The position numbers and the translations under genes were made by a program. The notes beneath the pieces are model-generated. The model was not told the DNA's origin. It saw nothing but the letters and a program-made list of their open reading frames with translations, and ran no database searches. This document shows, in pieces, positions 1 to 64,000 of a DNA stretch of 64,000 nucleotides; position 1 is the stretch's first letter; each line of letters starts with the position of its first letter. Source of the stretch: Eutreptiella sp. 'Long Island Sound 2002' (Eukaryota; Euglenozoa; Euglenophyceae; Eutreptiales; Eutreptiaceae); contig OZ038382.1 of NCBI GenBank assembly GCA_964036045.1, positions 73,518,687 to 73,582,686 on the forward strand. Reading direction: 5' to 3'.

Positions 1-388
1 GTTAGGACAAACGAGGGGGTGCACAAGGGTGAAATTGGTATGAATTCACGTGAATTCACGTGAAATTCGTACGAAATTCGTGCGAATTCGTGCGAATTTC
101 GTACGAATTCACGTGAACTCACGGCCGTGAATCGGCTACAGGCTTGTCGGCTTTCGGCACCTCTCGTTTTGGGCACGGTTCGGACATGATGGATGCTTTT
201 GGGGCGGGACCTTCATTGGATGATGCGTAACGAAGCTAGGGGAGGAAACTTGGCCCCTCAAATCCCTCGGAATGAACCAATAATATGGCATTTTCCCCCA
301 AAAACCTCAAAATTTGGGTAAATTCACGTGAAATTCACGCAATTATTCAAACGGCCACTTAACGGCCGTTCACGAAGGGTTCACACCA
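1..388 (-). mobile_element. End of a second D-family transposon (left copy)
   Basis: The sequence ends near 388 with an inverted copy of the D terminus (plus-strand TTCACGAAGGGTTCACA) and is about 90% similar to the first 390 bases inside D1 (7947-8340). It includes the sub-terminal clusters of AAATTCGTACGAATTT-like palindromes at about 40-130 and 310-350. The interior of the element lies left of the window, so no gene is visible. The mirror copy is at 42458-42898. Confidence 0.75.
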
Positions 389-480
389 TCAATTGGAGGA
401 GGCGACGTACGAGTCGGGGGCACTGGGGGTAGATGACATCGTGGGCTGGGCAGCCTCCCTCGACCCCTCCCCCGATGTCA
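389..480 (+). pseudogene. Exon fragment of a D-type dioxygenase gene
   Basis: These 92 bases read as about 30 codons closely matching the first exon of the D1 dioxygenase gene (minus strand 14480-14385). The shared segment runs from a QLEEATYES-like stretch to DPSPDV. It sits directly against the D-family terminus at 388 and opposite in sense to the H gene that follows. It is a fragment; its parent element cannot be identified here. Confidence 0.55.
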
Positions 481-1553
481 GGTACATGTTTGCGTTCTGC
501 ACGTGCTGCGCGTGCTGCGCGTTATGAAGCAACACGCGCAGCACGTATTGTGCCGCGCGGAGCGCTTCCGGAGAGAAACGTCCCCTCTGTAGACAATGGA
601 ATATCCCACCGATTCGCAGCGTGATAGCCCCCCTGCGTGCCCGGGCACACCTGCAGCGACTTGGACGGGGGGGAGGTGGTGAGGGGGATGAAAATGACGT
701 ACCATGCACTGCACTGACTGTTTCACTGACAGTGCAAAATCGCGGTGGGGGATCTGGAAACCCTTCCAGGGTTCTGCCTCCCACCGCTCGATGATCTTGG
801 GGCACAAGGCCTCAAGTCCCTCCGGCGGTGGGAGGGAGAACCCCAGCAGGGCCAGAACTGCCTGACAGAGGTCGTCCGGGAGCCGATGGGGGGCGCTGGA
901 GACCGTCGTCTGATATATAGCGCCCCCCACCTTCCCCGGGGGCCTGGAGGTCCACCTCCTTGAGCATCGACGGGTTGAGTTCCACCGTGGCGAGCTCCGC
1001 CAGTCTGGCCCACACATCCTCGGGGATGATGCGGTCATACTGGCGGTAGCCCGCCGCGGCAAAACCCTCCTCCGTGACGATGAGGGGGTTGGGGATGTCG
1101 TGGGTGGCAACGGGGTAGGAGTTGTGGAAGGAGGGGTGGGGGCAACCCATGCCAAGCATGGTGAACGGGGCGTCGGTGCTGTAGAGGGTGGGGTGGGTGA
1201 TGTCGGGGATGTGGGTGCGCAGGCGACGGTTGGTGGAGAACTCCGTGGGAGCTACCGCATCCCACGTCTGCACCTTCACCGTCTGGTACCGCACGACGGC
1301 GTCAGTGGCCGTGCGGTGCGTCTAGCCACTTTTTTTGACTGGATCCACCCACAGCCACTGCTCCTCCGGGTCGAGACCCTTAGGCGGCTTCTCCTGCAGC
1401 TCGAGAACGTTGACGAACTCTTTTGACGCTGCAGCAGTGCACAGCTTCAGGGTCTTGTTGAAGGCCTCAAGGGTGACTTGAGAAAGCTTCAACTCGACCG
1501 CGAGGGTCGTGGGGTACCGGCCCATCACGGCACAGCAGAACCTGCTAATAAGA
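481..1553 (-). pseudogene. 3' part of the H-element dioxygenase-like gene, cut by F1
   Basis: Read on the minus strand from 1553, this continues without a frame break from the segment ending at 20705, on the far side of F1, once F1 and one copy of its 2-bp GA duplication are left out. That segment ends in an ALTRR motif and this one resumes with VLISRFCCAV. Further on, RTHIPDITHPTLYST resembles the PDVTHPTFYST segment before the catalytic domain of the D1 2OG oxygenase, so a related N-terminal region is inferred. The HxD catalytic part is not seen. A TGA after the VDPVKKSG motif (about 1322) and several frame changes break it. About 480-690 is rich in GCGCAGCACG-like repeats and may be intronic. 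Confidence 0.55.
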
Positions 1554-1741
1554 CCCTGCGTGCGCGCTACAGGGTATTGCCGCGCGATGGCTCAGTGCGC
1601 ACTACAAAACTATAGCGCGCAGCATAGCGCGCGCTATGGCTCGGGGTCTTGGGTTTGTAACCCCATGTCCTAATAAGCAGGCCAAAAACGCCTATTTTTC
1701 TAAAGTTTCAGATGCTTCCGGCACCGCATGTGACGCTGTCA

Positions 1742-2897
1742 ATGTCAGGAAAGATTGCCAGCATTTTGGGCCCCCACTATGGGTGGTCCCTGTGGAAGAA
1801 CGAGGACCTTTTGGCGGACGTACCTAGTTGAGTTTTTTTGCTCAGGGTCTGCCGTCCAACGGTCTTTGTGGGCCAAGTTGGAAAAAAGGGTCCCCGTGTC
1901 TGAAGCAGAGAAGAAGCGTCGCAGGACCGAGGCTGCCAACGCCGTCACACCCCTGTCGGTGGTGGACTTGGTCCTGCTCCTGAAGATTCCAAGAAGAAGG
2001 TATTATTGCGCGCGCTTTGCATGTGACATTGCGCGCACTTCCGCTCATAGCACGCGCTTCGTTGACTTCTGCGCGCGCTACGTCCTCATGTTGCGCGCGC
2101 TATTTTCCTCAGGTACAAAGATTTGATTACTTGGACGAGAAGTAAGGTCCCCACACACCTTTTTTCTCTCCCGTCCTATGCTAGTTTCGCCACAGAATGG
2201 AACCAGCTTGCAAGTAGGCAGCATTTACAGGTTGCCGTGCACACAGATGGGGTCACAGTCTTTTCGCAGTGGCCCGTGCAGCACTTTTTTGACTATATAT
2301 TTTCCTTTGATTCCATTGCTTCCACCCTCCAGGTCTGGTTGTCACATTGCACTACAGGGGACGGCAGAGCCAGATGGGGAAGAGACTTGGTGCCTTCTAA
2401 AGGTTTGGGAGGACCCGGCCCCCCTCCTTGGGGGTGACATGAGGATGCACACAGCAGTGGTTGCCATGTACATACTACTGGGGGACATGTATGGCACAAT
2501 GTTTGAAGAGGGTGCATTGCAGGCTCCAGAGGTTGCCCAGGCTTTCCAGAGGTGGGTTTGTCCAGCAATAAGATCACCTTATATTAACTGGATGTTGCAA
2601 GATGCTACAGTCACTATTCAGGCCATAAGGCCCTATGGCCTAGGAATGTTTTCGGGGGATCTTTTGGATGGGAGCAACAGGGTGCTGAAGGACATTTGGT
2701 CCTCCTTTTGTGATAGAGGTGGGGGGGCAGGAACCCTGGTGTCGCGCCGCATTAAGATGTTCAGGCAGGTTAATGAGCGCCTGTTCCTGTACTTTGAAGT
2801 ACCAAGGTGGAATGGGACCTCCAGAAGCAACCTGTGCAATGCACAAAAATTGGCTGACGACGTTCGGGCATATTTTGCGGATGATGAACTGTGGTAG
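1742..2897 (+). pseudogene. F1 transposase, frameshifted and internally deleted
   Basis: The start at 1742 (MSGKIA) matches the F3 copy (minus strand, near 25902). Compared with F3, F1 has four extra bases (GTAC) near 1827, which shift the frame. It also lacks roughly 640 bp: the exon jumps near 2332 from the FSFDSI region to the GCHIALQG region. F1 alone keeps the C-terminal 180 or so residues, which F3 has lost. That part includes a GMFSGDLLDGSNRVLKDI segment that could carry the last catalytic acid of a DDE enzyme, and it ends in ADDELW. An intron at 2000-2112 is clear. The family is probably a distant member of the D-D-E group seen in A, D and I; assignment is by eye and tentative. Confidence 0.65.
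2000..2112 (+). repeat. Intron of the F1 transposase filled with F-family motifs
   Basis: The donor is AAGAAG|GTATTA and the acceptor is TTTTCCTCAG|GTACAAAG. Splicing joins the two coding frames in phase 2. Within 113 bp there are five GCGCGC(A/G)CT-type words, the same motif found at the ends of F. The same intron occurs in F3 (about 25,537-25,649) and in the right arm (about 40,740-40,852). Confidence 0.8.
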
Positions 2898-3173
2898 CGC
2901 GCGCTATTTGTGTTTTAGCGCGCGCTACATGCTATTTAGTGCGCGCAATGACCACTATCGCGCGCGCTATGTTGTTTTCAAGCGCCGGAACCCTTGAAAT
3001 CGCGATATATAATTGGAAGTAGCGTGGTATGACTACGCACTTCAAATGTTATCAACATAATGCAAGCGTGCACAGCAGAGGCTCAACGGCTTAACAAAAG
3101 CATAAATCTGAAACATGGAGTATGTTCGATTTTCGCCAACACTAGATCAGACTTGCAATACAAACGTAAGTGT
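2898..3173 (+). other. F1 sequence downstream of the transposase, up to the A insertion
   Basis: Positions 2896-2990 hold four GCGCGCGCTA palindromes just after the transposase stop. The rest, about 180 bp, has no gene. It ends in GT at 3172-3173, the duplicated target of element A. Confidence 0.6.
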
Positions 3174-3556
3174 TGGGATGCAGCGTTCTAGGGCGTGGTG
3201 CGGAACCCCTAGTTAGAACGCAATTTCTGGAACACCCACCTACCCTTAATTTTGGGGCAAACCACCTAAAAAAATGGATTCAGCACCCTCAAAAACCCCC
3301 CATCCCCTTTCTTTCCCCACATAACCCTCATTGTAGGGGTGGTTTTTGGGGGGGGGGGGTCAAAGAGTTAGAGCACGGTTAGAACAGAGTTAGAACGCAG
3401 TTAGAGCACCCTGCTCTAACTAGTTATCGCGCTAGTTATCGCGCGATAACTCAGTTATCGCGTAGTTATCGCGGGTAGTTATCGCGCACCCCTCCTCCAT
3501 CCCTCACTAGGACAAACAACAGAAAACACTTGGCACAAAGCATGTATGGTCTTTTT
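3174..3556. repeat. A left terminal region with motif cluster
   Basis: The terminal inverted repeat is followed by a purine/pyrimidine-biased stretch, a run of Gs near 3350, repeated GTTAGAGCA/GTTAGAACG words (3365-3420), and six TTATCGCG sites (3423-3490). The same order is kept in B (39290-39672) and in the MITE C (30020-30326), which suggests that these sequences are enough for mobilisation in trans. No gene is present. Confidence 0.75.
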
Positions 3557-5215
3557 TCATACAAAGTCATCAATGTCTGAGGCCTTGGCTGCCTCCAGCC
3601 CCAAAAGCCCTTGCTCCAGGGCGTTCATGGACATGCAATGGTGCATGTGGCGGAGGGACATACTTGGCCTCACCAAGGACCAACCCTTAAAACAATTTTT
3701 GAGCCTCCTCTTGTAAGGCCCATGCCGATACTCCGTTGGGATGGAGGAAAACTGAAAAATGTTCCTCCATTTCTCGGCAAAAAAGGTGGAATGTGCCAAG
3801 CACCAATGGATCCACCTGGTGGGGGACCAACCTGAGTCTCCCCACGCTTTTGACAATTTTGTGGTCAACGCACGGTGGCGTTCCACTTGGGTTAGAGTGT
3901 ACAACTCCCTCACCCTCCAAAGCTCATACAAACCCTCAATGCATTTCACCATGACATGCACAACAACCCATAACATAGGTCCCCCAGGGGTCCTCACTGT
4001 GGGGACATGCTCTTTGAGGCATTCCACAAATTGCCTTTGGAAGGGGGGGGAGGGTAGGAAAACTTTGGTGCTGGTTAGATCGAAATCTTTTTCTGTGGCC
4101 CTCGAGGCCGAAGGGAGGCGTTCCCTAAGAGGGATGCCTGAGGTCTCATCCTTGAGGGCTTGTTTGAAGGCCTGCAAAGCTGCAAGAGCTTGGGCCTTAC
4201 CAGGGGTACCAGGGGGGAGGGCCTGAAGGGTGGTCTCAATGCGCTTTGCAATGCCGTTTAGGATGCGGCATGCTGCATGTTGGTAGTCCCCCGGCCGCCT
4301 ATCAGGGGTCACACTTCTCAAGAATGACCCCCATCTTGAGGTGGACTCCACCCCCCTTTGCTCAACAATCCCATTGGGGTCTTTGCACAACCAACACTTA
4401 GACCCAGCCCCCCCCATTGCTTGCATCCCCTTCCCATCCCCTGTCAAAATGACAGTGCAAGTCAAAAATTGGTTTTGAAAGAGGACAACGTCCTCTTCCA
4501 CATCCCTCACCTCTTGGTTGAGGTTGGCGGAGATGTCCAGGCTTCTCAAAAAAGCCTGTTCATCCCCGCCATCCATGCAAAACCATGAGGCCCATAGCTT
4601 CACCTTCGAAGCATATTTTGCCCCCCCCCATACATTAACCCATACATCCGCACGGGTAGAGGATGCCTTCCACAAGGAAGTCGCATCAACTGAAAGAACA
4701 ATAATGGCAACGCCACTAGGGGGGGGTTTCCCAATAACTCGGGCCATAGATATTGCATTTTGCACAATTGATTGCAAAGGCACATGGGCAGCTGCCCTAT
4801 TGCGGCCTGTGGTAGACTTTACAATGGTGGTTTGGGGAAAGTAGGGCATGATCCGTTGCCGAACGGTCCTTAGGTCCCGTTGTGTGCAACGGCGGGGCAT
4901 TCGCAAAAGGGCCCGTTCGGAGAGATGCATGCTGCATGCCATGCGTAGCATGCTCAGGGCCTCATGCTCCTGAGCTGTTAATGCAAGATGGCCGCCAAGT
5001 GGGCCAGACAGGGCAGTGCACGCCCCACCACTTAAACAAACTTCGCCTTTGGTGTTGGTGCCACACACGACGTCTCGGTCACCCAATAGAACTCGCACCA
5101 GCCGCTGAACCGCCTTCAAACGCCGCCGCCGGGCCTTGGGGCACTGCAGATCGGTGTACCGCCGCAGGTTGGCTGTGTTGAGAGCCCGCAGGGCCTCATT
5201 GACAGCATTGTCCAT
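3557..5215 (-). CDS. A transposase (D-D-CxxC-E family), intact
   Basis: The start was set at the first internal ATG (5215), giving about 552 residues; a longer open frame begins at 5278 inside what may be a 5' intron ending TTTCGCGCCCAG. Visible landmarks are D177 in VLSVDATSLWKAS, D260 in ILTGDGKG, C274 and C277 in the KCWLCKD motif, a DYQHAACRILNGI segment, and E495 in PTEYRHGPYKRRLK. The same landmarks, with the same 83-residue D-D spacing, occur in the I transposase, and the layout recurs in D1. This suggests an RNase-H-fold cut-and-paste transposase of KDZ or CACTA/Plavaka-like type; I cannot choose between them. B carries an almost identical copy. It probably acts on the TGGGATGC ends and the TTATCGCG clusters. 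Confidence 0.75.
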   Translation of the reverse strand: MDNAVNEALRALNTANLRRYTDLQCPKARRRRLKAVQRLVRVLLGDRDVVCGTNTKGEVCLSGGACTALSGPLGGHLALTAQEHEALSMLRMACSMHLSERALLRMPRRCTQRDLRTVRQRIMPYFPQTTIVKSTTGRNRAAAHVPLQSIVQNAISMARVIGKPPPSGVAIIVLSVDATSLWKASSTRADVWVNVWGGAKYASKVKLWASWFCMDGGDEQAFLRSLDISANLNQEVRDVEEDVVLFQNQFLTCTVILTGDGKGMQAMGGAGSKCWLCKDPNGIVEQRGVESTSRWGSFLRSVTPDRRPGDYQHAACRILNGIAKRIETTLQALPPGTPGKAQALAALQAFKQALKDETSGIPLRERLPSASRATEKDFDLTSTKVFLPSPPFQRQFVECLKEHVPTVRTPGGPMLWVVVHVMVKCIEGLYELWRVRELYTLTQVERHRALTTKLSKAWGDSGWSPTRWIHWCLAHSTFFAEKWRNIFQFSSIPTEYRHGPYKRRLKNCFKGWSLVRPSMSLRHMHHCMSMNALEQGLLGLEAAKASDIDDFV

Positions 5216-5612
5216 GAAGAATAAGAGGACCTGGGCGCGAAATGAGGGAGGGTTTTGAAGCAAGGGCCCAAAAAACACATGCGATAACCCACGCGATAAC
5301 CCCCGCGATAACTAGGTTATCGCGCGATAACCCCCGCGATAACCCCCCGCGATAACTAGTTAGAGCGCGATAACCCCCCGCGATAACTAGTTAGAGCACC
5401 CAGTTAGAGCGCGATAACCCCCGCGATAACTAGTTAGAGCAGGGGTTAGTGCGCACTAACTGGTGGTGTTAGAGCAAGCGTTGGGCACCCTAAAACCTTC
5501 ACAAACGTTGATATTGCACCCAGGAAACCTTGGAGATGTCAACAATGTGCAGGCACGGGGTACATGGCGCCACAATCACAAATTCAAATCAGTCAAATGG
5601 ACATGTTCCGGG
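5216..5612. repeat. Spacer between dioxygenase and transposase with TTATCGCG cluster
   Basis: About 180 bp (5280-5460) consist of GCGATAACC, CGCGATAACTAGTTAGAGC and related words, including the palindrome TTATCGCGCGATAA. It lies just upstream of the transposase start and may hold its promoter or a 5' intron. From 5461 to 5612 nothing is recognised. Confidence 0.6.
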
Positions 5613-6323
5613 CTAGTTGCCCCTCCTCAGAGTCCACAGAGTACAGTAATAGAAATAGTGAACAATAATCGAATCACAAATAACACTAGCTGGAGGGGTT
5701 AGAGGAAGCATTGGGCACCCTAAAACCCATGGACAGCAGCTGCTGCCGCCACACAGGCGTGCAGTGCAGAACCCCCCCCCCGCACTATAAAAAATCACGC
5801 TCCATCGCTCGCCCTCCCATGGCAATGGAGCGTGTAGTGCCCTGGTGTTGAACAACACCGGGGCTTGGGGGGTGGCGGTGCATGCCCAACCCTCCACCAC
5901 CCTACCCTTGCACACACGGGTGTGCCGCTTTTTTTCCCTCAAGGAGGGATTCAGCAGGCCACCACTCTCCACCCAAAACTCACCCCCCGTGAAAGACCCC
6001 ACACACACAATAAGCGCCATGGGCGCCCCATCCCGCAAATGGGAGTGGAGGCCCATGGTGTCCGTCCCTTGGGGGCGAACAATTTGGATGCTACACCATG
6101 TGAACCATGGTGGAGCATTGGAGGTGCAATACCCATTGAGGTCTGCTACCAAGGGGGTGAGGGCAGGCCTGAGGGTAGCAGCGGCCATGTGGGTCGCCCT
6201 AAAATTAGAGGGGTTGGGGTTTCCACTTCCCACGAGGCCAAAGTGGCACATGTCCACTTGGGCCCCATATCGCTCCTCCCCACGAAAAATGCCCTTGGGC
6301 AACCCCTTGAGAAAATCCACTAG
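5613..6323 (-). CDS. Second 2OG/Fe(II) oxygenase domain of A, in frame after a UGA
   Basis: The domain reads in the same frame as the coiled-coil part upstream, immediately after TGA (6326-6324) and CTA. An independent start would be GTG at 6320. Family marks are a GLHSHLRD segment (iron-binding H and D, with one extra residue against the HKHQD of the E homologue), FTGGEFWVE, and RALHAPLPWEGERWSVIFY with the distal H and the 2OG-binding R. It resembles TET/JBP-like small oxygenases, which oxidise methylated bases, but the substrate is unknown. The left copy has a 10-C run near 5772 where the right copy has 8, so its last 40 or so residues are frameshifted. The right copy (36530-37161) is the better version. 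Confidence 0.72.
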   Translation of the reverse strand, partial: LVDFLKGLPKGIFRGEERYGAQVDMCHFGLVGSGNPNPSNFRATHMAAATLRPALTPLVADLNGYCTSNAPPWFTWCSIQIVRPQGTDTMGLHSHLRDGAPMALIVCVGSFTGGEFWVESGGLLNPSLREKKRHTRVCKGRVVEGWACTATPQAPVLFNTRALHAPLPWEGERWSVIFYSAGGGFCTARLCGGSSCCPWVLGCPMLPLTPPASVICDSIIVHYFYYCTLWTLRRGN

Positions 6324-7946
6324 TCATTGGCTCCCACTCCTACTCCCGCTACCCTGACTCTGCAACCCTTGCGGCGCCAGCCCCTGCTGGGCCTGCTGCG
6401 CCCCGAAGGAGGCACAGAGGGTGGAGGTGAGGCTGCGCACCTGCGCCTCAGCCACCCCCAAGCGCTGCCCAAGGTCATACCCCTCCTCCGCTGCCCCTCC
6501 ACCTCCACCCTAAGCTGGGCCACCTCCACCTCCGCCTTCCGCCTCCCCTCCTGGGCCTCCCTCAGGGCCTCCCTCATCGCCTCCACCTCCTCCCCCCTCT
6601 TGGCGGCCAGGTTGAGGGCCTGGTCCAGGGCACGCTGGGTGTTGCCCTGGGCCTTTTCGGCCTTTGCCAAGGCCGACTTGTGGTCGGCCGACCGACCCTT
6701 GGCCAGTGCGGCCTCGACCCCCGTGGCGGCCGCCTGCTCCACCAAAACCTGGCAAGCGTCCGTCACGTGGGTGGCCACACTGGCCCCCAAGGCCCCCACG
6801 TCCAGGGCCTCATGGGGGGGCTGGGCTGCCGCCACCTTTGCCACCTTCGATGGCTTGGGGGAGGGCTTGGGGGCGGGGGTTTGGCCCTTACCCCTAAGGG
6901 GGGGGGGGGCATCCGGCTCAACCACCACCACGTCTGGTCCCCGCTTCGTCTGGCCTTTTCCCGGCCTCCCCCCCTTGGGTGCATACTGCCGAACCCAATC
7001 GGCAGTGGCGTCCACCACAGAAGGGGGGGGGTCATACCCACCAACCTGGTGGATGTCCCCCCCCCTGTGCAGCTTCTGCCACACTTCCCTCCCCGTATAC
7101 TCCCCCTCCCACAAAAAACACACCCTCAAAAGGAAATAAGATTTCCTTTGGGGGGGGTCGCTCATCCCAAACAAACACAAAAAAGCCGCAACCGTTTCCC
7201 CCTCTGCGGCTTGCGGCCACTTGGCCGTTTCCCCCCCAACCCACACATAGGAGGGGAGGGTGAGGTTGGTCTTCCTCTCCACCCCCCCCTCCTTCTCTGT
7301 GATGGTGACCTGCCGGTACCATCCCGTCCCCCCCATCCTGCAAGCCTCATCCCCAAGCTCCCCAAACCGCCACGACGCCCCCTCCGGCAGCCTCTTCTCC
7401 CCCTCCAGCTCCAACCGGGCCGCCACCGGCTTGGCGGGCCGTGCCCCCGCTGCTTCTGCCGCTCCGCCTGCTGCGTCGGCTGCCTGGGCGTCGTCCTTGA
7501 CGAAGATGCGGGGCAGCTGCAAGATGGTAGCCTGAAAAAAACAAAAGAAACAAAAAAAAAACACGCGATAACCCGCGCGATAACCCCCGCGATAACTAGG
7601 TTATCGCGCGATAACCCCCGCGATAACCCCCCGCGATAACCCCGCGATAACTAGTTAGAACGCGATAACCTAGCGCGATAACTAGTTAGAGCACCTAGTT
7701 AGAACGCGATAACCTAGCGCGATAACTAGTTAGAGCAGGGGTTAGAGCAGGGTGTTGTGGGAAGTTTTCACACCTGGTGACATGGACACATGCCTTGGCC
7801 CTCCTTCTTGGCGTCGTCCAGCACCAGGCCCAGCCTCCGCAGCCACACGAAGTCCGTGACGGCCGCATACTCCCCCACCTGCCGCCACTCCACCACCTGG
7901 GCCACCCCCTCCTGCTCAGGGGCCACCCTTGCCACTCCCCCATACA
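6324..7946 (-). CDS. A accessory protein: middle domain and coiled coil (3' exons of the composite gene)
   Basis: One exon (7946-7774) ends in CPCHQ and is spliced in phase 0 over 7773-7532 to the next (7531-6324), which begins ATILQLPRIFVKDD. The middle has a VWVGGETAKWPQ...FLWEGEYTGREVWQKLHRG segment I do not recognise. It is followed by a basic/proline-rich linker and then a long heptad-rich coiled coil (about 6850-6440). A one-base deletion near 6481 shifts the frame compared with B, where the coiled coil runs on to GSRSGSQ and TGA. The 5' continuation of this exon lies beyond D1 at 14961. This is probably a nuclear oligomeric partner of the fused oxygenases; its function is inferred only from architecture. 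Confidence 0.6.
7532..7773 (-). repeat. Intron of the A composite gene filled with A-family motifs
   Basis: The donor is CACCAG|GTGTGAAAAC and the acceptor is TTTTTTTCAG|GCTACC, and both exons keep frame (phase 0). About 185 of the 242 bases are TTATCGCG, TTATCGCGCGATAA and CTAACTAGTTATCGCG words, identical to those at the ends of the element. Confidence 0.85.
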
Positions 7947-8408
7947 TGTACCCTTCGTGAACGGCCGTTAAGTGGCCGTTTGAATAATTGCGTGAATTTC
8001 ACGTGAATTTACCCAAAATTTGAGGTTTTTGGGGGAAAATGCCATATTCTTGGTTCATTTCAAGGGCTTTGAGGGGCCAAAATTCCTCCCCTAGCTTTGT
8101 TACGCATCATCCAATGAAAGTCCCGCCCCAAAAGCATGCATCATGCCCGCACCGTGCCCAAAACGAGAGGTGCCGGAACCCGGCAAGCCTGTAGCCGATT
8201 CACAGCCGTGAATTCACGTGAATTCACGTGAAATTCGTACGAATTTCGTACGAATTTCGTACGAATTTCACGTGAATTCACGTGAATTCACGTGAATTTA
8301 CACAAATGTTACCCGTGTGCACCCCCTGATTTGTCCTCACACCCCTAGTAAGCCCCCCAGCATGCACCCCGGTCACAGGCAACAATGGTCTGGGTTCGTA
8401 AGGTCATC
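7947..8408. repeat. D1 left terminal region
   Basis: The terminal repeat is followed by CGTGAATTTCACG words and, at about 8210-8310, a cluster of ACGTGAATTCACGTG and AAATTCGTACGAATTT palindromes. The rest matches 1-388 and 42458-42898 at roughly 90%. No gene is present. Confidence 0.7.
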
Positions 8409-10173
8409 TCATGTCCGTCTCTTGCGGCACCGGAACCGCCGCTGTAGAGTCTGAAGGTGCTGCATGTCGGTTAGAAGCCGTCTTCTTGTGCGGCTTGCAT
8501 ACGTTTGTACACTTATGGGCCCTTGCCCATGTTGAGCCCTTTTGGTCGCATCCCACCCATGCAACCAAAGGCTATCGTCAATGGTGTGGTTGTCCACAAC
8601 CACTTGCACCCCTAGTCTCCCCCGGAGGAGGCTTAGGCCCCCGCTGTTGCGCAACATGCGCTTCAGCCTCCGGTGACTTCCCTCCATGGCAAAGCAGGAG
8701 AACTTTGACAAGATTCTCCACTTCTTTGCAAAATAATACATGTGGTCGATCCAAAGATGCGTCCACAGAAGTTTGCCCCACTGGAGCTCATTGTGGGCAG
8801 CGCCCATGGCTATGCTATGGTTCCGGAGCCGCCCCAAGTCGGCCCCGGAGAACCATGCGGAACGCCACGCGTATACACACATGCTTGCAAAATTCTCCCA
8901 CCACGTTTTGCACACCGACTCCCAAATTTTTTCCCCCTACTTGATGCTGCCTGACACTAGGCTGCTCTAGGCAAGCATCTATTATCTTCTCCCAACCCTT
9001 ATTGCGCATGAAATGGATGGCAGCAGCACACTCCATCCTCACCTTCCCCTTGCTGTTTGCCTTGTCATTATTTAATGAGGCACGGCTGCAAGTTCGTGCA
9101 GCAAGCCGTGCCTCATCTAAAACCGGTTGCAGCATGGTGCGTGCCACAGTGGCCGGTGCATTCCCTGTCAATTGTACAACTAGGTCCCGTGTCCCGTTGA
9201 CTGCACACAACAGGACACGAAGGACCCCATGGAGGCCATAATCAGGCACTCGCCTATCACTCATAATGGTCCTATATATAGCACTTATGGCAACGGCTGG
9301 TTCCCAGTTGCCGTCTATCGCACTTGCTGTGCCAAAGGTAGCAAGGCACAGAGCACGGTTACGCATGCAGACCCAACACACAGTGGCACCAGGGGATTCG
9401 ACCTTCCAGTTTTGGCAGCCGGCCATGAGCACCTGTGCCTTACCATCTGCACACAGAAAAAAAAGGGACTGCCTATCGGTCCGTGCCGTATCCTTAAAAC
9501 TTACGGTTGCGGCCTTGCGCAACTCATCATCAAAATCAATTTCCTGGGAGGCCGCGTAGAGGGTGTCCCACTTTTCACTGCCCCCTAGTAGCCACCAACT
9601 AGATAGTTGGTTGGGGCTGGCGGTGCCACCAAGCGTGCAATGGACGTACGAGGCCTCATGCCTCGATGTACCGTCCACCGCAATAGGCAACCAATGCAGC
9701 CGTCGGTCCCCGGGCTGCATGATGGCCGAGGGTGGTGGTGGTCGACACTTGAATAGGTGGGCGATGCGGTCAGGTAGGTAGCAGGCCGCACCATTGATGG
9801 CCGTGTCGTCACCCGTATAGGCAGTAAACGCCCGGGACTCCGGCAACGCTAGCTGCCGGAGCATGCCGTACACCTGGTCCCATACCACACCGTACGTCAT
9901 GCTCCCCACCAGGTACCGGGACTCTGTCCTAGAGAGGTGCAATGACCGGATCCTCCACACGGCCATAATCAACCTCTCCTCCTGGGTGGGCTCGGGCTGG
10001 ACGGTGGTTACAATTCTTGTTTCGGGGGTGAGCACTATTTGCCCCGTGTCGGGCAGGTACTTGACCGTGTAGGGTGCTGCAAGCTCCTTGGAAACAACCT
10101 CCTGGAGCTCTTGTACGCGCCGCCTGCGTGTACGATCCGCTACCAGATGGAATGGCTCCTTGGGCCGTGGCAT
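8409..10173 (-). pseudogene. D1 transposase with one frameshift
   Basis: The start is ATG 10173 (MPRPKEP). D167 lies in PIAVDGTSRHEAS, D243 in FLCADGKAQVLMAG, C266 and C269 in TVCWVCM, followed by PDYGLHGVLRVLL. The frame changes near 8930 (GGGGGAAAAAATTTGGG), and the last 168 residues follow in another frame with THLWIDHMYYFAKKW and the acidic residue in CFAMEGSHRRLKRML. The order of landmarks equals that of the A and I transposases. The C-terminus is strongly basic. A one-base shift in a homopolymer stretch could be a sequencing error or real decay. Confidence 0.72.
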
Positions 10174-10838
10174 GATGTGAGATACAGGACCTGTTGAATG
10201 GGCAGGCAGTCATGGCAAAGTTTGTACCATCCCCCTGCCGCAGACCACTCTCTCTACTGTGATTCGCATGCAATTAAAAGAAATTCACATAGATTCGCAC
10301 GAAATTCGTACGAAATTCGTACGAATTTCGTACGAATTTCGTACGAATTTCACATGAATAGAAATGTGTGAATATTTTGAAAATGTGAAATTCGTACGAA
10401 ATTCGTACGAAATTCGTACGAATTTCGTACGAATTTCGTACGAATTTCGTGCGAATTTCACATGACTGTCACAGAATTTCTGCCAAAGCCTCATCCTTGT
10501 GCCCTCGTTGACCCTCACAAAGCAAGCTCAGGATGGTGCTCATGCTGTCATTGTCATTGTCATTGTCTCATGTTGTCATTCCGGCTGTCACTCAGCCAGC
10601 AGTGTAATATACAAACAGTTCCGCAGAAAGGAATCGCAAATTAACAGGTTAACAGGTTAACAGGTCAGGGGGCACATCAGGTCAGGGGGTAATGTACAAA
10701 CAGTGCTGCAGAAAATTTCGCACAGTGGGGGGGGAGTACCCCACATATCGGTCAAACTGCCCATGCTTGGGGGGGCAGGATAACATTCGTCGTGGTTAGA
10801 AAGGCGTGGTTAGAAAGGACAGGTGCTCCGGAGGGTAC
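10174..10838. repeat. D1 spacer between accessory gene and transposase
   Basis: Two clusters of TTCGTACGAA palindromes (10290-10345 and 10388-10460) flank an ACATGAATAGAAATGTGTG core. Further on there is a TGTCATTGTCATTGTCA repeat (10548-10578) and GGTTAACA and GGTCAGGGGG repeats (10645-10690). It probably contains the transposase promoter. No gene is visible. Confidence 0.6.
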
Positions 10839-12352
10839 CTACACACCCCCCCCCCCGGGAGCAGAGCTCCGGCTAGCGGAGCCCTGGGAGCTCTGCTCCG
10901 CCACCGCCTCCACAAAGGAGGGGTCCATGGCCGCCGACGTGAGGCGGTGGGGGGGGTACTGCCGGCGCACATCCTCCATTGCGGCAGTCACCTTGGGGGC
11001 GTCCGGGGCAACGTTGTCCACATTGACCTGCTGGCCACTGGCCATCATGGCCATCCGCAGGCCGGTGGACACTGCGGACACCTGGCCGGCGCATGCCTCG
11101 GCCTGGGCATGCCAGGCCTGTGCGCCGGCCAGGAGGTACCGGACACCGGCAGCACTGGCCCCCCCCCTGTCACCCGGGGGGGCGGGGGCCTCGGCACCCT
11201 CAGCCCTCTCCACTGCCTCTGCTGGCTGTGCCGCTGGCTTTGCCTTGCGCAACGTCGCCACGTCACGCTCCAGGGTCTTCACCTTGGTGGCCAGCCGGTC
11301 ACGCTCCCTGGTGACGTCCGCCAACCGCGACTCGCAGTCCCGCCTGTCCTCGTTGGCCCTGGACAGACGGGCCTCGAGGTCGCGGTTGGCGGCCTCCGCG
11401 CTGATGGCGCGTGCCTCCCACGCCCCCGCCCGCTGCTGGTCCACCAACTCCTGCACCCCCCCGCTCTGCCCCCGCCCCCCCGACGGCTCCGCTTGCTCCG
11501 CCCGCCCTGCCCGCTCCCCCGGGGTGGCCGTACGCGGGGCTTTGGGGGGGGGGGGGGGGCCGTGTCCCCTTCGGGGCGCCCTTTCCGCTTGCGCGTGGGG
11601 GGGGGTTCGTCCTCCTCGACGTCAATGACGTCAGCCACCACCCCCATCTTCCGCTGCCTCCCCACATGGACGCGCATGGCAACCCATGCCACGTCCACCC
11701 ACTCCGGCCTCCGCTGCTCCCAACCCGTGAGCACATTCAGCCCACAAATCCCTGCCGTCGTCACCATCCCCCCCTCCCCGATCCCCGACACCCCCGTCTG
11801 CACCCGCCAGTGCCCACTCACAAGCCGGTAGGCAAACATGCCCACCAGCTCCTGCCCCGCAGGCAGGTTGGACCCCCCCCGGAGCACAATGGGGCAGGGG
11901 AAGGAGATGCGGAGGGTGCCCTGCACCCCCCGCGACTCCAACTCCATGTCCCACACGGCACTGAGGTGCCGCTGCCGCCCATCCGGCCCGGGCGGCACCT
12001 GCTGGGTCAAGGCCGGATCCGGCTGCCTGGCGGCCAGGGTGACCCGGTCCAGGGGGGGGTCGGTGTGGGCCTCGCCCAGCTCGTCGCGGGACGGGTGGGG
12101 CACCACCACCTCGCGCGCCATATGCCCCCTGGCGGTGCTGGCCTCGCTGCCTCCCGAACGCCGAGAGCGCTGCGACCCCACACTGCGCACGCTGCCGGCC
12201 TCGCTTGGTGCCCGTCCACCGCCGGTGCCTGCGGGCTGGGCGCCACCGGGGCCTTCGGCGGGCTCGGCGTGCTCCTCAGGCAATCGGGGCCGGGGCTTGT
12301 ACTGGCGCCTGGTGTGGTGCCGAATATCCGGCGACCAAGCGGTGAACGGGAC
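10839..12352 (-). CDS. D1 coiled-coil accessory part of the dioxygenase gene
   Basis: It follows the intron in phase 0, beginning VPFTAWSPDIRHH. An acidic/glycine-rich stretch leads to a domain with ISFPCPIVLRGGSNLPAGQELVGM and WVDVAWVAMRVHVG segments, then a basic TRKRKGRPEG linker (nuclear-type signal), then a coiled coil (about 11450-11220, RDLEARLSRANEDRRDCE). A short C-terminal helical domain ends at 10839. The frame changes between 11450 and 11560, where there are several 7-12 base C runs, so the gene is either frameshifted or mis-sequenced there. It plays the same structural role as the accessory protein of A. I see no enzymatic motif in it. Confidence 0.6.
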
Positions 12353-12659
12353 CTGCATGCAGATGTGGGGAGGTGTGCAAGGCAAAAATTGAGAAAGGGG
12401 GAGTGGAGACGGGGCAATGCAAGAGCAATAGGAGCAAATTGGACGAAATTCACAGAAATTCGTACGAAATTCGTACGAAATTCGTACGAAATTCGTACGA
12501 ATTTCGTACGAATTTCACAGCTCGAGAAAATTCACAAAAATTTATTCACGTGAAATTCGTACGAAATTCGTACGAATTTCGTACGAATTTCGTACGAATT
12601 TCACGTGAATTTCGTCCAATTGTTGCAAATACACAAAGCAAACACACAAGCAGGCACAC
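12353..12659 (-). repeat. Intron of the D1 oxygenase gene filled with D-family motifs
   Basis: The donor is TGCAAG|GTGTGCC and the acceptor is GCATGCAG|GTCCCG, both in phase 0. Two palindromic clusters of AAATTCGTACGAATTT (12458-12515 and 12548-12605) fill the centre, matching the D1 ends and spacer. Confidence 0.85.
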
Positions 12660-14578
12660 CTTGCAGTCGCATGGGCAGGTGATGCTCCATGCCCCGGTCC
12701 TCGCGCACTTGGGCGACCGCCACGCTGGGACCGTGTTCACCAGGTGCCACAGCGTGGTCGGCCGACCCGGGGGGGCAATGCCGGACAAGGCGAAGTGGAT
12801 CTCTGACTCCGCGTCGACATCGCCCCCCTTCACGACCTCCAGCTGGTGCACGCTGCCCAGGAAGAACAGCATGCACTGGGGGCCGACCTCGATGACGGCG
12901 AGGTCGGCGGCCGGGGCCGACCGGGAGATGAAGGTGGGGTGGAAGGGGCAGGTGGGGGGGCCTGCCGGGAGCGTCTGCGGGGGGTCGGCGAACAGGGCCT
13001 GGGCAGCCTCCCCCTCCCACAACCCCACCCTCGCAACCGCCCCCTTCCCCACCCACAACACCTGGTCCACGCTGGGGAGGTCCCAGCTGGACAAATCCCC
13101 AGCAACGTCCAGGGCCTCCTTGGGGGGGATGGCGTCCAAGTGTGTGGTGTTGGCCTGGTGGTGTTTGTGTCGGGGGTCGGGGGTCCACAAGTTAAAAAGA
13201 GCCCCCTGCAGCCCATCCTTGGAGTCAGGGTGGGCAGGCAATCCATGATGGCGGCTGGTGGCCACCATCAGCAGCATGTCCCCCCGATGCAGCTGAACGG
13301 TGTCCCAGCGCGCCTCCGCCGCCTCCCCCAGTGCCGTCCCCGCCTGCACCGCCACCTGGTAGTCCTCTGACAAGCAGAGGAAGCTACTCAGGTGGCAGTC
13401 CCCCACCGCCTTGTCGCTGGGGGGGAGGACTTCGGGGTGGGTGGTCACGTCGGTGTGGGGGAGCTGCGGCCCACTCCCCACACTGGCCACAATGACGCTG
13501 CCCGGCGTCATTGGGTGGAGGTCCTCAACCCCAGGGACACTTTCGGTGAGGTGGGGGTGGAACTTCTTGAAGAGAGGCCCCCCCACCCCCGACCCCAAGG
13601 CGCTCTTGCTTTGCCACCGGCGGGGGAGCTCGGGATCCTTGGCCTGCTCCTCACTCCGCGCGGCGTTGAAAAGGAGCTCAAAATTTTTTGCGACGACTTT
13701 TTCGTCGCCGCTGCCCCACGCCTTCATCACCTTGTTCCACCCCACCTCACAATCCCGTTCCTCCACAAGCCCCCGAAGCACAATGTAGCCGTTTCCATCA
13801 ACAAAGTTGAGGGGCGGCTGAGAGGGGCCAACCCTGTCGGGGGCGGGGTCAGGGCTGCCCGTCACCCCATGAGGGGGGTCGGGAAGGGGTTCGGTGCGGA
13901 GGGGGGGTTCACTCGAAATGAAGGGGGGGGCGCATGAGGCACCACGGTACCATTGCAAAGAAGTTGTGCTGTAGAAGGTGGGGTGGGTGACGTCGGGGAC
14001 GTGCACCTGGGGGGGGATGGTGGGATGGAAAGGGGCGATGCCCAAATCATCCCACCACCGGGGGTTGGCAAGATGCCAAGAAAAGGGGAAAAAAGAGTGG
14101 CCTGCTGGTGCACCTGCAGCAAGATCCTGCAGGCACACCATATCGCAGTGGGGGGGGGTGTGGACGAGGTTAGCGGTGGGGTACACCTGGACGTGGGCGT
14201 CCTTAGGCTTCCCCACAGGGTTACTCCTCATCGAGTTGAGGAGCTGGTCAACACTGGAGGGGAGAGGGGTCAGATGGAGAAATTTGAGGGTGGGGAGTTG
14301 GTGGCGCAGTCCCTCCACAGGGTTGTGGCCCATCCCCTCCCCCCGAGGTAGCTGTTGCGGGTGGGGCTGCGCATGTCGATGTGGATGACATCGGGGGAGG
14401 GGTCGAGGGAGGCTGCCCAGCCCACGATGGCATCCACCCCCAGTGCCTCCGACTCGTACGTTGCCTCCTCCAATTGATGGTGGGCAACGGGGAGGGCTGG
14501 GTAGTGGGCGAGGGTGTCGGCTGCGGGGTCGGGGCGCGAGGCCAGGCTGGCGAGCTGAGACATAGTCTGCTGGGACAT
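12660..14578 (-). CDS. D1 2OG/Fe(II) oxygenase
   Basis: The start at ATG 14578 (MSQQTMSQLAS) gives a first segment of about 80 residues. A frame change in a GGGGGGAGGGG run (about 14338) leads into the main frame (MGHNPVEGLRH). Core marks are GNGYIVLRGLV (a typical entry strand), QLPHTDVTTHP with the HxD iron ligands, a VQLHRGDMLLMVA strand, and the distal histidine in RHHGLPAHP. The expected 2OG-binding arginine is not obvious after LFNLWTPD. The gene then continues to ITCPCDCK and is spliced to the coiled-coil exon. It belongs to the cupin-type dioxygenases and probably modifies DNA, RNA or protein for the transposon; the substrate cannot be read from sequence. Confidence 0.68.
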
Positions 14579-14958
14579 TGTCAAAGAGAATGCGAAGAAA
14601 GCTTGAGCTGTGGGAAAGCGAAACAGTGGAAATGAGGGTAAATTCGTACGAAATTCGTACGAAATTCGTACGAAATTCGTACGAATTTCACATACTGTGA
14701 ATCTGTGAATCTAGCGTGAATTTTTGCGTGAATTTAGGTGCGTGAATCTCACATTCACGTGAATCTCACCAAATCTGTTAAACCATGCGGGGACTTTAAA
14801 CCTCTAAATTGCACCTATTTGTTGCATCTTACTTTGGGCGAAGGTAGCACGACAAAAGCACACGATAGCACCAAGTTACGAGCAAAACACAGCAAAATTG
14901 GGTGAAATTCACGGTACCGTGAATCTCGGATTCAAACGGCCGGTTCACGAAGGGTACA
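14579..14958. repeat. D1 right terminal region and 5' region of its oxygenase gene
   Basis: Four tandem AAATTCGTACG units (14638-14690) are followed by CGTGAATC(T)-type words (14695-14770, 14905-14935) and the inverted terminus ending GAAGGGTACA. The promoter of the oxygenase gene must lie here; no core element is recognised. Confidence 0.65.
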
Positions 14959-14960
14959 CA

Positions 14961-15447
14961 ACCCCCTCCTCACCACCAAAATGGTGCCCGCCGGCACCTT
15001 CATCCCAACATGCCCTTGCAAGGTGGGCTAGGGCAGTGCCTCCCCATGGCACACCTTGGCCAAGGGGCACTGATCTGGGTGGCCTGCGACCGCCCCCGCC
15101 TCCTCATTAGTGAGGGGGGCAATCACCTCCCTCCCAATCCCCCACCCCGACAACAAAAAATGCCCGGTGGTTGTTCCCAGCGGGAGCCAGCACTGAGCAG
15201 ATTGCTCAATGCTGACCCCATTGGGGTCCACCACCACCTCCTCCTCCTCCCCCCCCTCCACCTCCTCCCCCTCCTGGCATGGCACACAAAGGCCATCTTT
15301 GTGGGTGGTGCACAAAATCAGCCGATTGCATCCGTAGCAATTGGCTACCACCTTCCCCCTACACCTAACCGCCCCATCACACTGGACTGTCCTGGCCACC
15401 CGGCCAGCAGGTGCCCCCAGCTGGGGCCTCTTAATGGACTGGGTCAC
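14961..15447 (-). pseudogene. Zinc-binding segment of the A composite gene, broken by D1
   Basis: Read on the minus strand, it follows the first A oxygenase after a frame change in the CCCCCCC run at 15472-15478. A cysteine-rich region (CDGAVRCRGKV, NCYGCNRL, CTTHKDGLC, CVPC) can hold one or two zinc ions. It is followed by an acidic run and an NEEAGAVAGHPDQC segment. A TAG at about 15026 lies where the frame otherwise continues PTLQGHVGMKVPAG up to the D1 site. CAG to TAG would explain it. Past D1 the frame resumes at 7946 with YGGVARVAP. The split, the stop and the frameshift make this copy non-functional. Confidence 0.62.
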
Positions 15448-16907
15448 GTGCAGGTTGGGGAATCGAAGATCCCCCCCTTGGGTAAGCTCAATGGCAAAAA
15501 TGCCATGAGGCGGGGGTGGGACACACCCGTGGGGGAGGCCTTGGGAATCCCCGACCCCCGGTGTACATCAAGGGCATTAAAAAAAAAGGCACTGCCCCTC
15601 TTGAATGGCACAGCCCTCTCCACCCAAGGGTCAGGGAACCCCGAACTGCTGGAGGGCACAAAAAGAAAATGTGACCCATCCTCCTCCTCATGATTATGGG
15701 TTAGCATAATAAGGCAATTGACAATCAATGTGCCTTCAGGAATGGTGTAGGGGGGGGCGTCGCGATGGAGGTGCTGGGGGGTGTGGTCATAGCTCGAAAT
15801 TTCGGCCATGTCAAGGATGGTGCAGCTCCATCCAACCCCCCCCACCACAGTCTTCTTCGCCGTCTCAAGCACACGATCTGCCACCCTTTTGAGGACTGGC
15901 AGATCATGGAGCTTGTGGGGGTTGTGCCTGTGGTGGTTGGCACCCCCATAGTTGCCATACAATGTACGGCGGGTCCCAGAATCTTGGGGCCTGCCGACAA
16001 TGGGGGGGTTCTCATTGAAAATGGGTGCCTTCTCTGAGAGAGGCACCCTATCCAAATCATCCAAAAGACTTTGGAGCTGCACATCACTCAAAAAATCGTG
16101 CTCCAGGAGGTGGTTGACCACCAGCTTCCCCCCCACCGTGAGCACAAGGTCATTGGGGTCCCTATTAAAGGCCCCCAAGGGCTCGGCGGCAACCACCTCC
16201 TCCGCCTCCCCAATAAGGGGGGGTGTTGCCCCAAATGGAAAAAGAATCACCCCCTGCCCCGAAACAATGTTGGGAGTGGTGACCCCATACCACTCACGCT
16301 CCCACTCCCTTGTGGGGCAAAGGGAGTGCATGGGGAGCTTGTTTTCGGGGTCGTCGGTGCAGACCCGGCGGGTGTTGTGGGTGAGGGGTTGGGGGAACCA
16401 ACCATCCGACTGCCCCTTCCCCTTACCCGGTCGGATCCTTACCTTCTGGACACTAATCATGAGGGGGTTGTGGGGCTTCTCCTTCCTCCCCCCAGCCCCC
16501 ACCCCCCCCGCATCCTCCTCCTCCTCCTCCACTTCCACCTCCTCCTCCTCCTGACCCACATAGAGGGTCGTCTTCGTCCCCGCACCCTTCTCGGCATGGG
16601 CGGTGACGGACTCCACCACGGCGTCCACATCGTCCGGATGAAGCTGGATCAAAAATCCAGCAACCCCTGGATTTACCTCTAGCAACTCGAAGATGTAGTT
16701 GCTGAGAACCAGGGGGTCTCGGTTGTCCGCCATGAAGGGGGACTTATGGACAAGGAGTCCAAAGTCCACACCATGTTCAAAGCGGGTCGCCACAGGGCGC
16801 CTCACATTGGCATCACCCATCGTAAACCCCTCAGGACCGCCAAGGCGACGGACCCCAAGGAGCTTTTGATGGTGCTCGCACCAAGCGTGGGCAGCAGCAA
16901 GGGCCAT
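15448..16907 (-). CDS. First 2OG/Fe(II) oxygenase of A
   Basis: ATG 16907 (MALAAAHAWCEHH) was chosen over the upstream TTG. About 300 N-terminal residues contain an FLIQLHPDDVDAVVE segment, an acidic spacer and a PHNPLMISVQKVRIRPGKG stretch. The C-terminal domain has RRTLYGNYGGANHHRH, then H381-R-D383 in QHLHRDAPP, GSHFLFVP, H449 in NALDVHRGS and R466 in SHPRLMAFL: a full H-x-D...H...R set. The fold resembles prolyl-4-hydroxylase/TET-JBP-type oxygenases. It is the first part of the composite gene. The 16760-16907 N-terminal piece is reused in B, fused to the coiled coil. Confidence 0.75.
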
Positions 16908-17294
16908 TATCAAAGAATATGAAAGCTTTGAGAGCTAAAGCGAAAAGGGGAAACATAAAATGAAGCGCGATAACCCACGCGATAACCCACGCGATAACTA
17001 GGTTATCGCGCGATAACCCTCGCGATAACCCCCACGATAACTAGGTTATCGCGCGATAACCCACGCGATAACTAGTGCTCTAACCCCGTTCTAACCCCGC
17101 GATAACTAGTTAGAGCACACAAAGATCAAATCGCAAAAAGTGCAAAACGGGCAATATCGAGCAAACGAAACATGGAAGGCACATTGTTGCATCATAGTGC
17201 ACCCATGTAACATGTGAAATTCCGGGTTCCAACCATATTAACAACACCCAAAATTGGGGGGGTTCCGCACCACGCCCTAGAACGCTGCAGCCCA
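16908..17294. repeat. A right terminal region
   Basis: TTATCGCG clusters (16966-17108, with three TTATCGCGCGATAA-like palindromes) lie just upstream of the composite gene. They are followed by about 180 bp without features and the terminal repeat (17263-17294). The same block begins B (35775-36160) and, shortened, the MITE C (29877-30030). Confidence 0.75.
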
Positions 17295-17462
17295 GTGCGT
17301 ATCTCCATGCCTCCATGCCTCCATGCCTCCAATTTGAAATGCATTGAGAGACACAGAGATTTGTTCCTTTTCGTCCGTTTTTTTTGGTGATTTCGATTTT
17401 TTTGTTACTGCATTTTCCTCTTTGTATTACTGCTGGAACAGGGGTACTTTAATGTAACCCTC

Positions 17463-20331
17463 TTGCCCATGCAGCCCGTGGGCTGGGGGTATCCGCCTCC
17501 TGCAGCACCGCCAACAACTGCTGCAGGGACCACAGGAGCAGGTGCGACACCGCAACCACCGCCACATGCAGCTGTACAACCGGGACTGCAGCAGCCGTCC
17601 ACGACGCCGTGGAGCATGCAGCCACAGGTACTTGACGTGCGCACTACTGTTTCCGTTGCGCGTGCTACGCTCTTGTTGTGCGTGTTAGCTGTCTCGTTGT
17701 GCGCACTACGCACGACCTCGTTGCGCGTGCTTTGTCCTGTTTTCCGCAGACGCTGTCCCAGCAGCTGACCCAGTTCTCCCCAACTCAGCCTCTGTGGCCC
17801 GCGCCGCAGTCCCCGTTACGAGCTGCCTCACAGCAGCTGTCTCCCATGCTGTTCCCCGGTGGGTCGCCCACCTTGGGCTCCCCAGTGCGCGGCAGTCTTC
17901 CAGTGGGCCAAGTGCAGCAAGTGCTCTTCGGCCCACTGCCAGTGCAGCAGCAGCAGCAAATGCAGCAGCAGCAAGTGCAGGCTGCGGCCCAGCAAGTCGG
18001 CAGCCCAGAACAGCAGCAGCAGCAGTAGCAGCAGCAGGTCCAACCAAGACAGCAGCAACCCCAAGTGCAAGCACAGTTTCAGTCTCCCCCATCCGGGCCA
18101 CGTACGGGCTTCGCCTTCAGCAGCGACTTCAAGAACCGAATCTGGCCCAACCAAAACAGCACCATATGCGCCCAAGGGCCCGACTGGGCATGGCTGAAGG
18201 ACGTGACACCGGCCTACCTCTTCGAGGGGGCAATGGCCTTCAAGAACGAGTGCGCCTCGGTGAGAAGTGCCCGACGGGTGCCAGTTTGCTGCGGGGGTCA
18301 GCCAAGAAAGGAGCCAGTGCCGCAAGGGCACTTGCAACCGGCGCCAAAGTCAAAACCACGGCGGTCAAGGACGAGGAGCAGCTGCAGCAGCAGCAAGTGC
18401 AGCAGCAGCAGCTCATATAGCACGCAGCCGTGTAGCAGGCGACACTGCAGCTGCTCCAGCAGCAGCAACGGGTGCAGATGGCCCAGCAACAGCAGCAACA
18501 ACAACAACAACTGGCACAGGCACAGGTACGCGCTATGTTTGCCATTGCGCGCGCTTTCGACATTGTTGCGCGCGCTTCATTTGTTGTAGCACGCGCGATT
18601 TGATTGTTTGCGCGCGCTACGGCCCTACCTTCTGTCCCATTGTCACGTAGGTGGGCAGCTTCGAGCAGCTCCTGTGCCTGGGATCCCGCAGAGGGCCGTT
18701 GATGATCAGCGTGCCCGCGGACAATGCCGGGCAGTCCAAGCATGCGGCCGACTGGCTTGACGGACGGAAGGAGCAAGGCCCCTCCCCGGTGCTGGCCCGG
18801 GCTAAGCGGCAGATGGAGGAGCTGGAGGTGGACTGGGCCGACGCCTTTGCCGTGCCGGAGACGGAATCCATGACAGTCCCAAGGCCCAAGAAGAAGCGTA
18901 CCGAGGAGCCAGCAGCCACCAGCCACCTACCACCAGCCATCTCCACTTCCCACACCGCTAAGCCCCCCCACCCGCCTGGAAAGGTCCTTGCCCAGAGGAC
19001 TGCCGACCAGCAGCTGCTGGCACAGGCGGCACAGAGAGTCCAACGTCAGGCGGAACAGGCCAAGAAGAAAGAGGACGAAGCAAAGAAGAAGAAGAAGGAA
19101 GAGGAGGAAAAGAGGAAGAAGAAGGAGAAGGAAGAGGAGGAAAAGAGGAAGAAGAAGGAGAAGGAAGAGGAAGAGAGGAGGAAGAAGAAGGAGAAGGAAG
19201 AGGAGGAGAAGAGACGGAAGAAAGCAGAGGAGGAGAAAGCAGAAAAGGTAATGCAGCGCGCGCTATCGTTGTCATTGCACGTGCTATGCATTTCGTCGCG
19301 CGTGCTATGCTCCGTATTGCGCGTGCTATGCCTGTGCTATGCGTGTGCGCTACTCTTTCCAGGCAAGCAAGACGGCTCCGCAGCAGGCACCCCAGCCGCA
19401 GCTCGCATCAAAGCCAGCACCGAAGCAGCCTGTCCCAGTCCCAGACCAGCCACAAGAACAAGGAGGTCCGTGCGGTTCCACCCCACCCAGTACGGCTCCC
19501 AAGGCCAAGCAGCAGAGCAGAGCCGACGCGGACAAGGAGGCAAGAGATGAGCTCATGCAGCGCCCAGATTGGTCCTACAAAGAAGGCTACAAGCCTCGGG
19601 GGATCATCTACTGCACCACTGCGATCGCGCCGATGATTGTGGAGGGAGCCGAAGTCAAGCCAGCAGGCGCCGGGAGGGCCCCTCAGGACCACGTGGCCGT
19701 CATCATCCCCAACGATCAGTGGAGCCCCAGCCAACAAGGGGAGGAGGAGGAGGAAGAGGACGACTGGTCGGAGTTCATGCCCAGCTGCCAGGTGTTCTCC
19801 GCCAAAAGCAAAGCGTATGAGGAGTTGGACAAGTGGCAGTCGTGGTGGGAGATGTACGAGGCCGATGAAATTGTGGACCTCTGCCCTGACCCAAAGACCA
19901 TGAGGATGTCCCCGTCCAAGCCACCAACCCCAAAGAAGAAGAAGCCCCAAGGAGACCCACCAGCCCAGCCACCAGCCCCCCCACAAGAAGACAAGGGACC
20001 TGCCGAAGCTGCAGCACCAGCAGAAGCACCAGCAGCTGCTGCACAAGAAGAAGAGGCACCAGCCCCAGCAGCAGCAGCAGCACAAGAAGACGACGCACCA
20101 GCCCCACCACAAGAAGAAGAGGCACCAGCGGCCGCGCCACAAGAAGGAGAAGGAGCAGCCCCGAAAGAAGAAGAGGCACCAGAAGGAGCAACCCCAGAAG
20201 GCGACCCAAGCCCACAAGAAGAAGGGGATGCAGCCCCAGCTGCCACTGGGGCAGAAGACCACAGACCCGAATGGGAGAAGGAGTGGGAGTCGGAAGTGGT
20301 GGTCCAAACCATTAAGGAGATCACTCAATGA
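17463..20331 (+). CDS. F1 accessory protein: Q-rich, coiled coil, acidic tail
   Basis: Exons are 17463-17627, 17750-about 18259, about 18307-18525, 18651-19247 and 19363-20331. The introns at 17628, 18526 and 19248 are all phase 0; the short intron near 18260-18306 is less certain. Order of parts: a proline/glutamine-rich N-terminus, an FSSDFKNRIWPNQN...WAWLKDVTPAYLFEGAMAF domain, long glutamine runs, a highly charged KKKEEEEKRKKKEKEEE helix, a domain with RPDWSYKEGYKPRGIIY, and an acidic PAPPQEEEAPAAAPQ tail ending in EITQ. In-frame TAG codons occur in the glutamine runs at 18026, 18418 and about 18433, each one C-to-T change from CAG. No enzyme domain is seen. It is the F counterpart of the coiled-coil proteins of A and D. 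F2 and F3 carry further copies. Confidence 0.62.
17628..17749 (+). repeat. Intron 1 of the F1 accessory gene, motif-filled
   Basis: The donor is CCACAG|GTACTT and the acceptor is TTCCGCAG|ACGCTG, in phase 0. GTGCGCACTAC, TTGCGCGTGCTACGC and related F-type words are repeated six times in 122 bp. Confidence 0.75.
18526..18650 (+). repeat. Intron 3 of the F1 accessory gene, motif-filled
   Basis: The donor is GCACAG|GTACGCGC and the acceptor is TGTCACGTAG|GTGGGC, in phase 0. Five GCGCGCGCT(A/T)-type words occupy the 125 bp. Confidence 0.78.
19248..19362 (+). repeat. Intron 4 of the F1 accessory gene, motif-filled
   Basis: The donor is AGAAAAG|GTAATG and the acceptor is CTTTCCAG|GCAAGC, in phase 0. 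It contains AGCGCGCGCTATC and four GCGCGTGCTATGC-like repeats. The same intron is present in F2 (about 21880-21986) and F3 (about 24109-24225). Confidence 0.8.
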
Positions 20332-20704
20332 CAGCGCGCGCTATACCTGGTATAGCGCGCCCCGTAAGGCTCATAGCGCGCGCTGTAAATATGTTGCGCG
20401 CGCTACACCGTCTGTGCCCGTGAGGACCTGTACTGTTGCACACTTTTCAGACCTTTCAGACAGTGTTTTTGCATGTGTCTTGGGTTGGATGAGCAACAAG
20501 GAATGTTTTTGAAAAGCAAGGGGTTTTTGAGAAACGCAGGACACTGGAAAAAGCATGGTTTTGAAACATTTTCCGGTTTTGAAAAATTTGAAAAACGGGA
20601 CAATATAGCGCGGTAGAGCGCGCGCAATAGGCGCGCTATAAAGGTCATATTTTTGAAAATTTGCACGCACTGTGGAAAAAATGCACCATTGCGCGCACGC
20701 AGGG
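20332..20704 (+). repeat. F1 right end
   Basis: The stop codon is followed at once by GCGCGCGCTATA palindromes (20334-20410). Then come about 190 bp with GTTTTTGAAAAGCAAGG and TTTTGAAA words, a second palindrome cluster (20605-20640), and the terminal repeat ending at 20704. F2 and F3 share this region at roughly 90-95%. Confidence 0.7.
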
Positions 20705-21024
20705 GAACCCGCCTGGTCAGGGCGAAGTTGACGCGGGTGGCGTCAATTCGCCAGACCAAGTAGGGATTGCCCGGCTGGTCCCACTTGCCGAAGAGGGCGG
20801 CCTCCAGGGGTTCGCGGAGGGGGGGGAGCTGGGGGAAGGATTCGGCGTCCGGGGGGGGGGAAGGTGTAGGGGATGGGAAAATAGCCCGCGGGCAAGTGCT
20901 CGGAGCCCACATTGGCGATGTGGGCATCGAGCACCGGCTGCACCTCGGGGTTGGCGGGGGCAGACGTGGGGTCGGTGACTGTCACCTTCTTCCCCTTGCC
21001 CTTCTTGGGTTGCTTTGGAGGCAT
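20705..21024 (-). pseudogene. 5' part of the H-element dioxygenase-like gene
   Basis: ATG 21024 begins MPPKQPKKGKGKK, a lysine-rich nuclear-type N-terminus like that of the E oxygenase (MPGKKKPAKKK). A frame change occurs at a 9-10 base G run (about 20851-20860), after which the frame reads LREPLEAALFGKWDQPGNPY and DATRVNFALTRR up to the F1 border. It continues at 1553 beyond F1. The gene is therefore disrupted both by F1 and by the homopolymer shift. Confidence 0.62.
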
Positions 21025-21398
21025 AATAAAGTGAGATGCCTAGAAGGAAAAGGGAATGCATGAAGGGTGCAAACGAACAGGAAGAATGGGGCAGTTGGCG
21101 CGCGCCAAAACCGGACTTGGCGCGCGCCAACTCAAGAGTTGGCGCGCCAACTTGGCACCTGGCGCGCCAACTTTGACTTGGCTTCCAAAAAGTTGGTTTC
21201 GACCCAAAAAACCCACATATTGCAACATAACAACAAAGCAACGCAACCAAAAAATAAAATATAGATAGTTCCTCACGTTTCATGCACAAGGCGTAGCAAC
21301 AACACAGTGCACAAGTACAAGCAAGTTGAATGCTCTCGACATGGAGTTGACCAGGAGTTGGCGAATGTACAGTATCTGGGGTTGGCTTCGTAGTTACA
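21025..21398. repeat. Upstream region of the H gene with TTGGCGCGCGCCAA palindromes
   Basis: Palindromes TTGGCGCGCGCCAA at 21095-21108 and 21117-21130, TTGGCGCGCCAA at 21139-21150 and a GGCGCGCC core at 21161-21168 stand in 75 bp. This is a fifth private motif type and marks H as a separate family. Sequence from 21180 to 21398 shows nothing else. F2 begins, truncated, at about 21399. Confidence 0.6.
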
Positions 21399-22762
21399 TC
21401 CAAGCATGCGGCCGACTGGCTTGACGGACGGAAGGAGCAAGGCCCCTCCCCGGTGCTGGCCCCGGGCTAAGCGGCAGATGGAGGAGCTGGAGGTGGACTG
21501 GGCCGACGCCTTTGCCATGCCGGAGACGGAACCCGTGACAGCCCCAAGGCAGAAGAAGCGTACCGAGGAGCCACCAGCCACCAGCCACCTACCACCAGCC
21601 ATCTCCGCCTCCCACTCCGCTAAGCCCCCCCACCCGCCTGGCAATGTCCTTGCCCAGAAGACCGCCGACCAGCAGCTGATGGCAGCAGCGGCACAGAGAG
21701 TCCAACGTCAACCGGAACAAAACAAGAAGAAAGAGGACGAAGAAAAGGAGAAGAAGAAGAAGGAAGAGGAGGCAAAGAGGAAGAAGAAGGAGAAGGAAGA
21801 GGAAGAGAAGAGGAAGAAGAAGGAGAAGGAAGAGGAGGAGAAGAGACGGAAGAAAGCAGAGGGGGAGAAAGCAGAAAAGGTAATGCTGCAGCGCGCGCTA
21901 TCGGTGTCATTGCTCGTGCTATGCATTTCGTCCACGTGCTATGCCCTGTACTGCGCGTGCTATGCCTCTGCGCTTCTCTTTCCAGGCAAGCAAGACTGGC
22001 CCCAACGTGAAGAAGGCACCGCAGCAGGCACCGCAGCCGCAGCTAGCATCAAAGCCAGCACCGAAGCAGCCGCTCCCAGTCCCAGACCAGCCACAAGAAC
22101 AAGGAGGTCCGTGCGGTTCCACCCCACCCGGTACGGCTCCCAAGGCCAAGCAGCAGAGCAAAGCCGACGTGGACAAGCTGGCAAGAGATGAGCTCATGCA
22201 GCGCCCAGATTGGTCCTACAAGGACGGCCACATGCCTCGGTGGATCATCTACTGCACCACTGCGATCGCGCCGATGATTGTGGAAGGAGCCGAAATCAAG
22301 CCAGCAGGGGCCAGGAGGGCCCCTCAGGACCACGTGGCCGTCATTCTCCCAACGATCAGTGGAGCCCCAGCCAACAAGGGAGCCAACAAGGGGAGGAGGA
22401 GGAGGAAGAGGCGGGAGACGTGGTGGGAGACATACGAGCCCGATGAAATTGTGGACCTCAACCCCGACCCAAAGACCATGAGGATGTCCCCATCAAAGCC
22501 ACCAACCCCAAAGAAGAACCAGCCCCAAGGAGACCCACCAGCCCAGCCACCAGCCCCCCCACAAGAAGGAGAGGGACGTGCCGAAGCTGCAGCACAAGCA
22601 GAAGCACCAGCACCAGCTGCACAAGAAGAAGAGGCACCAGCCCCAGCAGCAGCTGCACAAGAAGAAGACGCACCGGCCCCACCACAAGAAGAAGAGGCAC
22701 CAGCGGCCGCGCCACAAGAAGGAGAGACAACAGAAGGAGAAGGAGCAGCCCCGAAAGAAGAA
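21399..22762 (+). pseudogene. F2 accessory gene, 5' part
   Basis: This is the same protein as in F1 from the SKHAADWLDG region on: charged helix, intron with F motifs (about 21880-21986), RPDWSYKDGHMPRW domain and acidic tail. Relative to F1 it has lost about 90 bp near 22410 and gained short in-frame repeats. It stops at the F3 border within a KEE motif. The remaining 53 or so codons lie at 26093-26251, so the reading frame was whole before F3 arrived. Confidence 0.7.
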
Positions 22763-23135
22763 CCCTGCGTGCGCGCAATGTCGCATTTTTTCCATAGTGC
22801 GCGCAAATTTTCAAAAAAACGACCTTTATAGCGCGCCTATTGCGCGCGCTCTACCGCGCTATATTGTCCCGTTTTTCAAATTTTTCAAAGCCGGAAAATG
22901 TTTCAAAACCATGCTTTTTCCAGTGTCCTGCGTTTCTCAAAAACCCCTTGCTTTTCAAAAACATTCCCTGTTGCTCATTCAACCCAAGACACATGCAAAA
23001 ACACAGTCTGAAAGGTCTGAAAAGTGTGCAACAGTACAGGTCCTCACGGACGAAAACAGTGTAGCGCGCGCAACATATTTACAGCGCGCGCTGGCAGCCT
23101 TATGGCGCGCGCTATACCAGGTATAGCGCGCGTTG
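22763..23135 (-). repeat. F3 right-type terminal region
   Basis: This is the inverted equivalent of 20332-20704: the terminal repeat, GCGCGC palindrome clusters at 22795-22855 and 23062-23130, and TTTTCAAA-type words between them. No gene is present. Confidence 0.65.
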
Positions 23136-24624
23136 TCATTCAGTGATATCCTCAATGGTTTGGACCACCACGTCGGCCTCCCACTCCTTCTCCCATTCGG
23201 GTCTGTGGTCTTCTGCCCCAGTGGCAGCTGGGGCTGCATCCCCTTCTTTGTGGTCTTCTGCCCCAGTGACAGCTGGGGCTGCATCCCCTTCTTCTTGTGG
23301 GCTTGGGTCGCCTTCTGGGGTTGCTCCTTGTGGTGCCTCTTCTTCTTTCGGGGCTGCTCCTTCTCCTTCTTGTGGCGTGGCCGCTGGTGCCTCTCCTTCT
23401 TGTGGTGGGGCTGGTGCGTCGTCTTCTTGTGCTGCTGCTGCTGCTGGGGCTGGTGCCTCTTCTTCTTGTGCAGCAGCTGCTGGTGCTTCTGCTGGTGCTG
23501 CAGCTTCGGCAGGTCCCTTGTCTCCTTGTGGGGGGGCTGGTGGCTGGGCTGGTGGGCCTCCTTGGGGCTTCTTCTTCTTTGGGGTTGGTGGCTTGGACGG
23601 GGACATCCTCATGGTCTTTGGGTCGGGGCAGAGGTCCACAATGTCATCGGCCTCGTACGTCTCCCACCACGACTGCCACTTGCCCAACTCCTTATACGCT
23701 TTGCTTTTGGCGGAGAACACCTGGCAGCTGGGCATGAACTCCGACCAGTCGTCCTCTTCCTCCTCCTCCTCCCCTTGTTGGCTGGGGCTCCACTGATCGT
23801 TGGGGATGATGACGGCCACGTGGTCCTGAGGGGCCCTCCTGGCGCCTGCTGGCTTGATTTCGGCTCCCTCCACAATCATCGGCGCGATCGCAGTGGTGCA
23901 GTAGATGATCCACCGAGGCTTGTGGCCGTCTTTGTAGGACCAATCTCGGCGCTGCATGAGCTCCTCTCTTGCCTCCTTGTCCGCGTCGGCTCTGCCCTGC
24001 TGCTTGGCCTTGGGAGCCGTACTGGGTGGGGTGGAACCGCACGGACCTCCTTGTTCTTGTGGCTGGTCTGGGACTGGGACAGGCTGCTTCGGTGCTGGCT
24101 TTGATGCCTGGAAAGAGTAGCGCGGAGGCATAGCACAGGCATAGCACGCGCAATACGGAACATAGCACGCGCGACGAGATGCATAGCACGTGCAATGACG
24201 ACAATAGCGCGCGCTGCATTACCTTTTCTGCTTTCTCCTCCTCTGCTTTCTTCCGTCTCTTCTCCTCCTCTTCCTTCTCCTTCTTCTCCCTCTCCTTCTT
24301 CTTCCTCTTTTCCTCCTCATCCTTCTCCTTCTTCCTCCTCTTATCGTCCTCTTCCTTCTTCTTCTTCTTTGCTTCGTCCTCTTTCTTCTTGGCCTGTTCC
24401 GCCTGACGTTGGACTCGGTGTGCCGCCTCTGCCATCAGCCGCTGGTCGGGAGTCTTCTGGGCAAGGACCTTTCCAGGCGGGTGGGGGGGCTTAGCGGTGT
24501 GGGAGGCGGAGATGGCTGGTGGTAGGTGGCTGGTGGCTGCTGGCTCCTCGGTACGCTTCTTCTTGGGCCTTGGGACTGTCACGGATTCCGTCTCCGGCAC
24601 GGCAAAGGCGTCGGCCCAGTCCAC
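23136..24624 (-). pseudogene. F3 accessory gene lacking its first exons
   Basis: Two exons remain: 24624 to about 24226 (charged helix) and about 24108-23136 (WSYKDGHKPRW domain and acidic tail, ending in EDITE). The tail has an extra copy of a GDAAPAVTGAEDHKE block. The 5' exons coding the Q-rich N-terminus are deleted at the joint with the transposase. Confidence 0.68.
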
Positions 24625-24635
24625 CTCCAGCTGCC

Positions 24636-25905
24636 GTCCCCTGTAGTGCTATGTGACAACCAGACCTGTGAAGAATAGCCTGAACAGAGACCCTAGTACT
24701 GGGACGCACAGACTTGGCCAATCTGCGTACCAAGGCAGTGACCTGCCTCCCTACAAAAATCAGAAGGTGCAGAACACATGGTATAAGGTGACGCCGCCTC
24801 AGAGGCACCTTCAACAACCTGCTCTGGACAACACCAAATATATCCATGGGCCTGCACTTGGCCCCAGGTGCAATAAGCCCTAGCAACTGCTCATCTCGCT
24901 CGGTGGTTCTATCCACATCCTGTTGCAACCACGTTGCACTGGACTTGCAGCACGTCATGTAAGTGAACAGACTACCTGCCATCCAATGTGTAGTGACACC
25001 CGACAACCGACGCAGCCAAGGGCTATCCCCACCGCAGAAAATCCTACAGCGTCTGGATGCACCCCGGATGGGAAGCACACCAGTGTCAAGGGCACTCTGC
25101 AGAAAAGCAAGATTGTTAGCCCAGACCTGGGACAACACAGAGGTGGACTTCTCACCACAAAGGGCGACGTTAACAGTCCAGTGGTAGGACAACGTCCTTG
25201 CCAAGTGACCATGGTTGGCAAAGGAAATGGACATCTGGCACCACGATTCCCCCCCACAAGGCAACCCATCCCCCCTCACAACGATCCACAGCTCTCCTTG
25301 GCACTCCCTGGGGTATTGGAGGTTAGAAACAATGGAATCAAAGGAAAATATATAGTCAAAAAAGTGCTGCAGGGGCCACTGCGAAAAGACTGTGACCCCA
25401 TCTGTGTGCACGGCAACCTCTAAATGCTGCCTACTTGCAAGCTGGTTCCATTCTGTGGCGAAACTAGCATAGGAGGGGAGAGAAAAAAGGTGTGTGGGGA
25501 CCTTACTTCTCGTCCAAGTAATCAAATCTTTGTACCTGAGGAAAATAGCGCGCGCAACATGGGGACGTAGCGCGCGCAGAAGTCAACGAAGCGCGTGCTA
25601 TGAGCGTAAGTGCGCGCAATGTCACATGCAAAGCGCGCGCAATAATACCTTCTTCTTGGAATCTTCAGGAGCAAGACCAAGTCCACCACCGACAGGGGTG
25701 TGACGGCGTTGGCAGCCTCGGTCCTGCGACGCTTCTTCTCTGCTTCAGACACGGGGACCCTTTTTTCCGACCTGGCCCACAAGGACCGTTGGACGGCAGA
25801 CCCTGAGCAAAAAAACTCAACTAGGTCCGCCAAAAGGTCCTCGTTCTTCCACAGGGACCACCCATAGTGGGGGCCCAAAATGTTTGCAATCTTCCCTGAC
25901 ATTAA
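24636..25905 (-). pseudogene. F3 transposase lacking its C-terminus
   Basis: The first exon (to about 25649) begins MSGKIANILGPHYGW. The intron (about 25648-25537) is full of GCGCGC words. The second exon runs to the deletion joint. It carries the segment that F1 lacks: VVRGDGLPCGGESW (possible first catalytic D), FCGGDSPWLRRL (possible second D), and PMDIFGVVQSRLLKVPLRR. The missing C-terminal third survives only in F1 and its mirror copy. Together these place F in the same broad D-D-E class as A and I, but the CxxC pair is not evident. Confidence 0.6.
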
Positions 25906-26090
25906 CAGCGTCAGATGTGGTGCCGGAAGAATCTGAAACGTTAGAAAAATAGGTGTTTTTGCCCTGCTTATTAGGACATGGGGTTACAAACCCAAGACCC
26001 CGAGCCATAGCGCGCGCTATGTTGCGCGCTATAGTTTTGTAGTGCGCACTGAGCCATCGCGCGGCAATACCCTGTAGCGCGCACACAGGG

Positions 26091-26615
26091 AAGAGGCACC
26101 AGAAGGAGCAACCCCAGAAGGCGACCCAAGTGCACAAGAAGAAGGGGACACAGCCCCAGCTGCAGCCGGTGCAGAAGACCAAAGAGCAGCATGGGAGAAG
26201 CAGTGGGAGTCCGAAGTGGTGGTCACAAACATTAAGGAGACCACTGGATGATAGTGCGCGCTATACCAGATATAGCGCGCGCCGTAAGATCCATAGCGCG
26301 CGCTGTAAATATTTTGCGCGCGCTACATTGTTGTTGCCCATCAGGACCTGTAGTGTTGCACACTTTTCAGACCTTTCAGAAAGTGTTTTTGCATGTGTCT
26401 TGGGATGGGTGAGCAACAAGTAATGTTTTTGAAAAGCAAGGGGTTTTTGAGAAACACAGGACACTAGAAAAAGCATGGTTTTGAAAAATTTTCAGGTTTT
26501 GAAAAACAGGACAATATAGCGCGGTGGAGCGCGCGCAATAGGCGCGCTACAAAGGTCATGTTCTTCAAAATTTGCGCGCACTATGGAAAAAATGCACCAT
26601 TGCGCGCACACAGGG
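26091..26615 (+). pseudogene. F2 accessory gene 3' end and F2 right terminus
   Basis: From 26093 the F2 frame continues with EAPEGATPEGDPSAQ-like sequence and ends IKETTG and TGA near 26251. The usual F right end follows: palindromes 26255-26330, TTTTGAAAA words, second cluster 26515-26550, terminal repeat ending 26615. Confidence 0.7.
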
Positions 26616-27792
26616 AAGGTCAGGCTTGAGGACTGCAGCAATGGCCTTCAACATGGGAGCCTCCCTCCGGGTTGGATACAACACGGAATGAGGATGCTCA
26701 TGTTTCCAAGTCGCCAAATTCGGATTCTTGGAAGACTTGGTTGGGTTGAGCTCCAAATGGCTAAGCATGGTGGCTACAAATCTACACAATTGCGAAATCG
26801 GGCATCTCCCTCCCAAGCATCATGACAGGCGATGCCACCATTTTGCAGATGCGAAAATGACAAAAGTGCACTTGACACCAAAGCACCCCAACTATTACTT
26901 AAACCCGTAACACTTGCCTCACCTGGTGCCCAAACACCCAAACTGCAACTTGCAAACTTCACATTTGGGCAATGGCCGAATTGGGCCCATCATGTCCGAA
27001 GGACATGCCTTCGGAAAAGGCACATAATGAATGACCAAAGTATCACTTCAAGGTAACAAACCCCCAACAAGTATAGCACAACACCAACACAAAGACTACC
27101 CGAAGCGTGAATTAGACAGCACTACAGGGCTGTAGGCTGCCCAACGCAAAAAAAGCAACGTCCAACGCAAACAGTGGCACAAAGTTATTCAAATGCGTTT
27201 AAGTACAACTCAGTCCAAATTAGTGGGGTTGGTGTAAAAAGGTGCCCTCTAAGGGTAGGAAAGTTGGACAAATTTTCGACGAAAAATCGTTGCTTCGCCT
27301 AAATTCTAGATAGTGCACCTGGTAAACAGACACTCAAAAAAGACGTTCCTAGCTTGTCGGCGTCTCATCTTCCAGGAAATTCGAGAAAATCTCAAAACTC
27401 TGCGCGCCGCGCGTCAGTCCAAGTTAGCGGGGTTTTCCCTTAGTGAAGGCAGTGCCCACTACCCCACCAAATCAAGGAATCCCGGACAAAAAGTCTAAGT
27501 GTGAAGAGATGATGCGGATGGCCCAAGGGACCCTACGGGATGACAAAAATGCGATCTCTTCACACTTGCCTAGTGTTAGGGGTGGTTTTTCGGGCAAAAT
27601 CGTGACGGATGGCAATCCCAGCACCCTGCTCTGTCCAAATCCCTCTGAAATGACAAATGCTCACATCATGCAACAATGTAGGACACAATGTAATGTCGAT
27701 TTCTTCGATTTAGTGCACATAAATGATCATCCAATGTCTTTCAACCATTGCAATCACATCGGTAGTCCGATTTGCCCCCCACACATGTGTCA

Positions 27793-27817
27793 TTAGGGTT
27801 AGGGTTAGGGTTAGGGT
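27793..27817 (+). repeat. Interstitial TTAGGG repeats
   Basis: Four perfect tandem TTAGGG units stand in otherwise unique sequence. A few isolated TTAGGGCTAGGG-type words follow at 27905-27960. They may mark a healed break or simply be a chance short repeat. Confidence 0.8.
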
Positions 27818-27970
27818 CTGCTAAATTTGCTTTTACTCCCAAAGGGCCCACCATTAGCATAGAGTTCTCCCTTGTACCAAAGAAAAGAGTAGGAAACCAT
27901 CATTTAGGGCTAGGGTTGGGCCCTCCGCAACACCACATTGGCTCCAGTTCAGGGTTAGGCTCATTCCACC

Positions 27971-28453
27971 TCACCCAAGCTCGTTGCACTCGTCCCGGAG
28001 CTTGCCAGCAGTAATGCAACAATTGACATTGTTGCGCACCAACAAAGTGTTTACGCCATGAAGCATAGCAACTTGTTGATTCACGCAATGCCTCGACCGT
28101 ACACGGATGCGGTTATGGTCAGCGTGTTGGGATTCCATGGGTTCTTCATCAGCATACCCGCAAAATTTGTGGTGCATGATGAATTGGATCCCATGGGTTA
28201 GGGCAAGGTAAAGCTTAGGGGTAGGCTTCTCGTTCGGGAAGTTGCATGCAAAGAAACCCGAGAAGCTGGCGGCGCGAACAATGAGCATTTCAATGAGGTG
28301 AGGGTTAGCCGTGTAATCAATCCCAACGAGGGCGAGTGTACTGTGCCGGGCGCGCGACGTGCTTGCGCCAGAAAAGAGCCGCAGACCCCAGAATCGCCTG
28401 TTCCAAAGTGAGTTTGAGAATTGCGCCTTTGATTCTGTCGGTAAAATTTCCAT
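27971..28453 (-). CDS. Hypothetical open frame, 160 codons
   Basis: No family is recognised. The product has a YTANPHLIEMLIVRAASFSG segment and a FACNFPNEKPTPKLYLALTHGI segment and is unbroken for 483 bp in a region of lower GC, where stops are expected more often. There is no clear start context, no neighbour on the same strand and no motif. It may be one exon of a longer gene or chance. Confidence 0.25.
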   Translation of the reverse strand: MEILPTESKAQFSNSLWNRRFWGLRLFSGASTSRARHSTLALVGIDYTANPHLIEMLIVRAASFSGFFACNFPNEKPTPKLYLALTHGIQFIMHHKFCGYADEEPMESQHADHNRIRVRSRHCVNQQVAMLHGVNTLLVRNNVNCCITAGKLRDECNELG

Positions 28454-29876
28454 TTTTTTGACCCGTTTTCTTTAATAGTATATATCTTTTTTAATGTGCT
28501 ACTTTTCTCTCTCTTCCACTACAATAGGCAACATGTCTTCCCATGTGTTGATCTCATTGTGTGCAAAACTGTCCGTGACCTGCTAGTTCTTGCATAATGA
28601 AGGAACGTCACGAAAATCGGGACCACGTGTGTTTAGTTGAGTAAAGCAACGTCATCAGACAACTATCTGTCACTTGTATTTGCTCGTAACGCTCACATGC
28701 AGGTTCATGGCCATCTGAAGAGTGCTTTCTTCTGTGTCTTCGTTTCCTCACGCCGCCTAGCCTCGCTAGAAATGTCCGGTGTGTACGCAACCCTTAGTAA
28801 AACAGGTCTCGAGGACTGGGGAATCATGGCATTGGAACAGTGTTCAGGGCCAATGCCCGGGAACGCTACTGGATCCCTTAGCTGACGCCGAACCTCAACA
28901 TCAGGGACACCCCAAAATACTCCAGAAAGTGGGAATTACTCCTCAGGGGAGGCATTGTGGAGGCGGACCCTGACCGACGGTCTGTCCAAAAAAAGATTGC
29001 CCACATGCAACACGCACTATGCACTTGTGCAACATTGCCTGAACGCGTCACACTCCTACATACTGCACACAAACATGTCACGTCTGATGCTTGTAATTAC
29101 TCGTACTAGAAAAGAAGCCATAAGATCAAACAGGCAACCGGCTTGAGGTTGCCATAGCGATTGCCATAGTTTGTGCGGGATCGATGGGGAAGCCATCCAA
29201 GATACCATTGCATGCCACATTGCTACGCTACCTATAGGAGCTTACCGTGCCGTGCCACGGTGCCGCCACATAGGGTGTGTCGTGTCACACGGTGCCGCCG
29301 CTGTGTCGTGTTGTGTGAGGGTGATCGGCACTTGTGTCACCTGTGTCACCTGTGCCGGCCGTGCCAGCATGACGGGGAGGGGGGGGGGGGGTAGGGAGGG
29401 GGGGGTACCACCGAAAAGTGTGGCGCGGCACGTGCCGTGACATGGGTAAGCTCCATACCACGGACCCACCGTGAATATTAGGACTGGTCTTTTTTTCAAA
29501 ACCTGAAGCTGTAGCTTCAGAAGGCCAAGACCCCCCCCCCCCCCTCCGGGTGAAGCTGCCCGACCAAATCTGCAAGTGGTTGCCCACCAGCTTTGCGTAT
29601 TCCTTTAATAACCAGTGTTGCACATAGAACGCCCTCCCTTTTGCAACCCACAAACAAAACACAAGCAATTGAAGCATTAATGGACACCCAAGTGTGACCT
29701 CATTGATCATTTGCGTCGGAGTCACCTCAACGATTGGAAACAACAGTATTCATCCAGTAGACATCCAATGGAGTTATCTAAATGTCAACAACACCTGAAT
29801 CACACCTGAACTGCTCAAGAAGCCACGGCGGCAAGTTACCCTCCAGTTAGACGGTGTCGCTCTCTGCCCCAAACCC

Positions 29877-30326
29877 TGGGATGCAGCGTTCTAGGGCGTG
29901 GTGCGGAACCCCCCCAATTTTGGGTGTTGTTAATATGGTTGGAACCCGGAATTTCACATGTTACATGGGTGCACTATGATGCAACAATGTGCCTTCCATG
30001 TTTCGTTTGCTCGATATTGCGACTACACGCGATAACTAGGCGATAACTGGGTTATCGCGCGATAACTAGCGCGATAACTAGTTAGAGCAAGGTGCTCTAA
30101 CTGTGTTCTAACTCAGTTCTAACTGTGCTCTAACTCTTTGACCCCCCCCCCCAAAAACCACCCCTACAATGAGGGTTATGGGGGGAAAGATAGGGGATGG
30201 GGGGTTTTTGAGGGTGCTGAATCCATTTTTTTAGGTGGTTTGCCCCAAAACTGAGGGTAGGTGGGTGTTCCAGAAATTGCGTTCTAACTAGGGGTTCCGC
30301 ACCACGCCCTAGAACGCTGCATCCCA
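29877..30326. mobile_element. C: 450-bp MITE derived from element A
   Basis: Both A termini (TGGGATGCAGCG and its inverse) are present with CC flanks on each side. About 150 bp match the A right end and about 300 bp match the A left end, joined at about 30022. All coding sequence is gone, but six TTATCGCG sites and the GTTAGAGCA/GTTAGAAC words remain, which shows what may suffice for mobilisation by an A transposase. Confidence 0.9.
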
Positions 30327-30442
30327 CCCTTCCAGCGCACTTGATAATGCACCTTCCCGCGCCTTTTTACTAATTTGATGATCCTTTCAGGCTCATACAT
30401 GGTCTCATCACCATTTTTTCTCTCATATTCCTTTATCTAGGG

Positions 30443-30994
30443 CGGTAACAGGGTCAAATTTGGGGTAACAGGTCATTTTTTTCAAGTTGGGTTATATGGG
30501 GGTTTTTTGAGGTGCCGGACCTTGGTAACATAGTGTCACCCTCTCATTCAACACATGTGACAGGAAGAATTGCAAAGTTTGCCTTTTTGTGCTTGTTGTT
30601 ACCGCAAATGTGTTACCTGCCCGTGGTGTGTTCTGCTGCAAGCCTTGAGTTTCGCGGTAACAGGTATACGGGGTAACACCCTAGCGGTTACATCAGCGGT
30701 AGCAACAACCAAATGGGCAGAGGTGCAATAATAATTGAAAATAAAATTCCCTCAAGAAAACGCGACCTTCACGACCCTGTCAGTTTGATCGTAACACCCT
30801 TGCACTCCACAATGAATTTTTTTGTCTTGATTTGACGTGCCTATTTCTCGCAAACCTAAAATTGTGCTCAATAGAGCTGCAGAGGCATCTCTCCCTCTGG
30901 GTAACAATTTTCCTGGGTAACAGGTCAGCGGTTACACCTGCGGTAACACTACACATGCCAATCATGTCCCATTAGGGCCCTGTTTTTCCTCATT
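30443..30994 (+). repeat. piggyBac left region with GGTAACA words
   Basis: GGTAACAGG, GGTAACA, GCGGTTACA and GCGGTAACA words occur at least twelve times, most densely at 30443-30545, 30650-30710 and 30895-30950. About 100 bp of AT-richer sequence (30725-30840) has none. No gene is present. Confidence 0.7.
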
Positions 30995-31948
30995 ATGCCC
31001 CTTCCACCGGTTCCGAAGAAGTTTCACAAGGAGCTGACTGCCGGATCGACGCTGTACAGTGTCCGCTGGGGTGATGTTGCCGCTTCTGGCGAGGGTGCAG
31101 GCAATGGAAGTGGAGGCCAGACCACCAAGCCTTGGTATGTTTTTTGTGCTCTGTTGCTGCTGGGTAACAAAAATTCCCAACGGTTACACACGCGGTAACA
31201 CTTTCCAAAGCCTGGGTAACAACAATTCTGGGTAACACCCCAACGGTTACACACGCGGTAACACTTTCGAAAGCCTGGGTAACAAAAAATCTGGGTAACA
31301 CCCCAACGGTTACACACGCGGTAACACTTTCGAAAGCCTGGGTAACAAAAAATCTGGGTAACACCCCATCGGTTACACACGCGGTAACACTTTCGAAAGC
31401 CCGGGTAACAGAAATTCTGTGTGTCTCTCTAATATGTTTTCAGGTGAAGCAGGCAAGCGGGAAAAGCCCTACTCACCCCTGACGGCGAGGGAGTTGAGCA
31501 GCGGGGAGCAGGCTGCCCATGCGGAGGACCCCAAGGCCGAGGAGGAACTCAAGGCCAAGGAAGACGCCGAGGCCGGGGAAGAAGGATCCACCCCATCGGC
31601 AACCGTGGACGACAAAGTGGTGGTGTGCGCAGTGCCTTCCATTGACATGACATGCGCACAATGCGTAGAAAACGTAGCAATCGTGCATCCGTTTTTGACA
31701 CAGGTGTACTCGCCACCACCGGCCCTGGGGGCACCGCTGCTCACGCAGGATGAGGATGCTGGCGACACCGGTCAGGATCCTGGACTGGAGATGCCTTCCA
31801 GCTCCGGGAGCCTCCCGTATGGGTCCGACCCGTACAGGTACCGGCCCCAGGATCCACCACCCCAGCCACCGCCCCAGCCTACGCCTTCGGAGACACCGGG
31901 TGAGGAGCATCCATTGACAGGGGCCGACGATGAGACGCCGATGTGATG
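30995..31948 (+). CDS. Second gene of the piggyBac element
   Basis: An ATG at 30995 begins MPLPPVPKKFHKELTAG, followed by a glycine-rich stretch to about 31134. A repeat-filled intron follows, and the downstream exon (to 31946) reads GEAGKREKPYSPLTARELSSG, an acidic EEELKAKEDAEAGEE run, an IDMTCAQCVENVAIVHPF segment, and a proline-rich tail ending DDETPM. The simple junction 31134/31444 does not keep frame, so the true donor is probably upstream, for example within GAGG|GTGCAGG. Composition resembles the accessory proteins of the other elements, but no known domain is recognised. Confidence 0.5.
31135..31443 (+). repeat. Putative intron packed with GGTAACA repeats
   Basis: Five units of about 66 bp repeat GGGTAACACCCCAACGGTTA, CACGCGGTAACACTTT and CGAAAGCCTGGGTAACA. 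The tract ends in TCTCTCTAATATGTTTTCAG, a good branch-point/acceptor stretch. The repeat is the same as at the ends of the element. Confidence 0.65.
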
Positions 31949-32560
31949 ATGTGCAAGGGTGTGTTTCTTTATTTGTACCCTTGGTTTTGTGAATGGGGCA
32001 GTGTGGTGACACGTTACCGGGGTAACACCCCAGGGGTTACATGGGCGGTAACACACAGGTATTCACCCCCGGGGGATGGCAACACGTTACCCGGGTAACA
32101 CCCCAGGGGTTACATGGGCGGTAACACACAGGTATTCACCTCTGGGGGTATGGCAACACGTTACCCGGGTAACACCCCAACGGTTACATGCGTGGTAACA
32201 TCGTTCAGCCATGATCCTCTGTTGTTCTCAGGCCCAAAAGTGAGTGGCGGAGACTCTGGATCGTGGACGTGATTGCGAGGAAGGCATGGACTTCACGGAC
32301 TGATGCATCGGCGACGTCGGATGGGGTCTTTTTATTTTGATCAGGCCTGTTGTGGCCTCTATGTTCTTATTATGTCAGTGGTGAATGTTACCACCCTTGT
32401 ATCCCAGTTGCCAGTTACCCAGTTACCAGGGGTGTTACCCCGACGTCCTCATTCTTTCCTTCTAGCTTTGCCTCAGGGTTCAGGGGTAATTTGTGAACGA
32501 TGTGCACGTGTGCAAGGGGGGGGGGGTGTTTTCCTGTCCACCCATTTTCCCACAGCCACC
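31949..32560 (+). repeat. Spacer with GGTAACA repeats upstream of the piggyBac transposase
   Basis: Three units of about 75 bp (32008-32205) contain GGGTAACACCCCA, GGTTACATG and GCGGTAACA. A further TTACCCAGTTACCAGGGGTG cluster lies at 32390-32440, followed by a G run (32516-32526). The transposase start follows a CCACAGCCACC stretch. Confidence 0.65.
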
Positions 32561-33943
32561 ATGCCCATCCGACCCAGCCGGCGTCCATTGCGGAGAGCAA
32601 TGGTGTTCGAACGAAGGGGACTACCCCCCAAGCATGTGAGAGGGGCCCTATCAGCAGCTACCCTTGGGGGACATCCCAAAAAGAAGTATGCCACCATTAC
32701 CGAGGCCATGGATGACATGTTTAAACCAATCCTGCGGTGCCTGAGTGAGGCGTTGGAAAAAAATGGAGCCAGCGAATTGATACCCAAGCTCACCAACTAC
32801 ATCCTATTCAGGGTTATGCTGGGGATGTGGCGACCAAGACGAGTCGATGATGTATGGCATCCCACAGCTTTGTGTGCACACAAAGGCATGGCCTCCCTAT
32901 TAACCAGGGAGGAGTATTATAAAATACACCGCCTGTCCAATTGTGGTACTGCAGAGCTCCTTGAGGCTATTAATGCCCATTGGTCCAGCCTGTGGGTATG
33001 GGGGTGGGCTGCCGCAGGGGATGAATCCATTGTCCCCCACAAGGGGAAAAGGGCTGGACCCATGCGGCAGTTCATCCCCAGAAAACCGCATAGCACAGGC
33101 ATTAAATTGTATGTCCTGGGTGACTCAGTGCACCCTTTTATAACTGATATTTTTTTGTATGCAGGCAAAAGGGTCAGGGTCTTCCGGGATCACCCCCAGG
33201 TGGCTGGCCCTCGGACTGCCCGGGAGATGGTACACCGATGGGCTGACCTACTCCCTACTCGCACTGCAATTGTGTGCGACTCATACTTTGGAAGCCACCA
33301 AGTGGCAAACCAAATGGCACAGCGTCAGCAACCCTTCTTGTTCCTATGCAAAAGGGATCAGGAAGGGGTTTCCCTGGCTGGGGATAGTATGCGACCCTCC
33401 ATTGCAGCAGAAACGTATGTCAAAGGAGGCAAGTATAGCCTCCATGTCTACAAAAACCCAAAAGTGGGTAGCAAACCACCACGTGTGGTTCCATTTCTGT
33501 CAAACTGTGTGTTCGACAATGAGTGGGTGCGCCACAGAGGTGGTTATGAGCTCCCACCTGTTGTGGCTGCATACAGGCAGCTAGCCAACGGTGTTGACAG
33601 TGCCAATCAAATGGCACTAGAACACCGTGAGACAGGCAGATTCAAGAGTTGGACCCGTGCCTTGAAGGCTTTCTTGTTCAGGTACGCGATTGTAAATACC
33701 TTTACAGTCTGCCGACTCCAAGGTTTGATACCCAAAAAGAAATCCCTTTGGGACTTCCAATGGGATATTTTGGAAAAGTTTGTCTCCCCTGGGCACGCTG
33801 TGCACACGCCGGTGCTTGTAGATACCCGAGGCACTTGCAAAGTATGCAAGGGGCGCACTTGGTTCAAGTGTGCTCATTGCGATGTGCATTTGCACTCCTA
33901 CAGTGGTTGTTTCCAGAAGTGGCATTCAGAACTGAAAGTTTGA
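32561..33943 (+). CDS. piggyBac-family transposase, apparently intact
   Basis: ATG 32561 (MPIRPSRRPLRR) was chosen for its context; the frame stays open upstream. Of about 460 residues, the DDE_Tnp_1_7-type core shows D154 in AAGDESIVPHKGK, the RQFIPRKPHSTGIKLYV block, D240 in IVCDSYFGS and D346 in NGVDSANQM: the three aspartates of piggyBac enzymes, which cut and paste at TTAA without leaving footprints. The C-terminus has a cysteine/histidine cross-brace (CKVCKG, CAHCDVHLHSYSGC, KWH) of the kind that binds the element ends. No frameshift or stop is seen. It probably moves the GGTAACA element. Confidence 0.9.
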   Translation: MPIRPSRRPLRRAMVFERRGLPPKHVRGALSAATLGGHPKKKYATITEAMDDMFKPILRCLSEALEKNGASELIPKLTNYILFRVMLGMWRPRRVDDVWHPTALCAHKGMASLLTREEYYKIHRLSNCGTAELLEAINAHWSSLWVWGWAAAGDESIVPHKGKRAGPMRQFIPRKPHSTGIKLYVLGDSVHPFITDIFLYAGKRVRVFRDHPQVAGPRTAREMVHRWADLLPTRTAIVCDSYFGSHQVANQMAQRQQPFLFLCKRDQEGVSLAGDSMRPSIAAETYVKGGKYSLHVYKNPKVGSKPPRVVPFLSNCVFDNEWVRHRGGYELPPVVAAYRQLANGVDSANQMALEHRETGRFKSWTRALKAFLFRYAIVNTFTVCRLQGLIPKKKSLWDFQWDILEKFVSPGHAVHTPVLVDTRGTCKVCKGRTWFKCAHCDVHLHSYSGCFQKWHSELKV

Positions 33944-34391
33944 ACTCAGAAGAAAAAGCAGTCCTACGGCGCAGTGATACTTCTTGCAGGGCAGGGAGGG
34001 AAGGGACTATGTGTGCATGACGTTGTGCCCAGCCACCATGGGGTAACTAAAACAAAGTGTGATGAAGGGGTTACATGAAAGGTAACACAGGGGGTAACTA
34101 ATAGAGACAAAGTGGGATTGGAAGGGGGCATGGTTACCCGGGTAACACCCCAAGGGTTACAGCGGTGGTAACAAAAACAATTAACAACCAGAGCGCTCGG
34201 GTAACACATACATGTTACCGGTAACATAGGAAGTCCCTCAGGTAACACATTGGTAACACCGTCGGTAACATGTGTTACCCAGGTAACAAGCATGTTACCC
34301 CGTTCGAAAAATAAAAAAGGTCAAATATCTTCACCTGTTTTCTGGGGCAGAAATGGGTTACCCAGACCACATGGATCCCTGAGTACTAACC
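33944..34391 (+). repeat. piggyBac right region with GGTAACA words
   Basis: At least fourteen GGTAACA/TGTTACC words lie between 34040 and 34300. The closest-spaced run (34198-34295) alternates both orientations. The inverted terminal motif follows at 34390. Confidence 0.7.
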
Positions 34392-35084
34392 CTAGATAAA
34401 GGAATATGCATCTACCAACTCCTGACAATGGCGCAATGACTCTGCGGGCTCCTCTGTGTCATCCCCCTCCCCATACCCTTTCCACCGAACTACATAATGC
34501 ACCACCCCATCCCGCATCGCTTTCCCAACAATGGCCTCTACCTCTGCCTCATCCTCCCCTTCACTCTCTTCTTCCCCGCGGCGCTTGTGAGGGACAACCT
34601 TATCTACTCCCCGGTAGGCTTTGGCCCTTTTGGCCCTTTTGGGAGGGGGCTTTTGGGAGAGTTTGCGTTTGTCATGGATGGACCGTCCATGCACCACTCG
34701 CATGTGTCGCTTCAAAGTGGCGTGTTTGAGGGTCTTCCAACACGGACACACAGGGCGGACAAACACACTTTCTCCTTTCGCAAGTGGGATACCCTCGGGG
34801 AGCTCGCGACATGCATCAATGGACTCCAAATACGTAGGGAAATGACCTTCCAAACCCGCACTCCCCTCCAAGGGGTCCAAAAACTTGGGAACCTTTGGCA
34901 AAGGGTCGGGGGTGACGTCCCTCCACTTTTGGCGGACCGGATTTAATGAAGACCAACCCGGGACATTGCTTACAAGTGGTAGGGAGGCCATACCAAGATG
35001 CCACAGTAATCCAACGCAAATCGGAATCCAACAAAAACACAAGGCAGAGTGGAAGGCTTCTACGAAGTCTACAACCAAAACCAA
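34392..35084 (-). CDS. Zinc-finger and chromodomain protein
   Basis: The frame has about 230 codons. Its first 40 or so may be intronic; coding character is clear from a VPGWSSLNPVRQKW segment. Next comes a C-x-C-x11-H-x4-H finger (VCPCWKTLKHATLKRHMRVVH), then a basic region (KPPPKRAKRAKAYRG) typical of nuclear import. The C-terminus is a chromodomain: EVEAIVGKAMRDGVVHYVVR, WKGYGEGDDTEEP and LRHCQELVD. Chromodomains bind methyl-lysine on histones. The last residues AYSFI and the stop lie in the 19-bp repeat that borders the piggyBac element, so the gene either belongs to that element or was truncated by it. Confidence 0.7.
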   Translation of the reverse strand: MVLVVDFVEAFHSALCFCWIPICVGLLWHLGMASLPLVSNVPGWSSLNPVRQKWRDVTPDPLPKVPKFLDPLEGSAGLEGHFPTYLESIDACRELPEGIPLAKGESVFVRPVCPCWKTLKHATLKRHMRVVHGRSIHDKRKLSQKPPPKRAKRAKAYRGVDKVVPHKRRGEEESEGEDEAEVEAIVGKAMRDGVVHYVVRWKGYGEGDDTEEPAESLRHCQELVDAYSFI

Positions 35085-35774
35085 AGCAAGGGTGTGCGTT
35101 CATACACGCAATCAACACCAGTGCACTTCACAACAAATCAAGGCAAATCATGCAACTTGAGACAATTGTGCATTGTGTGGCACTCGCATGGTGAATGCTA
35201 TTGAGCTCACAATGCAGCATGCGGATGACATAATATAATTGAACGATTCTTGAACGTATGTGCATCACAATGAATTTTCACATGCAAAGCGAAAGAGCAA
35301 GTGCTTGGTGAGACCAAAGAACATGCATGCATACACATGACACGTGCTTCTATGTGAACCACCGGACAAAAACCATTGGACCATGTTCGTGTCACACTTT
35401 TTGGAATGCAATTGAACCACTGTTGAGCTTTGCCTGTGCGTTTCGTGCAAGAATCATCCTCTACAAGGCATTTGCCGCAGAATCATACAATTGTGGCACT
35501 CGCATTGATTATGTTGCAGAGCATCCACCCATTCGTACCTTAACAACGATGCGCCTACCTCAGCTGCCTCCTAGTCCACTCCTCATCCACTCGGGCTCCT
35601 CCGGCTTCAAGGGACTCGTGATCCCCCATACACTTAGGCGTGGCAAATGCCGAAACAAATGCGCCCATTAACGTGTGCCAATCCCTTTTTACGGTGTTGG
35701 CGGAGGCATCACACCATGGTTTAGCCAGATCAGAATTCCGGGCCTTGTATCATCCACCGGAGTCACCCTTGTTT
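35085..35774. other. Sequence between the chromodomain gene and B
   Basis: Nothing definite is recognised. Base composition is near neutral, open frames are short, and CATGCATGCATACACATG-type words occur at 35322-35341. The last bases (CACCCTTGTTT) do not match the other flank of B, so B shows no target duplication. Confidence 0.4.
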
Positions 35775-36160
35775 TGGGATGCAGCGTTCTAGGGCGTGGT
35801 GCGGAACCCCCCCAATTTTGGGTGTTGTTAATATGGTTGGAACCCGGAATTTCACATGTTACATGGGTGCACTATGATGCAACAATGTGCCTTCCATGTT
35901 TCGTTTGCTCGATATTGCCCGTTTTGCACTTTTTGCGATTTGATCTTTGTGTGCTCTAACTAGTTATCGCGGGGTTAGAACGGGGTTAGAGCACTAGTTA
36001 TCGCGTGGGTTATCGCGCGATAACCTAGTTATCGCGGGGGTTATCGCGGGGGTTATCGCGCGATAACCTAGTTATCGCGTGGGTTATCGCGTGGGTATCG
36101 CGCTTCATTTTATGTTTCCCCTTTTCGCTTTAGCTCTCAAAGCTTTCATATTCTTTGATA

Positions 36161-36526
36161 ATGGCCCTTGCTGCTGCCCACGCTTGGTGCGAGCACCATC
36201 AAAAGCTCCTTGGGGTCCGTCGCCTTGGCGGTCCTGAGGGGTTTACGATGGGTGATGCCAATGTGAGGCGCCCTGTGGCGACCCGCTTTGAACATGGTGT
36301 GGACTTTGGACTCCTTGAGGTGGAGGTGGCCCAGCTTAGGGTGGAGGTGGAGGGGCAGCGGAGGAGGGGGGATGACCTTGGGCAGCGCTTGGGGGTGGCT
36401 GAGGCGCAGGTGCGCAGCCTCACCTCCACCCTCTGTGCCTCCTTCGGGGCGTAGCAGGCCCAGCAGGGGCTGGCGCCGCAAGGGTTGCAGAGTCAGGGTA
36501 GCGGGAGTAGGAGTGGGAGCCAATGA
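36161..36526 (+). pseudogene. Fusion of the A oxygenase N-terminus with the A coiled coil
   Basis: The first 50 or so residues (MALAAAHAWCEHH to FEHGVDFGLL) are those of the first A oxygenase. They are joined in frame, at 36315, to the coiled coil EVEVAQLRVEVEGQRRRG. A TAG at 36452 stands where A has CAG (GGGGCGCAGCAG). After it the frame continues QAQQGLAPQG to GSRSGSQ and TGA CTA. The fused protein would keep the oligomerising part but lack the first oxygenase. Confidence 0.7.
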
Positions 36527-36529
36527 CTA

Positions 36530-37161
36530 GTGGATTTGCTCAAGGGGTTGCCCAAGGGCATTTTTTGTGGGGAGGAGCGATATGGGGCCCAAGTGGACAT
36601 GTGCCACTTCGGCCTCGTGGGAAGTGGAAACCCCAACCCCTCTAATTTTAGGGCGACCCACATGGCCGCTGCTACCCTCAGGCCTGCCCTCACCCCCTTG
36701 GTAGCAGACCTCAATGGGTATTGCACCTCCAATGCTCCACCATGGTTCACATGGTGTAGCATCCAAATTGTTCGCCCCCAAGGGACGGACACCATGGGCC
36801 TCCACTCCCATTTGCGGGATGGGGCGCCCATGGCGCTTATTGTGTGTGTGGGGTCTTTCACGGGGGGTGAGTTTTGGGTGGAGAGTGGTGGCCTGCTGAA
36901 TCCCTCCTTGAGGGAAAAAAAGCGGCACACCCGTGTGTGCAAGGGTAGGGCGGTGGAGGGTTGGGCATGCACCGCCACCCCCCAAGCCCCGGTGTTGTTC
37001 AACACCAGGGCACTACACGCTCCATTGCCATGGGAGGGCGAGCGATGGAGCGTGATTTTTTATAGTGCGGGGGGGGTTCTGCACTGCACGCCTGTGTGGC
37101 GGCAGCAGCTGCTGTCCATGGGTTTTAGGGTGCCCAATGCTTCCTCTAACCCCTCCAGCTA
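36530..37161 (+). CDS. Second 2OG/Fe(II) oxygenase domain, B copy
   Basis: About 210 residues, in frame after the TGA at 36524. The marks are as in A: SHLRD, FTGGEFWVE, RALHAPLPWEGERWSVIFY. Here the G run after FYSAGG has eight bases, and the frame continues HCTPVWRQQLLSMGFRVPN. A similar EDLVLLRSLGFQL end can be read near 48350-48420 for the E oxygenase, which supports this as the true C-terminus. If UGA were not read through, translation would need a GTG or a later start. Confidence 0.7.
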
Positions 37162-37632
37162 GTGTTATTTGTGATTCGATTATTGTTCACTATTTCTATT
37201 ACTGTACTCTGTGGACTCTGAGGAGGGGCAACTAGCCCGGAACATGTCCATTTGACTGATTTGAATTTGTGATTGTGGCGCCATGTACCCTGTGCCTGCA
37301 CATTGTTGACATCTCCAAGGTTTCCTGGGTGCAAAATCAACGTTTGTGAAGGTTTTAGGGAGCCCAACGCTTGCTCTAACACCACCAGTTAGTGCGCACT
37401 AACCCCTGCTCTAACTAGTTATCGCGGGGGTTATCGCGCTCTAACTGGGTGCTCTAACTAGTTATCGCGGGGGGTTATCGCGCTCTAACTAGTTATCGCG
37501 GGGGGTTATCGCGGGGGTTATCGCGCGATAACCTAGTTATCGCGGGGGTTATCGCGTGGGTTATCGCGTGTGTTTTTTGGGCCCTTGCTTCAAAACCCTC
37601 CCTCATTTCGCGCCCAGGTCCTCTTATTCTTC
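37162..37632. repeat. B spacer between oxygenase and transposase
   Basis: This is the inverted copy of 5216-5690. TTATCGCG and GCTCTAACTAGTTATCGCG words fill 37395-37568. No gene is present. Confidence 0.6.
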
Positions 37633-39291
37633 ATGGACAATGCTGTCAATGAGGCCCTGCGGGCTCTCAACACAGCCAACCTGCGGCGGTACACCGATCT
37701 GCAATGCCCCAAGGCCCGGCGGCGGCGTTTGAAGGCGGTTCAGCGGCTGGTGCGAGTTCTATTGGGTGACCGAGACGTCGTGTGTGGCACCAACACCAAA
37801 GGCGAAGTTTGTTTAAGTGGTGGGGCGTGCACTGCCCTGTCTGGCCCACTTGGCGGCCATCTTGCATTAACAGCTCAGGAGCATGAGGCCCTGAGCATGC
37901 TACGCATGGCATGCAGCATGCATCTCTCCCAACGGGCCCTTTTGCGAATGCCCCGCCGTTGCACACAACGGGACCTAAGGACCGTTCGGCAACGGATCAT
38001 GCCCTACTTTCCCCAAACAACCATTGTAAAGTCTACCACAGGCCGCAATAGGGCAGCTGCCCATGTGCCTTTGCAATCAATTGTGCAAAATGCAATATCT
38101 ATGGCCCGAGTTATTGGGAAACCCCCCCCTAGTGGCGTTGCCATTATTGTTATTTCAGTTGATGCGACTTCCTTGTGGAAGGCATCCTCTACCCGTGCGG
38201 ATGTATGGGTTAATGTATGGGGGGGGGCAAAATATGCTTCGAAGGTGAAGCTATGGGCCTCATGGTTTTGCATGGATGGCGGGGATGAACAGGCTTTTTT
38301 GAGAAGCCTGGACATCTCCGCCAACCTCAACCAAGAGGTGAGGGATGTGGAAGAGGACGTTGTCCTCTTTCAAAACCAATTTTTGACTTGCACTGTCATT
38401 TTGACAGGGGATGGGAAGGGGATGCAAGCAATGGGGGGGGCTGGGTCTAAGTGTTGGTTGTGCAAAGACCCCAATGGGATTGTTGAGCAAAGGGGGGTGG
38501 AGTCCACCTCAAGATGGGGGTCATTCTTGAGAAGTGTGACCCCTGATAGGCGGCCGGGGGACTACCAACATGCAGCATGCCGCATCCTAAACGGCATTGC
38601 AAAGCGCATTGAGACCACCCTTCAGGCCCTCCCCCCTGGTACCCCTGGTAAGGCCCAAGCTCTTGCAGCTTTGCAGGCCTTCAAACAAGCCCTCAAGGAT
38701 GAGACCTCAGGCATCCCTCTTAGGGAACGCCTCCCTTCGGCCTCGAGGGCCACAGAAAAAGATTTCGATCTAACCAGCACCAAAGTTTTCCTAACCCCCC
38801 CCCCCTTCCAAAGGCAATTTGTGGAATGCCTCAAAGAGCATGTCCCCACAGTGAGGACCCCTGGGGGACCTATGTTATGGGTTGTTGTGCATGTCATGGT
38901 GAAATGCATTGAGGGTTTGTATGAGCTTTGGAGGGTGAGGGAGTTGTACACTCTAACCCAAGTGGAACGCCACCGTGCGTTGACCACAAAATTTTCAAAA
39001 GCGTGGGGAGACTCAGGTTGGTCCCCCACCAGGTGGATCCATTGGTGCTTGGCACATTCCACCTTTTTTGCCGAGAAATGGAGGAACATTTTTCAGTTTT
39101 CCTCCATCCCAACGGAGTATCGGCATGGGCCTTACAAGAGGAGGCTCAAAAATTGTTTTAAGGGTTGGTCCTTGGTGAGGCCAAGTATGTCCCTCCGCCA
39201 CATGCACCATTGCATGTCCATGAACGCCCTGGAGCAAGGGCTTTTGGGGCTGGAGGCAGCCAAGGCCTCGGACATTGATGACTTTGTATGA
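37633..39291 (+). CDS. A-family transposase, B copy, intact
   Basis: The frame, start and catalytic landmarks are the same as in the copy at 3557-5215 (D177, D260, C274/C277, E495). Differences are five residues: E/Q after HLS, L/I in the strand before the first D, PS/TP in the KVFL loop and L/F in the TTK.SKAW segment. None touches a catalytic residue. Both copies could therefore be active. Being beside its own ends in a short element, B could mobilise itself, A and the MITE C. Confidence 0.75.
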   Translation: MDNAVNEALRALNTANLRRYTDLQCPKARRRRLKAVQRLVRVLLGDRDVVCGTNTKGEVCLSGGACTALSGPLGGHLALTAQEHEALSMLRMACSMHLSQRALLRMPRRCTQRDLRTVRQRIMPYFPQTTIVKSTTGRNRAAAHVPLQSIVQNAISMARVIGKPPPSGVAIIVISVDATSLWKASSTRADVWVNVWGGAKYASKVKLWASWFCMDGGDEQAFLRSLDISANLNQEVRDVEEDVVLFQNQFLTCTVILTGDGKGMQAMGGAGSKCWLCKDPNGIVEQRGVESTSRWGSFLRSVTPDRRPGDYQHAACRILNGIAKRIETTLQALPPGTPGKAQALAALQAFKQALKDETSGIPLRERLPSASRATEKDFDLTSTKVFLTPPPFQRQFVECLKEHVPTVRTPGGPMLWVVVHVMVKCIEGLYELWRVRELYTLTQVERHRALTTKFSKAWGDSGWSPTRWIHWCLAHSTFFAEKWRNIFQFSSIPTEYRHGPYKRRLKNCFKGWSLVRPSMSLRHMHHCMSMNALEQGLLGLEAAKASDIDDFV

Positions 39292-41289
39292 AAAAAGACC
39301 ATACATGCTTTGTGCCAAGTGTTTTCTGTTGTTTGTCCTAGTGAGGGATGGAGCAGGGGTGCGCGATAACTACCCGCGATAACTACGCGATAACTGAGTT
39401 ATCGCGCGATAACTAGCGCGATAACTAGTTAGAGCAGGGTGCTCTAACTGCGTTCTAACTCTGTTCTAACTGTGCTCTAACTCTTTGACCCCCCCCCCAA
39501 AAACCACCCCTACAATGAGGGTTATGTGGGGAAAGAAAGGGGATGGGGGGTTTTTGAGGGTGCTGAATCCATTTTTTTAGGTGGTTTGCCCCAAAATTAA
39601 GGGTAGGTGGGTGTTCCAGAAATTGCGTTCTAACTAGGGGTTCCGCACCACGCCCTAGAACGCTGCATCCCAACACTTACGTTTGTATTGCAAGTCTGAT
39701 CTAGTGTTGGCGAAAATCGAACATACTCCATGTTTCAAATTTATGCTTTTGTTAAGCTGTTGAGCCTCTGCTGTGCACGCTTGCATTGTGTTGATAACAT
39801 TTGAAGTGCGTAGTCATACCACGCCACTTCCAATTATATATCGCGATTTCAAGGGTTCCGGCGCTTGAAAACAACATAGCGCGCGCGATAGTGGTCATTG
39901 CGCGCACTAAATAGCATGTAGCGCGCGCTAAAACACAAATAGCGCGCGCTACCACAGTTCATCATCCGCAAAATATGCCCGAACGTCGTCAGCCAATTTT
40001 TGTGCATTGCACAGGTTGCTTCTGGAGGTCCCATTCCACCTTGGTACTTCAAAGTACAGGAACAGACGCTCATTAACCTGCCTGAACATCTTAATGCGGC
40101 GCGACACCAGGGTTCCTGCCCCCCCACCTCTATCACAAAAGGAGGACCAAATGTCCTTCAGCACCCTGTTGCTCCCATCCAAAAGATCCCCCGAAAACAT
40201 TCCTAGGCCATAGGGCCTTATGGCCTGAATAGTGACTGTAGCATCTTGCAACATCCAGTTAATATAAGGTGATCTTATTGCTGGACAAACCCACCTCTGG
40301 AAAGCCTGGGCAACCTCTGGAGCCTGCAATGCACCCTCTTCAAACATTGTGCCATACATGTCCCCCAGTAGTATGTACATGGCAACCACTGCTGTGTGCA
40401 TCCTCATGTCACCCCCAAGGAGGGGGGCCAGGTCCTCCCAAACCTTTAGAAGGCACCAAGTCTCTTCCCCATCTGGCTCTGCCGTCCCCTGTAGTGCAAT
40501 GTGACAACCAGACCTGGAGGGTGGAAGCAATGGAATCAAAGGAAAATATATAGTCAAAAAAGTGCTGCACGGGCCACTGCGAAAAGACTGTGACCCCATC
40601 TGTGTGCACGGCAACCTGTAAATGCTGCCTACTTGCAAGCTGGTTCCATTCTGTGGCGAAACTAGCATAGGACGGGAGAGAAAAAAGGTGTGTGGGGACC
40701 TTACTTCTCGTCCAAGTAATCAAATCTTTGTACGTGAGGAAAATAGCGCGCGCAACATGAGGACGTAGCGCGCGCAGAAGTCAACGAAGCGCGTGCTATG
40801 AGCGGAAGTGCGCGCAATGTCACATGCAAAGCGCGCGCAATAATACCTTCTTCTTGGAATCTTCAGGAGCAGGACCAAGTCCACCACCGACAGGGGTGTG
40901 ACGGCGTTGGCAGCCTCGGTCCTGCGACGCTTCTTCTCTGCTTCAGACACGGGGACCCTTTTTTCCAACTTGGCCCACAAAGACCGTTGCACGGCAGACC
41001 CTGAGCAAAAAAACTCAACTAGGTACGTCCGCCAAAAGGTCCTCGTTCTTCCACAGGGACCACCCATAGTGGGGGCCCAAAATGCTGGCAATCTTTCCTG
41101 ACATTGACAGCGTCACATGCGGTGCCGGAAGCATCTGAAACTTTAGAAAAATAGGCGTTTTTGCCCTGCTTATTAGGACATGGGGTTACAAACCAAAGAC
41201 CCCGAGCCATAGCGCGCGCTATGCTGCGCGCTATAGTTTTGTAGTGCGCACTGAGCCATCGCGCGGCAATACCCTGTAGCGCGCACGCA
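39292..41289 (-). pseudogene. F1 left part, mirror copy, with its broken transposase
   Basis: After the B right end (39672) this is the inverted copy of 1554-3173. The transposase remnant (41102-39949) has the same internal deletion and the same four extra bases as the left copy, so both mutations predate the duplication. The intron with GCGCGC words is at about 40740-40852. The F terminus CCCTGCGTGCGCGC lies at 41292 in reverse. Confidence 0.75.
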
Positions 41290-42365
41290 GGGTCTTATTA
41301 GCAGGTTTTGCTGTGCCGTGATGGGCCGGTACCCCACGACCCTCGCGGTCGAGTTGAAGCTTTCTCAAGTCACCCTTGAGGCCTTCAACAAGACCCTGAA
41401 GCTGTGCACTGCTGCAGCGTCAAAAGAGTTCGTCAACGTTCTCGAGCTGCAGGAGAAGCCGCCTAAGGGTCTCGACCCGGAGGAGCAGTGGCTGTGGGTG
41501 GATCCAGTCAAAAAAAGTGGCTAGACGCACCGCACGGCCACTGACGCCGTCGTGCGGTACCAGACGGTGAAGGTGCAGACGTGGGATGCGGTAGCTCCCA
41601 CGGAGTTCTCCACCAACCGTCGCCTGCGCACCCACATCCCCGACATCACCCACCCCACCCTCTACAGCACCGACGCCCCGTTCACCATGCTTGGCATGGG
41701 TTGCCCCCACCCCTCCTTCCACAACTCCTACCCCGTTGCCGCCCACGACATCCCCAACCCCCCCATCGTCACGGAGGAGGGTTTTGCCGCGGCGGGCTAC
41801 CGCCAGTATGACCGCATCATCCCCGAGGATGTGTGGGCCAGACTGGCGGAGCTCGCCACGGTGGAACTCAACCCGTCGATGCTCAAGGAGGTGGACCTCC
41901 AGGCCCCCGGGGAAGGTGGGGGGCGCTATATATCAGACGACGGTCTCCAGCGCCCCCCATCGGCTCCCGGACGACCTCTGTCAGGCAGTTCTGGCCCTGC
42001 TGGGGTTCTCCCTCCCACCGCCGGAGGGACTTGAGGCCTTGTGCCCCAAGATCATCGAGCGGTGGGAGGCAGAACCCTGGAAGGGTTTCCAGACCCCCCA
42101 CCGCGATTTTGCACTGTCAGTGAAACAGTCAGTGCAGTGCATGGTACGTCATTTTCATCCCCCTCACCACCTCCCCCCCGTCCAAGTCGCTGCAGGTGTG
42201 CCCGGGCACGCAGGGGGGCTATCACGCTGCGAATCGGTGGGATATTCCATTGTCTACAGAGGGGACGTTTCTCTCCGGAAGCGCTCCGCGCGGCACAATA
42301 CGTGCTGCGCGTGTTGCTTCATAACGCGCAGCACGCGCAGCACGTGCAGAACGCAAACATGTACC
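41290..42365 (+). pseudogene. H-element dioxygenase-like gene, 3' part, mirror copy
   Basis: This inverted copy of 481-1553 shares the early TGA after the VDPVKKSG motif. Its 5' partner is missing on this side: the frame begins directly at the F terminus. It is a dead fragment. Confidence 0.6.
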
Positions 42366-42457
42366 TGACATCGGGGGAGGGGTCGAGGGAGGCTGCCCAG
42401 CCCACGATGTCATCTACCCCCAGTGCCCCCGACTCGTACGTCGCCTCCTCCAATTGA

Positions 42458-42898
42458 TGGTGTGAACCCTTCGTGAACGGCCGTTAAGTGGCCGTTTGAA
42501 TAATTGCGTGAATTTCACGTGAATTTACCCAAATTTTGAGGTTTTTGGGGGAAAATGCCATATTATTGGTTCATTCCGAGGGATTTGAGGGGCCAAAATT
42601 CCTCCCCTAGCTTCGTTACGCATCATCCAATGAAGGTCCCGCCCCAAAAGCATCCATCATGTCCGAACCGTGCCCAAAACGAGAGGTGCCGAAACCCGGC
42701 AAGCCTGTAGCCGATTCACGGCCGTGAATTCACGTGAATTCGTACGAAATTCGCACGAATTCGCACGAATTTCGTACGAATTTCACGTGAATTCACGTGA
42801 ATTCATACCAATTTCACCCTTGTGCACCCCCTCGTTTGTCCTAACACCCGGGGTACCTCCCCCCCAAACACCCCTGCAGGCACCCTGGCTACAGGCAA
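42458..42898 (+). mobile_element. D-family end, right copy
   Basis: TGTGAACCCTTCGTGAACGG starts the element, and the AAATTCGTACG/ACGTGAATTCACGT clusters (42722-42800) follow. Homology to D1 runs past the inverted-repeat limit (42845) to GGCTACAGGCAACA at about 42898, where the TG/CA-rich element begins. The transposase pseudogene at 46200-47968 could be the interior of this copy, but I cannot prove it. Confidence 0.6.
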
Positions 42899-44277
42899 CA
42901 TGTGCACATGTGTGTGGGTGTGCCTTTGTGTGGGGTGTGTGGGTTTGTGTGGGTTTGTGTATGGTTGTATGGTTGGGTTTGCATGTGGGTGGATGCGTGA
43001 CTTCCTGTTTGTTTCTACGTGCGGGCGTGCGTCTGTGTGTTGGTGTGTATGAGGATGTGGGGGCCACCCGACCACATACGCACACAAACCCGTCCCAAAC
43101 CTCACACCTACACCCACACACCCACACACACAACCACGGACCCATGGATGCACACCCACACACAAACACACACCCACGCGCACAAACCAATCAACACACA
43201 CACACACACACACACACATAGACACACCCACAATGATCCCGCCCCACACACCTAACCACGACACATCCACTATGCAGGTGTGTGTGCGTATGTGTGGCTG
43301 GGCAGTGTGTGGGTGTGGGTGGGGTGGCAGGGCGGTTTGATTCCACTAATGGCATGTGGGTGTGTGTGTGGGGGGGGGGGCTACATGTACGACTGTCTGT
43401 GAGGATGTGAGGAGCACCAAACCATGCAAATATACGCACAAGCCTTACACACACACACGCACACCCTTCCCGCACCTCACACCAACACGCGCGCACACAC
43501 AAACACACACAACCACACACCCAACTACACATGGACACACCGACCCACATACACGCATCCAGACAAATCATACGCATACACACACACACAGAATCACCCC
43601 CCTAAACATTTCACCGTGACACATCCACTGTCCAGGTACGTATGAGGGTGTGTGGGCGGGCAGTGTGTGGGTATGGGTCGAGTGGGGGGCTGTTTGCTTT
43701 CATTGAGGGTATGTGTGTGTTTGTGCATGGGTGTGTGTGTGTCTCTGTGTGGGGGGGGGGGGTGTATGACTGTCTTTTTGGTTATGGGTGTGGGCGTGCG
43801 CCTGTGTGTGTGGGGCAGGTGAGGATGTGAGGAGCACCAAACCAGATATACGCACAAGCCATACACACACACACAGACACACACACACACACATACATAC
43901 ACACCCTTCCTGCACCTCACACCAACACGCGCATACACACAAACACACACAACCGGACACCCAACTACACATGGACACAACGACCCACCCACCCACACAC
44001 ACACACACATCCGCAGAAACCCATCCACACACACAGGCAGACACACATACACACACACACACAGAACCCCCCCCCCCCTAAACATCTAACCGTGGCACAT
44101 CCACTGTCCAGGTACGTATGAGGGTGTGTGAGCGGGCAGTGTGTGGGTGTGGGTCGAGTGCATGGGGGGCTGTTTGCTTTCATTGAGGGTATGTGTGTGT
44201 TTGTGCATGGGTGTGTGTGTGTGTCTGTGTGTGTGTGTGTGTGTTTGTGTGTGTGCGTGTGTGCCGGGGGGGGGGCA
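42899..44277 (+). repeat. TG/CA strand-switching repeats
   Basis: Three units (from about 43261, 43619 and 44096) each start with a CACATCCACTGTCCAGGTA-like segment. A GT-rich block follows and, in the first two units, then a CA-rich block. Shared words such as GCTGTTTGCTTTCATTGAGG show they are true duplications, not simple microsatellites. An earlier degenerate unit occupies 42899-43255. The GT block of the last unit runs into GGGGGCAG|GTACAGG, a possible acceptor for the next exon, so some of this may be intron. Confidence 0.7.
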
Positions 44278-45228
44278 GGTACAGGGAAACGCTGGGAGGC
44301 ATTGACGGGAGTTGGAGCTGCCCGCAGAGCAAAGGGAAGGCGTGTGCAAGATCCTGGCACCGATGTTTCGGCAGTCGCAGTTATCCTGGACACGACCAGC
44401 CGCGAGCAGTGTAATCAAGAGTTGCAGCAGTGGCACGCACAACTGCAACAGCTATGGAACAAGAATCCACCACCAGCGCTGCTTCTGGCACCGCAGTCAC
44501 AAAGGCCGAAAGACATTCAAGATCATTTCCGCATCAAGATGCTCGACTACTGGACCAACCACCGTAGTGCCCTGAGGTACAGCGACGCGTTGGAGCCTCT
44601 GACAAAAACAGCATACAGGAACACATACAAGAAACCCAAAGGGAGACCCCTCCCACCAAGGAAAGACAGATACAAGCAATTGCACTCTTTCTTCAGAGCT
44701 CGTGTGGAACATATCTTCGCAAGGACGTGGCCTTATGGCATAATGCAGCAGGTCTGGCGCGGAAAAGGCCTGGATGGGGCCTGCGAGCTGCAGCGCCGGC
44801 TATATGTGTTGTTCAATTTTCTGAATTTTGAATTGAGCCGGAAGGTGATGTACGAACCTGCCGGCGTTTGGGCACATACACCAGACACTGCACCAGCAGC
44901 ACAGCCTGTGGAATATGTCCGCCCGTCAGGTGCCATTGAGTCTGACAGTGACAGTGACGACAGTGACGGCTGTCCTGAAAATGAAGCAAGTGCAACGGGC
45001 GGGGATAGTGGGTGTATGTCATGTGACCAATTTCCTTCGTTGGTACCCACTGCCGTGCAGAACTGGTTGCAATCTGGAAGGACAGCCCCCGCCTCTGCCT
45101 CTGCGTCTTCTTGTCCCCCTTTGGCAGTATGGCAGCCACGCATGACACGGTCTAACATTGCGCGTCTGCAACAGGAAATGCAGCTGTCAGCTGTTGAGCT
45201 GGAGGGGTTCTTGCACAATGACGAGTAG
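44278..45228 (+). CDS. C-terminal part of a DDE transposase (Harbinger/DDE_4-like)
   Basis: The exon, about 315 residues, has an RVQDPGTDVSAV start, a charged FRIKMLDYWTNHRSALRY segment, then a YKQLHSFFRARVEHIFARTW helix. The glutamate of its RVEHIFAR motif matches the third catalytic residue in Harbinger/IS5-type enzymes. ELQRRLYVLFNFLNFE resembles the terminal LHNF-type helix of that group. The first two aspartates must be in exons I cannot find upstream among the TG/CA repeats. The acidic SDSDSDDSDG tail and the final VELEGFLHNDE end the protein. The family call is tentative. Confidence 0.45.
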   Translation, partial: GTGKRWEALTGVGAARRAKGRRVQDPGTDVSAVAVILDTTSREQCNQELQQWHAQLQQLWNKNPPPALLLAPQSQRPKDIQDHFRIKMLDYWTNHRSALRYSDALEPLTKTAYRNTYKKPKGRPLPPRKDRYKQLHSFFRARVEHIFARTWPYGIMQQVWRGKGLDGACELQRRLYVLFNFLNFELSRKVMYEPAGVWAHTPDTAPAAQPVEYVRPSGAIESDSDSDDSDGCPENEASATGGDSGCMSCDQFPSLVPTAVQNWLQSGRTAPASASASSCPPLAVWQPRMTRSNIARLQQEMQLSAVELEGFLHNDE

Positions 45229-45604
45229 CAGATGATGGCATACAGCAGCATGCACGTCATACGTCCTGCACTTCTTTTTGGCTATGTACAACTGTACAAC
45301 TATTGTGCTGTGCATATGATATTCTATGTGTTCCTCACTTCCCTGCATTTTAGGCAGCAGCTTTCTCTTGCTGCATTGTGCCCTAGCTGCATTATTCTGC
45401 ACATCCAGTGGATTTTCCGGCCTGAATGATATTCCTTTTGTGTTCATCAACATATATTGTGATTGGGTCACCAGAGAGAGAGAGAGCGTGTGCTCAATGC
45501 CTATGGAATCACGTTGCGTTGCACACCGCCTGCACGTGAGATGCCACAAGTTTGCTGACGCTGTGCATTGTATTGCATTGTAATGTTTTCCAGCAGCCTC
45601 CGAG
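45229..45604. other. AT-richer spacer after the DDE fragment
   Basis: No gene is recognised. GAGAGAGAGAG at about 45473-45485 is a short microsatellite. Sequence composition differs from the GC-rich flanks. Confidence 0.4.
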
Positions 45605-45960
45605 AATCCCCCCAGGATTTCACAGCAACCCCCCCGGAGTTCACAGCAACCCCCCAGAAACTAACAGCAAACCCCCAGGAATTCACAGCGACCCCCCAGG
45701 AATTCACAGCAACCCCCCAGGAAATCACAGCAACCCCCCAGGAATTCACAGCAACCCCCCAGGATTTCACAGCAACCCCCCAGGAATTCACAGCAACCCC
45801 CCAGGAATTCATAGCAACCCCCCAGGAATTCACAGCAACCCCCGGGAAATTAACAGCAACCCCCCCGAGATTCACAGCAATTCACAGCAACCCCCCAGGA
45901 ATGCACAGGAACCCCCTGGGAATTCACAGCAACCCCCAGGAATTAACAGCAACAATAACA
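45605..45960 (+). repeat. 21-bp tandem array
   Basis: About sixteen imperfect copies of CCCCCAGGAATTCACAGCAA plus C, in 21-bp register. The array is open in two frames (NPPGIHS or TPQEFTA repeats), but this follows from the unit being a multiple of three without a stop. No coding signal surrounds it. It may be a minisatellite at the element edge. Confidence 0.85.
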
Positions 45961-46199
45961 CCAGAGTTCTGCGGATAGACAGTGTGACCAGGGTGTTACA
46001 GAGTGAGGATTTTTGGGGGTAAATTGTGCATTTTGGGGCCAAAGGGGCTGGTAAGTGGCCAAATTCTGGTGCCCCCTTCAATGACCGCCCCCCGCGTCCG
46101 CCCCGCGACCTGCCCCGCGACCTGCCCGCGACCTGAGGCACCCTCAATGGAATCCCAAATCAAATATCGTACACAAGAGCTGAAACACCATACAGACTC
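45961..46199. other. Spacer
   Basis: GCGACCTGCCC repeats (46104-46136) are the only notable feature. No gene is present. Confidence 0.4.
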
Positions 46200-47968
46200 C
46201 TAAGGCGCGTTGGCCTTCCAATACGTTTTGTGTTCCTTCACGTGTGCTTGCTGTGTCCATGCACGCACCCATACATCCCACCCCCTCTTTAACAAACCCC
46301 AATCCAGATTATCATTTTTTACAACTTCCCTCCACCCTTTCACGAAAACTCGCCTCACCAGTCTACCTCTCCGTCCCCGTACCCCCCCTTTTACTTTCCT
46401 TGCCCCCCCCTTGAAGCTCCTAAACCGAATCTCTGTTTTCATAGTCTTGTGCCTTTCTTCTGCCTTGAAGGCAGCAAAGGCGCCAAGGGCATGCCACTGC
46501 TTAGCATACCCAAGCATGTGGTCAACCCAAAGGTGCACCCACAAGGTTTACCCCAGTTGGCACCTTTTGTGATGCACTGCCATTTGGGGTAGCACATTTT
46601 TTAGGGCGTCAATCTCTTGGGCTCCTAACAGCCCCTCCTTTTTGGCAATGGTTGCACTTTTGTGCAGACAGTCCCACCACGAATCAAAATTTTGCGCCCA
46701 AGTGTGACCCCCTTCCACGACATGTTGCAAGAGACCTTCATTGTTCAGCCCTACAATGAGGGGACCCCAGGCCTTTGTCGAAACAAATAGAATTGCTGCG
46801 CTCTGTTCACAACGGAGTGACGGTTTGTCACCCGCCTGCCCTGCGATGTCTTGCGGTGCAACACTGTGTGAGGCAACCCTGCAAGGATTTACATGGGTCT
46901 GCACCCATGTAATAGCGCGTCTCTTCGTGAAGCGATGGTGCTGTACAAGAGCCCTCCAGCATCCATCAAGGCCACTGTGGGTTACACGTGTGACCCCATG
47001 CAATGCATAGTCAGGAGGCCTGTACTTGGGCACAATGCTACGTAGCACCTGCCCGTACCAGGTCCAGTGTGACAGAATGGGTGAAAGTCCCTTTCCAAAG
47101 TCGCGATCGCAATGTGCCCTGCATTTGCCGCATACCCAGCACACTGGGTCCTCACTGGTGCAGTTCCATCTTTTGATGCCTGCCATTGCCTGTTGTGCCA
47201 CGACATCTGCAACCAGGAAAATATGGGGTTTTTCCATGTAACCCCCTTGTACCTCATACCTTGTGTTTAGGGCCTCTTGCACCTGCTCATCCATTTTGCT
47301 AACCCTTGTGAGCGATCGTAGCACAGCACGTTTTTCAGAGCCGTGCAAAATGCACCAGCTACCAAGCGGGTTGCCCGATCCAAGCACGCCAAGCATAAAA
47401 TGCTCGAAGTGCCGCTTGTGTAGTTGTGTGCCATCCACACATAGCCGTACCCATAGGTCCGGGTACAAATTTCCCTTACGGGCGGCCATCATGAGTCCTA
47501 GCTTCTCCCTCAAATTTGTACCGGCCCCCAGCAATGCGTGGTCCCCGTCCATGCACTGTCGCACCCATGTTGCTCAGACCCTATTACATGTGACTGAAGA
47601 GTTGGTGCTTTGCTGTGCCCTGTGACTTAGTTCTCATTGTAGTCCACTACTGGTGGTGCACTAAGATCCTCCTTCACACGTCTCATTTCATCAAGGGGGC
47701 ATTTGATTCTGGACGTGGGGATGGAGTACTGGAGGGCCCGCCAGCTTTTGCCCTCTTTGCGGCAATCCCACAGGAGGGCCTCGGCATGCCACATGTGGTT
47801 TTTGGGCATGGGCCCTTCCGTCGTTTTCAAAATGAGGGTGCCCACGTTTTCGCCAGCTTGCACTTGCCAGGTTGGGCCAAGAATTTCTGTGACTGCCGTT
47901 TGCAGTTCGGCCATCCGTTCCCATCTCTTAGTCCTTCCCAGCTGTTGGTACTCCTTGAACGGGGGCAT
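46200..47968 (-). pseudogene. Third D-D-CxxC-E transposase, broken
   Basis: It begins MPPFKEYQQLGRTKRW at 47968, similar in style to the D1 start MPRPKEP. A TAA at 47629 ends the first part. The main frame (47564-46548) holds D in LCVDGTQLHKRH, the second D in FLVADVVAQQAMAG, and CWVCGKC, then PPDYALHGVTRV. A second TAA lies at about 46546. In frame after it come TLWVHLWVDHMLGYAKQW and the acidic FKAEERHKTMKTEI. The family is the same as A, D1 and I. It is closest in layout to D1 and may be the transposase of the D copy that begins at 42458. Confidence 0.68.
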
Positions 47969-48469
47969 GTTCCTTGAGGGGAAAAAAAAAAAAACCTAGG
48001 GAAAGAGAACAGGGGGGGGGGGTGCATGGACACAACAAGCTTCACACGTACAGGCAACATGCAACACGTACGTCTGCGCGTACGAGCCGCGTACGCGTTC
48101 CATTCTTAATGTGTACGTTCCACAACACAAAATCGTACGTTTCATGAACCCAACGCGTACGCGCCAGAACAGCGAATCGTACGCGTCATGACCCCAGCGC
48201 GTACGCGCCAACACAGCAATGCGTACGATGCAACACCGTAACGCGTACGCACCACGTACGCCAGCGCGTACGCGCCCCTGCCACAACGCGCGCGTGTTGA
48301 CCCACACTTCACCCATCGATCATTAATGCACAATGCATGCACATGCTACCCGGCACACAGCTGGAACCCAAGACTGCGCAGCAGCACGAGGTCCTCCCAG
48401 GACACCTTGCCAAGACCGACCTGGGTAAATGTTCCCACCCGTATTCTTGCCCAATTAACTCAGAATCAT
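47969..48469. repeat. E left region with GCGTACGCG repeats
   Basis: From 48057 to 48290 about a dozen GTACG words stand as GCGTACGCG, CGTACG or ACGCGTACGC. At 48348-48420 the minus strand reads KVSWEDLVLLRSLGFQL, like the end of the A oxygenase, and is probably the last exon of the E oxygenase gene beyond element I. AT at 48468-48469 is the duplicated target of I. Confidence 0.6.
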
Positions 48470-48633
48470 ACACTTGAACTGTCATTTTTGGCGCATTTTC
48501 CAAAAACTGCAGTTGTTTTTTTGGCGTTGATTCTTACACTTGAGCTGTTTTTTTTTTGGCGTGCGCGTGTAGGTGAGCATGCGCACAAATATACTCACGT
48601 GCATGCACATCACAAGGGAACGGTACATCACAA

Positions 48634-50277
48634 CTACTCTGATGCATTGCGGTCCTTGGTTTGTTGTCGAACATATTTCACAAATTCATCCCACATTGCA
48701 GAGCCATATTTCTTAGGAACATGGAATGATCTCCCCACAAGAGGCACTTGTAGTTTGAGTAGAGACCAAGTTGCAATACTATATTGGATGACCGTCTCAA
48801 AGCCACACTTTGCCCCCTTCCATTGCCCATGAGTAGATAGTTTAATCTCAGCCTTCAAGTCTCGCCAACGGCCTTCAAAGCCATGGCAAAGGAAAGGCTC
48901 AAGGGTACCCCATCTGCGCAAAAACTGTGGCACATGGCACGTCCACACATGCATCCATGGAGTGCATGGCGCATCCAACGCGTGCAACACCTTTCGCAAT
49001 GAAGTAGCCGCGTCACATGCACCAAAAATGTCCTCAGCACTCGGCTTAGGCTTATATGCAACACGAAGCATACGGTGTGTCAAAGTGAACATTGACATGA
49101 CAAGGTCCGCGGTTTCAACGTCGCGGTTATCAATGCGAGTTACTGTTTTGCAATGTTGACGCATCATATCAACAATAGGATTATATAGACGCTTCTCATA
49201 GAATTTCAGAGCATTGCTGATAGACCGCGGTAGAGCAGCACCATCATCATCACCACTGGTTAATGCGACAATGTCCACGTCAATCCCTGCAATGAAACGG
49301 TCTACTGCTGCTTTGGGAAGGCCTGCATCTTCGAGAATCTTTGCAACTAGTGGAATCTGCACAGTGAAGAGGACATTGACAATGCCATGTGAACAGTCAA
49401 TGGCGTATTGATCAATCGGTATGGTGGGAAACATTGCTGTGCCAGACGCCGCCATTGCAGGGCAAGGGATAATGTAGGAAGCCACGTCATCCGGTGTCGC
49501 ATCGCAACACGGGCAGGGTCTGCGTTCCGGTCGCGTGCATGATGGAGGGTCACGGCCTGCAATCTTGTACATCAGCATGTGGTCACCGCATAGGAAGACG
49601 CGGACGGTGTATTGTTTACCCTGGATGAAAACTGTGGATCCGTCTAGTTTTTGCACATCCTCAACCACTTTACAATGTCGTAACATCTCAGCCACCACCT
49701 CTTTTGATTCGGTGCCGCGCAATAGACAAAAAACGAAGTGCCGATGGGGGCTTTGCATGGGTAGGGACCGTAGGTGTGCGCACGGTGCCATAGTGCAAGC
49801 CACAACATGTGCTTTCCATAGAGGTACCCCATCCAGCCCAACCCTGATCCACAGTTCCCCCGCTCGTTGAGGATCAGGTTGAACCCACTCACTACCAGCG
49901 GACAGTGCATCACACATCAATGTGAAGGCAGCCAATAGCGAACACCATGCAACCGGAAGGGACTGTTGAATAAGTGCACTGAAGGTGGCAACTGTTGTTG
50001 TCAACCAGAACCACACAGCCTCCACGCAATCCCATCGTACGCGACGGTCAACATTGTCGCGGATACGCTCTGCACTAGTCTTCAAAGCTAGCCGTAGGCG
50101 ACAAAGATTAATGCATTCATCCCAAATCACCTCTCTTTGCATTGTGTTTGTTTTTGGTACCTTGTTGTGCAGCTCGATCTTCTCCTCATCCCACTGCGTC
50201 ACACTCCAGTCTCCACCCCATGCTTCCTCTGCTATGTCTCTCAAAGCACGCTTTTGGCTGCGCTCAGTGCTGGGCAT
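48634..50277 (-). CDS. I transposase (D-D-CxxC-E family), intact
   Basis: ATG 50277 (MPSTERSQKRALRD) was chosen; the frame is open further upstream. Of about 547 residues, D149 lies in RVGLDGVPLWKAH, D232 in FLCGDHMLMYK, a CPCC cluster at 255-258, D294/H297 in YAIDCSHGIVN, and E468 in FEGRWRDLKAE. The D-D spacing of 83 equals that of the A enzyme. This supports a common fold, with the cysteines probably forming a zinc site inside it. Its start codon abuts the start codon of the divergent gene (CATATG). Confidence 0.75.
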   Translation of the reverse strand: MPSTERSQKRALRDIAEEAWGGDWSVTQWDEEKIELHNKVPKTNTMQREVIWDECINLCRLRLALKTSAERIRDNVDRRVRWDCVEAVWFWLTTTVATFSALIQQSLPVAWCSLLAAFTLMCDALSAGSEWVQPDPQRAGELWIRVGLDGVPLWKAHVVACTMAPCAHLRSLPMQSPHRHFVFCLLRGTESKEVVAEMLRHCKVVEDVQKLDGSTVFIQGKQYTVRVFLCGDHMLMYKIAGRDPPSCTRPERRPCPCCDATPDDVASYIIPCPAMAASGTAMFPTIPIDQYAIDCSHGIVNVLFTVQIPLVAKILEDAGLPKAAVDRFIAGIDVDIVALTSGDDDGAALPRSISNALKFYEKRLYNPIVDMMRQHCKTVTRIDNRDVETADLVMSMFTLTHRMLRVAYKPKPSAEDIFGACDAATSLRKVLHALDAPCTPWMHVWTCHVPQFLRRWGTLEPFLCHGFEGRWRDLKAEIKLSTHGQWKGAKCGFETVIQYSIATWSLLKLQVPLVGRSFHVPKKYGSAMWDEFVKYVRQQTKDRNASE

Positions 50278-52835
50278 ATGTCTGTGATCTCTGCGAAAGA
50301 GGGACGATGGCAAGACCCGGCGGGCCTGTGGAGTGAATGGTGTCCCGTGGTGTCGGAGCAGAAAGATTCTGTGCTGGGTACGCTGCTGTACACGTTCCAG
50401 ACTACATCTGGTTCCACAGTGCAACATCCGGAGAACAAGTCTTGTAAGGTTGTAAGGTTGAGCTCCGAAATGCTGGTGTGTAATTCACCTCTGTTGTGTG
50501 CATTGTCATGTGTTCACGAGAGGCCAGCCGGTTTCATGGTGGCATCAGTCAACCTTGTATGTAACATTTCTGTGGCCGCTTTTTTTGACGCTTTTTTTGA
50601 CGCTTTTTTTGGCGCTTTTTTTGACGCTTTTTTGGCGCTTTTTTTTAAGCTTTTTTGGTCGGTTTCTTCACATTTCGGGGTATGGTGGAACGTGTTGTTG
50701 CTGTTGTTGCTCACGCAGCACAGTGCTGTGACATCATGGTTTATCGTAGGGCATTTCCTAGGGAACCAAACCGCTGTGTATTTGACTTTTCAAGCGGTTT
50801 TTGTGGCGCTTGTTTTGACGCTTTTTTTGACGCTTTTTTTGACGCTTTTTTTGACGCTTTTTTTGACGCTTTTTTGGACGCTTTTTTTGACACTGTTTCG
50901 TGTTGTCCCTTGCTCCCCTGTGGCGTTGTGCCTTTCCTACTCCTTTTGCTCCGTCTCTCGCAGAAGAGTCACAACCAACACCAGCAGTGATAGCGGAGCC
51001 CGCGGATGCGAACACCGTTCAAGAGGACGTCGAACAAGCGGAAGCGGCTGGGGATGCGGATCCAGACCTTGACCGCGCTTTTTTTGACACTGTTTGACAC
51101 ATGCATTTTCAGGTTTGCCTGCACCCCTATACAAGAGCAAGTCACCCCCTGCCGCACATGTTCCTCTGCCAATGGCAAAAGAGAAGGGTAAGCCCAATGC
51201 CAAGGCCCCCACTCAACCATCCAGCACCGCGGAGACCGTTGGCTCGCAAAGGAGCAAAGCCCGGGTGAACGACGCTGTGGCCTTGAACACTGTCCTCCCA
51301 GGCGATGATGGGTGGTACCGCCTGAGTGACGACGTCCAGGTCCTGCCCGTCCACTCAGAGAGGATTGCCATGGACGGAGGCACCCACTACAACCGCACGG
51401 TGGTGATTGCACCGAAGGGTTCCCGTGCCCAGCGGGCCACCCTACAGCTGCCCCGCTTGGCACTTTTGGCGAATGACGGGCAAGAGGAGGAAGTGTTGCT
51501 GTGCGCCATCCACTCAAAGGGGAGACACAATGTTGTGGCCGTCCGGGAACAGGTCATGATAACATCTCCCCCGCCTCGATCATGCCCCCTCCCCCCTATT
51601 TCGTCGTTAGTCGTTGCGCCTCCATTGTACTATCATATTCTGTTGCGCAGGCGAAAGATCGTTGTTGGGCTTATATCCGGCCGTTTGGATCGCAAGCATT
51701 GCGGAAGATCACGGCGATCTCGTCACATACGCCAAAGCGGGGATCGTCTTTGCTCCGAGTGGGCGAATATGCGGCAAAGGTAGCCTGTCCGTCGTCGTGA
51801 ATTTCCTCAGCATTGCCGCGCCTCCTGCCACCGTCTACTCCTATGCGTTGCCTGTCCCAGGTGTTCGTCAAGGCAAACGGCCGGCCGCGGCCCACAGTGA
51901 CGGTGGCAGAAGCGAAGTGCGTGAGTGATGACGAGAGCGACGGAGCAAGCCGGACCAGTTCGGAGAGCCCGAGGAAGGTCCACAAGAAATTGGACAAGAA
52001 GCGGGAGCGATCCGGCACACCACGTGCCACAGGTATTTGTATGTGCTGCTCACAGACCCCCCCCCCCCCAACTATAGCACCATGGGGTGGAGTGGTGCCA
52101 TAAACTAAGGCTCGATGCAGCATGCTTGCTGTCGTTTTTGGCGCTTTTTTTGACGCTTTTTTTGACGCTTTTTTTGACGCTTTTTTTGACGCTTTTTTTG
52201 ACGCTTTTTTTGACGCTTTTTTCGACACTGTTTAGGCACCTTTTTCAACCGTCATGGGCATGGCACCCCCCCCCCCCCCTGGCTTGAGGTAAGAGGGAAG
52301 TCAGATGAACCGGGGCGCGTGGCCTGTCACCCGTGGCCACTGTGATGTGTTCTCAGGCAAGCGGAAGGCGCACAATGCGGGGAGTGGCTATGTGTCGGAG
52401 GAGAGCTTGGCCAGTTCAGTGCCCTCTTCAGCCAGTACTGCAGCCCTGCATGCTGAGTTGAAGGCAATGAAGGCCCGTCTCGATGGATTTGAAGCGGCGG
52501 GCCCCCAACCAGTCTTTCCCCCACAGTCAAGCGGGAATTCTATGAAGTCGGACGACAAGCTCGTCGCGGAGTTAAAGCACGTTCGCGACGAGCTTGAGCA
52601 AGAGCGCACGCGGCGCCGCCGGGCAGAATCTACTGTTGGGTTGTTGGGTTTGCAGCTCATGGTTGTGGGATTGGTTGGTGATGTTAAGAAGGATGCATGT
52701 GTGTTGCCTCGGGCACAGGTGCAAGAGCAGTGGCGGATCTCATTTGGTAGTGAGATGTCCGCAGAGGATTGGACCTCTTGGGAGCGGTTGTTGCCGCAGT
52801 GCTTGAGGTCCAAGGAGAACGACGTGTCTCCTTGA
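50278..52835 (+). CDS. I accessory gene: multi-exon, coiled coil, ends in a UGA before SET
   Basis: Exon 1 (50278-50556) starts MSVISAKEGRWQDPAGLWSE. Middle exons are less sure: about 50968-51075, about 51110-51560 (DGWYRLSDDVQVLPVH...QRATLQLPRLALL, possibly a small barrel or BAH-like domain) and about 51650-51780. The last two are clear: up to 52032 (RKVHKKLDKKRERSG) and, across intron 52033-52356 in phase 1, 52357-52835, with a coiled coil (ELKHVRDELEQERTRRRR) and SFGSEMSAEDWTSWERLL. TGA-CGG ends it, and the SET domain follows in frame. Basic, helical character and neighbours match the accessory proteins of A, D and F. Confidence 0.58.
50578..50652 (+). repeat. T7-GACGC array, first intron of the I gene
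   Basis: Five or six 12-bp units GCTTTTTTTGAC (some with GGC instead of GAC) follow the donor AACCTT|GTATGT. Confidence 0.8.
50800..50896 (+). repeat. T7-GACGC array, second block
   Basis: Seven or eight units of GCTTTTTTTGAC in perfect 12-bp register, likely in the next intron, since an acceptor-like TCTCGCAG stands at 50960. Confidence 0.8.
52033..52356 (+). repeat. Last intron of the I gene with T7-GACGC array
   Basis: The donor is GCCACAG|GTATTTG and the acceptor is TGTTCTCAG|GCAAGC, in phase 1. Within it, 52130-52230 has eight 12-bp units of GCTTTTTTTGAC. C runs stand at 52056 and 52267. Confidence 0.82.
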
Positions 52836-53306
52836 CGGGACGCACCACCCCTTGCAGCACCTAGTGTCACCAGCGGTGCACCCCTTCTTGAGGGTGTGCA
52901 TGTCCGTGTCGGGCCAAGTACTGTAGGGGCTGGTGACGGTGTTTTTACATTATGCAATTTGCCTGCTCTGCCCGGTGGTTTGAGATTAACTGAATACCAC
53001 GGCAAGATGTTAGAAGGTCACGTGCGTGAGTTGTTTCCAGCAGGCCACACATCAGGTTATGTTTTGCAGATTCGTGCGGATCTAGGCCTTGGTGGACTAT
53101 ACGTGGATGGGGAACACTCGTCTCATTGGTCCGCCAAGGTGCAGCACGGCAGGACAGGCGCCGGCCGCCTCAGGCTATATGTGCACCGAGGTGCCGGATG
53201 GCTACGCACTCTGGGACAAGCGATCCCAGCCGGCACTGAATTGACGACGGACTACGGGTCCGAGTTTTGGACTGGTCCCTTCAGGGGACTTGTTGCTCAA
53301 CGTTGA
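52836..53306 (+). CDS. SET-domain protein, in frame after UGA
   Basis: The frame is open from the codon after TGA (52833-52835) to 53306, about 156 residues, so it can be made as a C-terminal extension of the I accessory protein. An internal start is GTG 52896; no ATG with good context precedes the domain. SET marks are GAGDGVFTLCNLP (first strand), LRLTEYHGKML, GLYVDGEHSSHWSAK (in place of the usual NHS region), and AIPAGTELTTDYGSEFW (the ELTxDY end). A full cofactor set is likely but the NHxC motif is weak. SET enzymes methylate lysines, mostly of histones, so the element may mark chromatin. The stretch 52836-52895 has no intron signals. Confidence 0.72.
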   Translation, partial: RDAPPLAAPSVTSGAPLLEGVHVRVGPSTVGAGDGVFTLCNLPALPGGLRLTEYHGKMLEGHVRELFPAGHTSGYVLQIRADLGLGGLYVDGEHSSHWSAKVQHGRTGAGRLRLYVHRGAGWLRTLGQAIPAGTELTTDYGSEFWTGPFRGLVAQR

Positions 53307-53377
53307 CAAATGGGGATTTGCTTTGCTATTGCATGTGCATGGTGACCAACAAGGATGTGTGCAACCCACATGCATAT

Positions 53378-53411
<34 letters not shown>

Positions 53412-53528
53412 GCACGCGCACATGTGTACACACACGCGCGCTTTTTCGCACAAGCAAGTGTGTTGTTTACGCGCATAAAAATGCACACGTATGCGTAAAA
53501 AAAGCGACAAAAAGAACAGCTCAAGTGT
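53307..53528. repeat. I right end with CA repeat
   Basis: (CA)n at 53378-53408 is followed by GCGCACATGTGTACACACACGC and GCGTAAAAAAAGCGACAAAA words. The latter are inverse T7-GGCGC motifs, as at the left end. The terminus is at 53528. Confidence 0.65.
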
Positions 53529-54999
53529 ATGTTTTGAAGTTACTCGGGCACAAAAACGGTACAATACGGGTGGGAACAAAAAACACCAGTGCGTAGCGCT
53601 CACCACGCCACGGGGCTGGCATGTGCAAAGCACCACTGCAAAAAACAACCCCATTCCGGGCATCCAATGCCACCCCATCCTCATCCACTCTGTCTTGGCC
53701 CTCTGGCCCTGCAACACATGCCATTGTGTAGGGACGGGTTCCCTTTGTGGGGAACACGAGCCCCGCCTCTTCCACACAAAACTCCCCACCTGAAAAATCA
53801 CCAACAGTCACAATGGCACTCAAGGGCAAGTGGTCCTGGTGCTTGTGCCCTGGCATAGTGCTTGAAGGGGAAATACCATGGTTCACTTGGACGGCAGTCC
53901 AAGTGAACCACGATGGCAACCGTGCGTGCCCGTAGGCGTTGATGGCCCGGCACACCTTCATGAAGTTGCGTGTTGCAACCGCCACCCGGACATTGCCACG
54001 CTGCACCACCCCAAACATCGCGGAACGCAATCGTACTCCCCACCTGTCCTTGGACTGCCACAAACCCATGCACATTTTCAACGGGTGCGTCCGGAAGCAA
54101 TTGGTTTGAGGGCAAGGGCATATACAAAAAAATGGTGTGGGTGCACCGTAACCCAATGCAAAAAACTCTGCTGCGGTTGCATACACATACGGCGTTGAGC
54201 AATCGGGGTGGTAATTTACCGAAAGGGGTGGGGGCACGCATTGAATGGGGCCATGCTCATTCCATTCATCCGATGCACAACCCATGTACCGCACAAAGGA
54301 GTCCGTGCGACAAATGCTATCCACGTCACTGGCAACGGGATTGGGGAAAAGGGTACCATCATTGAGCACCGCATATTTGTGGGTAAGGGTCTTGGCAACT
54401 CTGTTACGCAAGGACGCATTCATAGTTGTGAAAAGTGCATCACGCTCACCAACACTCAAACTAATGGAAACCATGAGCAAACGCTCACCCACAAACTCAT
54501 ACAAAGCAGCAGGGAGAAGGGTGTGGGGCATTGCATCGGCATTGGGCCATGCAAGAACGGAACGACTATCAACAACAGCAATAACACCTAGTGCTTGCGC
54601 ATTCACATCCAAAAGCAAAAGATCTTGCCATGAACTTGGCAATTCCGGGAGACCCTTAATGTCTTCCTCACCCAACGCTAAACGAACAACAACAACACCA
54701 TGAACACCGTGAGCAAGATCTCCTGCCTCACGAGTGTCCGTGAACCAACGCTCCACCGATTCATCCTCCTCCAACAACCCAACCTCCAAGGCCCGCTTCA
54801 CAATCTCGGCGGGCCTATTGCCTTCGGCCACCACCTCATCCTCCTCCTCCACCTCCTCCTCCAAATCCACGTCTCCCTCCACCACGTCTTGACCCACACT
54901 TGTCCTTGGCGCCCTCCTTGCCACGGCCCCGGCGTCGGTGGGAGGCACGGAGACCTTCCTCGCCACCTTCTTCTTCGCCGGTTTTTTCTTGCCGGGCAT
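53521..54999 (-). CDS. E 2OG/Fe(II) oxygenase, JBP/TET-like
   Basis: ATG 54999 (MPGKKKPAKKKVARK) gives a lysine-rich nuclear-type start; an open frame extends further up. After an acidic stretch (DLEEEVEEEDEVV) comes a large N-terminal domain with ELPSSWQDLLLLDVNAQ and YEFVGERLLMVSISLSVGER. The C-terminal oxygenase has SWFTWTAVQVNHG, H-Q-D in GHKHQDHLP, GDFSGGEFCVE, and CSGALHMPAPWRGERYALVFF with the distal H and the arginine. It is the closest relative here of the second A oxygenase. The frame ends inside the terminal repeat of I (TACACTTGA), so the native C-terminus is displaced, probably to 48420-48348. Substrate unknown. Confidence 0.72.
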   Translation of the reverse strand: MPGKKKPAKKKVARKVSVPPTDAGAVARRAPRTSVGQDVVEGDVDLEEEVEEEDEVVAEGNRPAEIVKRALEVGLLEEDESVERWFTDTREAGDLAHGVHGVVVVRLALGEEDIKGLPELPSSWQDLLLLDVNAQALGVIAVVDSRSVLAWPNADAMPHTLLPAALYEFVGERLLMVSISLSVGERDALFTTMNASLRNRVAKTLTHKYAVLNDGTLFPNPVASDVDSICRTDSFVRYMGCASDEWNEHGPIQCVPPPLSVNYHPDCSTPYVYATAAEFFALGYGAPTPFFCICPCPQTNCFRTHPLKMCMGLWQSKDRWGVRLRSAMFGVVQRGNVRVAVATRNFMKVCRAINAYGHARLPSWFTWTAVQVNHGISPSSTMPGHKHQDHLPLSAIVTVGDFSGGEFCVEEAGLVFPTKGTRPYTMACVAGPEGQDRVDEDGVALDARNGVVFCSGALHMPAPWRGERYALVFFVPTRIVPFLCPSNFKTYT

Positions 55000-55483
55000 G
55001 TCGTGCAGAAAAGCACTAAGAAAAGGAAAACGGACATGAAGCAAAGTAAAAGTTTTTCTTTGTCACGTCAAAAGGAGCACAATTCAACCGCCAGTACTGC
55101 AGACAGCGTACGGGCACCATAGGCAGCACGCACGCGTTGCGATCTGAGTGCGTACGCGCCAAAATACCAACGCGTACGCGCCAAAATACCAGCGCGCACG
55201 CACTCAGAACGCAACGCGTACGCACTCAGATCGCAACGCGTACGCGCTGGTTCGCTGGTTCATGCGCGTTACAAAATCAGTGCGTACGCTAACGCGTACG
55301 CATACATGTGAACAAAATGGGGCACATCTTAGCAGTTACATAACACTATTAGCATCGATGTTAAGGCCATCGATGGGCTGGCCTGCTGTGAGCGCGCCGC
55401 CGAAGCCAGGGAGCACGCCGCCACCATAGGCCCCAAATCAGGACCAAAATTGGCATTGCACAAATTTCTCCAGCTGTGAAGCC
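55000..55483. repeat. E right region with GCGTACGCG repeats
   Basis: GCGTACGC words cluster at 55150-55312. ATCGATGTTAAGGCCATCGATG follows at 55352-55373. The remainder shows no gene. The oxygenase promoter should be near 55000-55130. Confidence 0.6.
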
Positions 55484-55769
55484 GCCCCCCCCCCCCTCTG
55501 AAGCTACAGCTTCACGATTTGAAAAAAAGACGGGTCCTTACTGTAGAGTGTTGTTTGTGAGCAGTGTACGACAGCAAACACGGACCTGCTCTGCACTAGG
55601 AACATTGACATGTCTTTTGCTGAATTACAGCGACATGCTGAATTGCCTCGGTCCGTGGTAAAAGCTATCAAATTTTTCTTCAAAAAAATTTGAACTACGT
55701 TTCAAATCTCAGTAAAACAATCTTTCTTTACTGACTTTTTCCTGTGGGGGTGGGTTTTTTTTACTAACT
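55484..55769. other. C-run element border and AT-rich sequence
   Basis: A C run is followed by CTGAAGCTACAGCTTCACG and a GAAAAAAAGAC word (55495-55530). The reverse-complement equivalent occurs at 29485-29545. These two may be ends of one further element family. 55670-55769 is AT-rich without a gene. Confidence 0.45.
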
Positions 55770-55915
55770 ATTAGAAAAAAAATTTTTAATACGTAATTTA
55801 CCTGGTAGAAAAAAAATTTTACTAGTAAATTACTTGGTAGAAAAAAAATTTTACCAAGTAGATTATTTGGTAGAAAAAATTTTGTTTTGACTAAGTAAAT
55901 TACTTACCCCAAAAA
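55770..55915. repeat. AT-rich repeats with GTAGAAAAAAAATTTTAC palindromes
   Basis: Three to four units of about 40 bp repeat GTAAATTACTTGGTAGAAAA and AAAATTTTAC. Each can fold on itself (GGTAGAAA...TTTTACC). GC content is far below the flanks. Confidence 0.8.
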
Positions 55916-55939
55916 ATATGCTCTCCCACTTTTGACTAC

Positions 55940-56300
55940 CATTGGGCCCACTTGTGGGCTATTTGTGAGATTGTCCCCCCACTGTGAACTCCACGCTTTG
56001 TTGCGTGGCCCCAAAAAAGTAAGATTTTCTACTTCTGACTGCCGCCACTAATGATTCTACCTCCCACGGTGGGGACCCCCGAGGCGGCAGGGGGTATGTA
56101 GCCACCCGGTCCACTTGTGGGCCACTTGTGATTCCGCCCCCCGCTTTGAAGCGGTGGGGGAAACCCAAGGGGCAAGGGTCATGTAGCCACCGGGCCCACT
56201 TGTGGGCCACTTCTGATTCTGCCCCCCGTTCTGAAGCGGTGGGGACCCCCAAGGTGGCATGTGTTATGTAGCCACCCGGCCCACTTGTGGGCCACTTTTG
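55940..56300. repeat. 85-bp tandem repeats
   Basis: GTAGCCACCCGG(T/C)CCACTTG starts units at about 56098, 56183 and 56268 (85-bp spacing). Shared words are TGATTC(T/C)GCCCCCCG and GAAGCGGTGGGG. A diverged unit lies at 55940-56020. No open frame is conserved. Confidence 0.82.
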
Positions 56301-56521
56301 ATTGTTGATTGCCCCAATTCGCGAATACGTTTGCCTTAAGTTTGACCCAGTGTGCGACCGGCAACACATTGTTGGGGCAAACTAGGAGGAGTTGGTTGTT
56401 GGAGCTGCGCCAGCAAGGGGGGGGGGGGGGGGAGGGGGGGGGGGTTTCGGCCGGCCGGCCGGCCACCCAGCCACCTAGCCAGCCATCTAGCCAACCACCA
56501 TTGCTTTGTACATGCATGTTT

Positions 56522-56846
56522 GCTATCGCGTGGCTGAATCTGCAGGCCATGACCACGCCCGACTCTGATTCCTCTGACGGCTAGTGGCTGCCCACCTGGC
56601 CGCCCTTCTGTGTTATATTTGTGTTGTACCTTGTGGGGGGCACCACAGTGCCCCCTTGAACTTAGACATAGGCATGAAATAATTGTAGCGCTTCTTCCAA
56701 AGAGACACGGGAACGAAACCCACTGTACATAGGCCCACATTGTGCCGGAGTGAACACCACCATGTTTTTCCGCGCGGTATGCAACTATGCACAGGTTGGA
56801 TTTGACATGTCTTTTCCTTGACAAGCTTTCTTGTGTCCTGCTCCCA
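56522..56846 (+). repeat. 5' terminal direct repeat of the Penelope-like element
   Basis: It starts in coding sequence (AIAWLNLQAMTTPDSDSSDG and a stop) and continues with about 260 bp of 3' untranslated sequence including GGGGGGCACCACAGTGCCCCC (a hairpin). Only a few substitutions separate it from the copy at the 3' end. Confidence 0.85.
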
Positions 56847-57039
56847 AATGTGCTGCTCTTCGACCGGCGTACCGAGCTGCGTGTTCTGCAGCGTTGACAA
56901 TACGCATTATCCTGACATTGAATTACAGCACGTATTTGGGTGCATGACATCAACGTACCAACACTCAGACATCTCCATCACCTAGTTCGCCCCTGGGTGT
57001 TTTGCTTATTTTTTCCTTCCAGCGCCTACTCTGTTCGCT

Positions 57040-58471
57040 ATGTCCCAACGACAATGCTACGAGTGTAAAGGCTATGGCCACCTGTCCTACGACTGCCCCA
57101 ACAAGCGGAACGGCGAGCGACGCGACGGCGAAGGCTCGCAACGGTCCGAGGGCGGCTACCGCCCTGAACGCTCCCGACGCTCGAATTCCCCGGTACCATG
57201 GAACTCCGGGCACTCGCGATGGCACGTGGCCTACCGGAGGCCCCCGCATCTGGTGTCCTTATCACGACAAGGAAGGCCGCTGGGTTGGCCACGAACCACA
57301 CGAGTGCCGTAATGCCCCACGCTCGTCTGCCGGACCCACTGGTCGGAGTCCCGCGCAGCACAACGCGCCCAGTGCCTCAAACATCAACATCCAGGTTGAG
57401 CTACGCGACCTCCTGGCTTCCATCTTCCCGGAGAAAGCCAAGGCGCTGCAGAAGCAGAACATGGCGAATGGCATCTCGCTCGTGTTCAACCGTGACGTTA
57501 CCGACTCCGATGAGAAACGGGTTACCAAGAACATCCCAGAACCCATGAAGATATACCGGCAGAATTCCCGCGCGATGGTCTTTGGCACAGCCTCACCGGC
57601 AGCGCCGTAGCAAAGCGGCTCGGTGGACCGAAGGACGGGAAATCGAAGGTTATCGTTACGGCGATCAACGCCCAGCCCGTGGCCGAGCCCGAGGGCCTGC
57701 ATATTGCCGATGACCCGGAAGAACCCACTGGGCTTAACCTTACAGTACCGACCAACCCGGCCAAGCCGCAGACAGCAACGGCGCCGAACACCCTGGACGC
57801 AATGGTGCTCGATACTACATCCGCCGATGACCCGTATGAAGCCAGATTCCAAAAGATCGAATTAAGGTGATGTGGAGGGCATCCGCACAGACATTACGAG
57901 TATCAACACACGCATGGGTACCATGACGGGCGACATTATTAGTGCGCTGCGGGCAGATCTTGCAGCTGAAAGACCCGTTGAGGCCTCATCTGGACCAGAG
58001 CCATCTACTGGCACGCAGCCTGCTTTTGGCACGACCACAACGCCCTCTGCAAGCCCCTCGTACATGTTCATGCGTCGTCCTAAAGACATCCCCTTCGACA
58101 TGGGCCCTGCCCCGGTTGATGCATGGGTTGTGGTGAAGGAGGGCGACGATGGAAGGCAGCGCCGCGCCGTCAACGTCATGATCCCGGCTCTGCCTACTGA
58201 CAGGAGCGCCCAGAGTAAAGCGACGCCCCGAGTGATCCCATATGGCGCCGAAGGGCAACTGTGCTTTGACAGTCACACCACGTGCCCCTTTGACTCGTTC
58301 ATGGACGAAGTGGCTGCGCTTAACCTAGCTACCGCCAGCTACGCGCGGCATGGGGAAGATGCGATCTTTGCCCACCCGACCTCACTGCATTTCTGCAACT
58401 GCAGCCAGCAACGCTTATCGGGCGACCTCCCAGCAGAATGCCCCGACCTGTGGACTTTCTTCACCCGCTAG
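57040..58471 (+). pseudogene. Gag-like ORF1 with zinc knuckle
   Basis: ATG 57040 begins MSQRQCYECKGYGHLSYDCP, a C-x2-C-x4-H-x4-C zinc knuckle as in nucleic-acid-binding Gag proteins. A frame change near 57190 leads to a second possible finger (CPYHDKEGRWVGHEPHEC). The frame then reads VELRDLLASIFPEKAKALQK, breaks at 57610, and resumes to 58471 with GIRTDITSINTRMGTMTGDI, FDMGPAPVDAWVVVKEGDDG and a CFDSHTTCPFDSFMDEVAAL segment. Probably an RNA-binding protein of the element. The exact frame path is uncertain because there are at least three frameshifts. Confidence 0.5.
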
Positions 58472-59404
58472 ACGGTGCCTGCATACCGCTGGACGTGTCT
58501 GGGGGGCATGACGGCCTGTGTACCCTTGTCTCACTGTCCTCCCCAAGAGGCCCTATCCCGTGGTCGCGTCAACCGCAGTACACTACAATGCCTCCAGCCC
58601 CTGGTGGATGCGGAACGACTACGCCACAAACTCCTCCAGGAACTTAAAGTCACGGGACTTCACATGCGACAGTCATCAACGAATATACCGGCCGCCTTCG
58701 ATCTGCAGAGCCCGTACCCGCAACATGTGCCATTGGTGTCCCAGATCAGATCACTCACTTACCGCTTTGGAGCTGTACGCCGGTTATGGCTTGGGTACGC
58801 TGCATCTGTGCCACTCACGACGTGGCTACAATGCACCGCTTTGCACTGCGTCCTCTTTTACCGGTGCCTGCTTGAATGGGTCCTGACGACTTTCCCCCTG
58901 AAGCTCGTCAACGCCGACGACCAGCCCAACTTCAGCCTGCGCCTACCCCAGCCCTCGGCAGCCGAACGTGTTCGTCAACAAGTTTCTGCCGCGTATTCAC
59001 CCCCCAGCCGAAAGTATGCCACTTCCACACCGCGCGCCATGCACCCTCGCCACAGCCGAAAATTTGAACGCGCCGCCCGTCTCGTATTTGGCGTGGACAT
59101 GGCCGCCGATGTCCCGCCCCACACACGCACTGAACTGCCGTTTAGCCAGTTCCCACACCATGCAACCGCGTCGACTTCGGTTCTTGGTGCTCGACCTATG
59201 CCTTCGCGCGAAAGCAAAAGTACTGCTGCGCACTATACATCCCACTGACCTGGGATACCCCGACAACCATAAATGGGCCCGCCGCCGACATCCTGCGGAC
59301 TCTCCATCTGCCCTACCCTGTTAGAGTGGTATGTATCATGCCTGAGCGCTGGACGCGCGATGCCCCCCTGTGGCATGCGGCACATGCGGCGTACAACCAC
59401 CGTG

Positions 59405-59459
<55 letters not shown>

Positions 59460-59732
59460 CATGGATGGGCCTGTGTGTGGAGGGAGCTTCCGCCTTCGTG
59501 GCTTTATCCTCCAGAATATCACCGCTGCGGCCCTGGGCCCTGTCCATTGGCAGCTCATCGTTGCACACCTCGGCCCTATCCTGCGAGCCTTGAAACTCCC
59601 GATCCCTAGAGCCCCGCGAGACATACCGAGCCCCTTGGACTATGCCCTGAGTACCCAAATTCGCCTACCACACCCGTACCAGACGTCCAGCCCATATTAC
59701 TATGTGCCGCTGGACACTATAGCGGCAGGGCA
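58472..59732 (+). pseudogene. Middle region of the Penelope-like element
   Basis: Four overlapping partial frames (58475-59248, 58518-58886, 58968-59324, 59326-59922) suggest one decayed polyprotein. No domain is recognised. A perfect (TA)24 at 59408-59455 has been inserted or has expanded inside it. Confidence 0.4.
59408..59455. repeat. (TA)24 microsatellite
   Basis: Perfect TA dinucleotides for 48 bp, inside former coding sequence. Confidence 0.97.
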
Positions 59733-60260
59733 TTGTTCTGGCACACCTGGAATGCGGAGTGGATGTCCCGAAAAGCCATCCTCGCCACCCGGCCGCTCTG
59801 CCGACAACACCTGGCCGCGTCGTGGCGCCGCTGCAACGAGGTCCTCCCGCTGGCACCCCAGCCCTTGCTCCGCAGATTGGCACAGCTTGTCCATTGGCCC
59901 AGTGCCCATGACATCGACGTGAAGGCTCAGTGGGTGTACGCTGTGTGGACACCGCTAGACCCCCGACAGTACTTCGGCCAGACTGGCGCCATCTCCCAGC
60001 CCCGATCCGTCACGGACCGGGTACTCGAAGAAATTAACAGCGCCCAGTCGTGGGTTGTCATGTACCAGGGGAAGATGTCCCAAGGGCCACTCTACATCTG
60101 AACCATGCACGCGCTGGGCCCATGGAATTTCAATCCTATCCCCCTCCTTCCCACGGATGTTTACAATACCGACCCCATAGAGCGCCGTTTTATTCAAAAC
60201 GTCACGCCCAACCTGAACGAGCAGCGCCACCGGCGACGATCCTACTTCCGGTGGCTGATC
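59733..60260 (+). pseudogene. GIY-YIG endonuclease domain
   Basis: QWVYAVWTPLDPRQYFGQTG fits the GIY...YIGQT core (here VYA...YFGQT), followed by RSVTDRVLEEIN with the usual arginine. After the SQGPLYI motif an in-frame TGA (60099) interrupts the domain. The same frame then carries HALGPWNFNPIPLLPT and DPIERRFIQNVTPNLNEQ, which includes the catalytic glutamate and the N of the family. TGA-ACC is one C-to-T change from CGA (a CpG site). The GIY-YIG enzyme would nick target DNA to prime reverse transcription. Confidence 0.62.
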
Positions 60261-62510
60261 CGAGGCAACATGTCTAAGGCGTTGCCCCTTGCCACGCTAC
60301 GTGACCCTGATGTATGGACCAAACTTGAGGGATCCAGCCGCGTGATAGTGTGGCCCCAGGACGCCCTGAAAGTCCCCTCCCTGGCCCGCTGTGACATGGC
60401 GCCACACCAGTTCTGTGCTCTGCAAAGGAAATTGCTCCCCTACATCCAGCGACACACCGGAGTCCGTCTGCCGAAATCCCTCCCCTTACGCCTGCCCGTT
60501 CAGGACCCTGCTGTGCGAAGACCTGTTAAGCGTTTGTTCCGCGACTTCCTGCGTTCTACGAAATTGCCAGCTGTGGTGTGTACATACCGGGCATCCATCT
60601 TCACCGTTGTACTGTGTTCCCCCTGTAAGTTGTCCCGCCTTCTTTCCGATGGACGGGTTACGTCCTCACTCGCGGACCTCAGGCAGTCCCTAACAAACGA
60701 CACCCCCTGTGCCAGCCAGCCGCTCACGCGGCCCAGTACGGCCGCTGAAGATCTACATACTGCCCCTCTGCATGAGTGCGCCTGCCCTACACCCGCGTGG
60801 TTCACGAGGGAGGAGATCCACCAGGTGACAGACTCCCGGTTCTCCCCTGTTTTCGACTTGGGCAGTAACTTTGTCCTGTCAAAAACCCCCAGAGAGCTGT
60901 ACCGTGCGACCAGCGAGGCGCTGCGGCTTGTACATTCAGCCCTGCCCAAACGCCGACCATTCCCCTTTCCCAAGTTCGCCGACGCTGTCCAAACCCAGGT
61001 CAAGCTCGCCTGCACCCACAACCAAGCGCCACACACTACACCCCCCACAGTACCGCTCACCCGCAGGTTTAAACAGGACCACCCCCACTTGCGAGTTGTC
61101 TTCCTCGACAAAAACTGTTTGTGCTACGTATTGTTCTGTTGGAGGTTTTGGGTCCAAATCATCCTGAATGCGTATGATCGCCCTGAATACACCCTGCACC
61201 GTACATATCCTTCCCCGGAGGCGTGCCGTTCAATCCTTTTGTTGTACTATTATTATCTGGCATTGACTTTCCCCGTCCTGCGTAAGCACATACCCCCCCG
61301 TAGACTTCGCCGCAACCTCACCCTGAACCTACCGTGGCTTAAGGCTGCCCGCCTCCCCCCCCCGCCCACAGTGTGCACAACAGTCCCCGCCTGCGAGGCC
61401 GACGCTGTGACCATCAGGAACCTGCTCGTCTCGCATGCAGAACAGGTGCTCCAGTACACGTGTGCCCGTGCACGTGACCTGGGCCTAGGTTCCCCCGTCT
61501 CCCTGCACCTACGAGCGCGCCATGGCAAGTGGAAGGTGCCAACCACAGAGGGCCTGGCTAAGCAGAAAAGTATCCCTGTGAAGCCCTCACGCGAAGTAGC
61601 CACCCGTGAAGTCTTCTCGCACGCCGGCCACCCCCTCAACCCCCAGTTCCGCCACGCCTCACGCATCAGCTCACTTCAGGAGCGTCGCTACACCTGCTCC
61701 TTCTTCACCCTCAATGTTCTCAACCAAGAGCACCTGATTGAAGGGTTCCTGCAACCCGCACGAGAGTTCTACCGTGCCCAAGGAATACCGGTCGGGGGGG
61801 GGGGGGACTAGATGTTGTGCGTATGTTCCCCTCCCTCAAAAAGGAAAAGATTATTGCCGCTAGGAATAAACAGTATGAACGGTGGAAACCCATGTTGGAT
61901 CTCCAACGGGGTACGAACGACGTGCATTTTAGCATCAGTAAATCGGCCAACAAGAAGCTAGATGAGGTAGGAGCCAAAGGCACAAACCTCTGGCACGTGT
62001 ACACTGCACACGAATGTTTGGAACTTGCGCTCCTGAATTTGTTCCTGAATGATTTTTTCGTCACAGGTTCGGAGCTTAGGCGCCAAACTGAGGGGGCAGC
62101 TATTGGATGCCTCCTCAGCGCGCAAGAAGCCGACCTCTGCTTCATGTTGCCTGAGTCCGAGGTCCGCTGGGGCAGCACATTCCCGCTCAGTTTGCGGCTG
62201 GCCCGTTTTCGCGATAACCTCATGTTTTTCTGCCCCCTATAGTTTGTCCCGTATTGGACCCACCACCTTAAGAAATTCTTTACAGACCTGGACGAATTAG
62301 ACCTTGATTTTGAACAGATGGGACGTAGTAGTCCCCCACTTTCTTGGAGGTCGAGGTGCAGTGCGAGGGCCCGAATATCCGCTGGGGCTTAAAAATAAAG
62401 TCCTGGCAGGCTACCTCACGGACAACCCGGCCATCTTGCGCTTCCCTGACCCCCACACCAGCACAGCCCGTGACGCTGTGCACCGCTTGGCGATAGCACT
62501 GTAGAAAAGG
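60261..62510 (+). pseudogene. Reverse transcriptase region, frameshifted
   Basis: The long frame to 61811 holds RVVFLDKNCLCYVLFCWRFW and a domain with FTLNVLNQEHLIEGF. A ten-base G run (61797-61806) shifts the frame to 61817-62242. There VHFSISKSANKKL, ELRRQTEGAAIGCLLSAQEA and RLARFRDNLMFF look like RT motifs (the G-rich loop RQTEGAAIG, the following SAQ helix, and a changed active-site turn where YxDD is usual). A further shift at about 62242 leads to FLDVEV-like and RDAVHRLAIAL segments (thumb or connection). Similarity is by motif only, so subfamily placement is open. Confidence 0.5.
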
Positions 62511-62609
62511 CAGAAAGTATATATCACTACTGACCCGCCTTTCACTGAATCAAACTTCTCCCGGGTGGTATGGGAACTGAAACACCGCGGGTATCCCACG
62601 TCCTAGTGG

Positions 62610-63401
62610 GTGAGCCCTGTACGGAGAGCGTACCTCAGGTCCGATGCGATCACCCCTTGGGCAGAGTTAAAGGAAAATCCCAGGTGGCTGCCCCCAGTGC
62701 CAGCGAAACATTGCATTCTATGCCCCCACTACACCCCTTGCCCTATCCCCCTTCCCCTGGACGGTGACGGCCGCGAGACCATCCGCAGACTGGCCACTGT
62801 TGGAGTCCCTATGATTCCCCTGAAGGACACTGTCACACTGCCAGTCCACCACGTACCACCTGAAATGCAACATCACACACGCAAACACGACAAGCCAGCA
62901 CCTACAGCCCGCCAACGGGCGCGACCGGCGCGCAGAAAGACGCGCAGGCTCACGCTGCGCAAACGCCCTGCGGAAAAGCGACGCCCGCCGGCCCCCCTGC
63001 CACCAGAGCCTAAGCGTAAGCGGCTGATCAGAAAGTTGGGCAACCCCCCCCCCCCCCGGACCGGCAGCAGTCCACAGTGCCCTCAAAGCGACGCGGCAGA
63101 CCGCCGCGTGCAGCCACAACCATACAGCCCCGAGTATCCCCCGAACCACTGTAGCAAACGCACCCCCCCCTGCGCCCCAGACCCCGTGCCTCTACCTTCA
63201 CATGATCTGCCACACGCCCTAACCGACACTCACAGTGTATGCCCCAGCGTGAGCAGTTCCACTTCCTCCTTGCCCCAGTCCACCCTTGTCCCCATCGGTG
63301 TGACGGCGTCCCCGGAGCATACTGCGCTGGTGCAGCATTGGTGGCAGCAGGAAATCGAACCATACAAAGGGCTAATATATGTATGCTTCGTGGTTGCCTA
63401 G
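62610..63401 (+). pseudogene. Basic C-terminal tail of the Penelope-like protein
   Basis: The frame starts in sequence that continues the RT (SDAITPWAELKENPRW), passes a CPHYTPCPIPLPLDG segment, and has a very basic stretch (RPARRKTRRLTLRKRPAEK, PKRKRLIRK) and a proline/serine-rich end. It stops in the perfect palindrome at 63385-63422. The likely original continuation, from another frame, is LDSLPADDMWLYQKYRYDVH, ending SDSSDG at 63627. Confidence 0.45.
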
Positions 63402-63422
63402 TATACTAGGCAACCACGAAGC
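63385..63422. repeat. Perfect 38-bp palindrome
   Basis: Each half is GCTTCGTGGTTGCCTAGTA. It lies inside the last frame of the Penelope-like element and creates its stop (TAG) and a frame change. Confidence 0.97.
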
Positions 63423-63564
63423 GCGCCACCTGGACAGCCTGCCGGCTGACGATATGTGGCTGTACCAAAAGTATAGGTATGATGTACACTACCACTTTCA
63501 GCACACCACACCGCCCACCCACGCCATGTGGCAGCAGGGCATCTTGAGCATGGACTGCCCTGAA

Positions 63565-63889
63565 GCTATCGCGTGGCTGAATCTGCAGGCCATGACCACG
63601 CCCGACTCTGATTCCTCTGACGGCTAGTGGCTGCCCACTTGGCTGCCCTTCTGTGTTATATTTGTGTTGTACCTTGTGGGGGGCACCAGAGTGCCCCCTT
63701 GAACTTAGACATAGGCATGAAATAATTGTAGCGCTTCTTCCAAAGAGACACGGGAACGAAACCCACTGTACATAGGCCCACATTGTGCCGCAGTGAACAC
63801 CACCATGTTTTTCCGCGCGGTATGCAGCTATGCACAGGTTGGATTTGACATGTCTTTTCCTTGACAAGCTTTCTTGTGTCCTGCTACCA
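63565..63889 (+). repeat. 3' terminal direct repeat of the Penelope-like element
   Basis: This second copy of the 325-bp repeat includes the last codons, the stop (63627) and the 3' untranslated part with the GGGGGGCACC...GTGCCCCC hairpin. After 63889 the sequences diverge. 63890-64000 shows nothing recognisable. Confidence 0.85.
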
Positions 63890-64000
63890 ATCCTCTGCTG
63901 CTCTCACCGCCCTTGATCTCAAGATCTCAAGATAATGTCACTGATCCATGGAGTGTGTGGTAAAATTGTGTGGATGGTATATATTTCAAATTGAGGACAA

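Follow-up and report, generated by a model that had tools for sequence, protein, structure and literature searches.

Short-motif arrays private to six transposon families in Eutreptiella: candidate self-recognition sites in control regions and introns

Results

Transposon families and their genes

The window analyzed here, a stretch of 64,000 nucleotides from Eutreptiella sp. 'Long Island Sound 2002', holds six transposon families, each with one private short word whose arrays lie in control regions and introns and not in coding exons (Table 1). The elements are nested: D lies inside the accessory gene of A, A inside F1, and I inside H. The core words are CGCGATAA (A), TTCGTACGAA (D), GCGCGC (F), GGTAAC (piggyBac), TTTTTTTGACGC (I), and CGTACGC (H), most of them palindromic and CpG-bearing.

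Table 1. Elements, genes, predicted introns, and motif arrays in the window.
Feature	Position	Strand	Remarks
Element F1	1554-3173 + 17296-20704 (span 1554..20704)	+	A between halves; self-BLAST and CCCTGYGTGCGCGC ends
F gene 1 predicted intron, GCGCGC array	2000..2112	+	core count
F gene 2 predicted intron, degenerate motif only	17628..17749	+	GCGCGT/GTGCGC variants, exact GCGCGC absent
F gene 2 predicted intron, GCGCGC array	18526..18650	+	core count
F gene 2 predicted intron	19248..19362	+	three window copies compared
Element A	3174-7946 + 14958-17295 (span 3174..17295)	-	D between halves; continuous in locus L005 (779-7880), 3-bp overlap at D insertion site
A array 3' of transposase	3405..3486		6 cores
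A transposase CDS	3557..5215	-	within 584-aa stop-to-stop ORF; homolog of the D enzyme (E 2e-7)
A array upstream of transposase	5281..5445		part of 20 cores in 5' regions
A accessory gene	5688..16907	-	exon 1 = 14958-16907 + 7774-7946, split by D; exon 2 ~5688-7531
A accessory-gene predicted intron, CGCGATAA array	7532..7773, array ~7556-7745	-	GT..AG; 12 cores
A array upstream of accessory gene	16962..17117		core count and self-BLAST
Element D	7947..14957	-	in A accessory gene; boundaries taken from L005, where A is uninterrupted
D array 3' of transposase	8230..8290		3 cores
D array upstream of transposase	10293..10460		core count and self-BLAST
D accessory-gene predicted intron, TTCGTACGAA array	12353..12659	-	GT..AG; 9 cores
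D array upstream of accessory gene	14640..14690		core count
piggyBac-like element	30424..34411, ends uncertain	+	DDE_Tnp_1_7, E 2.3e-20; 19-bp inverted repeat CATATTCCTTTATCTAGGG by eye
piggyBac accessory-gene predicted intron, GGTAAC array	31135..31443	+	12 cores
piggyBac intergenic array	31947..32569		13 cores
H transposase, frameshifted	46548..47977	-	homolog of the D enzyme (E 1e-29)
H array upstream of transposase, CGTACGC	48060..48290		14 cores in 47978-48429
Element I	48430..53570		inserted in H; inverted ends GTTCCCACCCGTATT by eye; transposase a homolog of those of D and H
I array between genes or in a first intron	50580..50890	+	7 cores
I accessory-gene predicted intron, TTTTTTTGACGC array	52033..52356	+	6 cores
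H accessory gene	53521..55062	-	internal deletion in the window copy, which lacks the intron; more complete copies in L027-L029
H array upstream of accessory gene	55100..55300		13 cores in 54998-55320

The transposases of A, D, I, and H are homologous to one another. Hence, the five families of an earlier note on this DNA, which had missed H, are not independent. The main transposase ORFs of these four elements had no Pfam match at E 0.1, MULE and KDZ included, and the A transposase found none among viral contigs, a search from which own-genome records were possibly excluded. The piggyBac-like element encodes a DDE_Tnp_1_7 transposase; by eye, no TTAA target duplication was seen at its 19-bp inverted repeats, the element ends being uncertain. 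A second copy of D is 97.2% identical along its length (locus L031). In the window, exon 2 of the A accessory gene contains an in-frame TGA at 6324-6326, and exon 1 is open over 718 codons in locus L026.

The C-terminal domains of the A and H accessory proteins match each other (E 1e-22) and by eye have HxD-like, GGEF, and H..R elements in common. The PhyH match of the A protein (E 0.005) was below the cut-off, as were the others among the accessory proteins (E 0.005-0.017), and scans covering 38, 35, and 12 members, in part the same ones, found no Pfam Tet_JBP match. From the similarities seen, the accessory proteins of A, D, and H may be dioxygenase-like, a weak indication. Sequence searches of three proteins against solved structures gave no match at E 1 for two and weak Tudor-domain matches for one. 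AlphaFold predictions had mean pLDDT values of 40.4 (A C-terminal domain) and 36.6 (A exon 1) and were not used. Three accessory queries returned 14, 71, and 87 relatives, all from the source 'ena'. The accessory proteins of F, piggyBac, and I do not resemble those of the A/D/H group. By eye, the I gene ends in a SET-like stretch, for which a Pfam scan at E 0.1 gave no SET domain.

Distribution of the motifs

Counted on both strands, cores of the own family numbered 12 in 242 bp of intron for A, 9 in 307 bp for D, 15 in 475 bp for F (four introns pooled), 12 in 309 bp for piggyBac, and 6 in 324 bp for I; no core of another family was found in these introns. Coding sequences, with limits set by hand and therefore approximate, contained none (A 5626 bp, D 5198, F 3574, piggyBac 2017, I 3616, H 2848). 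The five motif sets of the earlier note are thus borne out at their positions, as are the GT..AG borders of its introns, read by eye (junctions shown for D, A, and H). Its description of the exons as motif-free agrees with the counts, but zero is near the chance level for such words, so that the motif is not enriched rather than depleted there. Two further points had to be corrected. The introns are not singled out, since the 5' regions hold as many cores (A 20, D 13, piggyBac 6 + 13, I 7; likewise H with 14 + 13) and promoters and 3' flanks bear the same arrays; and the F intron at 17628-17749 is not packed with the motif, having only its degenerate relatives. The motifs had been called terminal as well, which holds for F (4 + 4 cores) and piggyBac (12 cores), where they lie at or near the ends, but not for A and D, whose outermost ~200 bp have no copy, nor for the end regions of I. 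Both A and D have arrays at about 180-280 bp inward from each end.

An unbiased test of 8-mers repeated in the introns, with low-complexity words excluded and approximate, hand-set coding limits, gave the same picture. These words recurred in other noncoding DNA of their own element 221 (A), 217 (D), 45 (F), 88 (piggyBac), 50 (I), and 42 (H) times, as against at most 5 occurrences in noncoding DNA of any other element for each of the six families; in own exons there were 0, 0, 2, 1, 1, and 1. Rarity in unrelated sequence, a check proposed earlier, was found in 15,233 bp of the window outside the elements for A (1 core), D, I, and H (0 each), with 4 cores for piggyBac and 9 for GCGCGC of F. In the whole genome (2.28 Gb), a 14-mer of A has 5970 exact sites and its reversed control 0, and a 16-mer of D has 3118, its control again 0. 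For H, one 22-mer gave 113 exact hits. Loci L005-L030, the majority chosen for their A or H content, contain 57 A 14-mers, of which 56 adjoin unique A sequence. Repeats are common in this genome.

Array blocks of one element resemble each other. The A intron array is 87.7% identical to the array at 5281..5445 in the window; in L005 the corresponding blocks agree at 92% over 159 bp, and the block upstream of the accessory gene matches the intron block at 92% over 146 bp. For D, intron and upstream (10293..10460) arrays are 90% identical over 166 bp on opposite strands, and for I intron and intergenic arrays 96% over 99 bp. The F blocks align partly with one another.

Conservation and spacing

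Among 19 copies of A, mostly partial and two of them near-identical arms of one duplication, non-CpG substitutions amounted to 1.28% in the motif, 2.50% in array spacers, and 2.06% in other noncoding DNA; the motif rate relative to pooled spacers and other noncoding DNA was 0.60 (bootstrap 0.26-0.87). CpG changes reached 1.97% in the motif, 3.91% in other noncoding DNA, and 4.55% in coding sequence, the motif ratio to pooled noncoding DNA being 0.47 (0.32-0.65). Matches below 260 bp and copies beyond three per locus were left out, and coding limits are approximate. Conservation had appeared stronger when the motif was defined on one copy. The D comparison with two further copies has this bias (one-copy motif definition, matches below 300 bp left out, approximate coding limits): motif differences were 0/153 as against 13/426 at other intron bases, and 5/287 as against 76/2639 in other noncoding DNA, with the motif outside the intron differing at the coding rate (1.74% each). 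For F, 8 exact motif bases per intron comparison were too few for such a test.

Across three copies of H, 76 pairs of neighboring sites are closer than 80 bp, and in 61 of them the distance is 22 or 44 bp (18/22, 25/32, and 18/22 by copy). Most of the spacers between them have diverged, being 38-62% identical in eight of nine arrays (94% in the ninth, an array of two units), so that some likeness is retained. The site period is 11 bp in H and 12 bp in I; none is clearly evident in A or piggyBac, and there is no helical rule common to all families.

A corresponding intron with three motifs

At a corresponding point of their architecture, the accessory genes of A, D, and H have an intron of phase 0, and it carries three unrelated motifs, each matching the promoters of its own family. 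Junctions were read from sequence for D and for the copies of A and H in L026 and L027-L029. Homology of these introns would rest not on an alignment but on gene order, homologous transposases, the C-terminal match of A and H, phase, and a location behind a CxC stretch. A profile comparison of exon 1 (hhalign) was not significant for A and H; for D and H it gave a weak local alignment along the HxD stretch (probability 1%), and BLASTP an E of 0.003. For the last part of exon 1, shuffling yielded local p values of 0.04 (A-H), 0.07 (H-D), and 0.81 (A-D) and global values of 0.33, 0.03, and 0.72, respectively.

Discussion

On balance, the arrays, which occur in at least two unrelated transposase groups, are probably self-recognition sites of the VANC/VANDAL kind whose reader is encoded by the element itself. 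The factor binding them would most likely be the accessory protein, and the palindromic words suggest a homodimer. Once bound, it might keep promoters and gene body of its element open, as in VANC-like sequence-specific anti-silencing; in A, D, and H the effector could possibly be the dioxygenase-like protein, a weakly supported step. One mechanism for all six families is an extrapolation, because F, piggyBac, and I have accessory proteins that do not resemble those of the A/D/H group. The use of introns would be explained by coding constraint, from which introns, promoters, and flanks are exempt within the element. The self-recognition depots of the earlier note thus fit family specificity, motif conservation, H spacing, and the published VANC precedent, with protein binding or modification putative.

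Slippage and gene conversion inside the element could also spread words neutrally, with survival wherever coding constraint is absent and no protein reader. Intron and upstream arrays of A, D, and I are 90-96% identical, intron and intergenic blocks of piggyBac 81% over 156 bp, arrays occupy nearly every noncoding compartment, and repeats abound in this genome. Within A, D, and I the blocks nearly duplicate one another, and those of piggyBac and F are partly alignable. Internal copying therefore explains part of the pattern, and motifs may turn over jointly across compartments partly in this way. As the whole explanation neutral spread seems rather unlikely, because in A the motif evolves more slowly than the spacers, with its CpGs changing at about half the noncoding rate, because H keeps its spacing despite diverged spacers, and because A, D, and I lack the motif at their outermost ends, which are noncoding too.

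Subterminal transposase-binding sites are classical in Ac and Spm. If the arrays served excision and insertion in this manner and their internal copies acted as decoys or for titration, their place inside both ends of A and D and at or near the ends of F and piggyBac would be accounted for. This is improbable given the motif-free outermost ~200 bp of A and D and end regions of I, and intron arrays as dense as those of the flanks, which would not be expected to serve transposition. A structural role is more improbable still: alternating purine-pyrimidine CpG words (GCGCGC, CGTACGCG, CGTACG) might favor Z-DNA or exclude nucleosomes, opening promoters without a dedicated protein, and the A, D, F, and H words bear CpG and have alternating cores, with an 11-bp period in H, but GGTAAC and TTTTTTTGACGC do not fit and family specificity would not be expected. 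The least credible proposal, that each element's terminal fragments gave rise to its introns in the manner of introners, which are also introns related to mobile-element sequence, would explain the sequence common to intron and flank arrays, but we reject it because A, D, and I termini are motif-free and because the A, D, and H introns, in one place and phase, carry three motifs matching their own promoters; unlike introners, they show no terminal repeats at the splice sites and are not bounded by element ends or a target duplication, and the A intron matched only other arrays among the self-BLAST matches listed (score >150).

The reading as self-recognition sites has its model in the VANC/VANDAL anti-silencing system, reportedly described in Arabidopsis by Fu in 2013. 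Transposases here are of the piggyBac type and others without a Pfam match to MULE (VANA), unlike in that system. Accessory ORFs scanned here likewise had no match to the VANC-type Pfam domain, DUF1985. The motifs differ further in being mostly palindromic with CpG and in occurring in at least two superfamilies of one genome. As far as the consulted parts of Hosaka 2017 (PMC5735166) and Sasaki 2023 (PMC10398659) go, the likeness lies in family-specific tandem arrays of short motifs in noncoding regions including introns, which we found as well, and in motif-free exon probes, different motifs in related families, and rapid array turnover; VANDAL arrays are found upstream of VANA21 and within VANB21/VANC21 introns (Hosaka 2017).

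A bolder and unlikely version would make the words an address code for self-directed DNA demethylation in several unrelated superfamilies, read by an accessory protein that would be a dioxygenase in the A/D/H group and another chromatin enzyme elsewhere. It would erase silencing on its own family only, and such codes would have evolved several times, independently of plant VANC. Fungal TET/JBP DNA transposons, in the portions of Kojima 2025 (PMC12730594) considered, also combine a DNA transposon with an accessory gene, here possibly of the 2OG-dioxygenase kind, and differ in that our elements have no Pfam Tet_JBP match; motif arrays are not described for the fungal elements in those portions. 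HarbingerS, SET-domain DNA transposons cited there, recall the SET-like end of the I accessory gene; they differ in that I has no Pfam SET match and its transposase no Pfam family at E 0.1.

Sequence-addressed anti-silencing has already been described for one plant transposon group, and Kojima 2025, in the part considered, speculates that some transposon-encoded chromatin enzymes act without target specificity. If the arrays serve the same role in piggyBac-like elements and another superfamily with different accessory genes, self-addressing would be a recurrent strategy and would provide a targeting rule for transposon-encoded chromatin enzymes.

Family-specific words in introns and other noncoding DNA

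As proposed in an earlier note, introns of five transposon families are rich in the family's own short motif. Exact cores numbered 12 in 242 bp of intron in A, 9 in 307 bp in D, 15 in 475 bp in F, 12 in 309 bp in the piggyBac-like family and 6 in 324 bp in I, and the coding sequence of each element contained none of its own. The F count is pooled; intron 17628-17749, also described as packed with the motif, holds degenerate copies only. Family H, with the word CGTACGC, was absent from the original list.

In an unbiased test that left these motifs unused, all 8-mers present at least three times in a family's introns, except low-complexity words, were located elsewhere, with locus L028 as the source of H sequence. 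Elsewhere in the element's own noncoding DNA, such words occurred 221 times in A, 217 in D, 45 in F, 88 in the piggyBac-like family, 50 in I and 42 in H. Own exons held 0, 0, 2, 1, 1 and 1, respectively, and any other element at most 5 in noncoding DNA and at most 4 in exons. Intron words thus matched their own element in all six families. Genome-wide, an A 14-mer was found at 5970 sites and a D 16-mer at 3118, with no site for either reversed control. At loci L005-L030, mostly picked for A or H sequence, unique A sequence adjoined 56 of 57 A 14-mers.

Introns are only one array compartment among several, the others lying 5' of the transposase, 5' of the accessory gene and 3' of the transposase. 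The motif had been regarded as terminal, which holds for F, at its ends, and for piggyBac, near its ends, but A and D lack it in the outermost ~200 bp, as does I in its end regions. A tandem CACAGCAACCCCCCAGGAATT-like array at 45600-45960, 3' of the ORF 44281-45228, may represent a seventh family with a word of its own.

Nested elements and their transposases

The window, from a genome of 2.28 Gb, is a transposon nest, with D inserted into the A accessory gene, A nested within F, and I within H. Self-BLAST showed positions 1-6532 repeated inverted at 36317-42845 with 99.3% identity, either a real rearrangement or an assembly fold-back. Homology links the transposases of A, D, H and I, with E values of 2e-7 for A-D, 1e-29 for D-H, 2e-6 for I-D and 4e-6 for I-H, and a Pfam scan of their main ORFs matched no family. 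The DDE domain (Pfam) confirmed piggyBac family membership; F is an unassigned family. A chromodomain ORF (34392-35099, minus strand; Pfam E 1.7e-12) ends within the right inverted repeat of piggyBac. By eye, CATATG at 50274-50279 offers two overlapping, divergent ATGs at which the transposase of I and the candidate first exon of an accessory gene may start.

One intron position with three motifs

Three of the four H loci fetched (L027-L029) are fuller copies, and in the fourth, L026, H is split by an A insertion. The fuller copies have an accessory-gene intron with 6-7 CGTACGC-type sites and two more arrays, one at the promoter of the accessory gene and one farther along, which in L027 and L028 lies upstream of the transposase; no transposase ORF was found in L029. 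The A, D and H introns (see table) begin immediately after a cysteine-rich CxC stretch. What comes next in A and H is an exon that looks coiled-coil-like by eye, followed by a C-terminal domain common to both (E 1e-22, 33.5% identity over 179 columns). Because the exon parts on either side are only marginally similar in sequence, we speak of one architectural position and, probably, one intron. The three intron motifs are wholly unlike each other, and each agrees with the promoters of its own family. This argues against the suggestion that the introns originated from the ends of elements, and in favor of a turnover of motifs that spans the compartments.

Intron borders and in-frame UGA codons of the accessory genes (slash, exon-intron border)
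Feature	Sequence	Position or locus	Phase
H intron	GAG/GTATG, TTGCAG/TTG		0
A intron	CACCAG/GTGTG, CAG/GCCACC	L026	0
D intron	TGCAAG/GTGTGC, GCAG/GTCCCG		0
A in-frame UGA		window 6324-6326 (-), 36524-36526 (+); L005, L006, L007, L008, L009, L026
H in-frame UGA	AGT TGA CTC	L028
H in-frame UGA	same frame layout	L029

Array copying, motif conservation and spacing

Intron and promoter array blocks are 92-95% identical in A (two promoters), 90% in D (opposite strand) and 96% in I; therefore, copying inside elements happens. Block alignments were weaker or shorter in H (53-93 bp at 79-82%), piggyBac (up to 156 bp at 81%) and F (up to 73 bp at 73-100%).

Conservation was assessed across 19 mostly partial A copies, with the motif defined on the majority sequence and with bootstrapping over copies; definition on one copy overstates conservation. 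Non-CpG differences amounted to 1.28% in the motif, 2.50% in array spacers and 2.06% in other noncoding DNA (motif to pooled noncoding ratio 0.60, bootstrap 0.26-0.87). At CpG the motif differed at 1.97%, compared with 3.91% for other noncoding DNA and 4.55% for the CDS (motif to pooled noncoding ratio 0.47, 0.32-0.65). In two further D copies, under the biased one-copy definition, 0 of 153 motif bases differed versus 13 of 426 other bases in the intron, and 5 of 287 versus 76 of 2639 in other noncoding DNA; the CDS differed at 1.74%. The F intron motif (three copies, 0 of 8 bases differing per comparison) offers too few bases to tell.

Neighboring H sites less than 80 bp apart were spaced by 22 or 44 bp in 61 of 76 pairs (18/22, 25/32 and 18/22). 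Their 16-bp spacers are only 38-62% identical in eight of nine arrays, and 94% in one array of two units. Fixed spacing with diverged spacers goes beyond what slippage alone predicts. The period is 12 bp in I and none is clear in A and piggyBac; helical phasing is not found in all families.

A putative element-encoded reader

The private words, their compartments, the conservation in A and the spacing in H are established; the arrays would be read by an element-encoded protein, most likely the accessory protein. Its predicted role as a dioxygenase is a lead only, because PhyH matches of A exon 1 (E 0.005) and its homologue P0087 (E 0.017) lie below the Pfam cut-off, structure models were unusable and the accessory proteins scanned did not match Tet_JBP. 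At E 1, 3 of 35 alignment members matched PhyH. By eye, the I accessory gene ends in a SET-like stretch within 52836-53306 (plus strand), for which Pfam gave no match at E 0.1.

The A and H accessory genes contain one in-frame UGA between the coiled-coil-like exon and the downstream dioxygenase-like domain. The A junction reads CAA TGA CTA in all eight copies carrying the word GGGAGCCAA, two being the duplicated window arms. Programmed readthrough is possible; UGA-CUA is a leaky context.

TET/JBP genes are carried by fungal DNA transposons, their target specificity being left open (PMC12730594). The published model for such arrays is VANC of the Arabidopsis VANDAL transposons, with intron and promoter arrays in both systems. 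As described in two reports (PMC5735166, PMC10398659), VANC21 binds to arrays of a 9-base motif in VANDAL noncoding regions, including the VANB21 and VANC21 introns, and causes loss of methylation; VANC6 has other motifs. Outside VANDAL, no motif arrays of this kind were found in the literature searched, whose coverage left out most subscription journals. The kind of arrangement is already known from VANDAL. What is new is that it occurs in these transposase groups and in a piggyBac-like element, that the CpG words are mostly palindromic, that H keeps a fixed spacing and that one genome contains six such families.
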